Source: Nymphaea colorata (lineage: Eukaryota > Streptophyta > Magnoliopsida > Nymphaeales > Nymphaeaceae). From it: a stretch of 64,000 bases of DNA. Both the position numbers and the translations under genes were made by a program. Below the pieces are notes generated by a model. The model saw only the letters and a list, made by a program, of their open reading frames with translations. It searched no databases and was not told where the DNA came from. Shown piece by piece: positions 1 through 64,000 of the stretch; position 1 is the stretch's first letter, and each line of letters begins with the position of its first letter. Where the stretch lies: the NCBI RefSeq assembly GCF_008831285.2, contig NC_045140.1:1219528-1283527 (forward strand), read 5' to 3'.

Positions 1-795
1 GCCTGTCTGAGGAGTCCAAGAACGAGTGCGATTTCCTTGCAGTGCGTGAGTTCCTGTGATCAATACATTGTGGCTGTTGGAAGGAACCAGATTATGTCGT
101 TGAACTCGACTAGCTTCATGTTGAAAAAGCTTGGCGTTTAGATCTTCAAAAGATGGGAGAACAGGTAAGACTTCCAAGGCTGTGCAAAAAATATCAAATT
201 CCGTTCCCAGTCCACTCAAGCCTTGTTGGACTTTGTCTTTGTCGCTGACGGGATGTCCAATTGCAGCAAGCTGATCACTAACACTCTTGATTTCATTCAA
301 ATACTCCAAAACTGTACGCGTCCCACGCTTGATATCCTGAAATTGCCTTCTTAATTGTAGAAAACGTGCTTCCGAGACTTGAGAATATGTTGTAGCAAGG
401 GTAGACCACAACTCTAGGGCAGTTAAATCATCATCAATACCTCCCAATACCTCTTCTGACAAGGTAGAAGTGATATAAGCAACAAGAGACTGGTCGTGAG
501 CCAGCCAAACTTCATATTCGGGATTGCTCTCAGGAAGAGTTTCATATTCAAAACTGATTTCACTTCCAGCCGAGGCCCCAACACCTTTATCTCCCACGAC
601 TGTCTTCTTTATTTCACGGTTAACATACTTTGGAGGTGCTGGAGTAGTCCCATCGATGTGCCCATACAGTCTATGGCTCTTAATAAATGGGACAATTTGG
701 CGTTTCCAAGTCAAATAATTACTATGGTTCAGTTTTTGAGAGATGAGTTGTGAGAGAAAACTAGAGGATAGAAGAGAGGGAGCCGGCTGGTCCAT
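1..795 (-). CDS. Copia gag polyprotein, N-terminal part (UBN2-type)
   Basis: From an ATG at 795 the frame is open for 265 codons to the window edge with no stop. It has the usual plant Copia gag layout: the start MDQPAPS, an early SNYLTWKRQIVPF segment (the 'NYxxWK' signature of the retrotransposon gag family), then the UBN2 core with ALELWSTLATTYSQ, RFLQLRRQFQDIKRG and LNEIKSVSDQLA, followed by GLGTEFD. The zinc knuckle expected further downstream is outside the window. Gag forms the virus-like particle in the cytoplasm. The uninterrupted frame suggests a younger element than the Copia copy at 46.6-51.4 kb. Confidence 0.8.
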   Translation of the reverse strand, partial: MDQPAPSLLSSSFLSQLISQKLNHSNYLTWKRQIVPFIKSHRLYGHIDGTTPAPPKYVNREIKKTVVGDKGVGASAGSEISFEYETLPESNPEYEVWLAHDQSLVAYITSTLSEEVLGGIDDDLTALELWSTLATTYSQVSEARFLQLRRQFQDIKRGTRTVLEYLNEIKSVSDQLAAIGHPVSDKDKVQQGLSGLGTEFDIFCTALEVLPVLPSFEDLNAKLFQHEASRVQRHNLVPSNSHNVLITGTHALQGNRTRSWTPQTG

Positions 796-1046
796 GATTG
801 AAAAAGAGGATTAGAACAGACGATTTGGGCAGAATTTTAGAGGTCACGATAGAAATTAGGGCAAATTAGGGCAAATTAGGGCAAACCGTGTGACTTAGGG
901 CAAAAAACAGAATTTAGGGCAACAGAAATTAGGGCAAATCGTGGGATTAAGGGCAGAAACAGAGTTTGAGGATAACCACGGTAGAAAATAAGATTTAGGG
1001 CAGAATACTCCAAGAAGAAATCACTCACCGGAGGACGATGTAACCT

Positions 1047-1059
1047 GGCTCTGATACCA
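1047..1059 (-). other. Copia-1 primer-binding site (tRNA-iMet)
   Basis: On the minus strand this reads TGGTATCAGAGCC, complementary to the 3' end of plant initiator tRNA-Met and the standard minus-strand priming site of Copia elements. It abuts the LTR end at 1060. Confidence 0.85.
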
Positions 1060-1375
1060 TGTGAGAATCTTCACTAAAACATCACCGAATCACGTCTCTC
1101 CGTCTGAAAATAAGGAGGATGGAGAATAGAGAATAGAAGAAGGCAATGAAGGTAAGAGAACCGGCGGCCAATGCAGCCACACTATGCTTGATCTCTATTA
1201 TTAAAACATAAACCTAATTAGGTTACAACAAAAAGAGGAATAAAACATGAAGTAATTACAAGAGGTGCCACCACTTAGACGTGAAGACATAAAAACGAAG
1301 TGGATCGGGTCTGAACAGACCCGATCCAGACCCGATCCCTTTACATTGATGCGGACAGACTTAACAGTGTCAACA
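1060..1375 (-). repeat. Copia-1 5' LTR
   Basis: On the minus strand the segment begins TGTTGACACT (at 1375) and ends TTCTCACA (at 1060), directly against the primer-binding site, giving TG...CA ends and about 316 bp. The inner end is firm because of the PBS. The outer end is inferred from the TG dinucleotide alone, since the partner LTR is outside the window. If it is right, the 5-bp target duplication would be TGGGT at 1376-1380 (+ strand). Confidence 0.6.
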
Positions 1376-3118
1376 TGGGTACAATGCCTTCTTGGGCGAA
1401 TCCAGATCACAAGTTTCTACCTATTTTGTCCTTTTGATTTCTGGTAAAATTATATTTGGTTTTCCCCTTCAATCTTAATTGTGTTGCTGTTGTCTCAAGC
1501 AGCTGACAAGTATGGAGCAACATATGATGCCTTGTGGAATGTAGAATACTTAAGCAGATGTTCAATGTCTCAGAATATAGTACATGGTTTGTTTATGGAT
1601 GTGCTTGTGAGGTCCTAGGTGGGAAAGAGCTTAGGCACCAGTTGGAAAGAAAAAAGGAAAAATTAAGAAAGTAGTTTTTTCCTCTTTTCTACTTTTTTGT
1701 TCCTTTTTCTTTTTTTCCTTTCTCTACTTCTTTGCTTTATATCTTGTGTTGCTGTCATGGGTATACATTTCTTGCTGTTACATGTACTAGTAAAACATGT
1801 TATAGTTACATATCATTGCTACTATATTGTTACCAGTAGAATGATATACACATACACGTCTCTTATGTTTGGATACTCCAATACTAGCTGTTATGCGTAA
1901 CATATGTTTTATCTCAATATTGTCTGTCATTTTTTTTTCTACTACTTTTCTATTCTTTTGGCCAGCTAGTCCCTTTTAAAAGTCCAACACCTTGGCCCTG
2001 CATAGTTCTTTTGACTCTGTAGATGTGGACATAATTACTTATAGGACCTCATATTTTTCCAAGTGTGCTGATACTGAAATCAGATCTCAAGTACATCAGA
2101 GTCTGCAAATTTCAAGTTGTGTAAGAGTTGCCACACCTTTGACTAATTTAAGCTATTCCAAGGTGCTGTTAATAAGTTTCAAATGCTAACCACAGTTTGT
2201 AAGGTAAAACATCTCAAATCTTGTTTTCCTCCTGAAGATGTGTTGAAAAACCATTTGACATTTATGAATATTATGGAAAGAACAATCTATTACTGATTTG
2301 ATGTCACAGTAAGCTAATCTTGGTGCATTCATGTCAGCAGCAGCTGTCTTTTTTCATGAAAAGACATTCATACTAATGAGACCTGATATTTTGAATCTCT
2401 GGTGGAGTTGAAATAGGTGAACACAATGTGGCTTTTCGTTTGTTGGCCTAGCATTCAAGGGTTCGATAGCAGTTTGTGAATGGTCATTGGTCATAATGTA
2501 GTACCTGTTCTCATAAGACGGTTGCTTAATTTTTTTTTGCCATATATGAAAAACTGACTTGAAAAGTTGTAAACAAATGGGAAGGTGGTTTTCTGTATTT
2601 GAAGCTATCCTTGGACATTCATCTTTTCCCTAATTTGACTGTGTTGTACTTCTGATTCAGTTAATGAACTCACCTGTCTTTTCTTCTGTGGTAGTAACCA
2701 ACGATTTCTATATAGCACTGATCATAAGTGTTTGAAAATTGATTGATTCCATTTGTTAGGTTTCAAATGGAAGTATGGAACTGTCAACTAGGTTTGGCTT
2801 GTTGATGAGGCCTCTTAACTTTTAATAATCATGTTCTCCAGGTCAGGTAACTCACAAAGTCAATGTGAGGATCTTGATTTCAATATTCAATATGCCATTA
2901 CTTTGCAGGAGAACTGGTGGACACATTGAACCGGTCAAAAACGTGTCTGCTAGCAGGCTGCAAATTGAAATGAGATACATAGAGAATTGTCATGTCTATT
3001 TTTTTATATAAAGGCTATCAGCCAATTTTGTTCTTTGCAGGTATCACCATATCCATAAAGTGCAAACTACAAAATGCCAAATGCTTGCTAACCAATCACA
3101 TTCCGTTTGTTTCTGCAG
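1376..3118 (+). other. Intron sequence upstream of the PP2A B' last exon
   Basis: This stretch is AT-rich and noncoding, with pyrimidine-rich runs near 1675-1730 and a polypyrimidine/AG acceptor ending at 3118 (TTCTGCAG). I find no other exon, RNA gene or element here. Confidence 0.5.
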
Positions 3119-3502
3119 GTTGCTGAACGGGCTTTATTCTTGTGGAACAATGATCATATTGTTAATCTGATTAAGCAAAACAGAAAAGTGATACTTCCCA
3201 TTATCTTACCATCTTTGGAGAAAAATGCTACGGGTCATTGGAATCAAGCAGTTCAAAGTCTGACACTAAATGTGAGGAAGATCTTCATGGACCTGGATCC
3301 TGACCTGTTTGACGAGTGCTTGATCAAGTTCCAGGAAGATGAAGCAAAGGAAAAAGAGGTTCAAGACAAGCGTGAAGCCACATGGAAGCGCTTGGAGGAG
3401 GTTGCTGCATCCAAGGTGGTCAGTAATGAAGCAGTTCTGGTCCCTCGGTTTCTGCCATTTCAGACAGCTTCAATCAGCCAAAGACCTTCTGCTGGGGGTT
3501 GA
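3119..3502 (+). CDS. PP2A regulatory subunit B' (B56), C-terminal exon
   Basis: The last coding exon of a serine/threonine protein phosphatase 2A B'/B56 regulatory subunit, which selects substrates and location for the PP2A core enzyme. After the acceptor ending at 3118 it encodes 127 residues and a TGA stop. It opens with [14 protein letters not shown], then [37 protein letters not shown] and [16 protein letters not shown], the conserved last HEAT-like helices of the family. A charged tail follows ([18 protein letters not shown]) with a short divergent C-terminus. Plant B' genes commonly split the coding region exactly before VAERALF, so the start of this exon is secure and the larger N-terminal exon should lie left of the window. 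Which B' paralogue this is cannot be told from this part. Confidence 0.93.
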
Positions 3503-4318
3503 ACATTTTGAAATATTTTCAGTTGTCTCTCAGGGGAAAATCCTAGGGAAGCGGCCATGCTTGTGCCTTTTTTGAGTTATCTGGTCTGGAGGATGAAACA
3601 ACAGTGTACAGGGATCAGGTGTATTTGAGGATGCGTCGTTTCACTTCTCGGTTGCTATTTTATTTGTAATCTAAACTGGAGGGACTGTATATATTATCTA
3701 TGCATATGAAGGCTGCCATTTTATCGTCTACATTCTGCAAGATGGCAATAGAGTAACTTGATGACGGACTTCAAGTTGTTGCAGTGCCGCTACTTAAAGA
3801 AGTACTGGGTTGGTTGATTCATTGGTTGTGGTTCCTTTTTGTCAACATTCTAAGGGATGGCTTGCTATGGCTTGCTAGGCCAAAGCCGCTGGTCCTCTAC
3901 CATCTTCCATTAAATTTATTTTCTTTGATATCATAATCAGAATACTTGCTTTTTCTTTGTCGCTTTCTTATGTGCCTGCCTTGTTTTTGAAACGTTTCAT
4001 TCGCTAAACGTTTATTAGCCTCTCGGCTCAACCTTGCTTAAGATTATCCACGATACCGGTAAATGGGTACCTGGCCTTTACGTTCGCCTATTGTTGGAAG
4101 TAAGAAACACCATATGTTGAACTATCGACACAATGATGTGTCCAGTTTATATGCTAATTTCAGGACACAAAAATGCATTCGAACCCTTTTAGGAGAACCT
4201 TTGGGCTTTGTTGTCCTGGCTGTCACATAAAGGGGAGTTCTTTGGTGTGTTTTTTGGCGTCGGCCGGGTCTTTGTGACATGAATTTTGGTGGCATTCTGT
4301 TCTCTCAAGAGACCAAGT
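3503..4318 (+). other. 3' UTR of PP2A B' and flank
   Basis: The first roughly 400-450 bp after the stop are the probable 3' UTR; the polyadenylation site cannot be fixed. Beyond about 3950 I see nothing recognisable until the SINE-like element. Confidence 0.4.
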
Positions 4319-4319
4319 T

Positions 4320-4500
4320 ACAGCCCTCAGGGTTTAACGCAGTTGGGTAGGCTGGTGGGGAGGAATACCTCACTAGTTCGAACCCGGTGGTTGTTACACC
4401 GCCGCAGAAGTCAAAACAGGCATGAGGTACTAGCACACAGTCGTATGCTAGCAGGCGACCGATAAAGTTTCTTGTCCCAAGTGCAGTTGCGCTCAAATTG
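4320..4500 (+). repeat. tRNA-derived SINE-like element
   Basis: An RNA polymerase III internal promoter pair is visible. The A box TAACGCAGTTGG (4335-4346) matches 11 of 12 positions of TRGCNNAGYNGG, and the B box AGTTCGAACCC (4375-4385) matches GTTCRANNC. The start-to-start spacing of 40 bp is close to that in tRNA genes. The sequence between them does not fold as a tRNA cloverleaf, so a tRNA-derived SINE fits better than a functional tRNA. Its 3' end is not clear and only an approximate span is given. Confidence 0.45.
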
Positions 4501-6139
4501 GACTACTGGTCCACATATCATTTGTGTCTCACTTTATAAATGAGACGTTATTGACAGATGTCTTGGGCAAGTAATGGTGATTGTGTTCAGGCTGAACACG
4601 TGTTCCCCCTCCCCCCTATACGATATGAGCCATGTTCGTCTGAGCACATGACTCGGCATCTTAGACAGGGTCGGTCTGAAAATTCTAATCAAGACCCAAG
4701 TGTTGACTATGATCCCTAATGTCTGTATGAAACCTGTTTTAATGAATTGTGTATTGCCAAATATGTGGATATGTGGTGTTCTGCTACAAGGGACGATCCA
4801 GGAGTCTTTATTTGAGTGCTCGCTCTTCCACGGAAACTTCATACTTGGAAGACTCGGCTTCTGCTCTCTCAACACTCACAACTGATGTCTCACAAACAAA
4901 TATGTAGATGATTTTCTCAAGAGCAAGGGATCATATCTATCGCAACTTATTAAAGTCTTGGAACAGTATATTTGTTTTTCCAGGCAAGTCGAGCAATCCC
5001 TAAAATGATATCCGGTTTGTAAAGATGTCATCTAGATACACGGGGTGATGGGGCCTTGACGCTTTTGGCTTTTTCTTATAAGCTGATATGGTTCAGGAAT
5101 CACGAAGGGTTTACGAGAAGGTGAACGAACATCTTTTCAACCGTATAATGTTCTAAAATTATAATTTGATTCCACTCATAATCCGACTTGATTACTTGCA
5201 TCTGATTAGTTAATGATGTTTGGATTTTATGCTGCCAAAACATGTCACTGGAACGCAGCCTCGTTAGTGAAGGCCTATGGTGCGATGATTGTTTGAATTG
5301 CTCTTAACAATTTATGGCGCTTTGAATAATAAATTTTGAAATTTTAGTACATATGATTTTGTTAAGAACTGTCGCAAAATAAGCATTTCATTGCTAAAAA
5401 ACGCAGTTAATCAACTGTCTATTGCCAATGCATCTTTTGCGATGACTTTTTGACGATACAAAAACAACCTCCATCACGCAGTGTGTATATATATATATAT
5501 ATATCACCAACCTCCATCTCTTTATATTTTCTTCTTGTTTTTCTCTCAACCATTGAATGCGCATCATCATGAGTGAACTGGATGATTCTAAATAACCGGA
5601 TTAACCATTCACTCAGAAAAACCAGTAATTGTGCCTGGATGCATAAAATCTCACATGTTCCGCTAGGGTGGCAAAAAGGTCGGATCTATGACGGCTAACA
5701 ATATTAGAGGTCAGATTTGGATTGGATCTGGGCACAATAGAAAATGACAAAAGGAAATCAATCCAGATCTGATCCATCTCCAAGCCTAGACCGCTTTCAT
5801 TTGCTCGCAGAATTGATAATAGATCAAAAAAAAAAATTATGTTAAAGGAAAAGTAAAAAGGGATATTTTGTAATTTTTTAGTCGTAGCAGGAAGTTTTTT
5901 ATCTGTTGCTGTGGAGGTTACACTTAGAAATTACTAGTCAAAACGGCCAATCACCTTGTAGGGCCCACATTCAGGAAAACTCCGTGGATAAATTTCTAAC
6001 TAAAACAAGGTAATTTTACAACTCAATAAGGCTCGGAGTGAAAAATTATTGAAGATATAAAGCTGAAAAGCCAAAAAAAAAATATTGAGACATTTACAAC
6101 TCGCAATAACGCGAAACCATTTTGCAGAAGACAAAATAC
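4501..6139. other. Intergenic region between PP2A B' and the M3 peptidase
   Basis: AT-rich, with no gene that I can support. It contains a MITE-like fragment (about 5390-5460) followed by a TA microsatellite (5486-5504), and a degenerate GGATCTG-rich segment at 5670-5780 of a kind often seen in old plant repeats. Confidence 0.4.
5390..5504 (+). repeat. MITE-like fragment with TA microsatellite
   Basis: The segment TTGCTAAAAAACGCAG...GCCAATGCATCTTTTGCGA resembles sequences at 42543-42600 (reverse orientation) and in the inverted repeat at 54958-55592, both also next to (TA)n arrays. The shared core is GCCAATGCA-C/T-CTTTTG. I infer a dispersed nonautonomous element family; its ends are not defined. 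Confidence 0.4.
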
Positions 6140-9100
6140 TCATGAGCAAAGGCTGTTCTTGATTTTGTTCTCAATAAACGTCCGAACCGAAGGTTCTCTG
6201 CCTAAGAAATCTGCCAAGATATTAATGGCATGCTTGGATCCTCCTGGTGCATATACCTGTAAGTAGCATGAAATGCCTTATATATAAATAGAAGGTAGTT
6301 GAATAAAAGTTTGCTCGTAACGGCTAATGAACTTAACCATCTCCATCGGAAAACTGTTTCATTTGTATTCATGAAGGACTGATACATGGCTCCTTGTGTT
6401 AACTTAGCCAATTAACTTGAAAAGTAAACGGCAGGCTTACCTTGTTTCTGAATTGCAAGCCTACCGACTGGCTTAGAATATCATTCTGAAATTTTGACAC
6501 GAAAAGATCAGTGGCAAAAACCTGCATATTTGATACCAGTTGGTTATGAGCACAGGAGCAGAATATTTAAGATCAATGACTGCACTCAGCAAATAGCATT
6601 CAGAGCTTTAACCTGACTCCAGATGCGACTGTAACAAGTGGATTCATAGCCAACAACAAGACGTGGGAAACATGAAGCTGGATTTGTTCCCTCTAGTAAT
6701 GGAATTCCTAACATAACCTTCAAGGAGAATTGCAAATTAAGTGTCCATTTTTCACCAGCCAAATCACAAGAAAGGTCTGCATGTTTTTATTACCTTTGGG
6801 TGGAGGTGCTTGAGAAGCTCAACGATGTCTAGATTTTCGCCAGAATGAACTATCTGGTCCAGGAGACCTGTTGATGGTACAATTTAGTTGATAATCAGAT
6901 ATTCCGTCTATCTTAGAAATCTTAAAAATATATTCAGGCATGAAATCTCATTGTAGAAAAAATAGTATCAAGAACAAATAATAAATGTCACACAAACAAT
7001 AATCCAGAGACTTATTCGGTTAATATCAAGCTAATAAATTAAAAATGAAGTGGGTAATCCAAAATCACTAGTCAATAAAAGCACAGCAAAGAAGTGATTC
7101 TTCGCCTAAAAAAACTAACAAAATTTGCCTACTTACAGCAGAGAATTTCTTGTTTCATTTTCAAAGCAGAGAAAGAGTAATGCCTCCTTTTTAGTGCTCT
7201 ACATATATCATCTGTTATGGGCTTTGTGATGTCCTGCAAATGAAGTACTCCAGGTCATCTCGTCCATCAACGAAAAAGTTCTAAGCATTCATTTTCTAGA
7301 GAAGAATAAAACTATATCTGCAGGATCTCTGTAAAACACGCAGAACTATAAAAATGCTGCCTAATTTATGACTGCCAATAAGTAATTTTCATTTGTTTTA
7401 GAACTGGTTCTTCAAAACAAATGTATATAAAGACTTTACAGCGGAAAATTATACAATGTGAAATCTGATACGATGATGGTGATGATACATAAGTTGAAAT
7501 CAAGGGGAAATAGTTGCAGATTTAAATTACTGTTGAATCTTAAAGTGATGCATGGGCTAGAGCATTTTCAGAGAGGAACTAGTGGACCAGAATTTCACTT
7601 GAATCTTAAAAGCTGAGTCAAATGTGTCGTAAGATGAACGAATAAACAAAGTTGGACTAGATTGCAATAGAAGAATAGACCAGTAGGGCCAATAATTTTT
7701 ATTTCTCGCTTCTTCCTTTTCTGCTTTGAGAAAATCCCTGTTTAGAGATTGTTGACCCTTGAAGTTGAGTCACCCCTTTCCAGACGTCACTTCAATTTGC
7801 AGAAAAAGGACAAATTTTACTTGTGATGACAGTATTGATGAATTACTGGCATCTGTATAATGAGTAAACCACTAGCCACCCAACAAGACGTGCTTGAAAT
7901 TCTCCATTATTTAGAGGGAAGAACAAGCATTTGCATACCATCCATATTTTGTAGCCATAACATCTTATGTCCACTACATGGAAATCATCCTTTTCCTCGC
8001 ACTTCTTGCAATCATTTAAGATCAGGTAATAACAGACTTCTGGTCAACAAACAGAAGCTACAGAACAGGGTGAGCGAGAAATTCTCTAATTTTTTTGTAA
8101 AAGGTCATATTTGAATCCATGTTATTCTTTGCCTTTGTCCCTAACTTACAGCAAAATCATTTCCCTAAAACCAAAAGACCTTATATTTTATCAGAAGCAT
8201 GTTTAAGAATATCATCAAATTGTTGAGTACATAAATGTGTTGCAACGTCATTGAAGATGCATTATTTCTAATGGTGCTCCTGTGATCATAGCTTGTTGCA
8301 TTTTTTGAGTCCATTTTCTTTAACAATGCATAAACAAAATCAATGTGCCAGTAATCAAAAGATAAATGCTAATTAGAGTGTCTTAACAAACATAAACATT
8401 TAAACTTTAATTATTGAAACAAAAGAAAATGAAAAACAATCGAAAAGGACACACCTGATAATGGCCTGACATCATTTTCAATGGAATATTTTCATAGCAC
8501 CTGCAAAAAAAATACACAAAAACTCTGCCAATTTGCATATTTACTAATATGACTAGCAGGAAAACCCAAGAAAGGTGTGGATACCAGTTCTCCAGCATGC
8601 AGCTACATATTTCAACAAAATCAGCTTCCATACGAAGCCCAGAGAATCGAGCAAATGATGACCGGTTACAAAGGTGATGGACCTGACATAAGCATTTCAA
8701 AAGATTTCCTGTTTCATCCAGTCAAACTTAACAAGGGCTACTATAACTGCAAGATAGAGCACAAGAGCTAAGAGTTGAAAAACTCGGAAACCATTAATGT
8801 GTCTTTTATTTCTCCTATGTGGCAGATAAGAAGCCAGATAGCAATTAGCAAAGATTGCGTAGAACCTGTCTAACTTGGATTTACTGGACTGAGAGAATCT
8901 ACATCTAAAATTTACAATCATGGATACCAGCCCTAAGCCTCAATAGTCAACATTTTAGTCTTAACCAACTCAAAGAAATGGCAAAGGAACCACCACAAAC
9001 CTGCGGTTACAAGAGAAACGTTTCTAGTCATTATATGTAATAATGTTGTGAAAGACGTATAGTATCCCATATCAGTCGGGCCCTACAGGACGTATCGTAA

Positions 9101-9144
9101 TGTATAGTAAAATTATTTTATCAATTCAGGAAGAATTAAAAAAT

Positions 9145-9219
<75 letters not shown>

Positions 9220-12200
9220 ATCATGACAACTGAGATATGGCCATCAAAATAATTTCTTACATCCTTTACAAATCTAACATGGCAGATGTGTCTATGACGG
9301 CCCATTTACACAGAATAGGCATTCAAACCAAGATAGTTGTATCCAAAGGTATGAACCTTTGAGGTCAGAATACTTGTAAAAATTGTGGATAGATCATTCT
9401 CAAGCCTTCATTAACCTGTCTTTCGTAATTGAGCAAATGTAAGAATTCTTACAAAATCAGTCATGTACAAAGTAGACCACATCCGTAGGCTTATGTTTAT
9501 AAGAAAACCAGTCAGAGTTTCGATACATTCAGTTGTCCTCGTCCATTTATTGATGTATTTGTGTAGGTAGATAGAGTCAAACCACAAGTTCATTGAATAG
9601 AATCCCACAACTACTTTTTCTGGTTAGATCACATTGGAAAGGGAAGCAGGTAGAAAATGCTCAAAATTAAGTTCCCCTGATATGCAGGGTCAACAAAGGT
9701 AACACGCGACAGGCTTCAACACCCTGAAGGCAATGAATAACTTCAAAGGTCGGTAAATGGAAGTTCAGAAATCAGAACATGGATCCTTTGGAAATAGAGT
9801 CTTGCAGAAAAAAAAGTCAAGCTATAAGGAGATGCTATCAGGATGTCTCCTGTCCAGCAAGATTAAAGAAACTTTACAGAGAAAAAAACACCATACCACG
9901 TGGCCAAACTCATGAAATAATGTAACCATTTGTGAGAAACACAACACACTCGAAATGCCATCAGATTCCTTGGGAAACTGAGCAATAAGGACTGCCACTG
10001 GCATCTGAAAACAAGAAAAAAGGAATCATGAGTTTGACATTGGATATTAGTTACAAAGGGATAACATAATAGAGTGATCAAGTGAGTTGTACCATTTCTC
10101 AGTAAACATCTAAAATCTCATATATATCAGTTTGCAAATGAAACAAGTATATCACATCCATATGCAGTAAATCATACAAGTATAGCAGTCCAATTCTATA
10201 TAAGTTCCCTGCCAGGCCCACGCTTCCCCCACTCCCATCAATATTTTGCCTGGTTCTTCAATGTACGCAATTACTCTTCTTCTATCTCTTGATTCCTTGA
10301 ATATAAAACTTACCATTAATAAAGAAATGTTTCTAATGTCTGCAAGCTTTCATTTTCAGCAGTAACACCTATTCCTACAAAATATTCATTCTTCTCAAAG
10401 CAGAGCTAAAAGAAAAGAAAAACTTGTACCTGCCTTGAACCGTTGACGTACAAGCATCCAGTCTGAAGAGGAAGGACACACATATGATCATATTTACCTT
10501 CCCTGAAAGACACACACATGTAACCATTTCAATTACTGGAACTCACAGAAATTTAACTGCACTAAATCAAATTCACTAACGTCTCTTGAACCTGGTATAC
10601 AAATCAAGGTAGAAGTAGCCCAATAACTCATGAGAGGTCACATCTAATGCTGAGAACAACTGTACATCATTGTGCCACACATGTGCTCCTTTAATCTCCT
10701 TGAAAATCAGGCCTGGAAAAAAATGATACATAACAGAATCTCACTTAACCAAGAAAAAGAGGACATTTGAATAATGAGAATTTTATGAGAATAGGATGAT
10801 AGGATATGTAGACCACTTGCTTCAAAATTTTGAACAAGAGAAAATGTGCCAGCTCAATTTTGAGAAAATTCTCACTACGACCTACTTAGCACCAATCATT
10901 CATGTAAGGGTCGTAACTATCAGCTTTTAAAGAAGCCTCAGAATTGGAGTGAAATTTATCACACTTCTCACTTTGTACGCACCAAAGGCTAGAAGTTTGT
11001 GAAAAAGTTGGGAAAAGAAACCTTGCCCTGAATTTGATACAGTATTGAAGCAAAATAGTCCATTCAAGTCTTTAAATATTTACCAAACAATTCCTGAAAT
11101 ATTTTCAGAACACCGGAGACAACCAATCCAATTGGAAAGTACTTCTTGGCAACTCCATAGCTAATCTTGACATCCTCGTCCTCGGATTTCCGTATGTAGT
11201 ATAATAGATCTTCCATGCCAAAAGGAAAGTCTCCTTCCTCCATTTTCTGAATGTTTATTTGCATGAACAACCACATTAATTCATCCATAAAAAAGAATGT
11301 AAAGCAACTTTTGTCATTCATCATAGACAACCTTTAGTGTTTTAAGCAATGCAAGTTCCCTAGCAGCAAGCTCTTCTAAAGTCGCTGATATATCCTCCAG
11401 AAATTCAATAACCTGGAAAAAAACAAAATCCATGAAATGACCAACCAGAAACAGCTATAGAGTACATAAAATTCAAAGTAAAAGCATTTGAAAATCCTTA
11501 AAAATTTTTAAAACATCTAAAGTAGATAAGTGTTAATGATCATAAAAGACTTGCAAACAACAAACAAAGATATGATCATAAAAGCACAGCTCTAGCCTTT
11601 TCAGTATTTCCTTAGTCTTCTATACCCATCAAGCGAACAAATCATATGGTTTCATCATATGAGCATAAAGAAGCAACCTAATAATGCTGCCTCATTCCAA
11701 AACTGAGCTTGATGGAACTGATGAAGAGGATGCCCCATTTAGCACATGTAAATGGGTTATTTCATGACATTCAGTTTTACCTTTCACCATTCCCAAGGGA
11801 AAAGTTTACCATCAATTCTTCAAGGCACATTTTCAAACATTTGCTTTTCCACAGAAACAACCATTTCGAATTTAAATGAATTTTTGACATAAACATGATC
11901 AATCTCTCCAACACGTACTGTTTTCATTTCTCCTCGTTGCAGAAAACCTAAGATCAAATTCACTCTATCCATTCTAAGAATATATTAGAATTCATCAAAG
12001 CATGAATGCCTGGAACTAGAAATAATGAAGGCCCTGTAAAGGATAAACAAAATAAAAAACTAACATGTTATATCTTACTCTTTTACATGAGTTAAGCTTG
12101 CATGGATCATATTTCCAAAACAGCACAAGATGATTGACCAGACACTTAATACATAAAAAAACAGACATGCATATAGATTACATGCAGATGCACAAGGATT

Positions 12201-15200
12201 TACAAACAAAAATCTGATCCTTCCAGCTTATAATATCTGACGCTTACATCTGAAAATCCATAACAGAAGAACAGATCACTAGGTCTTTGATCCCATATCC
12301 GTACAGTTAATTATGCAAAAAAGTAGCTGAAAGTACCATGTCTCAGTTAGGAGTTTGCAACCCATCAAAGCTGCATATGTGCATAAAAACAATTACCAAT
12401 AAATAAGCCTATGCACATGAATATGTACACGCACACACACATATATATATAACAAATATACATGCACCCATATAGCGGGGTCACTGATTATGCAATAATG
12501 CAGAATGTTTAGCACATAAAACACCCGATTTATTAGCCACACGTCTTGACGTCTTAGCAGATGGGCATGATTTCCATCTTGAGAATGTTAAGATTGATGG
12601 TCTACAAACATGACCCTTTCTAGCTGCTCTCTACTCCATTAAAGGAATAGGAGTTAATGAAGAGAAAGATAGGGGGCAGTTAAGGTTTGTCACGTTTGCA
12701 TTAGCCAGAATCTAATTAATATCAATGTAAAATATCATACACTACTCACTAGAGATGCACCATCTTGTATTCATCATATGCTAGGTTTCCATAAAACTTT
12801 TATAAAAAATAAAATTTACACCTTTAGGTTCAAGGGTGTAATGCGACTATATCAGTGGTCAGGTCACATTTTACTCTTAGACTTTTGTATTAGGGACGTG
12901 AAATTTAAATTCATATAATGGATGCAATTTGATTACTGCATTTTTGTTAAATTGGTGATTCATGCTTGTGATTTGTTACTTTAGTAAGCAACTCATGCTT
13001 GTGCAACTCTTTTTCTTTTTTTCTTTTCTGTAGGAACTATTTTTATTATTTTTTCCTCTATGATTCTAACATGGCCTTTTAATATTAAAAATCTGTGATT
13101 TATAAATTACGTTACATCGAGCACCTAACTTTGAACCGAACACATCAAAGTTACATTACACACACACACACACACAATGCCAAGTAACAGATATAATAAC
13201 TCAAGTGAATCAGTCATGTAACAGGTTCAACTCTGAGAATGTGTCGTCAATAACATATACTGAAAAGTGATCCCAACCCCATCACAGCCAAGGGACTAAT
13301 GAAAAGAAAATTACAGTTAACTTCCAGGAGGCTGTATGAGACCTTAGCAGAAGTCTTTGGCATTCTGAGGTCAAGAGCAAAGTCAGCAAAATTTGAATAC
13401 CCTAACAATCGAGCTAACCTGTGTCGCAATTTCACCTGATGACAGAAATAATAATAATGATAATGATAATAATAATAAATCAAAGCAAAAGCAAATAAAT
13501 TTACTTCTTATATATCATATGCAAATCACAAATCATACAAGATTTTGAAGATGGCAGACATGGCAACAATACTTATGAATGATACTAGAACAATGATCAA
13601 CACGAAAGCCAAGGAGAGAAATGGTATGATAGAAAGATAATTGAGATAAGGTGCAAAGAGAACTTAGAAAACAGTGAACTCAAAAGATTGACAAACTATT
13701 GAAGAGACCTGTCTCAGTACAAGATTTCTTTATTCTTTATCTTTTTCTGTAGAGTGTAGAATAATGCAGAGATATCAAAAATGTTAGCAGCTACTTGTAC
13801 TCTTACAGATAATAAAGTAGTCCTAATGCATGTCCCATGGATTGCCTATTCTGCTTTGCACATCATGTACTCCTATAAATGTCACGTTAAAAATTCCAGA
13901 AAAAGTTTTCATAAATATAGGCCTCAAGGAGAGGAAATTAAGGCTGGCATCGGGCCACCCTAGCCCAATAAGGAGTCGAGCTCGGGCTCGGGCTGGGCTG
14001 CAGCCCATAACTGCGGCCTGGGCCCGGCCTGGCCCAATTAACATCAAAAAATAATATTTTTAAATATAAAATAATGTAGAAATATAATTAATTATAGTAA
14101 AATATATATATATATGATAATAATATAATAATATTAAATATAAGTTATCGAGCCACATGCCAACCCGGGCCAGCCCAATGGGTCCAAGCCCGAGTCGGGC
14201 TGGGTACCCGGCCCGGTGCCCACGCTTAAAAATATTTTGCTTTAACACCTTAATTTCGTCATGCTTCTAACAAAGGAAATTTGCAATTGCTAATGTAGCT
14301 CAGGAAAAAATATAGGAACATAGAATATGCTTGATTAATGAATGTCTCAAGTTGGTGAAATTTTTAAATACTGGCCCATAAGGTCCAAATCTTGACTCGC
14401 AGAAAAAGATAAGAATTTACATGTACATGTGTGTAAACATGCAGAGAGAGAGAGAGAGAGAGAGAGAACATGTTGCATATAGTGATCAATATCGCACACA
14501 ACAAAACTGCCAAGATTTATAAGAAACCAGCAACTATGCCTAGTAACTGTCCAAGGCAAGTTGCTTCCATGGAATATCTATGTAGCCAAAAGGTCACACA
14601 GACTTATGCCAATGCTTCCTTGACCAGCTTGGCTGCCTAGCTTAAAGCAACTGTCCGATTCAGGTGCCTGCCCACCACCCAATGTGGGGAATGCAGAGAC
14701 AAATGTATTTTCTTGTTCTTGTTAGAAAAACAAAAAGGTGGTTGGAACTCCCTTCTCTTCCTTTTTCCACTTCTTTTGCATATCTATCTGTTTCTTTAAC
14801 CTCTTTTTCAGCCTACTATTTCCCCCTCCTTTCACTTTTCTTATGTAGCTTCTCTTTTTTGCTTATTCTTACTTGAGAAGACCCAGCCCCCTTTTCTTCC
14901 TTTTCACCTTCCTGTTCTGCTTGTTCTTCTTTTTTATTCTTTTTTTTCCTTTGTTTCCCTTCCCTTCTTTTTACTTTTTTGCTATGATCCCCTTCTTCTT
15001 TCTTCTTAAAATCATCCTCAATTGATGTTATTTATTTTGTTTAGGCATTGCATTTCTTGATTACTGGCTATGAAATTTGACATGCTTAATCATTTGTTAA
15101 TATTAGGTAATATAAGCTATTTGAATATAGCACATTGGATAAATTTTGCAGTAACCCTGGTAGACCTTTAGTGTTAATTCACTTAAGTACTTATTGTTTG

Positions 15201-18200
15201 TGTTGTTAAATGCCTATATCTGTTCAAGTTTGTCCTAGTGTTATATTAATGCACATGATGGAATTATAAATTATATATGTACATCAGTTCTATAAAAATA
15301 CATGTTTGAACATTTAATCATGAATTTCCTTTTTGGCCTTTTCGTTTTGGCAACCACCTGGTCGTGCATAGGCACCACCTGGAGACTTTGACTACATGAT
15401 GAAATATATTGTGTAAGTAAGAACTACTAAAGGTAAAAGAATTGGGATTCACAAGACTCATATGATAGCAACACTCAAAATTACATGTGCAAAAAAGCGC
15501 ATGATCCACAAATATAGACAAGTACCAGTTTTTCCAAAATTTGCATATTATTGCTTCCACATCTTTGCCCACGTGCCACAGCTACAGCTTTTCTGGTTGC
15601 TCCGACCTACATGAACAATTATGATTCATGAAGAAACTGAGTGCATTAGGTACCTTAATACCTTGTGTGGCCAAAGCCTCACATAGCAGTTATTGTAGAG
15701 GGAAGCAACAGATACAAACATGAAGACATGCCCAAAAACAAAAAAAGAAGAAAGAAAACCTTTCCGGTTGTGATGTATCCGGGTTTGGTGTTGAAGATGA
15801 AACTCATCCTAACCCTATCTCAATGGTTCATCTCCAATGACAACACTGGTTGTTCAATGGTGTTCCATACTATGTCACGCTATGGATGCGGATGGGGCAC
15901 CGACATGGTGCTGGATGCGGTCAGAGCATGTGCAGTGCAGTCAGCCACACGGCAACATTACCTTTCACCTCTTTTCAATTAAAAAAAGAAATAGTTAATG
16001 AGGATTAGGATAATGGGCATTAGGGCTTGGTCAAACCCCATTCACCCATTTTCGATCTAATCTGTTTCAATTCCCTCCCTCTTCTTAGGCTCCTCTCTCT
16101 AGCCACGGTGCTCCTCTCAACATGTCCAATCTCTCTCTCTCTCTCTCTCCTCCCTCTTTCACATAGCCTCCTTGAGACATCTTTGAAGGGATTGAGGTTG
16201 ACCTTCAAACACAGGCGTCCAGGTCAACATCCTCATCCCTCCTTCAGGCATAAAGGGATGATGTCAATACTGACTGTGCTTAAAACTTTACATGAAAATA
16301 ACCTTGTTAAAAAAGTTTATTCAAAAAGGCAGTATATGACTAAGAAATGTAAAAAAATGAAAAGAGAAAAATTACAGATCATGGACAAATAACGGTAATA
16401 AATTAATAATGCTATAAAAAAGCTACATAAACCAGTTTACATACATAATATGACTATATAAAAATACAGCCACACTTGCAACTATTTTTTTTTTTAAATC
16501 ACTGAACCCACACCCACACTTGTGAGACATAGGTGCCATGGCTGCATTATTAGTGGAAGAGCGTGCCGTGGAGATTATGACGGAAGGTCCTTCCTGTTGG
16601 TTATGTACCGACAGTGAATTTGAGTCGTTAATGGCAGCATTGCATCTCGATGATGGGTAAAGCACTGCCAATAATTAATTTCATCAATGATGGTTGAAGA
16701 GAATATTCAGTCACATTGGAGAAGCCCCCAAATTTCTCATCAATGATGGTGTCTTAACATTTGCAGATTGAGGCTTCATCTCTAAATCTGAACTTTATGT
16801 GGTATTGGAAGAACCCATGAGGTCTTCATTGACAATGGCGGAAATGTTGTTGTCAGAATGGGGGCAAAAATTACCATCAATGTTTTTTGGAGTACAAGCA
16901 CAGAAGGAATGTTGTTGAGGCTTTCCTCCCAACATCAAAAGGGGATGGCAATGCTGAGCAGACACCAACAAATGGAGACTGCATCAACAGCCACAAACTC
17001 CAATAGCAAGTCGACAGAAACCTGTCAACAATCTCTGAGGTATGCAGTCTTAAAGTGGTGAACATTCTCTACCTCCAAACAATCGACAAAGATGATGTTT
17101 GTCGATGTTGACATTCAACATCGATGCCGAAACGATGGGATGCCCTAACCAGCCTAAGCACATGGGTGGAGTGCTCTAGCCCATACTTGTGTTGTTGGTA
17201 TTGCTCCAGAGAGAATGAATGAGGTGTGTAGCTTCATATTACAGCGAAAGGTGGAAGAAGAAGATGCTATTGAAGCAAAGGGAGTTGACACTCTCTGCTG
17301 TTGAAACACAATACAAGAGAGGCTGTTGTGTTGCCATAACAAATAAAAAAATAATCCCCAAAAAAAAGTTGCACTCCTCATGTTTCAACCTTATTTTCAG
17401 AAAAATAGTTCTGAAATTGCTCAACAATTATGGAACTATTTTCCTGCATTTCATGGCAGACTTCGATTTTTTTCACTTGCATAGTGGAATTCCAAAAAAA
17501 AAAAAAACAAGTTTAGAGTGAAATATTACGAATTTCAGGAGGGCATGACCCTCTAGCAAAAAGCCTCATTCAGAGGTTACAACTGCTAGTGTTCTTTTAT
17601 CTCTCTTCCCTATTCATTGAAAGTTTATATTTCTCTCTAACAGCAAACATGCTGCACATGATATGAGCAAATCGTCACTATTTAATAACCAACTTGTGTA
17701 ACTTCTCAGATCTAGAACTTCCAACAGACCTTTTTTTTATTTTTGGCACACAATTTTGTAAATTATTCTGATCTGCAAACAATCCACTCCTTTGGTTGAC
17801 TGCATAACTTCAACCAAATTTGAATGAGGACTGAATATATGATCACTTTAGTCTTGATTTTGACAAGAAAGGCTCTCAATCAAAGAGAATGAAAAGATGC
17901 TGTCAACTAAAGGAAAGTGGATCCTGTACATAGCAAAAAATTCTACATGCAAGCTTACAGGTCAAGCACAAATAATGAAAGAATATGCTATAACGCAAAG
18001 AGTGGCTTTGTAATGCCCTTTAAAAACCAAGTTTGGAAGTTTGATTTGATGTGTTTAGAACATTTAGATATGCCTCCCTTTGCTACTGAGCTGGGGAAGG
18101 TCGAAGTTAGCAGCAAAAATAAACACACATAAATTTTCAGAAATGCTTCATAGCAAGTGTGGAAAAGGTCTTTCAAAAGTACACTTAGTTGGAAGGCCAA

Positions 18201-18920
18201 GGTCAAACTTTATCTTGAATGAATGTAAATCCTTAAGAAACTTTTTGGGAACTTGTTTGTCAACCCACTACCCTGAATGGATTGAAATATGGTTGAAAAT
18301 TTCTACCCAGTTTAGAGCAAGAATTAGGATCTTTGGGAATAGACCTAGACGTATTTTAGAATTTTAAATAATGCCTCCCATGAAGAAGCTCAGGTTTCTA
18401 CCACTTACCCTGAGGGTTCACTGATTTAGCATTGACACAAAGGTTTACTTGGAGTCTCAAATGAGATGGATTGATATGGGATTCTGGAATCTTGAAAAAG
18501 GTGAGACTGCCCTCTCAAACCTTATGGTTTCTGCTTCTGCCTTGAACAACTTTATGGAAAAGCATTGATAGGCATGATTTACCCAAACGTAGTGCCGTAT
18601 AGACTGTACAGCAAGTAGTCAGAAGATCCAGTCAAGATGGCACAAGCATGGTAGATAATTGATACTTCTAATGGACACATTGACTCCAATACTAAATAGC
18701 CACGCATTGCATACAATGACAGGGGAGCTATGTCACGGGTGATGGTGTTGGTGCTTCTCCGACACAGCACATCCAGTTCGATCAACCGAACCGGGCCAAA
18801 ACTGACCATTTTAATTGTGTGCATAACTAAATTACCTCTGCAAAAAAGTTCATATTTAAATATAGATAAATAAGGCAACTAAACAGTTAAATAACTATGT
18901 AACAAGTGATTTATATACAT

Positions 18921-18951
<31 letters not shown>

Positions 18952-21900
18952 CATCCTCGCCGCACCCGCACCTAAAATTTTTTTGAAAAATTGCTGCATC
19001 CAAACCTGCACCAGTACCCGCACCCATGTGACATAGCAGGGAAGCAGGAAGGTGAAAGAATCAAAGTGGTAACATGCGACCACTTAGCTGCAACCAATAA
19101 GCTTACAATACCTAAAAGATTAATAAAAAGATAAAAGCAAGCAATTACATGCCTTACAGTGCTCCAGTATGGCTGATGTATGATGACTTCTCAAGCTGAT
19201 CTTTAGTTTACCATTCTCCTTCCTATCTAACATCTGGATACAAATTCTTTCATAAGTATCTACAAATGCTAACTGCAACCTGAAAAGCACTAAACTTAGA
19301 CATTTATGACATTGAACATCACAATGGACAGATTTAGAAAAATCCTAGCAAGTCCAAACTACTTGGAGAAAAATTTAAAATAACACAAACAGGAAGATGA
19401 GGACTGGCAAGAAGAGATGGCCAGAGCAAAAATCCTCGTGAGACTTGAAGTATATGGTCCCATATGCTAGCAAAATTCACAGAGGTTCAGTGGAAACTCG
19501 GATCAGTGGCATCATGTCCACATATGTAGAAGCATATATGATAGTATTTGTTAGACTCTTGCAAGCAACTCCATTCAATTCTAGCCCGTAAAACTCTAGA
19601 ATAAGAATAAGTTTATGAAAATCAGACTAAAGGGATATCCACTTAAAGAAAGAGAGATTTTAGAAGTTAAGTTATTTTATGAAATAACAGCATCAGATAT
19701 AGTTATGGAATTCTATGACAAAACCACAAAAAGATGCCCGAAGAGCAATGAAGTTCAAAAGACAACAAGAGAAAGAATATCAGCAAGTTCATAATGTCTA
19801 AATAATCTGTTCTAAGTAGCAGACATAGTTATCAGGTTCCCCAAAAAAAGTGTTAAAACAAATTCACCCACAAATAGGTCAAAAAACTGACTTCTCATTT
19901 CACTCAACTGTGCAAAATGCCCCAAAAAAAACTTGTAAACGTCTATTTTTGATATATGATAAGTATTCAACATGACATGCATATGGACATATGCTTATTC
20001 GGGATAATCTATTAACATCCAGATAATCTATTAACATCCACTAAATTTAGAAAAAAAAATCTGGAAATTCCTTGTAACATAAATGCTGCTATATAGCACA
20101 CGTGCATCACATCTTTTATGTTGATTATTGAAGCAGATAACCAGTAATCTTGACCAAGAATGAACATAACTTCTATCATACGGATCCACACTTGGGTCCA
20201 ACCCCAACTATAGTCTTAGGTCAACTGGGCTCCTGATCAGTCGTACCGTGTGGTTCTATATCATAAAAATTTGCTGATTAGAGTTGATGCGACCAGCACC
20301 TCAGCTCACAAGTAAAAAATTGACAGTGCATATTTGCTTCACTGGTTCCAGATCCTACAACTTTCTAAGAAGTACACCATCAGTTTGTCATACCTTCAAC
20401 TAACTACTGGGCTGTTGGTAACGGATGCAAATCATGTGATTATTATTGTCCTCTCCCTTACCACAATAGGCATATCCATCTGCTTCAGTGCTATCACTTT
20501 TGCAAACACATAAGCTAGAATATAGACTTTTTATTTTGAATTACAGCATTTGTATGTCACTGGAGCAACAGACATCAATTGATTCAACAACTGCAAGAGT
20601 ATGTCAGTCTGACTGAACGTAAGCAAATTAAATTACCAAATGAAAAACAAAATCAATTTGCCAACCTTGATAAACTCTGAAGGCATTCCAGCAAGCTGTT
20701 CTTCTGAAAACAGAAGGAAATCACAGTCCTCATCCATATTTTGTATGTATTCATAGCTTAGCTCATCTATTTTTTCCCTCAACCTGTCAAGTTCTTCTCT
20801 CTTGCTTGAAGCCAGGTTTACACCATTTCGCTCAAACTCTCTAAGCTGTGACCATTAGTAATCAGTAATAACATTAGGAGAAAAATAAGAATGAAGTGAA
20901 CTAGATAACACCTGGAACTGGTTGTGTGGAAACCAAGGCATATTAAGCCAATCAAGGAGAAGCAATTGACAGTGGTGAATAAAAAGAAGTGAGATACAAA
21001 AAGAGGAAGAGAGAGGATGTTGAGGCCAGAGATTTATTGTATTGATTATCACCTAAAAGGTTTGAGTCTATGACACCATTATGTACAAGAAAATAATTAG
21101 GGTGCAGAATCAAGCAGAACATTTATCTTGATTTTTATGAATGCAGACTTCATAATCAACCAGATAATAGTGAAAGAAAACGAGGTACTAGCAAGAATGC
21201 ATAGTGCTTATTTTTGTTGCACGCAGATATATAGGATAGTCAACATTTCAGTTTTATTAGATAAGCTTTCAATTACGAGAACCAGTGAGATTCTAACATT
21301 TGTCTATGCACTCAGAAGCTCAAGTCAAACAGGTTTTGCACAAGATCCTTAAGTGAACCAACATGTGATGAGAAGTAGCTCCAAAGACAAAAGGAAATTA
21401 ATGACCATATCTCACTAAAAAAGGTGGTATCACAATCTTCGGTCACTGAATCTTGATAAACCAAATAATCTTTCTTTGACATGAAGTTACTCTGGGAAAC
21501 GTTATATATATATATTTGGCCAAAAGACATTAACGGCTATATAATAAACCAAACCATCAGTAGTCATGCAACTGTTGAGTCCAAGACTTGATGGTGTTTA
21601 ATGTGATGTATTGGAAGCATGTCAAGATACAGGGTGATACAAGAAGGATTCTGAGTGCCAAAACATGTATATATTGTATATTTCAGTATTTATTTTTATG
21701 TATAATAACTTTGTCTTGTCCTGGAGGGCATTTAGATGATTCAGACCAACTACCTATTTGGGTGTCTAACAGCTTGAAATTCTAGCTATTCTTGGCACTC
21801 CCAGCGGCTAGTTGGGAATCGCACTGTCACTCCCTCTTGCATGTTTTAATGCTCAGCCTCCACTTGTGAACAAACATGTCTTTTATATGCATTTTCACTT

Positions 21901-24900
21901 TTCAATGTTCAAACAAAGAATTACTCCATTCAAACCTCGTGCTTGAGGGCGTTATCACAAATAATGTCCTCTCGAGCATTAATCCGGAAGCTGTTTTTCT
22001 CAGGCACATCTCAGGAACTCAAAAAAATTGAGAGGAGAAAAAAATAATAAATATAAAAAACCAAGTTTTCTACCTATCTTCTTTCAAAAACATTGATCAA
22101 AATTCAAAATAATTAATAATATATTTAAAAAACCTCAAGAAAAATAAAAAACCTTATCATTTCTTTGAAAAAAGGGAAAAACACAAGCAAGACATGTTTC
22201 TCTACATTTTGCCATTTTAATTTTCCAAATATCATTTTACCTTTCTTATTTTCCTTTACTTTTCTGTTTTTTTCACCTTCTTTTGAAAAAGAATGCTGAT
22301 ACTTGTGACAGTGCTCAAGACTATTTCTATTCTTGTGTATTTGGCTCTTGGCAACAGAGGCGGAGCCAAGGGCTGGCAATCGCCACGGGCCCCCCAAAAT
22401 TTGGAAAAATAAATTTACAACTTAAATTTTCAAAATTCTAATTTAGCCTCCGCAAAAATTTTGAAAAATATATTTGGGCCCCATGAAAAATTTTCAGAAG
22501 TTTCTTTGAAAGATTTTGGCCTAACTTTACCCTCTCTAGTGAACGTTCTTTCTTACAATACTTTGGTGATTATCTATATCAAAGTCTACAACTTGACACT
22601 AGAGGCAAGAAGGAGACTGAAAGCTCCATCAAGCATAAGGAAGAGGATCAGTAGCACCCAAAAAGGAGGCTAAAGTGTCATGTCAAGATCCTAGAACTGT
22701 ATGGTATTTCCTTTAGGAAGGAAGAACCTTTTGGAGTTGGAAATAGTTTCATATGATATTACGAAAATTTGGCTAGCTAACTATTTAGCTAAAAAGTTCA
22801 ATTTTCATAGATTTCTTTACAATGGCTTTAGTTTCACAGTTTCACTAATACACCACCAAAACTCCAATATCCTCTTTAGCCAATTGCAAATTTAGTAACC
22901 CCAGGAGTAGAGACCTGCCCAATAGATACAAAAAGGGGCATCAAGCCAGCTACCCGACAGGTACCCAGTACCTGGCATGACTTGGGCTAGGGCCCGGCCC
23001 AAAAATTGGGCACTAGGTTGGCCTGACTTGGCCCAAATGCCAAGTCAGTGTCTAGGCAGTCCTCTTCAATAAAAAAAAAGGAAAATAGAAAATGAGGAAG
23101 TTTGCCAAACTGGGGGGTTTGGAGAATCTCCAACTCGATCAATATGATAGAAGATAGACATGAAGAAAAAATCAAACTTTTAGGGCTAAATATTAAAAAA
23201 ATAATATTTCTTTCCTCAACGGCTTTAAGTTCCTCACCTTAGGCATTTGGACTATTTCCAGAACCTAGGTGCACTTTTAACTATGAACGACAGAAGTCAA
23301 AGAACAAGTTAAAGATAATATCTCATAAACTTCATGTCCATAAAATAGCAGGGGAATTAATAATCAATCATTATTTGCAAACAAAGAAGATTTATGAGAC
23401 CTACATCCGGTCATGTCAAATATACATATTGAAGGCAGACAGTAAACTTAGAAAAAATTTTCAGCAGCAGACCGCTGAAGGGTGCAACTACACATGATAC
23501 AATAGGAATCAGTACCAGGCAAAAAATGTAGCACTTAGATTCCGAACTCATCCATTCATCTCTTGTAGCCAAAGCTTTGACAGAACGATAAACATCGTCT
23601 CTCTTGCTGATCACCTTGCACAATATTCAGATATATTAGTTTATGATCCAAATGAACCAGCAAATCTAGCATGGTCTACATTGAAGGCATTAAGTAAAAA
23701 AGCACAACAAGGATAATTTTTCTGTTCCTCTTTGTTCCAAATCACAGTCATAATATCAGAAGTATTTTCAAATATCACAACAAAATGTCAAAAACCTATG
23801 TCACATAGGTGTAGGTATGAATGCTGATATGGTTGCAAGTGCAGACACCAGTGCAAAGCAATTTAAAAACCTTAGGTGGGAACATAACCATACGGCAAAC
23901 ACACTTATACACATATAGTTAGCAACAATAAGATGTTAAGCCAAACAAACACATACATTCATTATTTCTCTTGATAAAATATAGAATATATTAAAAAAGT
24001 ACAAAAATATGAGTCTATGGTGTACCTTAACCACACCCATATCCAGCCATGTCTGCACGAGTGCATGCCCTTCAAAGCATGTCCCCATGAAATTTTCAAA
24101 AACAAGTGAAATGAAAAATATGGGATAATATTGCAAAATTTTGAAAGGTGAAAATATTGTAATATTTTCACAAGATTTTAAAAAAATATTTTTTATATAT
24201 TTTATATTTTTAACGTTTTAATAACTATTTTGAATTTTTATGTGTAAAAAATTAGTAAAAAACTTTTATCTACACAATTTTATCTATTTTTTTATATTTT
24301 TAGATTTTTAAAATTGCCAATATTTTCTGAAAAAAAAAAACAAATTTTCCTATTAATACTTAAGGTAAACATCGCCAATAGAACCCAATAATGATATTTA
24401 TGGCTCAGTCTCAAATTGCATATGGGTGCATTCATAAAAATAAAAGATATATAAAGCTAAGAGGGACGAGTAATTACTTTTTTGGTAATAAGATGAAAAA
24501 GGAACATGCCAAACACAGTAACCAATACCATTCTTAGAAAAGTTTTTGTCAGGAGCTTTTCCAAGATGTAGTTTTTCTTGAGAAAATACCAAAACATTTT
24601 GGTAGTTCTGGAACTTACAAAATACAAGGACCAAAAATAGGTTTCATGATGATAGGTTTTTTACTACTTTTTCTTGTAAAAATATAAAGAAAGAAGAAGA
24701 ACATTTGGAAAAATTTTAAAAAGCAAAAAAACTTAGATACTTGACATATGAAAAGGGGCATTCTCGACAGTCTCAGAAGAATATCCAGAATACCGTGGAA
24801 TAATATTGCAAGTATATCACGATTTTTTTTCATTATTTGGTGATATTAGGAAAACACCTATATATTTGGCCAATGGTATTCGCTGGGTTCAAAAGATTGA

Positions 24901-27900
24901 AAGTATCATGATATTTGCAAAATATTCGAGACATCATGATCTCTGTTAAGATACAAGGAAGCCTCATAGCCGAATGTCTCCCTGTCACTCCTGGTAGAAT
25001 TTCTAATTATTCACATTCTTAGTTGTCAAGGGGGCTAGGAGCTGCCTAGGTGCCAGGCAGCGCCTGGGCATGCCTAGGCGCGACTAGCCTAAAAAGGCAT
25101 CCAAAAAATCGTTGCAATTTTGCTTAGTTATTAGCATGGTAGCAAGTTAGGATTAGTCAAAATCAACTTATGAAACATCAAAATAAAATGTTTAATGCAT
25201 TGACAAATAGTGAAATGCCAGGCAGGCTATAGTTGGGTCTGGTCAAATGCATTGACAAATAGCTTTAGGTTTTTCAAGATGCATTTGACAAATAGTGAAA
25301 TCCCAGGCTGTAGTTGGTTCTGGTCAAATGCCAGGCTTTCAACAATTTTCTGTGTATGGAGATTAGTTCCTCATAACAAGTAACAATAGAGATAGGATTG
25401 CATTCAACGTATGGAGACATAAAAGAAGAAATCAGTTACCAAAATTGATAGGATTGCATTCAAAGTATGGAGAGTTAGAAGAAGAAACCAGTTATCATAA
25501 AAGGTTCCACTGATGCAACAAGTTATAATATATACACAAACAAATATGGAACTCATAGATAAATACTGATAGAACACACAGAAAAACACTTTAAAGTTTG
25601 AACACTTTGAAATACATAATACACACAGAAACACTTTGAAAACATAGCAAACACTTTCAAGGTGAAAAGTCACCTTCCATGGACTAGGCATGCTGGCGCC
25701 TAGGTGCCAGCCTGGGCACTAACACCAAACCCCTTGCCTAAGTCATGGACGTAGGCTTGGGCTGTGTAGCTACACCTAGTACACGACTAAGCGTCGCCTA
25801 GGTGACGCCTTAACAACCAAGCTCACATTAAAGAATATATGTAATCCTGAGAGCTGGCATTATGGAAGGGGAAAAAAATACACAAAAGGAAATGATGTCA
25901 GCTATTTACAAGTAAAAAATGTCTGCTATGTGCAACTAGATTTAGTAGAATATACATCCCAGAGCATGGGTTCACCATCTAACCTTATTAAAACTTGGCT
26001 TCAAATGACTCAAGTTGAACCAAGTAATAGCCAAAAAGTAAATTGCTTGTTAGATGTATTTGGTCCAGCATAATATGGACAAAGAATTGGTTCCAGTCTA
26101 GCAAAATTTAGATTATGGGATTCATCAGCTAAATGTATTAGGTACAAGGCATCAAATTGAACCAATTTTCAATTGGGCTTCTACACATATCAGTCAGGAT
26201 CTGAGCTACCAAACCTAAAAGGAAGACGGTATTGCATTCCATTTTCAATCTGGAAGATTTCTAAACTCAGTTGATATGGTAATATTAATAAGCATGTACT
26301 AAAGTGAACGGTATGAACTATGGCTTCCACAGAGCTTTATGATGTAACACACCTATGCTCAGCCCTTTACTCAAGAAAGTATCCTATTATTATTCATGAA
26401 GGAAGTGAAGCAAAACCTAAGCAGAAACCTACATAGAAACCAGTGGCTAAACTATAATTGCAACATATATGTGATCGCATAAAAAGAATACTAAAAGATA
26501 AGGACACTGAGAACTAATGTCAACAACACAAGTAAATAGACCATAAGTGGATCGCTGAGTACTGGTAAGGAATGGCTCTTATTTCCTTTTATATCGTGTT
26601 TGTGACTCTGTGTGTGTCTGTCTTAGTTTGTTGTGTGCTGAGGAACCAATGGCCAGGCAGATGGGAGCAGCTTTTCAGTCAGAGTCATCACTGCCACCCC
26701 TGGAACTGAACCTTGAGTTGAAAATTTAGGGTCAGCTTAGGCACATTCCCACCTGACCTATATGTGGCTGGGACACTGGCAAATGTTGCCAAAATTCCTA
26801 GCTGCTGCTTCTGTAGTTCAGAATTTCAGATTGATTCACACAAGAGGAAAGCGTACAGATCCCACTTTCCATAGAGATATAAAGGATATACAAGGAGGCC
26901 ACCTGCACATTGAAAGGTGAGCGTCTATCTTTTTCTCAGCATTGGCACTAGCTTTGCGCACATCTTCTGAGCAAGAAACCATCTTGTGCAAGAGACAAGT
27001 TTGAATAAGTGGAAACTGCTCCGCCTCAAGCTCAGCTAATGGAGAGACGGTGTTCATATATGTAACCTGCAAAAGTTAGATACAACACGGTAAAGGAAGC
27101 CTAAGCGAAGCATAACCTTTATACGGGGAGAATCAAGAATGACTGCTGACTACCAAAGTATTTATTATAGTCATGCAACAAAATATTTATACTTCTAAAG
27201 TAACCAAGGGACATCTGGCTGATAAACGAGCAGTCCTAAACAAAAACAGAATACCGTACGTTCAGTAGATTGTCAAGTAAAATTACGATCTGAAGCCAAT
27301 CGCATATGGTTATTCATTTTGTACTAGTTTGATGAGCATGTAAGAGATCACACCAGAAGAATACAGACCATGTTTCATCTAAATACCCTTACGCATAGAA
27401 TTTTCATCAATATGATCCTAATTGCACGCTTCTAGAGGTGGCAATGACAAGTTTGGCACGACCACTTACCCTAGGAAAGCAACAAGGCACGGTATTTTCA
27501 TTCATGGTATTAACTCAATAACCTCAAGTGGGTGAATTCAAGTAACTCCGAAGATTTATACCATTGCCTCGTAAAGGTCGTAAACGTGCCCGAATGTCAA
27601 ACTGGTCTGGACTTTGGGCAGAAATTAGGTGATGTAGAAGAAAACAATGCCAAAGTGCACTTATTGATTCCAATTGTTCGTGCAGTGATGATACAATACA
27701 ACGCAATGACGTAACTTCAAAGAGGGTAAAGCCACCTTATGGAGCGGCACGGATGCCACAGAGTCATGGACCTCTTTCGAATTCGAGATAACGCGATCGG
27801 CGAGCTTGCTGATTTCCGAAGCCGATAGATTCACGCGAATTTGAAGCCCGGGCACGTCGCCTGCACCACCGAACAGAACCGCAATTGTCAATAATGGGAA

Positions 27901-28108
27901 CGGGTACAAGAAAAATGAAAGATAGTAAGAGATGCAACTGTTGGCCTCTCCAGGAAAAAACACACACACACAGAAACCGACGTTTCTTCTTGCTCCGCCT
28001 TCTCTGATCGATGATGGCGGAGAATACGAAGCCGACAGCGAGGGCGACGAAAGCAGCTGCTCCAGTGACAGCGATGGCGTTCTTCTTCTTCTCTTTTCTT
28101 TCTGCCAT
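6140..28108 (-). CDS. Thimet oligopeptidase-like M3 zinc metallopeptidase, 20 exons
   Basis: Exons (high to low): 28108-27982, 27860-27736, 27066-26903, 23606-23516, 20845-20666, 19233-19153, 15606-15526, 13435-13343, 11412-11332, 11246-11084, 10712-10592, 10502-10430, 10004-9897, 8682-8585, 8500-8455, 7233-7137, 6867-6794, 6717-6613, 6521-6441, 6256-6140. They sum to 2106 bp, all in phase, giving 701 residues. M3 enzymes cut short peptides, such as those left by proteasomes or targeting-peptide removal. The N-terminus has a basic MAERKEKKKN segment, a hydrophobic span (about 11-33), then RRRSKKKR, so membrane anchoring is likely. The zinc site is HEFGH (491-495) with the third ligand Glu at 520, 29 residues on as in thimet oligopeptidase; it is split between exons 13 and 14. 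Best family match is the plant 'probable thimet oligopeptidase' group. Oddities: CSC replaces the usual PSQ after the third ligand, and intron 6 has a GC donor. Confidence 0.93.
7234..8454 (-). other. M3 peptidase intron 15
   Basis: AT-rich, with normal donor and acceptor. No repeat or embedded gene that I can support. Confidence 0.6.
8683..9896 (-). other. M3 peptidase intron 13 with compound microsatellite
   Basis: Contains a long (AT)n followed by (GT)n tract at 9148-9218. It separates the exon encoding HEFGH from the exon carrying the third zinc ligand. Confidence 0.65.
11413..13342 (-). other. M3 peptidase intron 8
   Basis: AT-rich, with a CA/TA tract at about 12430-12450 and a (CA)n tract at about 13158-13176. 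No embedded gene seen. Confidence 0.55.
13436..15525 (-). other. M3 peptidase intron 7 with inverted-repeat element
   Basis: Holds a small element with terminal inverted repeats (13938-14229), a (GA)n tract (about 14443-14467) and a long pyrimidine-rich region (about 14750-15010). No embedded gene seen. Confidence 0.55.
13938..14229. mobile_element. Small nonautonomous element with GC-rich TIRs
   Basis: The left end TTAAGGCTGGCATCGGGCC and the reverse complement of the right end TTAAGCGTGGGCACCGGGCC form imperfect inverted repeats of about 20 bp. GC-rich arms full of GGGCT and GGCCC surround an AT-rich centre (14041-14145). At about 292 bp it is MITE-sized. No clear target duplication, so the superfamily is not assigned. 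A shorter stretch with similar GGGCC motifs lies at about 22930-23040. Confidence 0.5.
15607..19152 (-). other. M3 peptidase intron 6 (largest intron)
   Basis: 3.5 kb of mostly featureless sequence, with a CT-rich run (about 16050-16150) and a CA/TA microsatellite (about 18920-18950) next to a repetitive GCACCCGCACC-like stretch (18960-19030). Open frames here are short and match nothing I recognise. Confidence 0.5.
19151..19152 (-). other. GC splice donor of M3 peptidase intron 6
   Basis: Exon 6 ends ...CACTGTAAG and is followed by GCATGT. Using this GC donor keeps phase 0 into the next exon (15606, VGATRKAVA...). The overlapping GT in CTGTAAGG would end the exon out of phase with that acceptor. 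GC-AG introns are a known minority class, and the AAG before the GC fits their stronger upstream consensus. Confidence 0.7.
19234..20665 (-). other. M3 peptidase intron 5
   Basis: AT-rich intron with a short direct duplication (GATAATCTATTAACATCCA, about 20003-20040). No gene or element recognised. Confidence 0.5.
20846..23515 (-). other. M3 peptidase intron 4
   Basis: The stretch 22340-22480 contains GGCGGAGCCAAGG and GGGCCCCCCAAAATTT, motifs common in old plant transposon remnants, and 22930-23040 is rich in GGGCC-type motifs. No intact element boundaries or coding potential seen. Confidence 0.4.
23607..26902 (-). other. M3 peptidase intron 3
   Basis: Very AT-rich at 24160-24360. It carries the 805-bp TIR element at 25018-25822. 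No other gene recognised. Confidence 0.5.
25018..25822. mobile_element. Nonautonomous DNA transposon with TIRs and target duplication
   Basis: The left end CTTAGTTGTCAAGG and the reverse complement of the right end GCTTGGTTGTTAAGG form imperfect TIRs, followed by GC-rich subterminal CCTAGGNG motifs on both arms. The direct repeat TCACATT flanks the element (25011-25017 and 25823-25829); one more base each side gives TTCACATT/CTCACATT, 7 of 8 matching, as expected for hAT elements. The interior has tandem-like repeats (AATAGTGAAAT and GGATTGCATTCAA copies, about 25200-25460) and no transposase. Confidence 0.6.
27067..27735 (-). other. M3 peptidase intron 2
   Basis: Ordinary intron sequence with consensus ends. 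Nothing else seen. Confidence 0.55.
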
Positions 28109-28114
28109 CTCTGC

Positions 28115-28157
<43 letters not shown>

Positions 28158-28370
28158 CGCGTTGCAGAGCAGAAGAGTTTGGTGAGCAGGAGAAAGACGA
28201 AGTCCACAAGAAGGGCACACACGTAATAAGCAGAAAACCCTAAGGGTGCATGCGACATTTTCTGGAATTTTGGCGCGTATTTTGGTGGTCGGTCAGGAAA
28301 TATAGAGAGAGAGAGAGAGAGAGAGAGAGGGCAGTGGTGCTCTAGATTTAGGGCGCTGTCCACGTCATCC
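28109..28370 (-). promoter_or_regulatory. 5' UTR/promoter region of the M3 peptidase with GA and CA tracts
   Basis: On the minus strand a (CA)n(GA)n tract sits within about 50 bp upstream of the ATG (28117-28158), with a second (CT/GA)n tract at about 28303-28330. GA/CT tracts in 5' leaders are common in plant genes and may bind GAGA-binding BPC factors (known of plants in general; not shown here). No clear TATA box, as is usual for housekeeping genes. Confidence 0.45.
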
Positions 28371-31300
28371 TCTTTCTTTATGCTGATTGGGTTAACGGTT
28401 TGCCGGTGAACGCTGCGGGATTACAAAGATTCTCCCAATTGGCCGATGACCCCCACAAATAAACGACAAATATTAACGATTAATTAATGTAACGGAAATT
28501 TAACGCCGATAAAAATCAATACTGCATTGGACGTCTTTTACTTGTAATATTATTAGAGGTAGTCATGAACATCCTGTTCTCAACTTAGGAAGTCATAAAA
28601 ATATGTCATTTTCCTTTACAAATGGGTCATATAATATACGCAATTTTATTGCGATGTCTATGTGTTATCTATATCACATATATCGTAGGGTTCCTGGATT
28701 GTGTTAACTATTTAATAGTGTCATGAATAGAAATGAATCCTCTGTTCTTATTTAAGTTGTTTTTGTCCTTTTGACTTCATTGCTGGTTATGTGCATCACT
28801 AAGTCATCAATTTGAAAAGCTATTGGAATATGTTCATGATATAAAGGATATATATGGCAGCAGACAATGTCGTCGAATCGTATGGTAAAATGACTATTTA
28901 TAAGAGAACTTTTACTCATCTATCTGTACATAACTTTGAGCTGCGTTCGATATCCAAACGTCATCCAAGTGGCTTGCATGCGCGGACACGATACCAGTGG
29001 TTCACGATATGGAAGTTATCCGTTCCACAAGGACTCGGAACGACGGAAATAAATTTTTTTGTCAATTTCTTCGACAAAGAGCGCGTAAAATATTCTATCA
29101 TATCCAACTGGACATATATATATATATATATTCAATTGGGCCTTTTCTTTATTAAATGCATATTATTAAGCATTCAACGAGATGTCATGTGCGCAAGTTT
29201 GCTCGCTATGAGTTTATATTCAGTACATTGTCAATCCGAATAAAGAAAATTTTCCAATTTAAAGACAAGTTTGCTCGCTATGAGTTTTATATTCAGTTAC
29301 AATTTTTTTGTTCTTATAAATTCAACTTAGGTATCCAAAACTTTTTTTTTGGCATCGTTTTTATGTTTTAAACATGATCAGTGCATTTGAATAATTAAAA
29401 CATTATTTGGATGGGACATTTTAGTCATTTTAATGATCTGGTAAAATAAAACAAAGAGAAAAGGATGAGACATTTTAGTCATCTGGTATTCATTTACTCC
29501 TTTTTCTCTTTGTTTTTATTTTAATCATCTGCCTAATTTGAATAATTTAAAAAAATAGGGCATATTCATGAGGCACTAATTCTAATGTTCTATAAATGTA
29601 TGTCCCCAATTCAAAACACCCTCCATGCTAAACTTACCAACAAAATCAAGGCTTGCATCAAACAACTCAGAAATAGGAGAATTTCTTTAATGCTTACGAC
29701 CAAAAACGTGAGCCCTTAAATAAAACTGCTGCTGGTGAACCGATGATTGTTTTTGAATTAGCGGCTGATTATAATATTCGTGAGAATAGTTTAATTTTAC
29801 CAATGTTACGTGAAGCACGTGCTTTCATGTGCTTCAAGATCACGGACCAGTCGGCACCAACTTTGTGGGACCCAGTTTTCACAAAGTGTAACCCGAACGT
29901 CAAGCAACTCCGTGGGGCCGTTGAATTATTCGGATCTACGGCTCACATAATAGGTCAGCAAAGGTTTCATTTTCTTGCATTCAATTAATTATCAGCCTTC
30001 AAATTCACAAGCAGTCAGCAGCAGTAATAAATGTTGCAGCAAAAAGGCTACTCGGGCCGAGGTGGGGACACTGCCCCGTTAATTTTTAAGTAATGATTTT
30101 TGTTTTTCTCAAATTGCTTAAAATATAATTTATATTTTTAATATAATTTAATATAAAAATACAATTAATTATGATAATATATATATATATATCTGCCGAA
30201 GCGGTACATCTCAAAAAATTTTAAGTACGACGATGAGAGTATTTTATTATTATTATTATTATTAATTTATTATACATATAAAAAAATAGATATGTATATA
30301 TTATTATTACAATTTAGTTATGAATATATATAATATACTTCAATAATTGTATTGCATACGAAAATACTAGAACAACATATATTATATAAGTACTTTAGTA
30401 ATATGACATTTTAACTGGGCTCGAATGTGAGTCGAAGCCACACCCATGTGGAGTGTGCTCCCAACTCGATGATATTTAGGAGAGTTTTTATGTGACTTAC
30501 CATCATACACAAAGTACTCAAGTAATTAGTTTGGCAAAAAACAACTTTTCCAATTAGTTGATGTTTGAAAGTTTTCGCGTCAAAGGCACTATTTTAAAAG
30601 ATATTCAACCTTTAAATACATACTAAACTAGTAAAATGGTGGAGGAGCAGCACCATATATAAGTAACTAAATAATTGATGGGCATTTATATAAAATTAAA
30701 CAAATAGTTGGAGCCAACCAAATGTTAATAAATTAATTTTATGAGACTGTCACACTAGCCGAGGTGCACCATTACCCATGTAAGCTAATAGAGACATACA
30801 AAACATGTTGTAGATGATGCAAAGATTTTCAGGTTCAACTTAAACCTCTTAGGCGTACTAAAACTTAAGAACGAGCACACTTCCTAACTAAGGAAAGAAT
30901 TTATTAATGCCATGAATCAAAGGTTGCCTTTATGCACTAGGAACAAATACTTGGAGGTTTGCTTTACAAAAAAGGCACATTTTTATGGTGTACATATAGA
31001 ATTAGTTAAAGCATAAAAATTTAACGTGCCAAATATACATAAATCAAACTAGTAAACTGCCGCCTTAGCTTTTCCATGTTAATCCCCTTGGCTGGAGCTC
31101 ATCTCTTTAAAATCAATTTGATTTAAGGTTGTGTTTGATAGATTTAGATTTTAGATCTGAAGCTGCATTAAAACGTGTGTTTCGAAAGATATGAGTAATG
31201 TGAATCTTAAATTCATGATGCTACATGTAGTAAATCATGAATTTAAGGGTGGATTAGAGGGTGGAGGAAGGTTCCAACCTTAAATCCATGAAAATCACTG

Positions 31301-31600
31301 CTGATCTTAGATTCGAGTTGAAACAAACACAGCCTAAGTTAAAAAGCTAAGACAAGTTTCCGCGGTCTTCATTGTGGGCGGGAAAATTTATGCGGCTTGA
31401 CCTTGTGGTTGATAGGCAGCTAGTTGCTCATTAAGTCCGCGGCATCATTATCTTTGAGAATTTATATTGCCAAGCAAGCAACAAGTTTAAGAGATAATAT
31501 AATTAAAATTGAAATTTGAATGGTCTTAGTTAAATAACCAGTAGCGTATGAAAATGGAGACTTGGATTTGGTGTTTTACTACGGTTGCACCAAGTTCGGT
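28371..31600. other. Intergenic, AT-rich
   Basis: No gene supported. Contains TA tracts (29117-29131, 30178-30192), an ATT tract (30244-30263) and a local direct repeat of TTTGCTCGCTATGAGTTT (near 29199 and 29270). The longest open frames are unconvincing. Confidence 0.4.
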
Positions 31601-32472
31601 TCCTACGCTTCTAGTTCATAGGAATCCGACCCGACAGCGCGTGAAGAAGAAATAGCCTGAGCTGATGACCCTATGGAATAGGAGAGTCAGGGTCTTGTCC
31701 GGTCCAATTGGCTCTCGGACAAGCTTCAACGTCATATCCAAGTAAGACCAGAGGCGGCCTAGTTGGAACCTTGGACGCCTGACCAAGTCCCTTGGCCTCA
31801 GACACGACGAGACTTATCGGACCCAGGTGCCGAGCAAGCGCACTCGCACCGGGTCGACCAGACCCATTTGAGCTGGCCACGGCACGAGAAGGCATTGCAT
31901 GGTGGGGCCCAACCCAAAAGAGACAACGGCCATGTGACCACGCAGAGACATGACGTTTCCCCCTTCCTTTCGCCATTCTTTCTCCCTCTCTGGCTACCTG
32001 GCATATTGCAGGGTTGCATCTGCATCTCACCATCAAATCGATCCTTTCTTCTTGTCTGCAATTGCTCCTCTGTTTTCCCCCTCCTCAGAAGGAACCCTAG
32101 TGTTCGTCCACGAGATCGTTTTCCCCCATTGTTCGTTCTGCAGATTCTTACCTCTATTTTGAGAGAGGGAGAGAGTGAGAGAGAAAGGGAGAGTCCCACC
32201 ATGAAAATGAAAATTTATAGTGGGAAGAGAGATTGGACTCCTCCTTGCTTCTACCGTCATCTCTGATTAGAGTCCCGAGTTCCATTATTAGCTGGGAGAC
32301 AAAGTAGGGAGGTAAACGCGGGTTAGGGGTGAAGGAATGGGGATGATGATCCGACCGTGAAGGATCGGACTCCGTCCCTTCACCGACTCCGGAATTGTGT
32401 CCCGCCCACCCCTATTTTTAGATAAAAGAAACAAGATAGAGAGAGGGAGAAAGAAACCGGGGGAATTTGATA
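31601..32472 (+). promoter_or_regulatory. Probable promoter and 5' UTR of the carboxylesterase
   Basis: GC content rises from about 31650. A GA-rich leader-like stretch lies at 32160-32195 and another at 32430-32460, just before the ATG at 32473. Open frames in this stretch are short and overlap on both strands, which suits composition bias rather than coding. The transcription start is not defined. Confidence 0.35.
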
Positions 32473-35400
32473 ATGCCAAGCGTAGCGGTGAAGCTGTACA
32501 GCGTCTTGTTCAAGATCCTTCAGAAACACAGGCTCCAGAATAGGACTTTCTCGCCGGAGGAGGGCAGCAACCCCTTCGGCGTCACCTCCCGGCCGGAGGA
32601 GGAGTCGGCGGTTCCCGCGAATGCCTCCTTTAACGATGGCGTCGCCACCAAAGACATTCACATCGATGCCCTCACCTCCCTCTCCGTCAGGATCTTCCTA
32701 CCGGAATCTTCCCTCCACCGGCCCTTCGACCCTCTCTCCAAGCGGCCCGATCTCCGCCAGTCGCTCACACGCCGGAGCAGCTATGGTGGTGTCACCGCAA
32801 CCTCGACGTCTCCAGCGGCAGGGGAGATCCGGCGGAGCAGTTATGGCGGTGAATCCTCCGGTATTGGAGACGCCAATGGCGCAGTGGCCTCTGGATCTAA
32901 TGGCCATTTGAAGGATTCTAAGAGGCGGCAAGATGGTGGCGGAGTGTATAGAGGATACCTCCCGGGGAACACAAGTTCCTCGTCTTCCCGGAGATTGCCC
33001 ATCGTCCTGCAGTTCCACGGCGGAGGTTTCGTTTCCGGGAGTAAGGATTCCTATGCGAACGATGTCTTCTGCAGGCGGATTGCGAAGCTTTGCGAAGTGA
33101 TTGTGATCGCCGTTGGCTATCGGTTGGCACCAGAGAATCGGTATCCAGCTGCTTTCGAGGACGGTTTGAAGGTTCTCAATTGGTTGGGGAAGCAGGCGAA
33201 TCTTGCTGAGTGTAACAAGTCGCTTGGAAGCTCACGCGGCAGTGCGAGCTCTGTCGATCTACGCAAGTTCGATGTACATAGGCACATTGTGGACGCGTTC
33301 GGTGCGTCGATGGTCGAGCCGTGGCTCGCTACTCACGGTGATCCTTCAAGGTTTTCCATTTCTCCCGCCATTCTTCCGAACATTGATTTTATAGGACATT
33401 ATCATTTGAAAATGTTTCCCACCTTTGGGTTTCATGCCTCCGATTGCTTCATTTCCATTTAAGCACCCTCTCATTCTTATAGTATGTTTACTAGCTAGAG
33501 GAGGGTACATCAGTTAGCAGGCAGGGTGTTCCTGAAATTCACAATCATTTGGTTAGGTCGAGCTATTCACCTTGGGAAAACAGTCAAGAGCTTAAACCTT
33601 TGTTGGTAATCTCAGGATGGCCTGGCCATTGTGGTGTTCTGCTAGAGATACATGGTTCATGGGGTTGTGCTGAGCTTTCTGGTGTTTGTTACTTGTTTGG
33701 TGGTCGAAATACTTCCACTGTTATCACGAGGATGCCTGTATGAAACACGAATTCACAAATGCTATGGTTGTGGATTTTCTTGTTTATGGGTTCTGTAATA
33801 CTGTATTTGTACATCCTGCTCCTGTGTGTTGCTTGAGGTCCATGTTACTACTCTTGCAATGCCATGTTCCTCATACCTGCCAAATGAAAAAAAAAAAAGG
33901 CTGAGATGAGTATTGAAGTGATGAGGCATCAATGGTGGAATCAGATAATTTGGCCTAGCTGGGTACTTGTTTTCTGCCGTATGGTCATGTGAAAATTAAC
34001 GTCAAATATTAAGTATCTCGGCAATCAGATACTGTAGCATCTATCTCGTGTTGACATGATACGCTGTCTTGCTCTGGCAAATGTCACCACTTCACGGAAA
34101 AGATCCAACTTGTATTGGACAAAATTAACCTCATTAAACTTTGGCGATTGGCTATCTATTCTGTGTTTGCATGGTGACTGTGTGCATGCAGCCTTGTCTG
34201 CATGTTTGTGTGTACATGTTGGTTACTCTATGTCTCTGTTTTCAACTGGAATATTGTGACAGGGATTTGATTGTTCAAGGATTCGTACGTAAGATAGTCC
34301 TCCTTCCCTGGTTGTTCAATGTTATGCAGGACATGGTGGTCTGTTTTGTCTTCCTGGCCTAGTAATACAGACAGACCTCTTTTCTCTTGTACTACACTAA
34401 ACTTCTTTCGTGTGTGTGTGTATAGATTTTGTATGCTACGAATCTACCATGTTCTTTTCCTTGAGCATAGTTTCTATTCTGATGTACATAGGCAGGGTCT
34501 CTAGTATCTTAGTTAATGTACCCTTAGCAAAGGCTGCCTGTAATTTTGCTTTAAACAGAATGTATGAGCCTGTACCACTTCATATCTACTGAATTGCAGC
34601 TATGCAGCTGCTCCTCAGAAGAAAAAAAGCAGAGAAAGAAAAATTTGCATTTGGTGTTCTGTAAAATTCTTATTCATTCTCTGATGCTTTTGTGCATCAG
34701 TTTAATGTATCACTTCTTTCATATAAAAGTGGTCAATGAACAATCAAAAACAACATTTCCAGATTCTGGAGTATCTGCTTGCTCTAATGTTGTACCTTTT
34801 AGGTTATAATCTAATAATAAATTGAAAAGTGTTAGACATGTAACAACAAGTTGAGCTATCCCTTAAGGGACAGTTAACTAGGTGTTCTCTTGGTAGTTGT
34901 GAAGGAGAAATTTAGGCAACTTGTTGAGGAAGTTGTTGCAGAGGAGCACCATATGTGGGGTGAAGCAAGCCTTTAAACCTAGGAGACACTTATAAGTAAA
35001 AAAAAAAAGTGTGGTAATAAGAAAAAAATATAGTGGTATACATTTATTGAATTTTACAATTTGTTACTTGGTTCCTGGACCTGATGGTATTTCTAATCTT
35101 ATATTAACTAAGAAGATTATGCTCTAGATTTTGCATGATACCTTGTGCTGTTTGGAAAGATTTGAATAACCACTCCTGGTTAAGGAGGGAGAAAGGAAAA
35201 TAGATGTATGGGAATCCAATTTTTATATTTTTCAGGTGTCTGTTTGGTTTTCCTTCTAACTTCTAAGAACTTGTGATTCATAAAATATTGAAAAAGTGCC
35301 ACAGTTATGTCAATTAAGAAAGAAAAGTGAACAGCAGAAGTCCTTGTATAGTGTTAATGATGTGAGACATGTTTGACCATCTCCATGAACTGTAGCATGA

Positions 35401-36864
35401 CCTCTTACTGTAATGTGCTGCAGATGACCCATTTGTAGGTCCAAGTGAACTACTTACACGACCTTTTTTGCCAGCTTCCATTTGGTTAACCTAGAACAGT
35501 TGTTCATTTTTCTCCTTTTTTATAATCAATGAAACTACCTGTAAAGATGGGGCATGGGTTTCTGGCTTATTGCCAAACCTTGCCTAATATATGTGAAACC
35601 TCTGGGCAGCTTCACCTTTCATACTGAATGAGCGGCCCAATCACTTCAGAATTGCACTCCAATTATCAAACTTTTGACTTCCTTCCGTGTAAAGGCCTTA
35701 AACTGATCTATGCAGCCCATTGCGTGAGGCCTTTGGGAGTTTGTCACTGTATAATTCTGGCAGTGCATCAATTGTACTATGACCAGAATTTAGCTCTCGC
35801 CTGATTGGGTTGCCTGCATTCTTCGTGATATTTTGACTTTCTCAATATGCAATAAACAAATTTCAAACACTTAGGCTTTTCTTGACCGAGTCAATTACCA
35901 TCAGCGTGGTTCATACTTCATATAGCGGTGGGAAGTGCTTAAGTTGAAATCGTGTATACATACATATATGTGCTATTTTGTGGAATCTGAGAATGTAAGG
36001 ATATTTATGTCGTCTACTCACAAAAATAAGAATATTCAAGTGGTTCTGTTTTTACCTTTTTTAGGCACTTTCTTTAATTTATCATCCAAGTCATCAGGTA
36101 ATTATAATGTTGGTGCAAGTATGTGTTATTATTTGAGCCAAGAGGAGATGCACTTTATCTGCTAAGACATCGGAGATATTTTCACTGCGTTTAAGCCCCA
36201 GCATGTACTTGGTTATGAATGTGCCTTTGTGCCTTCTTTAATTTATACTTGTTTAAGTCTAACACTGTTTGTCTACCTTTTTCCACTAAGCGTTCTGAAT
36301 TTTGATTTTGTGTCCACTATATGCAGGTGTGTTCTCCTTGGAGTTAGCTGTGGTGCCAACATTGCAGACTATGTTGCTCGGAAGGCTGTCGCTGCTGGCA
36401 ACCTTTTGGAGCCTGTTAAAGTTGTTGCACAGATTCTAATGTATCCCTTTTTCATCGGCAGCGTGCCCACACATTCAGAAATTAAGTTGGCGAACACATA
36501 CTTCTATGACAAGGCGATCTGTATGTTGGCCTGGAAGTTATTTTTGCCAGAAGAAGAGTTCAGTTTGGATCACCCTGCTGCGAACCCCCTCATTGCAGGC
36601 AGAGAGCCCCCACTCAAGTTCATGCCTCCAACACTCACGGTGGTTGCCGAGCATGACTGGATGAGGGATCGTGCTATTGCATATTCAGAAGAGCTCAGGA
36701 AGGTGAATATTGATGCACCTGTCCTTGAATACAAGGATGCGGTTCACGAATTTGCCACTTTGGACAAGCTTCTGAAGACACCACAGGCCCAGGCTTGTGC
36801 AGAGGACATCGCGATTTGGATGAAGAAGTATATCTCGCTGAGGGGTCACGAATTTTCATACTAA
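32473..36864 (+). CDS. Carboxylesterase, CXE11/CXE16-like alpha/beta hydrolase
   Basis: Two exons, 32473-33350 and 36327-36864, joined at Arg293 (phase 2), encode 471 residues. The start is the ATG giving MPSVAVKLYSV, the usual N-terminus of this clade. Plant CXE enzymes hydrolyse ester bonds of small metabolites; the substrate of this clade is not established to my knowledge. Seen in the sequence: the oxyanion-hole motif HGGGF (182-186), the nucleophile elbow GVSCG with Ser300, and Asp403 and His433 30 residues apart, the spacing known for the CXE catalytic Asp and His. The elbow residue before Ser is Val, as is typical of this clade, not the Asp of many CXEs. A low-complexity Ser/Gly-rich insert (about 95-170) precedes the HGGG strand. 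There is no signal peptide, so it is probably cytosolic. Confidence 0.93.
33351..36326 (+). other. Carboxylesterase intron
   Basis: A 2976-bp intron with GT donor (TTCAAG/GTTTTC) and an AG acceptor (TATATGCAG). T-rich, with no embedded gene or defined element. Confidence 0.8.
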
Positions 36865-37342
36865 ACAGTTTCTTTTTTGCTCCTCTCTATTTCATTGTCT
36901 TATTGTTCTCTTGTCCTTAATTTTTTCAATTAGCTAAGGTATGTAAGGCGATTACATTTCTATGGTAGTCATTTTTTCTACAGAATATGTCATTTTTGTA
37001 TGATAAGTGAGTTTGGGTTAATGAGATTGCTAGATGTAAGCACATCTTGGCCATTCTTCTGATCGATGGTAGTCACATCTTGGCCATTCTTCTGATCGAT
37101 GGTCGTCTTTGAATCATATCGATAAGATGTCATTGTAATGATATTTAATGAACTTTGAGGGTTATTCGAATTGGACGCCTACAATTAGCTGTGATTGGGC
37201 CAACGGCAAGTTTGTGACTCTTTTATCCGAGGTCTTAAGCTGGTCGAGTTTGCCGTCCCGCTAATTGTACTGTACTTAGACCAGTTTCACTGTCACCAAG
37301 CCATTACATCTCTCAGATAACTGTTTCTAAGTTGGTGATGCA

Positions 37343-37389
<47 letters not shown>

Positions 37390-39059
37390 CGTGTGCAGTT
37401 TGCAATTGTGTAGCAAATCTAGAAGTATGAGACTTTTCTCCACGGAAGATAACACACATGGTCGACACCAGAACCACTTGCTAAGGTAACCTTTCCTCCT
37501 CTCACTCTCTCACACGCCAAAAAGAAATATAGGACTCCAGTTGCCATTGACCTGACGTCCTCCTATCTAGAATACTGGGATCGGTTGTCTTCTGTGCTAA
37601 GGTAGGCTAGAAAGATGCCTTGATGCACGGCCATAAATCTCAGTTTTTGAATCTATATCGATGGCTGCCTGGCCTTGAAAGGTCGTCTTTAGCCATGACC
37701 GTGACAATGGCCATCCATCCAAAGTGCACCGGCCATTAATCTTTTTCCACAAATTTTATGTGGAGCTTGTGCAACAGTGCATGCGACTTGTGTTAGGGGC
37801 CTTTATTGGGAGAACACAACTCCTGGTCATGACACGCTTTATTCGATTTCAAGTGAGTTCAAATTAAAAGAAATATGTATATATATATATATATATATAT
37901 ATTTCGCCACTTTTTTGTGCTTCAAATATGTTAGTTAATACGTATTCTATATCATATATACCCCAATTTGAAATACGAGACTATAATATAAGATACATTA
38001 AGTACAACATAGTTAATTCAGTTCCTAAAACTAATTTTAAGGGCACATCATATCAATGGGGGAACCAGAAATTTTTAGCGAAAGGCACTATTATTTTAAA
38101 TTCATTTTGAAGGGACGCTCACATATAAATAACTAAAAAATAATGAAGTATTAATATGTAAACAAGATAACTTTTTTGGGGTTAGTATGTGCAATTGCCT
38201 ACAACAGCCACAAAAGTTTCTTCACTACACAACAGCCACAAAAGTTTCTTCACTACTGTATCATATTCGAACTTGCTTCTAGTGATGGCACATACCATAC
38301 AATACATATATAGATGTGTGAGAAATTTGTTTGGTGGGCATACATATATTGATGTAAAACCACCATTGGACTTCCACAAGTTTGTAAAATAAGGTTGCAG
38401 CCCCTAAGAATTTAAAAGATTTTTCTTGTGCAAATTTGTTTATTGCCATCCTATAGATTTTTTGAGCACATCTTTTGGAAGATCCATTGGGCTCCATCTA
38501 TTAGTATAATTTTTGCCAATGACAATGACAAACATGAATCATTTGTACTTTGGCACAGAGCTTAATTTCCTTTCACGATTTTCATTAAGGAAAGAGCTGG
38601 TTTATGATTTTGGACATATTGCCAGCAGTCTAATGGCTGTGCAGCCGAGGAGAGGCTGCCAACAATGCTATGTTTTCTCTCCCTCTGTCCCCCATTCGAC
38701 TCCCTTGGCCACTACTGAAATTTCTTTTGAGGCATTAGCAAACTTGACTTGATCGTATCTACTAAAAAACACAGAGAACGGTCTAATTATGCTTCTATAC
38801 TGTACGAAATGAAAATGAGAAAAGGGTCTTCTGCAACTCATTATAAGAAACAATAACAGAGTTATCAGGCAGGCAAGGTTGAAGAAAATTAGGCCTGTTG
38901 ATCTCTTTCACATTTGTACTGCGACAATTGTAAACAAGAGGATGATGCAGACATTTAATTCCTTATTGCGTTCAACAACAGCTTATTTATGTAGTAGGAC
39001 TGAAAAATAGTTTACATGCATAATTGCATATTGTTGACTGCCATAATATTGGAATTTTA
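36865..39059. other. Carboxylesterase 3' flank and intergenic region
   Basis: Contains a roughly 33-bp tandem duplication (37041 to about 37103, unit starting CACATCTTGGCCATTC), TA arrays (37343-37387, 37877-37900) and an exact 28-bp tandem duplication (38201-38228 and 38229-38256). From about 38890 it matches the 3' flanks of the other A-type cystatin genes (GATTAGGCCTGT-like motif). Confidence 0.5.
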
Positions 39060-39416
39060 TTACAGGGGCATGAAGTAACCCAAGTTGAGGACGGGGGGAT
39101 GGCCAGGTGCAGACAGATCTTGGAACACTTCGCTCTTGAAAAGCTTGACAGCGTAGCCATCATGAACCTCAATCACCAACTTGTATGTGTAGTGCTCAGT
39201 GCCGCGATCAAGTACTTGTGCTTCTGTCACCTTAATGAACTCGAGGTAAGCCTTAGTCTGCTCATTATACCTTGTAACAGCGAACTTGCCCAAGTACTGG
39301 ACATGGCCGACATTAGGAACAGTAACCCAGCCAGATGGTTCGTAGGGGCGGGCAATGGCTACAAAGGCCAAGGCTGCCATCGCAGCGATCACGAGGAAAG
39401 AAGAGAAACGTGCCAT
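39060..39416 (-). CDS. Secreted cystatin-like protein A1
   Basis: Encodes 118 residues in one exon. The start is ATG 39416 (MARFSSF), which gives a clean signal peptide (about 1-22, ending AIA/RP); an in-frame ATG 45 bp upstream would add a basic extension before it. Cystatin features: SGW near the mature N-terminus, the helix signature LGKFAV-TRYN (42-51), and two beta strands around QVLDRG (67-72). Phytocystatins have QxVxG there and a Trp in the second loop; here the loop is changed and FQDLS takes the place of the Trp region. It lacks three residues (after PNV) present in A3 and A4. Diverges from B1 across a 1.4-kb shared upstream region. Likely apoplastic or vacuolar; whether it inhibits proteases is unknown. 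Confidence 0.85.
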   Translation of the reverse strand: MARFSSFLVIAAMAALAFVAIARPYEPSGWVTVPNVGHVQYLGKFAVTRYNEQTKAYLEFIKVTEAQVLDRGTEHYTYKLVIEVHDGYAVKLFKSEVFQDLSAPGHPPVLNLGYFMPL

Positions 39417-39539
39417 AGGTAGCTTACTAGTAGAGAGAGATCTTCTAAAACGAGGGGGCAATTAGCTCTGCTGCTGATCTTACAGTAGAGTAAATTAAGG
39501 GAGGAATGAATGATGAGTGGCACAGATAAGCCTCTCCCC

Positions 39540-39547
39540 TATATATA
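39540..39547 (-). promoter_or_regulatory. TATA box of cystatin A1
   Basis: TATATATA within CCCTATATATAG, about 125 bp upstream of the A1 ATG. The same motif and setting recur before A3 and A4. Confidence 0.65.
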
Positions 39548-40738
39548 GAAGAAAAAGTACGCTGTTGACGTAACGATGCGCGAGGCGATCGATGGGATCA
39601 GCAGAAGGAAAATTATATACGCAAGTTGCTTTGTGGAAATATACGCAGTTTTTGAATGGGGAAGTCCGCCGAATACGAACATCTGATTAATAATATTCAA
39701 AATTAGACCGTTTACACGCAGAATAATGGTGGCAGCCGCTGGGCTAGTCAGTACTCTCTCTTTCTAGAAGAACTATCGCGAACGCAGATTAATTCAAGTC
39801 ATTTGTTTGGATGAGCATAAACGCCAAGTCAAGCTGAATATTGCCATCGTAACTTCGACGAAACCTTGATGCCGTTGTCCATTTCCAAATGTCAAATGCA
39901 CATCCGATTCTACCAAACCTGTGCTTTAAATTCTGCATCAACTAATACACTACGCAGTTAACGTGATATTGATGCAGGAGATAACTACCGGAGGCTGCTT
40001 GTTTCCTCTGACTGATCCACATACCCCTTTTTTTGTGGATTGCAGTTTTAACTTCAATGGGACATTACCCATAATTATAATCGCTTTAGTTTGTGCTTTG
40101 TAGAGAAAATATTAATAATTTCATACTTAAATATGCTTGCCAAGCAAGAAAAATGCATTAAAAATGTCAACTTTAGTTACAGACGTTTGCGATCAGGCGC
40201 GCACGCAAGAGATGGAGTTGTTCAGTGTGAACTTGAGGTTATAAATCAAGCAACTTATTTAAGAACTCAAAAGCAAGGTTTGGTAGGAGTGGATAATGTA
40301 CTGCTGAGTCTCGGGAAAAAATTGTCCAACTATGATAAATTAGATTCCGTGTAGGAAAAACCGATAAATTGTTTGCCTGCTGCGCACGCGAGCAACACTG
40401 TGGTTAGAAACTGCAACAGGTACGAATATTCTGACCTCATATCACGAGAACGCGAGAGAGAACAGTCTTGGTACCACACAAAAGTATTCAAGTCTCCATT
40501 AAAGTGGAGTTGGTGAAGTCTAACCCTTTATGGTTTGGGATAAGAACGCTTCTGGATGTTGTATTTGGTTGACTTAGTTCACACAAGACTCTTTCCTCAA
40601 TCTGAATGGAAAAGAAAGTATCACCAAAGCGTTGGTATAACATTACATCAATAATTGAAAAAACGTTACTTACAGCCACGTACATTTTTGTTGGTATTAC
40701 GCTACATTATTCTATGGGCTGGCATTGCCAAGCCATCC
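39548..40738. promoter_or_regulatory. Shared divergent upstream region of A1 and B1
   Basis: Noncoding, but conserved in the other units (51745-53262, 58960-60519, 62077-63368). Shared blocks include GCAAGTTGCTTTGTGG (about 39622), ATTCAAA-T/G-TTAGACCG (about 39696), GTGAACTTGAGGTTATAAATC (about 40218) and the GTGGAGTTGGTGAAG block before B1 (about 40505). Conservation across duplicates may reflect recent copying as well as function. A TTGAC W-box core lies in the GGTTGACTTAG block. Confidence 0.5.
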
Positions 40739-40746
40739 TATAAATA
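40739..40746 (+). promoter_or_regulatory. TATA box of cystatin B1
   Basis: TATAAATA in CCATCCTATAAATA, 95 bp upstream of the B1 ATG; the same position and context occur before B2. Confidence 0.7.
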
Positions 40747-40840
40747 TGTGAAGTTGTGAACAATCGAATATTATCTCCTCTTCTCCATCTTTCTACTGCT
40801 CCTTCTGCCAAAGTACTATCTATTTCTTACTTGGCTAGCC

Positions 40841-41206
40841 ATGGCACCTTCCTTTCCTTTCCTTGCCATTACGATGATGGCTGCAATGGCTCTGGTAGCC
40901 ACTGCATACCCTTACAAACCCTCTGGCTTCGTTCCTGTGCCCCATGTGGAGAAGGACGGCCATGTTCAGTACTTGGGTGAATTCGCGGTAGAAAAGTACA
41001 ATGAACAGAAGCATGCATACCTGAAGTTCATTCAAGTGACGGAAGCTCAAGTACTGGATCGCGGCACCGAGCACTACACATACAAATTGGTGATTAAGGT
41101 TCAGGATGGCTATGCCATTAAATTTTACAAGAGCGAAATCCTGCAAGATCTTTCAGCACCTGGCGAGCCCCCCGTCCTCAACGTCGCCTACTTCAAGCCA
41201 CTGTGA
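40841..41206 (+). CDS. Secreted cystatin-like protein B1
   Basis: Encodes 121 residues in one exon with a signal peptide (MAPSFPFLAITMM...ATA). Then PYKPSGF (Phe where type A has Trp), helix signature LGEFAVEKYN (45-54), altered reactive loop QVLDRG (70-75), and LQDLSAPGEPP where cystatins carry the second inhibitory loop. Compared with B2 it has seven substitutions and a two-residue difference (PY at 24-25), so the copies are recent. Its N-terminus, MAPSFPF, departs from the MGRF start of B2 and the pseudogene. The 3' flank, through at least TGTGTGCCTCATGGCCTGG, is also shared with B2. Confidence 0.87.
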   Translation: MAPSFPFLAITMMAAMALVATAYPYKPSGFVPVPHVEKDGHVQYLGEFAVEKYNEQKHAYLKFIQVTEAQVLDRGTEHYTYKLVIKVQDGYAIKFYKSEILQDLSAPGEPPVLNVAYFKPL

Positions 41207-42101
41207 TTTCATGCACGGATATATGGTGCTCTTCCTCAATAAACAGTACCGTCGTCATCAAATACTAGAGGTTCAGTTGAATATCATATAACTGGAATAA
41301 ACCGTGTGCCTCATGGCCTGGCAACACCTACGTTTCGTTTGAATGTGTTGGACGAATAAGAAAAGCTATTCTGTAAGATGCCATGTGTCTACATATATAT
41401 TGAAATAATAGATCTCATAATTGTCTTGCCGAAAAACTCAAGAACTTGCCTTGAATTTCATGTTGTCTCAGCCATGCAGATCAAGCATTATTAACCGAAA
41501 AATTGAAGACAAAATATTGCAAGTTTTCATACCTGAAAATTTTTTGTTCTTGGACTTTCTGGGTACGTAAATTGCAAAATCTAAGAGTTGCGAACCATGA
41601 GAGTAACTAGCATGTTATTTCTTCAGTTCTTACAGATACTACATCGTAGTAATTAAATTTGTATCGGGCATGAAAATTGAGATTGCATGCAGTGTGAAAA
41701 AAGATGATTGATTGAATATATTAGAGTCAGTGAAGCTTGAATTGGAGAAGAAATATTTTAGTAATAAAACAATATAATTAGACTAACTTCATTAGTTAAC
41801 AGGGAGCGGCAAACTAGGAAAGCGCCATAAATGTTCGTGACCACCCTACCTCTAGGCCGTCTCATTTAATTCAATCTTCTGCTCAGGTGATTCCAAATAA
41901 CCCCTCTATAGTCTATACATAATTAACCATCTGGCGCATATATGAGGTTAGATGATTTCTCTAATTTAATCCTGATGAGGATATATATATACATATACAC
42001 TTATTTGGTTCAAAGTGCAGTGTTCGTGGGAAGTGTCAACGTACACGAAATTTCTTTTAAGGCACCGGCAAGATTGACTTCTCACACTCGGAGAGAGAGA
42101 G

Positions 42102-42136
<35 letters not shown>

Positions 42137-42619
42137 AGTTGTTTCTGTGCCTTATCTAAAATCCATAATTATCTTTTTTTGTGTGCACACAGTCAGAATT
42201 TGAACTGCACCTAATTTTAATTAGTTGCTGCTTGACACAATAAAAAATGTTGGATTTTACAACGTATACCTAGACCTGAGCCGAAGTACTCATCCGTACG
42301 CATGGCAGCATCCTTATGTTCCTCGAGCAAATTAAAGGGCTACCCACGGAACAATAGTTACCAGTCATTGATGAGATTCAATTATATCAAACCATCCTTT
42401 ATCGAAACATTTAATATAAAATTATCTCTGCTCCGAACCCATGCCACAGTTTCTAAACAACGAATTTATTTTAAAATGCTTTTCTAAAGTTCTTCAATGT
42501 TCATGCAGTCTCTGATTATAGATTTTACTAATCATTGTCGACATGCTGGCTATAAAACTGTCTCAAAAGGTGCATTGGCCTTTGGTAGTTTTAGCAACCA
42601 AAATAGAAAAGAATCCATC

Positions 42620-42683
<64 letters not shown>

Positions 42684-42950
42684 GTAAATGTGAGTGTATA
42701 TATAACTATGTACTTTTATTTCCTATGCAAGTGTGCTTTTGAAGATGTAAATTCTCATAGGGGGCCCAAAAAAGAAGTTTGAAGTCCAAAAGGCGCAAAC
42801 TTACTATATGGAAAGCTTAAAATTCAGAGATACATGAATAAAGTAATTTTAATGCACAATGGATCTCTTCCAATGGATAAAGACTCTTATTCTACCACAT
42901 CTCTATTCTATCCTTTCACACTGTTCATCTGCAGAAGATGTTTGGGAATT
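41207..42950. other. Convergent intergenic region between B1 and C1
   Basis: AT-rich, homologous in blocks to 53742-55896. Contains a (GA)n tract (about 42090-42134), a MITE-like fragment (42543-42610) and a (TA)n array (42624-42680). No gene supported. Confidence 0.5.
42543..42680 (-). repeat. MITE-like fragment with long TA array
   Basis: The reverse complement reads GGTTGCTAAAACTACC...GCCAATGCACCTTTTGAGACAG, matching the core seen at 5390 and in the inverted repeat at 54958-55592. It is followed by a (TA)n array of about 57 bp. It looks like a deleted, single-arm version of the unit 2 structure. Confidence 0.4.
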
Positions 42951-43373
42951 TCAGAGTGGTCCAAAGTAGCCTAAGTTGAGCACAGGGTGCTCATCATGTC
43001 CTGAGAAATCCTGGAACACTTCGCACTTGTAAAGCTTGAAACCAGGGCCATCATGAACCTTCATCAGCAAATGGTATGTGTAATGCTCGGTGCCACGATC
43101 AAGTACTTCTGCTTCCACCACTTGAATGAACTTGAGGTAAGCATGAGTCTGTTCATTGTACCTTTCCACTGCAAATTCACCGAGGTATTGAACATGCTCA
43201 TCCGTCTGTGCATGAGGGACAGGAACCCAGGGAGAATGCTCAACTTGATCATGAACATCATCATGATGTTCATGATCAGGATATTCATGATGTTCAAAAT
43301 CAGGATAAGCGGTCGCTACCAACGCCATTGCTGCCATGACTGTCATCGCAAGCATAGGAAGGAAGCGTCCCAT
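42951..43373 (-). CDS. Histidine-rich cystatin-like protein C1
   Basis: Encodes 140 residues in one exon. Signal peptide (MGRFLPMLAMTVM...ATA), then a segment of about 23 residues (25-47) dominated by His, Asp and Glu with seven histidines (HHEYPDHEHHDD...), absent from types A and B. The cystatin-like domain follows: WVPVPHA, LGEFAVERYN (64-73), EVLDRG (89-94; Glu replaces the loop Gln), and FQDFSGHDEHP. A single Cys (117) lies in the strand before this second loop. The His/acid run could bind divalent metals or respond to pH (inference). Five residues differ from C2. Converges on B1. Confidence 0.86.
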   Translation of the reverse strand: MGRFLPMLAMTVMAAMALVATAYPDFEHHEYPDHEHHDDVHDQVEHSPWVPVPHAQTDEHVQYLGEFAVERYNEQTHAYLKFIQVVEAEVLDRGTEHYTYHLLMKVHDGPGFKLYKCEVFQDFSGHDEHPVLNLGYFGPL

Positions 43374-43503
43374 GGCTGCTACTGTATCTAAATTCTAGGA
43401 AGGAGGAAAAAGATGGTGGGAAGGGAAAGAAAGGCCACAGCTTTCAGGAGTGCCAAATTGGTGAGAACGGAAGAGTGATGTCGATATCTCAAGTCACCAG
43501 CAG

Positions 43504-43511
43504 TATTTATA
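43504..43511 (-). promoter_or_regulatory. TATA box of cystatin C1
   Basis: TATAAATA on the minus strand, about 130 bp upstream of the C1 ATG; identical context before C2. Confidence 0.65.
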
Positions 43512-46500
43512 GGGCAGGGAGCTATTATATGCAACCAAATTGAGATCACTTAATACCGCTGCTCGCCAATGGCGTCAACCTGCAAGCGGCCTTAGTTTTG
43601 TTGCAGCAGCAAGTCATCTTTTTCTCAAGGAATCTCTGACTGATAATAATTCTCGAGTCAAAATCAGCTGTTTGTTCATCTAGCTACTGCAAATTAAGTC
43701 TTGGCTTAGGTGATCCCTGCATTAGCGTTTTAGATCAACCACTCTTTCCACTTCCACCAGACAAAATCGGCACCTACCCAGATAGCTACCACTTGCTTCA
43801 TCTAAAAATTATCTTGGAAATCTGGAAGAAATTAATTAAAGGAGAACCGAATTAACGTCATCCTTTTTCATCTCAACCACACCCTCAAACAAATGGGTAT
43901 GCACTGTTTATCGATTACACATATTGACAAGCAATTAATAAATAGAACTGCCTAATGAGATGAACACCATGAAAAGAATAACCGCCCGATTAATATAAAA
44001 TTTCAGCTCAGTGATAACAAATAAAAGGTCGCAAATGCAATAACTTAAGCTCTTCAGCATTGTGATTTGACAAAGTAATAATCATCAGGTGCATGGATTT
44101 TGGAAAAAGAAAAATATTGCATTTATTTCTCTCAGATTGACTGGGATTCATTAGGGAAAAAAAAGAAAAAGAAAAAAGAAAAGGATCACGTGAGTCGCTT
44201 GCTGCATTGTCGACCATGAGTGTACTAAAACTTGTTTTAGGCTAGGCATGCATCAATTGTATGTAGTTCAACATTATGATGTTTTTATAGTTCACTGCAT
44301 GCACGAAAAATCAATTGTACAATTGCTTAAAAAAGGAAAATAATTAAAGAAAAATAGAAAAAAATGAAAAGCTTGATTGAGAGGCAATCGAATGGCTTAA
44401 GAATACATATTCAATTTGCTCTGAAATGCATATTCATCAGTTCATGACGCACAAAAGACTGCAATTAATATCCCAACACTCGGATTTCTAAAGCCCGACT
44501 CTGGGTGCCACTATGAAAAACTCACAAAAATCTGAGTCGCAAGTCGTTATCATTTCATAAATGTTTTCTTCATTTTTATTAACGTTTGGGTTTCCTGTTG
44601 CTCGAGTACAAAGTGGTGGTGGAGGCGGTTCATGTTTATCCTCAAGTTAAAAGCTCATCTGACATGCCTTCACTTGGTATGTTTAATTCTGTACCAGAAT
44701 GCATGAACTTTTGGCACCCGTACCGTGTTTCATATAGATTTATGTCATTTGGATCAATTATGGAAGCTCCACAGGACCACAAGAGCCATACTATAGTTAA
44801 ATTTCCTTATCTAGTAATTCAAATTTAAGCTTTCAAAATAGCACACCTTTGAACTTTATTGCTCCTTGAGTCTCCTCTAGAAATAACTGATGTCTTTAAA
44901 TGCTGAAAGACACACACATATAGATGCATGCTTATCTTCATACACATACAGTTGAACCTCATCAATGCCTTTGTGCCCTATTCTGTATTCCTTTTAAATG
45001 ATGAACTTAAAAACGCTAGGAGCTGAGCTAGGACAAACCGAGCCAATTACATACTTGGTGATTAGGGAGGTTAATTTGGTAAGTCGCACATACGTCCCTT
45101 GTCTTTGCTTTACTCCCTTACGAGATATGAATAACGTTCCATTAATAAATAGAGATTACAAGTCAACTACAAGGCAAAGTATGTTTAGGGCTTTACATAT
45201 TTGTGTAAGATGTGGAAGATTCAGTATCTTCTTATGGGCAATCCAGTTGAACCATTCTCCGATCGAGATGGCTGAAACGCATAGTAAACAAATCAGATTA
45301 GCATCAGAATCATGTAGAAATATGTAGAATTCTGTTTTTTTTTTTTTGCCATTCATTGTCATTCAGTTGTAACGTCAACATAGCTACTGCAGTGAATAAT
45401 TAGAAAGGACAACTTCGGACAACTTCTGCTGCCTAGCTATTTTGTTCTCCGTTTTGTTAGGATATCTGTTTAGACATGGCATCGGAGCCATGCCGATGAG
45501 AGGCCCCCAACTTCCTTCTGAGCACATTTGCGCCCTCTGCTTCATCACCATTTAGTGGATCAGAGTCGTCATCTGAAAAGTGCTGTGGAACTCTCCCACT
45601 TTTGTTAGAAATGAAAAATGTTGTGTGGTTTGGATGTAACGTGGCAAGGAGTATTGACTGGTTTGAGATGGTATACAGTACCAAAATTTTAGTTCATTTC
45701 ACGAAAAAATGTGATTGCTTCAGTTTTTATCAAGTTCAGTGTTTGTGCATGAAGACGCCAGTACTGCTATTACCATCACCATATCACAAAGAAAGGCGAG
45801 AGTCGTCGCATTACTTTGACTATAGCTGGTGGAGAAGGATGTTGGCCAAACCTTGATGGAGAAGGAGCAAGCAGGTATTTTCAATTACAAGGAAAGGAGG
45901 TGGTGCTCTGTAGTGTTTCTTGATGTTCGATCTCTATAGCAAGGGTGGTCACATGCAGCCCAACCTGTGAAGGTAGCGCTTCGTATCTCTTGACGGCGCC
46001 ACGATAGGATAGACAACGTGACAAGAAGTGAGGGGGGAAGCCAGGATTTTGTTTTTGGGGAAGCCGAAGAATTCTGCAATATACTAAATAACATTTCTGA
46101 AAACTTTTCCGAGGGGCCAGGCCTTGTTTTCAAAAAGTTTTGTTAAAGGTGCCCAATTATGAGAAAAAGGTTTGCTACAGTTTGTTATGAGTGCTAACAA
46201 CAAAGCTTTCAAATTGATAAAGAAGAAGATTTCAGGTCTGCGTTGGATAAAGAAGAAGATTAGGCCTGTTGATATCTTTTGTATATGCAGCACAGCATTT
46301 GTTCCTGGTTTGCCACCCGCTGGCGTCTTCCTTCTCAACCCACGAGGACACGTCTTCCTCTTCAACCTACAAATCGCTAGCTGAGGGCATCCGACGGCAA
46401 AAGCGACGAACGTCGACTCCATCGAGACCGCCTTGACGCCGTCCGGTGGAGGAGCCGGTATCGGCGAGTTCGCCGATCGGAGGGACGCTGTCCAGGCCTC

Positions 46501-46578
46501 TGTTGGGTAGGTGGTAGGGGGGTGGGGTGGGGGCGCGGGTGACTGTCGGAGTTGTCCGTGGGTGAGCAGGGGACAGTG
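43512..46578. other. Region between C1 and Copia-2
   Basis: 43512-43945 is the C1 upstream region and matches the region upstream of C2 (to about 56838). 43946-46180 is unrelated to the units and holds no gene I can name. 46188-46297 matches the 3' flank of A-type genes (compare 61345-61430) and is the relic of A2's downstream side. 46298-46578 is GC-rich and unlike the surroundings, origin unknown. Confidence 0.45.
45460..45602 (-). other. Possible orphan terminal exon
   Basis: On the minus strand, after an acceptor-like CATTTCTAACAAAAG, a frame of about 47 codons (GRVPQHFSDDDSDPL...) ends in a stop at 45457-45459. Its acidic then basic composition looks protein-like, unlike neighbouring noncoding DNA, but I recognise no family and find no upstream exon. 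It may be a gene fragment or chance. Confidence 0.2.
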
Positions 46579-46583
46579 GTTGC
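46579..46583 (+). repeat. Copia-2 target-site duplication, left
   Basis: GTTGC directly before the left LTR; repeated exactly at 51444-51448 after the right LTR. Confidence 0.85.
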
Positions 46584-46827
46584 TGTTAGGAGGTCAGTCT
46601 AAAAAGTTCAGAATCAGTTACGAAACAGTTGTAATACAGCTGTATATCATTGATAATGGGTTTTATACATGTATATAGAGATATCTCTGCTACATACTAT
46701 ATATGTATATATATATTTGATAAATGAGAATACGAGTATTGCTCTCTCGCATAACATTACCTCTTTCTCTGTCACCTTACGTTTCCTTGTTCTTCCCTCT
46801 CAACTACTACCTTCCCCAACTCCAAGA
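46584..46827 (+). repeat. Copia-2 left LTR
   Basis: 244 bp, from TGTTAGGAGGTCAG to CAACTCCAAGA. Both the target duplication and the adjacent primer-binding site fix the ends, giving TG...GA and not the usual TG...CA. It differs from the right LTR (231 bp) by substitutions and small indels, so the insertion is not very recent. Confidence 0.88.
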
Positions 46828-46842
46828 TGGTATCAGAGCAAC
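46828..46842 (+). other. Copia-2 primer-binding site (tRNA-iMet)
   Basis: TGGTATCAGAGCAAC immediately follows the left LTR; complementary to the 3' end of initiator tRNA-Met. Confidence 0.9.
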
Positions 46843-47083
46843 AGGCAGGCTGAAATCTCATCCTCTCAAGGGCAGACGTAAACACCTACAGCCGATCAAG
46901 CGACAGGTCCTCAACGTTGAGGTTTCCGTAGGTGTCGACGGCCTCCCAAAGTTTAGGGAAGCTTAGGGCTTTTGTTCCTGCACAAAAGGAGGGAAGAACT
47001 CACGGGCTAGGTCTCGGCTTTCTGGTCTTGGCTTCTCAACCGGAACGTGAGCATGGATTCTGCAGCTTGAGGGATTCTCAGCA

Positions 47084-48060
47084 GTGATGGCAGAATCAGA
47101 AAAGCAAAACCCCCAAGTCTCTACAGTAATGAAGGAGTCAGATTCGGCTCTCAAAATCACCACAACACCTCTCAACGGTGGAAACTATGTGGTGTGGGCG
47201 AAATCAGCAAGCTTATACCTATGTGGAAAGTCAAAAATCGGCTACATCAATGGAAAGACTACAGCTCCTGAGAAAGACGGTCTGAGTTAAACTCAATGGA
47301 GCCCACCATTGCAGAGAGCTTTCTATTCCTTGATTCGGCCAAAGAAATCTGGGACACCCTAGCACAGATCTATGGTGAAGGCCAAAACCTGGACAGGGTC
47401 TATCTCCTCCAACAGGATATCGCACTATTTACCAAAGGAGAGAAGCAATTTCATGTATATCTAAGCTCCCTTACAGCGATGTGGGATGAACTATCCCAAT
47501 ATCGTCCCCTCATTCCTGATATGGAAGTGCTGAAACAGAGAGCTGAAGAAGATAAAGTGTTCAAGCTTCTCGCTGGGCTAGGAGCAGAGTTCGACTATCT
47601 AAAAAGTCAGATTCTCATGTCTTCTCCTCTCCCGTCCTTCAACAATGTCTGTTCCATCATACAACGAGAAGAAACCAGGTGAAAAGTCATGAAGACTAAA
47701 GACGAATTCAAGAAAGAACATGCACCTGCTGACAAGGTTACATTTGTCGCTAAGACAGAAACACCCCAGGCTGCACTAAGAGACAAGAGCAACTTCACAG
47801 TTGATAGCAGGTTCGTTCGAGGACGAAGTTCTCTGTTCTATACTTATTGCAAAAAACAAGGCCACACTAGGGAACATTGCTGGAACCTGAATGGCCGTCC
47901 AAACAGAGGGAGAGGACAAAAATTCTTAATTCTAGTTTCAGACGTGAAGATGACATTGCTGAACTCACACGTCTGCTAAAACAAATTACCTACAGCAATC
48001 TTGCTATTACAACTAAATTGGGAACAGAAAAAGTAAGACTTCAAACCCTTTACCTTGCTC
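47084..48060 (+). pseudogene. Copia-2 gag, disrupted
   Basis: Starts at ATG 47084 with the plant Copia gag N-terminus (LNGGNYVVWAKSASLYL). The frame is broken by a TAA (47288-47290) and a frameshift before 47296, a TGA (47680-47682), and a frameshift near 47925. The zinc knuckle (about 47845-47880) reads YTYCKKQGHTREHC: the first Cys of CCHC is replaced by Tyr. Confidence 0.88.
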
Positions 48061-51000
48061 TTTCTTGGCTCGTTCCAATAACTCAGCATGGATAGTTGAC
48101 AGTGAAGCTACAGATCATATGACTGCTTGTTAAGAACTGTTATATAATGTCAAGTATGATAAACATGTATCAGTAAAACTAGCTGATGGGTCGATCACAT
48201 CTGTAGTAGGATATGGCTATGTTTACATAAATAAGCATATTACCTTGCATGACGTGTTGTATGTGCCTAAGTGTGCAACAAACTTGATATCTGTTAGCAA
48301 ACTGAGTAATGCTCTGAGCTGCTATATAATTTTCGTTGAAAAAAAGGTGATACTAGTAGACAGCAAGAATCAGACGAAGATTGGTGAATGCAAAGAAGCA
48401 AATGGCTTATACTACTTGACTCAAGAGCACAACCCCATCATATACACTGCAATAAAGACTGCCAACGATGCTCGTATATGGCACTGCAGAGTAGGTCATC
48501 CCTCCAATAAGGTCCTGTTGACTATGTTTCCAGGCTCTAGATTCTTAGTAGATGATTGTGAGCCATGTACCCTAGCTAAGATGACCAGGTTGCCATTTAC
48601 AAACTCTGAATATGTCGCTGAATCATGCTTTGATTTGATACATACTGATGTCTGAGGACCAGCCCTTATAACCGAACAATCTGAATATAAATACTTTGTC
48701 ACTTTCATAGATGACAAATCTCGAGCTACCTGGACCTATTTCTTAAAAAAGAAAAGCGATGTACTTCTTACGTTTAGGCAATTTTTTCAGTACATAGCCA
48801 CTCAGTACAATCACACGATTAAGACACTAAGGTCAGACAATGGAGGAGAATATATTAATGCAGAATTTGAGGAGTTCACAAACAAACAAGGAATATTACA
48901 TCAAACCACCTGTAGGGGTACTCCCCAACAGACTGGGGTAAGTGAACGACGAAATAGACAGCTGCTAAACATTGCTAGATCTCTAATGTTTTACATGAAT
49001 GTTCCCCACAGTTTTGGTGTGAAGCAGTGGCTTGTGCTTGCCATGTCATGAATAGAACCTCAAGCCACACATTAGGCAACAAGAGCCCATTAGAAATTTT
49101 GAATGGTAGACCTCCTTCATTACAACACTTAAAGAGTCTTCAGATGTGTGTGTCATGTTCATGTACAAGAAAGTGCAAGACACAAGCTTGAAAGACGAGC
49201 TATTAAATGTGTGTTTCTAGGGTATTCCTTTAACAAGAAAGGATATAAGTGCTATGACCCTATAAGAAACAAAACGTATGTATCCAGAGATGTCAAGTTC
49301 ATGGAATATACACCCTTCTATACTGAAACTGTACCAGATGCTTTCAGCAAAGGGAAGAATGACCTAAACAATGATCCCATGCCTGTTATACCTCACGATC
49401 TCATGCCAGTTATACCTCTTCCAATGGCAAATGAAAATGATGATGCATTTGTAACATCTAATACCAGTTTGGCTGATGAAGAAGCAAGCAACAACTCCCA
49501 CGTGGATGTGGGTGTGACTAAAAGTGTTCAAAACAGAAGGGTTGATCGCATAAGAAGAAGACCGGCTAGATATAATGATTACTATACATATCATATTCAG
49601 AAAAATGAAAAAGTTAATATAGTTCCCTGCCATGAAAGAGAACCACATACTTATGAACAAGCTAGCACTGAAGATAAATGGAGGAAAGCAATGCATGAGG
49701 AATTAGCAGCCCTGAAAAAAAATCAGACTTGGAAACTAGTAGATAGACCTCCAAACAAAAAGTTGATTGACTGCAAATGGACATATAAAATCAAGTATGA
49801 CAGTAGTGGGTAGGTGGAGCACTACAAGGCAAGACTAGTAGCGAAGGACTTTACACAAGAACAAGACATTGACTATCATGAGACATTCGCCCCAGTTGCA
49901 AAGATGAGCTCATTACGAATACTACTTTCAGTAGCTGCAGTAAAGAACTGGAAAATGTATCAACTTGATGTGAAGAATGCTTTTCTTCATGGAGACTTAG
50001 AAGAAGAGATCTATATGGAATTACCCCAAGGACTATATGTTCAACATGGTACTCAACCACAAGTGTGCAAATTAAAGAAGTCATTATATGAACTTAAGCA
50101 GTCGCCCAGAGCGTGGTATGAAAAATTGAGTTCAAAACTGATTGAAGGAGGATATAAGATGAGTAGTGCTGATCATTCTATATTTGTAACATCTACCAAC
50201 AAGGGAACAGTTATTGCTGCTCTCTACGTTGATGATATAATTTTAACTGGAAAAAGTCTGAGTTTTATTGAAATAACCAAGAAAGTTTTGAGGAAATGCT
50301 TTGAGATCAAAGATCTAGGAGTATTACACTATTTTCTTGGCATGGAAATAATACACAAACCAAAAGGCATATTCTTGTGTCAAAAAAGTTATGTTGCAGA
50401 CATACTACATGAAACAGGAATGACAGATTGCATAGAAGTTGATACTCCAATGAAAGCAAACTTGAAGTTGATGCATGATGACGGAGAGCTCATACATGAA
50501 GCATGAAGTTTTCAGAAGTTAGTTGGTAAATTGTTATACTTGATAGCTACTAGACCAGATATCACCTACGCAGTAAATTTGTTAAGTCAGTTTATGCACA
50601 GCCCCAGAAAACCTCATGTAGAAGCTGCCCATCATGTGCTGAGATATCTTAAGAAGACAAGTAACAAGGGCATCATGTTTAGAAGAAACAACCATCTACA
50701 AATATATGGATATGTAGACACTGACTGGGCAGGAAATCAAAATGGCAGGAAATCAAAATGACAGAAGATTAACCACTGGTTACTGCTGTTTCGTTGGTGA
50801 TAATTTAGTCTCTTGGAGGAGTAAAAAACAAACAGTTGTTGCCAGATCAAGCATAGAAAGTGAATATCGAGCAATGGCTCTCACTGTGTGTGAACTGTTA
50901 TGGATAAAATACTTGCTACAAGATATGAATATGAAGATAGATGTAGAACAACCAATAAACCTCTTTTGTGATAGCAAGACTGCAATTAACATTGAAAATA

Positions 51001-51182
51001 ATCCTGTGTTTCATGAACGAACGAAACACATTGAAGTAGACTGTCACTTCCTACGAAAAAAAATTCAGTCTGGAATCATAAAAACAGAACATGTTGCATC
51101 GAAAAGCCAATTTGCAGACATTCTAACCAAAGCTGTGTGTAAAGATACATTTCACAGGTTATGCTGCAAGTTAGGTCTTTAG
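48061..51182 (+). pseudogene. Copia-2 pol (protease, integrase, RT, RNase H), disrupted
   Basis: The protease motif DSEATDHMT (from about 48100) carries Glu for the Gly of the DSGA/DTGA active site and is followed by a stop at 48131-48133. Integrase has the HHCC region (48480-48580), a stop at 48653-48655, and the core TLRSDNGGEY; frameshifts lie near 49008 and 49143. RT follows a stop at 49811-49813, with FAPVAKMSSLR and the catalytic YVDD (50225-50236), ending early at 50504-50506. RNase H (DTDWAG...) is shifted by a 16-bp tandem duplication (50728-50743/50744-50759); its remainder, through FADILTK, is open to 51182. Confidence 0.92.
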
Positions 51183-51199
51183 AATTTGAAAGATCTAAC

Positions 51200-51212
51200 T
51201 TGAGGGGGAGAA
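51200..51212 (+). other. Copia-2 polypurine tract
   Basis: TTGAGGGGGAGAA directly abuts the right LTR; the classic Copia plus-strand primer. Confidence 0.85.
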
Positions 51213-51443
51213 TGTTAGGAGGTCAGTCCAGAAAGTTCAGAATCAGTTACGAAACAGCTGTATCCCATTGACAATGGGTCTTATACATGTATGTACATCT
51301 ACATACTGTATATATATATCTGATAAATGAGAATACGAGTATTGCTCTCTCGCATAACATTACCTCTTTCTCTCTTTCTCTCTGTTACCTCATGTTTCCA
51401 GTTTGTTCTTCCCTCTCAACTACTACCTTCCCCAACTCCAAGA
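51213..51443 (+). repeat. Copia-2 right LTR
   Basis: 231 bp, TGTTAGGAGG...CTCCAAGA; it lacks parts of the TA-rich centre of the left copy and has an extended CTTTCTCT run. Confidence 0.88.
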
Positions 51444-51448
51444 GTTGC
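51444..51448 (+). repeat. Copia-2 target-site duplication, right
   Basis: GTTGC, identical to 46579-46583. Confidence 0.85.
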
Positions 51449-51744
51449 TGCCTCGCCCACAGGTAGGGAGCAGGTGTCGACTCAGCCCAGCTTCGCCGTC
51501 GCAGTGGGTAGATGGCCGGGAGCCTTCAGTTCGTCAGCGGCAGCTGCAGGATCGACCTATGAAGTTAAAAATTTAAAAAAGAAATCAAAGTGAAAGCTCT
51601 TTCTTGCTTTTCTTCTCTGTTCTTCCTTTTCGTCTAGTTATTGCCTGAGTTTTAGTTAGTTTTAGCTTAGACGTGAGTGCAGATGGACTAAGACGTGTTA
51701 ATCTTAATTCCTCTTGCATTAGTTAGCTTACTAAGCAAGTTTAG
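51449..51744. other. GC-rich to T-rich filler right of Copia-2
   Basis: Continues the foreign segment begun at about 46298: GC-rich up to 51560, then T-rich. Not similar to any cystatin unit. No gene recognised. Confidence 0.35.
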
Positions 51745-53262
51745 AACAAGGAGCAGATTCTGCTTTTCTTACAGGAAAACGAAGGAAGGAATGGATGATG
51801 ACTTGCACTGATGAACGTTTTCCTTTATGTACGAGAAGATGAAGCACCGTAGACGTCGATGGCAGTACCGGCCACCGGGGTTGAAGGAAAAATATTGTCT
51901 GCAAGTTGCTTTGTGGGAAAAGTAGGCGGTTTTTGATTGGCAAACTAAGCCCACCGAAAACGAACACCTGATTCTTTTAATAACATTCAAAGTTAGACCG
52001 GTTCCATGCGGCGTGGTGCAGGACTGGGAATATGCCTTAGGAGATAAGATTCCACTCTCTCTTTCTCTCTTGAAACAACTGTCACGAATACAGGGCAATT
52101 CAAACATATAATTTCTCTAGTAACTTCCAGGAAATTTTGATGCACTGGCCGTCTATTTCCGAATGGAAAATGAACATCTACTCCTACCAAACAACAATTG
52201 ATTGTTTCTATGTGCGGCTGAGATAATATTTGATCCGGAAACAACTTCTGGCCGAGGCACCTTGTGCATCTTTTCGATGAACTTCCCATTGCATCAGCAA
52301 AGAAAAGAAAAAAGATCCACTGCCATTGTCTGGTCATGCTTCACGTATGTTCATTAATAATCTCATTGTAAGGCGACAAATGTTATATTAAGTAATGAAT
52401 GAAATTAAACCTAAAAAATAGGGACATCTAGAATTTCTTGTTGGAAAACTGGTGGATGCCATGTCCCACTGACTGATCCACCGTTGTTTATGTGGTTTGC
52501 AGTTTTTAACATAGATACAGCCATTATCATATGAGCGCATAATTGCTTTAGTCTAAAGAAAATACGTTAAGCTTCATAATTTTCATGCTTAAGCGTGCTT
52601 TTCGAGCAACAGAATCTGTTAAATGTCTAGGAGACATCAATGAAGATACGTTTGAAATCATGCGCGCACAAGGGAGGGGGAGAAATTCATAATTGAATTA
52701 TCGTACTCCTACATGCCCTCTAAAAGGCTTGTTCACTGTGAACTTGAGGTTATAAATCAAGCAAGTTATTGTGATTTCAAAAGCAAGGTTGGGTGGGGAG
52801 TGGATAACGTACTGCTGAGTCTTGGAAAAAAAATGTTCAAGTATGATAAATTAAATTGCGTGCACGAAAAACCAACAAATTCTTTGCCTGCTGCGGATGC
52901 AAGTAATGACTTACAGATGCTTATTGCCCATGCATGGCTCCGGTAATGGACTGGCATTGTTACCACACAACTGAATTCAAGTTTTGGTTACCACACAAAG
53001 TATTCAAGTCAACATTAAAGTGGAGTTGGTGAAGTAGTCTAATTCTTTGTGGTTTGGGATAGGAACGCTTGTGGATGTTGTATTTAGTGGACTTGTCCAC
53101 GCTAGACTCTTTGTTTGATCTGTATGGAAGCGAATTTATCACCAAAGCGTTGGTATAACATTACATCAATAATTGAAAGACGATAACTTATAGCCAAGTA
53201 CATTTTTAATTGGTGGTATTACGTTACATTATTATTTATGGACTGCCATTGCTAAGCCATCC
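51745..53262. promoter_or_regulatory. Unit 2 divergent upstream region with A2 promoter relic
   Basis: Matches the A1/B1 and A4/B4 upstream regions. The A-side end (51745-51835) retains the A 5' leader (GCAGATTCTGCTTTTCTTACAG, GGAAGGAATGGATGATGA), but the TATA position reads TTTATGTACG, so the box is lost, and the A2 coding region is absent. The B side runs intact into the B2 TATA box. Confidence 0.6.
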
Positions 53263-53270
53263 TATAAATA
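53263..53270 (+). promoter_or_regulatory. TATA box of cystatin B2
   Basis: TATAAATA, 112 bp upstream of the B2 ATG, in the same CCATCC context as B1. Confidence 0.7.
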
Positions 53271-53381
53271 CAGGAAGTTGTGAGGTATGGAAGTCACTCA
53301 ACGATCGAATATTATCTCCCCTTCTCCATCTTTCTACTGCTCCTTCCGCCAAAGTAGTGGCTATTTCTTACTTAGCCAGCC

Positions 53382-53741
53382 ATGGGGCGTTTCTTTCCTT
53401 TCCTTCCGATCACTATGATGGCTGCAATGGCTCTGGTAGCCACTGCATACAAACCCTCTGGCTTCGTTCCCGTGCCCCATGTGGAGAAGGACGGCCATGT
53501 TCAGTACTTGGGCGAATTTGCGGTGGAAAAGTACAATGAACAGAAGCATGCATACCTCAAGTTCATTCAAGTGACGGAAGCTCAAGTACTGGATCGCGGC
53601 ACCGAGCACTACACATACAAATTGGTGATTAAGCTTCACGATGGCTATGCCATTAAATTTTACAAGAGCGAAATCCTGCAAGATCTTTCAGCTCCTGGCG
53701 AGCCCCCCGTCCTCAACGTCGCCTACTTCATGCCACTGTGA
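53382..53741 (+). CDS. Secreted cystatin-like protein B2
   Basis: Encodes 119 residues in one exon: signal peptide MGRFFPFLPITMM...ATA, then YKPSGF, LGEFAVEKYN, QVLDRG and LQDLSAPGEPP, all as in B1. It lacks the PY pair of B1 just after the signal peptide, which shifts the likely cleavage site. Flanks on both sides match unit 1, so B2 arose with C2 by segmental duplication. Confidence 0.87.
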   Translation: MGRFFPFLPITMMAAMALVATAYKPSGFVPVPHVEKDGHVQYLGEFAVEKYNEQKHAYLKFIQVTEAQVLDRGTEHYTYKLVIKLHDGYAIKFYKSEILQDLSAPGEPPVLNVAYFMPL

Positions 53742-55065
53742 TTTCATGCACGGATATATGGTGCTCTTCCTCAATAAACAGTACCGTCGTCATCAAATAC
53801 TGCAGGTTCAGTTGAATAAGATATAGCTGGAATAAACCGTGTGCCTCATGGCCTGGCAACACCTACGTTTCGTTTGAATGTGTTGGACGAATAAGAAAAG
53901 CTATTCTGTAAGATGCCTTGCGTCTACATATATATTGAAATAATAGATCTCATAATTGTCTTGCCTAAAAGCTCAAGAACTCGCCTTGAATTTCTTGTTA
54001 TTTTACTCATGCAGATCAAGCATTATTAACCGAAAAATTGAAAAAATATTTTAAGTTCTCATACGTGAAAATTCTTTGTTCTTGGATTTCTGAGTATGTA
54101 AATTGCAAAAATCTAGGAAAGCCCCACAAATGGCCATCACCACCCAATATCTAGATCTAATTCAATCGTATGCCTGCTAAGGTGCATTCCTTGTAACCGG
54201 TCTATGCATAATCAACCATCTGGCGCCTATATAAGGCCGGATGGTTTTTCCATTCCAACCCTGACGAAGAAAACCTTAAATTATATATATATATATAATT
54301 ACTAGCTATTACTACATTTATGTGGCTCAAAGTGCAGTGTTTGGTGGAGATTGGATATACCATCTAAAAGTGTCAACATAACGAAATTTCTTTTAAGGCA
54401 TCTACAAGTTTGAGTTTTCACAAGAGAAAGAAAGAGAGAGAGAGCCAACCGATAAAATGAGAATATATAACAAAGAGGTCCCCTAGGTACAAAAAACAAT
54501 CCACAAAGAGAGAGAGAAATAGCACTAGTTGCTGCATACATAGTTCTTGGTTACTGCTTGACACTATAAAGATGTTGGGTTTTTACTACCTATACGGAGA
54601 CGGCGAGACCTGAGCCGAAATACTTCTCCAGCCATGGCCGTATTCTTACGTTCATCGAGTAAATTAAAGGACTACCCGGCAATACCATTCATCGATGAGA
54701 TTCAATTATGTATAACCATCCTTTATCGAAACAGTTAATACAAAATTATTTTCTAAACTTTTAAATGGAATATAAGATTTTGCTCGGATCCAATGCCACA
54801 GTTTTTAAAACACTTAATTTATTTTAAAATGTTTTGCTAAAGTTCTTCTCTGATCATGCAGTCTCCGATTATAGATTTTGCTCATCATTGTTGACATGCT
54901 TGCTGCTTTGTGATAACAAATTCAATGAGCTAATTTATATTCCAAGCTTAATTATATTGGGCGCCCTATATGATTTTACATCTTCAATCACACCCTTACA
55001 GAGGAAATGTAAGAAATATAACTACATGCAAGAAATATAAGTATATAGTTATATACACACACATG

Positions 55066-55128
<63 letters not shown>

Positions 55129-55485
55129 CCAACTACCACGTTTAAATGCCTTGAAAAACAATTGTTAAACAAAAACTGTGGCCAATGCACCTTTTGTGAC
55201 GTTTTTGCCATATAAAATAAATAAAAATTCATCTGGCAACTAGTGGTAGCCAGTAGATTTCAATTTCACACACACTCTCTCTTTTTGTGTGTGTGTATAT
55301 ATATATATATTTATATACCACTAGTTGCTAGATGAATTTTTATTTATTTTCTATGGCAAAAACTGTCACATCGTTTAACAGCAGTTTTTCAAGGCATTTA
55401 AACGTGGTTGTTGGAAGTTTTAGCAACGGAAAATAAAAAAAAGCCATCCGAAAATAAAAGTAACCGGCACACACACACGCACATA

Positions 55486-55534
<49 letters not shown>

Positions 55535-55896
55535 CTTACATTTCCACTGTAAGGGTGTGCTTGAAGATGTAAAATCATATAGGGGGCCCAAAAAAGAATA
55601 TTGAAGTTCAAAGGGTGCGTTTGAAGATGTAAATTCTTACAGGGACACTAAGAAAGGAAGATTGAAGTTCAAAAGGTGCCAACTGAATATCTGGAAAGTT
55701 TAAAATTTAAAGATGCATGAGGAAAGTAATTTTAATGCACAATGGATCTCTTCCAATGAACAAAGAGACTCATCAGATACAACACTTCTCTCCATATATA
55801 GGCAAAGGTTAGAACAACTCTTTTATTCTACCACACCCCGCCCTATCCTTTCACACTGCTCATCTGCAGAAGATGGTTAATATCTGTTTGGGAATT
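53742..55896. other. Convergent intergenic region between B2 and C2
   Basis: Homologous in blocks to 41207-42950, with a large inverted repeat (54958-55592) containing three TA arrays, a short GA tract (about 54425-54445), and a roughly 60-bp tandem duplication (about 55556-55680, units containing TTGAAGATGTAAA and TTGAAGTTCAAA). No gene supported. Confidence 0.5.
54958..55592. repeat. Large inverted repeat (foldback) with TA arrays
   Basis: The left arm (54958-55255) and right arm (about 55318-55592) are reverse complements over most of their length: the outer ends GGGCGCCCTATATGATTTTAC and AAAATCATATAGGGGGCCC pair, and so do inner blocks such as CACGTTTAAATGCCTTGAAAA and ATAAAAATTCATCT. 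Each arm holds a (TA)n array (55072-55122; 55488-55531) and the spacer a third short one. Transcribed, it would fold into a long hairpin. It may be a foldback transposon or two opposed copies of the element at 42543. Confidence 0.75.
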
Positions 55897-56319
55897 TCAG
55901 AGTGGTCCAAAGTAGCCTAAGTTGAGCACAGGGGGCTCATCATGTCCTGAGAGATCCTGGAACACTTCGCACTTGTAAAGCTTGAAACCAGGGCCATCAT
56001 GAACCTTCATCAGCAAATGGTATGTGTAATGCTCGGTGCCACGATCAAGTACTTCTGCGTCCACCACTTGAATGAACTTGAGGTAAGCATGAGTCTGTTC
56101 ATTGTACCTTTCCACTGCAAATTCACCGAGGTATTGAACATGCTCATCCGTCTGTGCATGAGGGACAGGAACCCAGGGAGAATGCTCAACTTGATCATGA
56201 ACATCATCATGATGTTCATGATCAGGATATTCATGATGTTCAAAATCAGGATAAGCGGTCGCTACCAACGCCAATTCTGCCATGACTGTCATCGCAAGCA
56301 TAGGAAGGAAGCGTCCCAT
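55897..56319 (-). CDS. Histidine-rich cystatin-like protein C2
   Basis: Encodes 140 residues in one exon. It differs from C1 at only five positions (two adjacent in the signal peptide, Asp for Glu before the loop, and Leu and Pro changes in the second-loop region). The His/Asp/Glu-rich segment (25-47), EVLDRG loop and single Cys are unchanged. Converges on B2 across the inverted repeat. Confidence 0.86.
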   Translation of the reverse strand: MGRFLPMLAMTVMAELALVATAYPDFEHHEYPDHEHHDDVHDQVEHSPWVPVPHAQTDEHVQYLGEFAVERYNEQTHAYLKFIQVVDAEVLDRGTEHYTYHLLMKVHDGPGFKLYKCEVFQDLSGHDEPPVLNLGYFGPL

Positions 56320-56449
56320 CGCTGCTACTGTATCTAAATTCTAGGAAGGAGGAAAAAGATGGTGGGAAGGGAAAGAAAGGCCACAGCTTTCAGGAGTGCC
56401 AAATTGGTGAGAGCGGAAGAGTGATGTCGATATCTCAAGTCACCAGCAG

Positions 56450-56457
56450 TATTTATA
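56450..56457 (-). promoter_or_regulatory. TATA box of cystatin C2
   Basis: TATAAATA on the minus strand, about 130 bp upstream of the ATG, in the same context as C1. Confidence 0.65.
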
Positions 56458-58592
56458 GGGCAGGGAGCTATTATATGCGACCAAATTGAGATCGCTTAAT
56501 GGCGTTGCTCGCCGATGGCGTCAACGTGCAAGTGGCCATAGTTTTGTTGTAATTTTCTCAGGGAATCTCTGACTGATAATAGCTCTCAAGTCAAACCTGA
56601 TGTTTGTTCATCTAGCTACTGCAAATTAATTCTTAGTTTAGGTGATCCCTGCATTAGCGTTTTAGATCAACCACTCTTTCCACTACCACCAGACAAAATT
56701 GGCACCTACCCAACTAGCTACTTCTTGCTTTATCTAAATCTTATCTAGGAAATCTGGAAGAAATCTTTTTCATCTCAATCACACCTCAAACAAATGGGAA
56801 CTGTTTTATTGAGTATACATTCTAACAAGTTATTAATAAAGCAAGTTTATCTATTGGATTTGCATTGGCCTACACCTGATCCAGCACCTGATCTCCATTG
56901 TTCCCCTCGTGGGCATAGCGCCCCTAAAAAAGTTTATCTATTGGATTTGCATTGGTCAATTCTCATCGATTTTGTGCAAATACTACTGAAGGTGTGGCTG
57001 GGAGCAACGGATATTAAATTCGTGAACCTAATGCTACTATTTTGTTCCGAGTTCAGTGGTAAAGAATCTAATGTGACTTAGCAATTATGTAAGCAGGAAG
57101 TGGTTAACTTTGTCGCAAGAATTTCTCCCACCTTGTCAACTAGTTTCCTTGGTCTCCCTTGTTCGCATTATCTGCGTGTGTTTATACCACGCTGGCTTCT
57201 CCTAGATTGATCAAGTTAAGAACAAAGAAACAAAATGAAAAAGTAAAGAAAAAAAAAACATACTTCCTCCTTGGCCACGAAAGTCGACTCCCTTGGCGAG
57301 GGTCGGTTGCTATTCTCCAGGGAGATGTGTACTTGTCTGTCGGATGGCCGGAATCAGCTGGGAAAACCGCCGGCTGGAAGATCCTGGGTAGAAACGGTGG
57401 GCGGGGAACCGAATGTTGACATGGATGATGAAGAACCCTTTGAGATTGTTGTTTTTGCTTGGAAAACGAGAGTTTTGATACCTGAATCTGTGATCTCGGA
57501 GATGAAGAAACCCTTTCGGTATACGGCAATCTGCAGTTATCGTGGGCAATTCTCAACAGAGGTGTTTTGATCTTGCTTTGTTATGCAAGGCCTGCGAAGC
57601 CAGCTGGAGCTAGAATCTATGTGGATATGGAGAAATTAGCCCCTTTTTAGATCTGCAACCACTTGTGCAGGTATGGACCTGTGGTGGTTCAAACAGAACA
57701 GAGTAATCCTTCGATCATTCTGACTTGTGAGAAATTGAAAGAGTTGCGAAGTTGAACATGGACTTTGTGGGATGTGCATCAACGAACACATTTTGGATCA
57801 TCAAAGTAGGGTTTCAACGGAGACTTGTGTTGCACATTTAAGCGCAGTTTGGCAGAAAACGTAACCTAGGAGCTCACTCGCAAACCTACACAAAGTCTTT
57901 CGCATTTGATCACAGTTTCTCGACAACTCAAAAAAAATGCCTGAGTAGTTTGTATAAGTTTATGAAAGGAAACATAAAATTTTATGGAAAAGCACCAATT
58001 TAAAATTGAAACAACGCACGATGACGGAAGGAGCCCTAAATTTTAAGTGCATTTCTTGCTTCTGTAGACTTGCCAAAGAAGAAAGCCCGAAGAAGGCGAA
58101 GGGAAATAGATAAGGATTGCCAAATTGACTCTGTCAACAAAATAAGACACCGTCTTTCACTAAGCTGCAAAGTGAAAGGGTGGCTTTAAGAAAAAGAAAG
58201 TAAATCTGAAGCACCTATCTCTCACCATCATAAATCACACCAACAATCTAGAGAGAGAAAGAGAGAGGAAGGGAGGTGGGGAGAGAGAGAAAAGCCAAAA
58301 GCAAACACCCGCTTTTCCAGTTCCTCCGGAAGAGAGAGTACCCACGCAAATACAGATAGAGAGAGAAGCGAAAGAAACAATTCCCGCATCCCCATTACCC
58401 TGTTTCTATATTTTTCCTCTTTCTATAAACCATTGCCCAGCTAAAAAGAGAATAAAGCAAGAAGACGATTTTATTTCTTACAGCATTCAACTGGGTGCAA
58501 CACCATTCCATGACAGGACTGCTTATTTGGGTAGTACAATGGCTGAAAAATAATATTACAACATGCTGATCATCATATTAATATATGTGTGA
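56458..58592. other. Region between C2 and A3
   Basis: Matches the C1 upstream region to about 56838. It then holds a 26-bp direct repeat (56843-56868 and 56930-56955, AAGTTTATCTATTGG...), a moderately GC-rich stretch with short unrecognised open frames (57160-57570), and a GA-rich tract (about 58250-58370). No gene supported. Confidence 0.45.
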
Positions 58593-58958
58593 TCACAGGG
58601 GCACGAAGTAACCCAAGTTGAGGACGGGGGGCTGGCCAGGTGCAGACAGATCTTGGAACACTTCGCTCTTGAAAAACTTGACAGCGTAGCCATCATGAAC
58701 CTGAATCACCAACTTGTATGTGTAGTGCTCCGTGCCGCGATCAAGTACTTGTGCTTCTGTCACCTTAATGAACTCGAGGTAAGCCTTAGTCTGCTCATTA
58801 TACCTTGTAACAGCGAACTTGCCCAAGTACTGGACATGGCTGTCCTTCTCCACATTAGGAACAGTAACCCAACCAGAAGGTTCGTAGGGGCGGGCAATGG
58901 CTACAAAGGCCATGGCTGCCATCGCAGCGATCACGAGGAAAGAAGAGAAACGTGCCAT
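58593..58958 (-). CDS. Secreted cystatin-like protein A3
   Basis: Encodes 121 residues in one exon, starting MARFSSF at 58958. Signal peptide to about residue 22, SGW (28-30), LGKFAVTRYN (45-54), QVLDRG (70-75), FQDLSAPGQPP (101-111) and C-terminus GYFVPL. Keeps the EKDS residues missing from A1. Its divergent partner B is absent (see 60519). Confidence 0.86.
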   Translation of the reverse strand: MARFSSFLVIAAMAAMAFVAIARPYEPSGWVTVPNVEKDSHVQYLGKFAVTRYNEQTKAYLEFIKVTEAQVLDRGTEHYTYKLVIQVHDGYAVKFFKSEVFQDLSAPGQPPVLNLGYFVPL

Positions 58959-59083
58959 AGGTAGCTTACTAGCAGAGACAACTTTTCTAAAACAAGGCCG
59001 GGGCAGTTAGCTCTGCTGCTGATCTTACAGATGAGTAAGTTGAGGGAGGAATGGATGGTGAGTGGCACCGATGAACGTCTCCC

Positions 59084-59091
59084 TATATATA
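59084..59091 (-). promoter_or_regulatory. TATA box of cystatin A3
   Basis: TATATATA in CCCTATATATAGG, about 126 bp upstream of the ATG. Confidence 0.65.
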
Positions 59092-60518
59092 GGAGAAGGA
59101 AAGACAATGTGCACGTAACGCTGTTTGGCTAAGGGACCGCCATTGGAGAAAACTTGTGTATGCAAGTTGCTTTGAAGGAAAAGCATGGGGCCTTTGAATG
59201 GAAAGGTCCACCGAGTGCAACTTCATATACATATCTGCACAAGCACTTTATTCTTCTCATAATATTCAAATATAGACTTGTTCAAAAGTGATGCCGGGTA
59301 GGATGAGCATCATGGCCAAGTCAAAACTGATCTTTATGGGGTTGTCCATCTAAATGTCAATTAATGCACATCGACTTCTACCAAACCTGTGCTTTAAATT
59401 CCACATCAATTAACAAGGATTCACCGTGCATTTGGCTTAATTTTGCTAATTAAGACTCATTGTCATCCACGCATCTTTCAGTGAACTATATACCCTTTTA
59501 TTGATCAAGAAAGAACACTGAAGAGAGGATTGAATATTTGAATTGATCCACTGCCGTAAGTATGTGGCCATAGTTCAGGACGGATGCTCACAAAATAAAA
59601 CTCATCTTTATAAAGGTGACAAATTCTAGATTAAGTAGATGAATATTGAAAATAAATGAGAAATTTTGTTAAAAAGTCATCATTTTCATGCTTAGATGTG
59701 CCTTTTAAGCAATAAAAGATGTAAAAATGTCTAAGAGATACCAACTTTATATGTGTTTGCACCATAGCCACAAAAAATGTCTTTCCAAAAAAACACATTA
59801 AAAATGCAAAAACTGAATAAAGCGGCAAAAAAATGCTATTTAAAAAAAATCTAAAATGAACAAAAATAAAGTTTTAAACTAGCTTTTTTAGGTTTTCTTT
59901 ATTCCATTTTAGGCCTTTTTTTCAAGTTTTTTTAATGTCAAACTGCTTTTTCCATTTTCAAACTTTTGGCTAATTTTTTAATGTTGTTTTATTAGTTTCT
60001 CTTTTATTTATTTATTTTTAAATGTTTACCAAAGTTTTCTCATTTTTTCAAGTTCATCGTATTGTGCCTTAAAATGAAGCTTACCTATGTGTGAAGATGA
60101 CGAGTTAATTGAATATAATAATTCAAGCAATTAAATGTGACTTCAAAAAGAGTCCGGAATGGGTAATCTACTTGGAGAGAAACTTATCTCGAAATCGTCA
60201 CAGTATGAAAAGTTGATGAATACTAACGACTGATCAGCAGCTCTTATTCTAATGAGTTCATATCACGAGAACAAGCGAGCGAGAGAGAGAGAGAGAGAGA
60301 GGGAGGGAGACAGTCTTAGTTCCCTGCAACTGTGCTCAAGTCTCCATTCATCAAGTGGGAGTTGGTGAAATGGTTGAATTTTTCCTGGTTTCAGAGAAGA
60401 ACATGTGTGGATGTTGTGTAGTAGACTTGGTCCACACATGACCCATTCTTTGATCTGAATGAAAACCAAACTATCACCATAATGTCGCTATATATTACAT
60501 TAAATTAATAATTGAATT
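59092..60518. other. Unit 3 divergent upstream region, B promoter relic
   Basis: Left half matches the A promoters (GCAAGTTGCTTTGAAGG, ATATTCAAATATAGAC). The right half matches the B promoters (GTGACTTCAAAA, GTCTCCATT, GGGAGTTGGTGAA, TATCACCATAATG). 59830-60060 is an unrelated T/A-rich stretch, and a (GA)n tract lies at about 60276-60302. Homology to B stops at about 60518, before the TATA box and coding region, so the B gene of this unit is gone. Confidence 0.55.
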
Positions 60519-61576
60519 AGATATCTTTTTGAACGGTTCTGAAATCGGATGTACATAAATATCCGGTCTGATTCGGAATTTGGATTCAGGTCAGAGTTAA
60601 TTTTAAATAAATATCTTCTTATCTCTAACATCCTTACAGTTTGAAAATTGACCAGATTCAGATTTAGATTCAGTTGTTGTAAAAATTGTGAAATCAAAAT
60701 TCAGATTCGGATTCAGATGGAGTTTTCTTCATTCCTATTTAAATCAGAATTTGAATTTGAACATGTGAATATAAAAAAAAACAGATATTGCTAAGAATAT
60801 ACTGTTAAGTCCGATCCATTGAAATCCATATAACCTCGAGTCGTCACTCATAGATCCATATAGACATCAATTCTTGATGAAATTAAGTCCAATGTGTGAA
60901 CTATATCCAATCATGGACTCCGGGTGATCACATTGAGTTCAAACATGTTTAAAAATCCAATGAATCCTAATTGGGCAACTTAATTTGACATTCTTGGTTG
61001 AACCAAGTGGGTTCATGACCTTGTCGAAGGTCTATGATTCTCACATCGAATACCACATGCTTAATCTACACCTTGGCACCATACGATATGAAGGGAAAGC
61101 AGATTATACGGAAGCATTATTAACAAAAGGGCCTAAAGCATTGGGATTTTCCAAAAGTATGCCAAAAAGTAAGGCAACCCCAAAGTCCACCAAACCCAAA
61201 GAATAATGACAGGGGGTACGTTCTTTGGCAGATTGCTTCGTAGGACGAAGGGTGGGGATGGGAGAAGAGATCATATTTCAAATATTATAAAAAATGCCAC
61301 GCAAAAGTTTTGCTAATATAGTTCATTAACGTGCTAAAAACGGAGATACCAAATTGATAAAGTAGAAGATTTCAGGTTTGCATTGGAGAACGAAGAAGAT
61401 TAGGCCTGTCGATATCTTTTACAAATGTAGTACGTAAACAGAAGATGATAAACAGAGATTTTATTCCTTGTCGCATACAACTGACGTGCCTCATCATTTC
61501 ATGACACAGTTCTTATTTTCGTAATAGAAAGATTGGAAGAATATAGCATCCATGTGGAATGTCATAATCTTGAATG
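60519..61576. other. Repeat-like stretch and A4 3' flank
   Basis: 60519-60780 is rich in degenerate GATTCAGATT/GGATTCGG motifs typical of an old dispersed repeat. 60985-61206 is an open frame of 73 codons that I do not recognise. From about 61345 the sequence is A-type 3' flank (AAGATTAGGCCTGTCGATATC). Confidence 0.4.
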
Positions 61577-61945
61577 CTAATACGAGGGGATGAAGTAACC
61601 CAAGTTGAGGACGGGGGGCTGGCCAGGTGCTGACAGATCTTGGAACACTTCGCTCTTGAAAAACTTGACAGCGTAGCCATCATGAACCTTGATCACCAAC
61701 TTGTACGTGTAGTGTTCGGTGCCGCGATCAAGTACTTGTGCTTCTGTCACCTGAATGAACTCGAGGTAAGCCTTAGTCTGCTCATCATACCTTGTAACAG
61801 CGAACTTGCCCAAGTACTGGACGTGGCTGTCCTTCTCCACATTAGGAACAGTAACCCAGCCAGAAGGTTCGTAGGGGCGGGCAATGGCTACAAAGGCCAT
61901 GGCTGCCATCGCAGCGATCGCGAGGAAAGAAGTGAAACGTGCCAT
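61577..61945 (-). CDS. Secreted cystatin-like protein A4
   Basis: Encodes 122 residues in one exon from ATG 61945 (MARFTSF); an in-frame ATG at 61990 would precede the signal peptide with a basic extension and is not preferred. Contains SGW, LGKFAVTRYD (Asp for the usual Asn), QVLDRG and FQDLSAPGQPP. The C-terminus is GYFIPSY, one residue longer than A3. Diverges from pseudogene B4. Confidence 0.86.
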   Translation of the reverse strand: MARFTSFLAIAAMAAMAFVAIARPYEPSGWVTVPNVEKDSHVQYLGKFAVTRYDEQTKAYLEFIQVTEAQVLDRGTEHYTYKLVIKVHDGYAVKFFKSEVFQDLSAPGQPPVLNLGYFIPSY

Positions 61946-62068
61946 AGGTAGCTTACTTGTAGAGAGAGCTCTTCTAAAACGAGGGGGCAATTAGCTCTGC
62001 TGCTGATCCTACAGGAAAATAAATTAAGGGAGGAATGAATGATAAGTGGCACTGATAAGCGTCTCCCC

Positions 62069-62076
62069 TATATATA
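62069..62076 (-). promoter_or_regulatory. TATA box of cystatin A4
   Basis: TATATATA in CCCCTATATATAG, about 124 bp upstream of the ATG. Confidence 0.65.
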
Positions 62077-63368
62077 GAAAAATTATGTCCGCAAGTTGCT
62101 TTATGGGAAATATACGCGGTTTTTGAATGACGAAGTCCACCGAATACGAAAACCTAATTCTTTTAATAACATTCAAAGTTAGACCGGTTCCATGCGGAGT
62201 GGTGCAGGGTGGGCAATGCCTTAATAGTTAAGACTCCACCCTCTCTCTCTCTTGGAACAAGTATGACGAATACAAGGCAATTCAAGGCATTTGTTTGGAT
62301 GAGCATCGTGGCCAAGTCAAACATATAATTTCTCTGGTAACTTCCAGGAAATTTTGATGTACTAGTAGTCGATTTCCAGATGCCAAATGAACGTCTACGC
62401 CTACCAAACCTGTGCTTTCATCAATAGATTGATTCTCTGTGCTGCTGAGGTAATATTTTATCCGGAAACAACGTGCGGCCGAGGCTCCTTAACGTCCATC
62501 GTTTCAATCAGCTTCCCATTTCATCAGAAAATCGAAAACAAGGATCCACTGCCGTTGTTTGATCATGCTTGACGTTGTCCATTAACAATCTCAATGTAAA
62601 GCGACAAATGCTATAGTAAGTAATCGATGAAAATTAAACCACAAAAACAGGAGTATCTAGAATTGCTTATTAGAAAACTGATGGACTTTGAATACCCTGT
62701 TCCTCTGTCACCATTGTTTGTGTGGTTTGCAGTTTCTAACTTGTATAAAACCGTATCATATATACTGATATTTGCTTTAGTTTGTAAAGAAAAACATGTT
62801 TAGTTTCATAATTTTCATGCTTAAGCGTGCTTGTCAAAAAAAAAAAAAAGAATCTGTTAAAATGTCTAGGAGACACCAACTGAAGATATATTTGAGTTCA
62901 TGGGCGCACAGGGGAGGGGAAAAATTCATTCATAATGGAATTATCGTCTTACATGCCTTCTAAAAGGCTTGTTCAGTGTTAATTTGAGGCTATAAATCAA
63001 GCAATTTATGTGACTTCAAAAGCAATGTTTGGTGGGAGTGGATAATGTACTGCGGGGTCTTGGAAAGACATTGTCCAAGTATGATAAATTATAAAGCAAT
63101 TAATTAAGCAACTGTATCAAGTCTCCTTTCAAGTGGAGTTGGTGAAGTGGTTTAATTTTGTATGGTTGAGTGGATCGTGTGTGGAAGCTGTATTTAGTTG
63201 ACTTAGTCCACACAAGACTGTTTATTTGATTTGAATAGAAACGAAATAATCAACAAGTGGTTGGTATTAAGTTACATTAATAATTAATAATTGGAATACG
63301 ATAACTTATAGCCACATTTTTGTTGGTAGTACGTTACATCACTTTTGGTCTGGAATCGATAAGCCACC
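62077..63368. promoter_or_regulatory. Unit 4 divergent upstream region
   Basis: Matches the A1/B1 and unit 2 regions block by block (GCAAGTTGCTTTATGGG, ATTCAAAGTTAGACCGG, TAATTTGAGGCTATAAATC, GTGGAGTTGGTGAAG, TTGACTTAGTCCACAC). No gene of its own. Confidence 0.5.
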
Positions 63369-63375
63369 TATAAAT
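63369..63375 (+). promoter_or_regulatory. TATA box before cystatin pseudogene B4
   Basis: TATAAAT about 113 bp upstream of the B4 ATG; the promoter outlasts the gene. Confidence 0.55.
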
Positions 63376-63487
63376 GTAAGCGTTGTAAGGCATGGAAGTC
63401 ACTCATAGATCCAATAGTACTATTTCCCTTCCATCTTCCTGCTACCACTCCTGATCTAGAAAACTACGTTCTAGTTACTAGCTGGCC

Positions 63488-63754
63488 ATGGGACGTTTCT
63501 TTCCTTTCCTTGCGATCACAATGATGGCTGCAATGGCTCTGGCAGCCGCCGCTTATCCTTATAAACCCTCTGGCTTCGTTCCAGTACCCCGTGTGGAGAA
63601 GGACGGCCATGTTCAGTACATGGGCGAATTTGCTGTGAAAAGGTAAAATGAACGGAATCATGCATACCTCAAGTTCATTCAAGTCACGGAAGCTCAAGTA
63701 CTGGATCGCGGCACCGAGCACTATACATACAAACTGGTGATTGAGGCACACTAA
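63488..63754 (+). pseudogene. Cystatin-like B4 pseudogene
   Basis: Opens like B2 (MGRFFPFLAITMM, PYKPSGF, EKDGHVQY), but a TAA at 63644-63646 falls where B1 and B2 have a Tyr codon in the helix signature (FAVEKYN). Downstream sequence still matches B, including QVLDRG, until about 63745, where homology ends and a stop follows; the last strands and second loop are missing. So two defects: a premature stop and a 3' truncation. Confidence 0.85.
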
Positions 63755-64000
63755 GCAAATAATTGAGCAGCACGTAATTTATGAATAAACTTTTTATTGA
63801 TGAGCACCAATTTTAAAATGAATAAAAATTGTGGAACTCTGTGGTCAGCTGCTCACCCATGCCCGCATGTCTAGCTTCCCCTGGCTGATATGATATAATT
63901 TCAGAAACCATGGTATGGTTAAAAATTAGAAGAATGAGAAATATAATATTATGGCTCGGTGATACCCAAGCTTGACATCTCCAAAGCTTATCTTCCAAGA
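63755..64000. other. Right end of window
   Basis: Not homologous to the B 3' flank, which confirms the B4 truncation. Nothing recognised. Confidence 0.4.

Follow-up and report, generated by a model that had tools for sequence, protein, structure and literature searches.

Gene conversion in tandem families leads to concerted evolution, with homogenised copies and bounded tracts, and such families are usually described either as evolving together or as drifting apart. The concerted and the birth-and-death models are set out in general terms in the excerpt of PMC4201479 that is drawn on here, in which coding-centred tracts are not shown. For plant cystatins, it is noted in excerpts of the cited papers that QxVxG in the first hairpin loop is the mark of inhibitory phytocystatins (PMC7827979, PMC5085774), that a helix motif, [LVI]-[AGT]-[RKE]-[FY]-[AS]-[VI]-x-[EDQV]-[HYFQ]-N, also defines them (PMC7827979), and that introns are lacking from 12 of 18 sorghum cystatins (PMC7827979). 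In an excerpt of PMC2784779, SQAPI, the squash aspartic protease inhibitor, is a phytocystatin-derived family with a changed target class, and monellin is a cystatin-related plant protein with another role.

The locus that we describe here seems to evolve together and drift apart at once, the coding cassettes doing the former and the promoters the latter, with three subfamilies, spaced by less than 2 kb, that remain distinct. The window is the whole stretch of 64,000 nucleotides of Nymphaea colorata DNA that was analysed. Relative to what had been read from the window alone, two points are new: the coding cassettes evolve jointly while their flanks diverge, and the loops that define inhibitory cystatins appear, from the protein sequences, to be gone.

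Genes and spacers of the array

The first-pass annotation had placed eight cystatin-like copies at 39060-63754, in three subfamilies of fixed orientation, A(-), B(+) and C(-). All eight are confirmed, at 39060-63751, as single-exon genes, seven intact and one broken; the subfamilies have 100/100 support, and the orientations are fixed within the window.

39060..39416, minus strand: A1, intact, 118 aa, single exon, N-terminal start signal-peptide-like by eye; genomic position C3:1258587-1258943
40841..41206, plus strand: B1, intact, 121 aa
42951..43373, minus strand: C1, intact, 140 aa, signal-peptide-like start followed by a His/Asp/Glu-rich arm
53382..53741, plus strand: B2, intact, 119 aa
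55897..56319, minus strand: C2, intact, 140 aa, separated from C1 by 5 nonsynonymous changes and no synonymous one
58593..58958, minus strand: A3, intact, 121 aa, promoter class 1
61577..61945, minus strand: A4, intact, 122 aa, promoter class 2
63488..63751, plus strand: B4, broken, with an in-frame internal stop and the 3' part missing

The subfamilies A, B and C remain mutually distinct, with a median synonymous divergence of about 0.9 (medians 0.87-0.93, range 0.63-1.24). A long overlapping antisense ORF is present in 7/7 intact copies, but because synonymous reshuffling gives equally long ones in 24-65% of trials, we take these ORFs as a by-product. At the gathering score, Rfam gave no match in the window.

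Self-comparison of 38.5-64 kb gave 45 off-diagonal BLAST matches of at least 60 bp (16,952 aligned bases); none was obtained from any of 20 dinucleotide shuffles or from the left 38.5 kb. The homology extends beyond the coding regions, as had been claimed, with units 1 and 2 collinear across 40218-43942, with interruptions. Since the C-to-next-A spacers show no mutual match in this self-comparison, the A-to-C phase is correct for these two units. Unit 1 is complete, with A1, B1 and C1 all intact. Units 2-4 are each damaged, but the claim that a different member is affected in each does not hold, because B is affected in both unit 3 and unit 4. The divergent promoter region that A and B were said to share corresponds to a spacer of about 1.4 kb in which each gene is preceded by a TATA-like box, as judged by eye. 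AT repeats and insertions are present in the flanks.

Unit 2 is without A, and both flanks of the lost A2 survive, one on each side of a Copia element; unit 3 retains just A plus a scrap of the B promoter, next to which no B3 coding region was found.

46165..46302, no strand assigned: A2 3'-flank remnant, of which 46165-46293 matches 61303-61433 and 46252-46302 matches 38881-38931
46584..51443, plus strand: Copia-type LTR element between the A2 flanks
51757..52192, minus strand: remnant of the A2 promoter and 5' leader
60295..60516, plus strand: B-promoter scrap, in sequence that can also be aligned with C3:1065346-1066008 in the left group

The LTRs of the Copia element (46584-46827 and 51213-51443) differ from each other by 13/218 mismatches, a 5-bp target is duplicated on both sides, and the element is seen at one place only within the window, where a search with small words found no coding remnant of A2.

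When the home genome (407.8 Mb, 783 contigs) was searched, the window proved to be part of a single locus of 0.3 Mb, whose 33 matches form two groups of opposite orientation. The suspected rightward continuation was thus borne out, an A (1295160) and then a broken C (1298565) following in the order A-C. That multi-gene stretches were copied together with their spacers also stands; that A-B-C was the copied module is not supported in the form proposed, the recurrent unit across the locus being the divergent A-B pair and A-B-C being complete, among the copies mapped, in unit 1 only. The group on the opposite strand lies about 190 kb to the left; there the convergent partner of B is an A gene in 3/3 cases, and the C genes stand apart. 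Moreover, the counterpart of A3-A4-B4 (units 3 and 4) in that group is an A-A-B block, aligned in three collinear inverted pieces at 92.5-95.3%; in the block the B gene is intact (the counterpart of B4 lies on the opposite strand at C3:1031615-1031980). There is thus no need to take units 3 and 4 for A-B-C units that decayed separately. The B-promoter scrap shows that a B was once lost beside A3, and that this happened before the stretch was duplicated. In the left group, two units are 99.7% identical across 6.7 kb, and this pair enters the A-gene comparisons of dS and flanks given below as near-duplicate rows.

Coding tracts and their flanks

When genes and spacers were compared pairwise, as the first-pass annotation had suggested, coding regions were found to be homogenised apart from their flanks. 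In both B and C, tracts of low divergence, synonymous and non-coding sites included, are bordered by diverged homologous flanks.

40874..41518, no strand assigned: B homogenised tract of unit 1, partner 53415-54050
42939..43532, no strand assigned: C homogenised tract of unit 1, partner about 55885-56478, edges from the difference list

Between C1 and C2 there are 0 differences at 87 synonymous sites (dS = 0), and the surrounding flanks are 12-18% diverged. The differences number 5/423 in the CDS and 2/158 in the leader, against 45/363 upstream and 33/184 downstream outside the tract (Fisher tests: synonymous sites, p 7.6e-5 and 1.4e-6; leader, p 7.6e-6). At the upstream edge the identity falls sharply, from 99% to 88% in adjacent 100-bp windows; a looser segment scan gave 42908-43897 as the best C segment (40/945). 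The five nonsynonymous and zero synonymous differences between C1 and C2 were also considered as a sign of positive selection, but with a neutral probability of 0.31 they are not evidence for it. For B1 and B2, there are 25 mismatches at 636 sites (3.9%) in the tract versus 140 at 719 (19.5%) outside it; 0/2000 permutations gave an equally good segment, and the 3' flank lies within the segment. The coding and flank trees of the B genes agree.

For the A genes, distances and site patterns reverse between CDS and flank. The 14 A genes split into two 5'-flank classes with 100/100 support, class 1 consisting of A3, A5, A_1035, A_1067 and A_1069, and A4 belonging to class 2. The median flank difference is 0.46 across the classes and 0.27 and 0.26 within them, while the median dS is 0.155 in the 45 cross-class pairs and 0.148 (10 pairs) and 0.155 (36 pairs) within classes. 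Thus A1 differs from A_1028 and A_1044 by 0.12 in the flank with a dS of 0.256, and from A3 by 0.41 in the flank with a dS of 0.051. The informative sites joining A1 with A3 and A1 with A4 stand at 13:3 in the CDS and at 9:30 in the first 260 bp of the 5' flank (p 1.4e-4). The clade A1+A3+A5 is rejected by the flanks (AU p 0.0003); promoter class 1 as a clade is not rejected by the A-gene CDS (AU p 0.362). Run tests for exchange between subfamilies on five pairs gave p 0.012 (A3-C2), 0.12, 0.49, 0.53 and 0.69.

Cystatin membership and replaced loops

All seven intact proteins of the window score above the cut-off of Pfam Cystatin PF00031 (25-31.7 bits versus 22.2), and their PDB profile matches include multicystatin, affimers and oryzacystatin. 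Cystatins also head the list of structural matches, in which SQAPI and monellin are present too; with the full-length model, Foldseek gave no match of E below 0.001. QxVxG is found in 0/7 intact window proteins and in 0/29 readable genes of the locus, and the tryptophan that also marks inhibitory phytocystatins, downstream of the first loop in the second hairpin loop, likewise in 0/29. Instead, [VMK][LF][DE]RG..HYT[YF] is common to 29/29 readable genes across the subfamilies, and a weak structural model places this invariant stretch at hairpin 1. Ordinary cystatins elsewhere in the same genome have QxVxG in 7/8 fetched PF00031 loci, the eighth being broken before the motif. The second loop is DLSAPGxPPVLN-like in A, B and the sampled C6 genes and variant in C. 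Near the mature N-terminus of the window proteins, the glycine expected of inhibitory phytocystatins is present as SG in 5 A and B proteins and replaced by SP in 2 C proteins. The strict helix motif is found in 0/7 window proteins: the first six positions fit in 7/7, position 8 is occupied by R or K, and the last residue in A4 is D, so that the motif is missed by one residue in 6/7 and by two in A4. Both protease-facing hairpin loops thus appear to be replaced in a sequence still recognisable as cystatin. The dN/dS between subfamilies is about 0.2, showing that purifying selection is real.

Explanation, alternatives and known systems

We propose that the locus is a duplicated array with an A-B core, in which coding tracts have been converted and loops replaced, a reading to which as a whole we give a probability of about 0.7. 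In this explanation, gene blocks were copied with their spacers by tandem and inverted duplication, the divergent A-B pair being the recurrent core. Later, gene conversion most likely carried coding-centred tracts from one member of a subfamily to another, keeping the proteins of each subfamily similar as promoters and spacers drifted into separate classes. To judge by sequence, the first hairpin loop has been replaced by the stretch common to all readable copies, with C adding a His/acid-rich arm. The proteins are most likely secreted, inhibiting or binding a target distinct from the usual papain-like site, and the high copy number may serve dose, the several promoters different expression. 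A more far-reaching statement is that a plant lineage's greatly expanded family of secreted cystatin-fold proteins, two-domain forms included, swapped the inhibitory wedge for new conserved loops (loop 1 VLDRGTEHYTY-like) and so has a non-papain-like target, while conversion of the coding cassette holds one protein near constant under diverging promoters; this we put forward tentatively, as somewhat less probable than its opposite.

Conversion is the best reading of the coding-alike, flank-diverged pattern. Strong constraint on the CDS and leaders, or their location in a low-mutation compartment, with fast-mutating spacers, could be thought to give the same pattern, consistent with the purifying selection and with the AT repeats and insertions of the flanks. 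We consider this distinctly unlikely, because substitutions accumulate freely at synonymous sites when subfamilies are compared, the upstream edge of the C tract is sharp, and CDS and flank give opposite orders of relatedness, a result that position-dependent rates do not yield. False repeats from uncollapsed haplotypes are very improbable: the nearly identical left-group pair could itself be such an artefact, but the window units are 12-44% different in their distal 5' flanks, with different insertions, and the Copia element stands in one place only.

If instead the A-B-C triad were the duplicating unit and all the rest its decay, unit 1, unit 2 minus its A, their collinear spacers, the A-C order on the right side and the lost B indicated beside A3 would all be accommodated. 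That is unlikely nonetheless, since B has A as convergent neighbour throughout the opposite group and A3-A4-B4 matches a block that is A-A-B there. As to function, the usual inhibition of papain-like cysteine proteases might persist despite the altered loops, as the Pfam match, the N-terminal glycine retained in the window A and B proteins and the altered QxVxG in 5/18 sorghum cystatins (PMC7827979, in excerpt) would allow. We hold this to be somewhat unlikely, given the complete absence of QxVxG and tryptophan from the readable genes, the missing glycine of C1 and C2 and a loop 1 replacement that is conserved across subfamilies.

In a literature search run without the loop sequences themselves, no paper on this array surfaced. 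Compared with phytocystatins (PF00031), the array is alike in the family profile, the LGKFAV/LGEFAV helix start, the domain size and the single exon, and differs in being without QxVxG or the second-loop tryptophan and in having a new, conserved loop-1 sequence. Both the SQAPI structure 2kxg and monellin are among the structural rows for the array protein, and both are absent from the PDB sequence matches up to E 1; the SQAPI family of Pfam, PF16845, a name that also covers ordinary sorghum cystatins, gives 4/7 window proteins above its cut-off of 31 bits (range 30.5-34.8). Should the changed loops turn out to serve a new target, the array would be a further plant case of a repurposed cystatin scaffold beside SQAPI and monellin. 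The mammalian type-2 (salivary) cystatin cluster is, from the excerpted PMC4201479, likewise tandem with close paralogues, but its genes are vertebrate ones with disulfides. Finally, with 33 matches in 0.3 Mb the locus offers a good natural setting in which to test what limits conversion tracts: by contrast with the usual conversion families, its tracts are coding-centred, its subfamilies stay separate within 2 kb, and its promoters escape.

The gene array and its continuation on C3

It is noted that the cystatin-like genes at 39060-63751 comprise seven intact copies and one broken copy, all single-exon, with the intact ones encoding proteins of 118-140 aa that each begin, by eye, with a hydrophobic signal-peptide-like stretch. 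They form three subfamilies with full tree support, A on the minus, B on the plus and C on the minus strand, as the first-pass annotation had claimed, and the array is larger than was reported there. The window corresponds to C3:1219528-1283527 in a genome assembly of 407.8 Mb. A query with the C2 protein (C gene of unit 2) found 104 matches there: 33 lie at C3:1.01-1.32 Mb and most of the rest cluster on C3, C6 and C8, with a few ordinary cystatins among the weakest. The suspected rightward continuation is indeed present, with matches as far as C3:1318533, and a second group, at C3 1.014-1.070 Mb, has the orientation opposite to the window's. On the right side there is also a fourth type (L037, C3:1308783-1309145), with 59% identity to C2 across residues 46-140.

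Features in the window (bare positions) and elsewhere in the locus (C3 positions)
3107: B56-type PP2A regulatory fragment, a neighbour (one of 10 scanned frames); with the carboxylesterase-like frames and the reverse transcriptase it points to a plant
32467-36861: two Abhydrolase_3 (carboxylesterase-like) frames that match consecutive stretches of the profile and are probably a pair of exons from a single carboxylesterase gene (10-frame scan)
46165-46302: remnant, 3' flank of unit 2's A gene
46584-51443: Copia-type element between the remnants; LTRs with 13/218 mismatches, 5-bp duplicated target
49814: Copia-type reverse transcriptase (10-frame scan)
51757-52192: remnant, promoter and leader of unit 2's A gene
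C3:1031615 (-) and C3:1033634 (+): divergent B and A pair, left group
C3:1047341 (-) and C3:1049361 (+): divergent B and A pair, left group
C3:1062197 (-) and C3:1064059 (+): divergent B and A pair, left group
C3:1285866 and C3:1295160: A genes right of the window
C3:1298565: broken C gene right of the window

What was copied and what was lost

When 38.5-64 kb was compared with itself, 45 off-diagonal matches reached 60 bp or more; none of 20 dinucleotide shuffles produced any, and neither did the left 38.5 kb of the window. Units 1 and 2 are collinear over 40218-43942, with interruptions and with the B-C spacer included; these block-wise matches rule out homology limited to coding regions between units, in line with the earlier claim, while between A, B and C the likeness is essentially in the coding region only. 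The C-to-next-A spacers, compared with each other, gave no match. The proposal that the A-B-C module was copied is partly right: an A-to-C phase fits units 1 and 2, but across the locus it is the A-B pair that recurs as the core. This follows from the left group, where in all three pairs the convergent neighbour of B is an A gene, not a C, and the C genes stand apart, together with the alignment of A3-A4-B4 to A 1035275, A 1033634 and B 1031615 in three collinear inverted pieces (95.3, 93.4 and 92.5%). Between the first two pieces the window has about 1.5 kb extra, absent from the left unit with A 1035275; this stretch, which holds a scrap of B promoter, aligns at 79.5% to C3:1065346-1066008 of another left unit. 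The same alignments show that the loss of a B next to the A3-type gene preceded the copying of that stretch, and that the A-A-B arrangement is present in both groups. Note also that two left-group units (C3:1028195-1034940 and 1043915-1050667) are 99.7% identical over 6.7 kb, reflecting either a very recent duplication or an assembly artefact.

Unit 2's A gene survives as the two flank remnants, no coding trace of it being found; unit 3 keeps A3 and the B-promoter scrap (60295-60516), and unit 4 keeps A4 and the broken B4. The LTRs of the Copia element are less diverged than the unit flanks, so that, given equal rates, its insertion would postdate the duplication of the units. The LTR divergence is 6%, and the internal frames hold many stops. 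The B2-C2 spacer contains a 635-bp imperfect palindrome around AT repeats (54957-55591; arms 54957-55027 and 55521-55591, 92%), only partly matched by unit 1.

Coding regions and flanks compared

Of greater interest is that coding sequences and promoters evolve uncoupled from each other. Between C1 and C2 there are no synonymous differences in 87 sites and 2/158 differences in the leader, versus 45/363 farther upstream and 33/184 downstream. B1 and B2 share a 636-site segment, including 3' flank, at 3.9% divergence within surroundings at 19.5%. Among A1, A3 and A4, divergence rises from 2.8-5.6% in coding sequence to 8.6-16.8% over the nearest 140 bp of 5' flank and to 27-44% farther out. In the full set of 14 A genes read across the locus, the 5' flanks fall into two classes (support 100/100), one with A3, A5 and the genes 1035, 1067 and 1069 (named by C3 kb) and the other with the remaining nine. 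The median flank difference is 0.46 across classes and 0.27 and 0.26 within them, with the corresponding median dS being 0.155 (45 pairs) versus 0.148 (10) and 0.155 (36). For A1 the relatedness is reversed: to A_1028 and A_1044 the flank difference is 0.12 and dS 0.256, to A3 they are 0.41 and 0.051. Sites informative on whether A1 groups with A3 or with A4 divide 13:3 in the CDS, as opposed to 9:30 over 260 bp of 5' flank (p 1.4e-4).

The best reading of the homogenised tracts, though not a proof, is that gene conversion among copies of the same subfamily would have produced them; the subfamilies themselves do not mix (dS between them 0.63-1.24). Three results count against this picture: promoter class 1 as a clade is not rejected in the A coding tree (AU p 0.362), the flank and coding trees of the B genes agree, and the scans against B4 are less clear. 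A difference between coding and flank genealogies is suggested by the reversal seen for A1, but it is backed neither by the CDS clade test nor by the B trees. The two promoter classes may bring about different expression.

Replaced loops and the predicted cystatin fold

The other point of greater interest is the loops. According to PMC5085774 and PMC7827979, inhibitory cystatins have four defining features: a glycine in the N-terminal part, the QxVxG sequence, a tryptophan in the second loop and a helix motif. Among the 29 readable genes of the locus (4 of the 33 matches being left out), neither QxVxG nor a tryptophan after the first loop occurs (0/29 each), whereas 7/8 ordinary cystatins sampled in the same genome have QVVAG or QVVSG. 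All 29 carry [VMK][LF][DE]RG..HYT[YF], 26 with exact LDRGTEHYTY, which at the sequence level indicates that the loop has been replaced. VLDRGTEHYTY (11 aa) is the longest invariant mature-protein stretch in the window (permutation p 0.024), and in a weak mature-domain model the first-hairpin turn is predicted to fall within it. Six genes sampled on C6 and C8 have the same loop or close variants; in four of them (L040, L041, L042 and L043) a single open frame encodes a pair of cystatin-like domains, each having a loop of the LDRG or MDRG type. The two outliers sampled on C3 (L039 at 7.80 Mb and L038 at 12.41 Mb) have diverged further, with the loop changed to KLERAPGHYSY and with His/Asp-rich arms. 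His/acid-rich arms are also present in all nine C genes read, with 5-7 histidines per 26 residues inspected.

These proteins would be secreted and may bind a non-papain target. Their membership of the cystatin fold is suggested by profile matches (7/7 intact proteins exceed the Pfam Cystatin cut-off), by PDB sequence matches and by a structural match list, from weak models, headed by cystatins. The SQAPI profile model is passed by 4/7, and SQAPI and monellin stand among the rows of the structural list.
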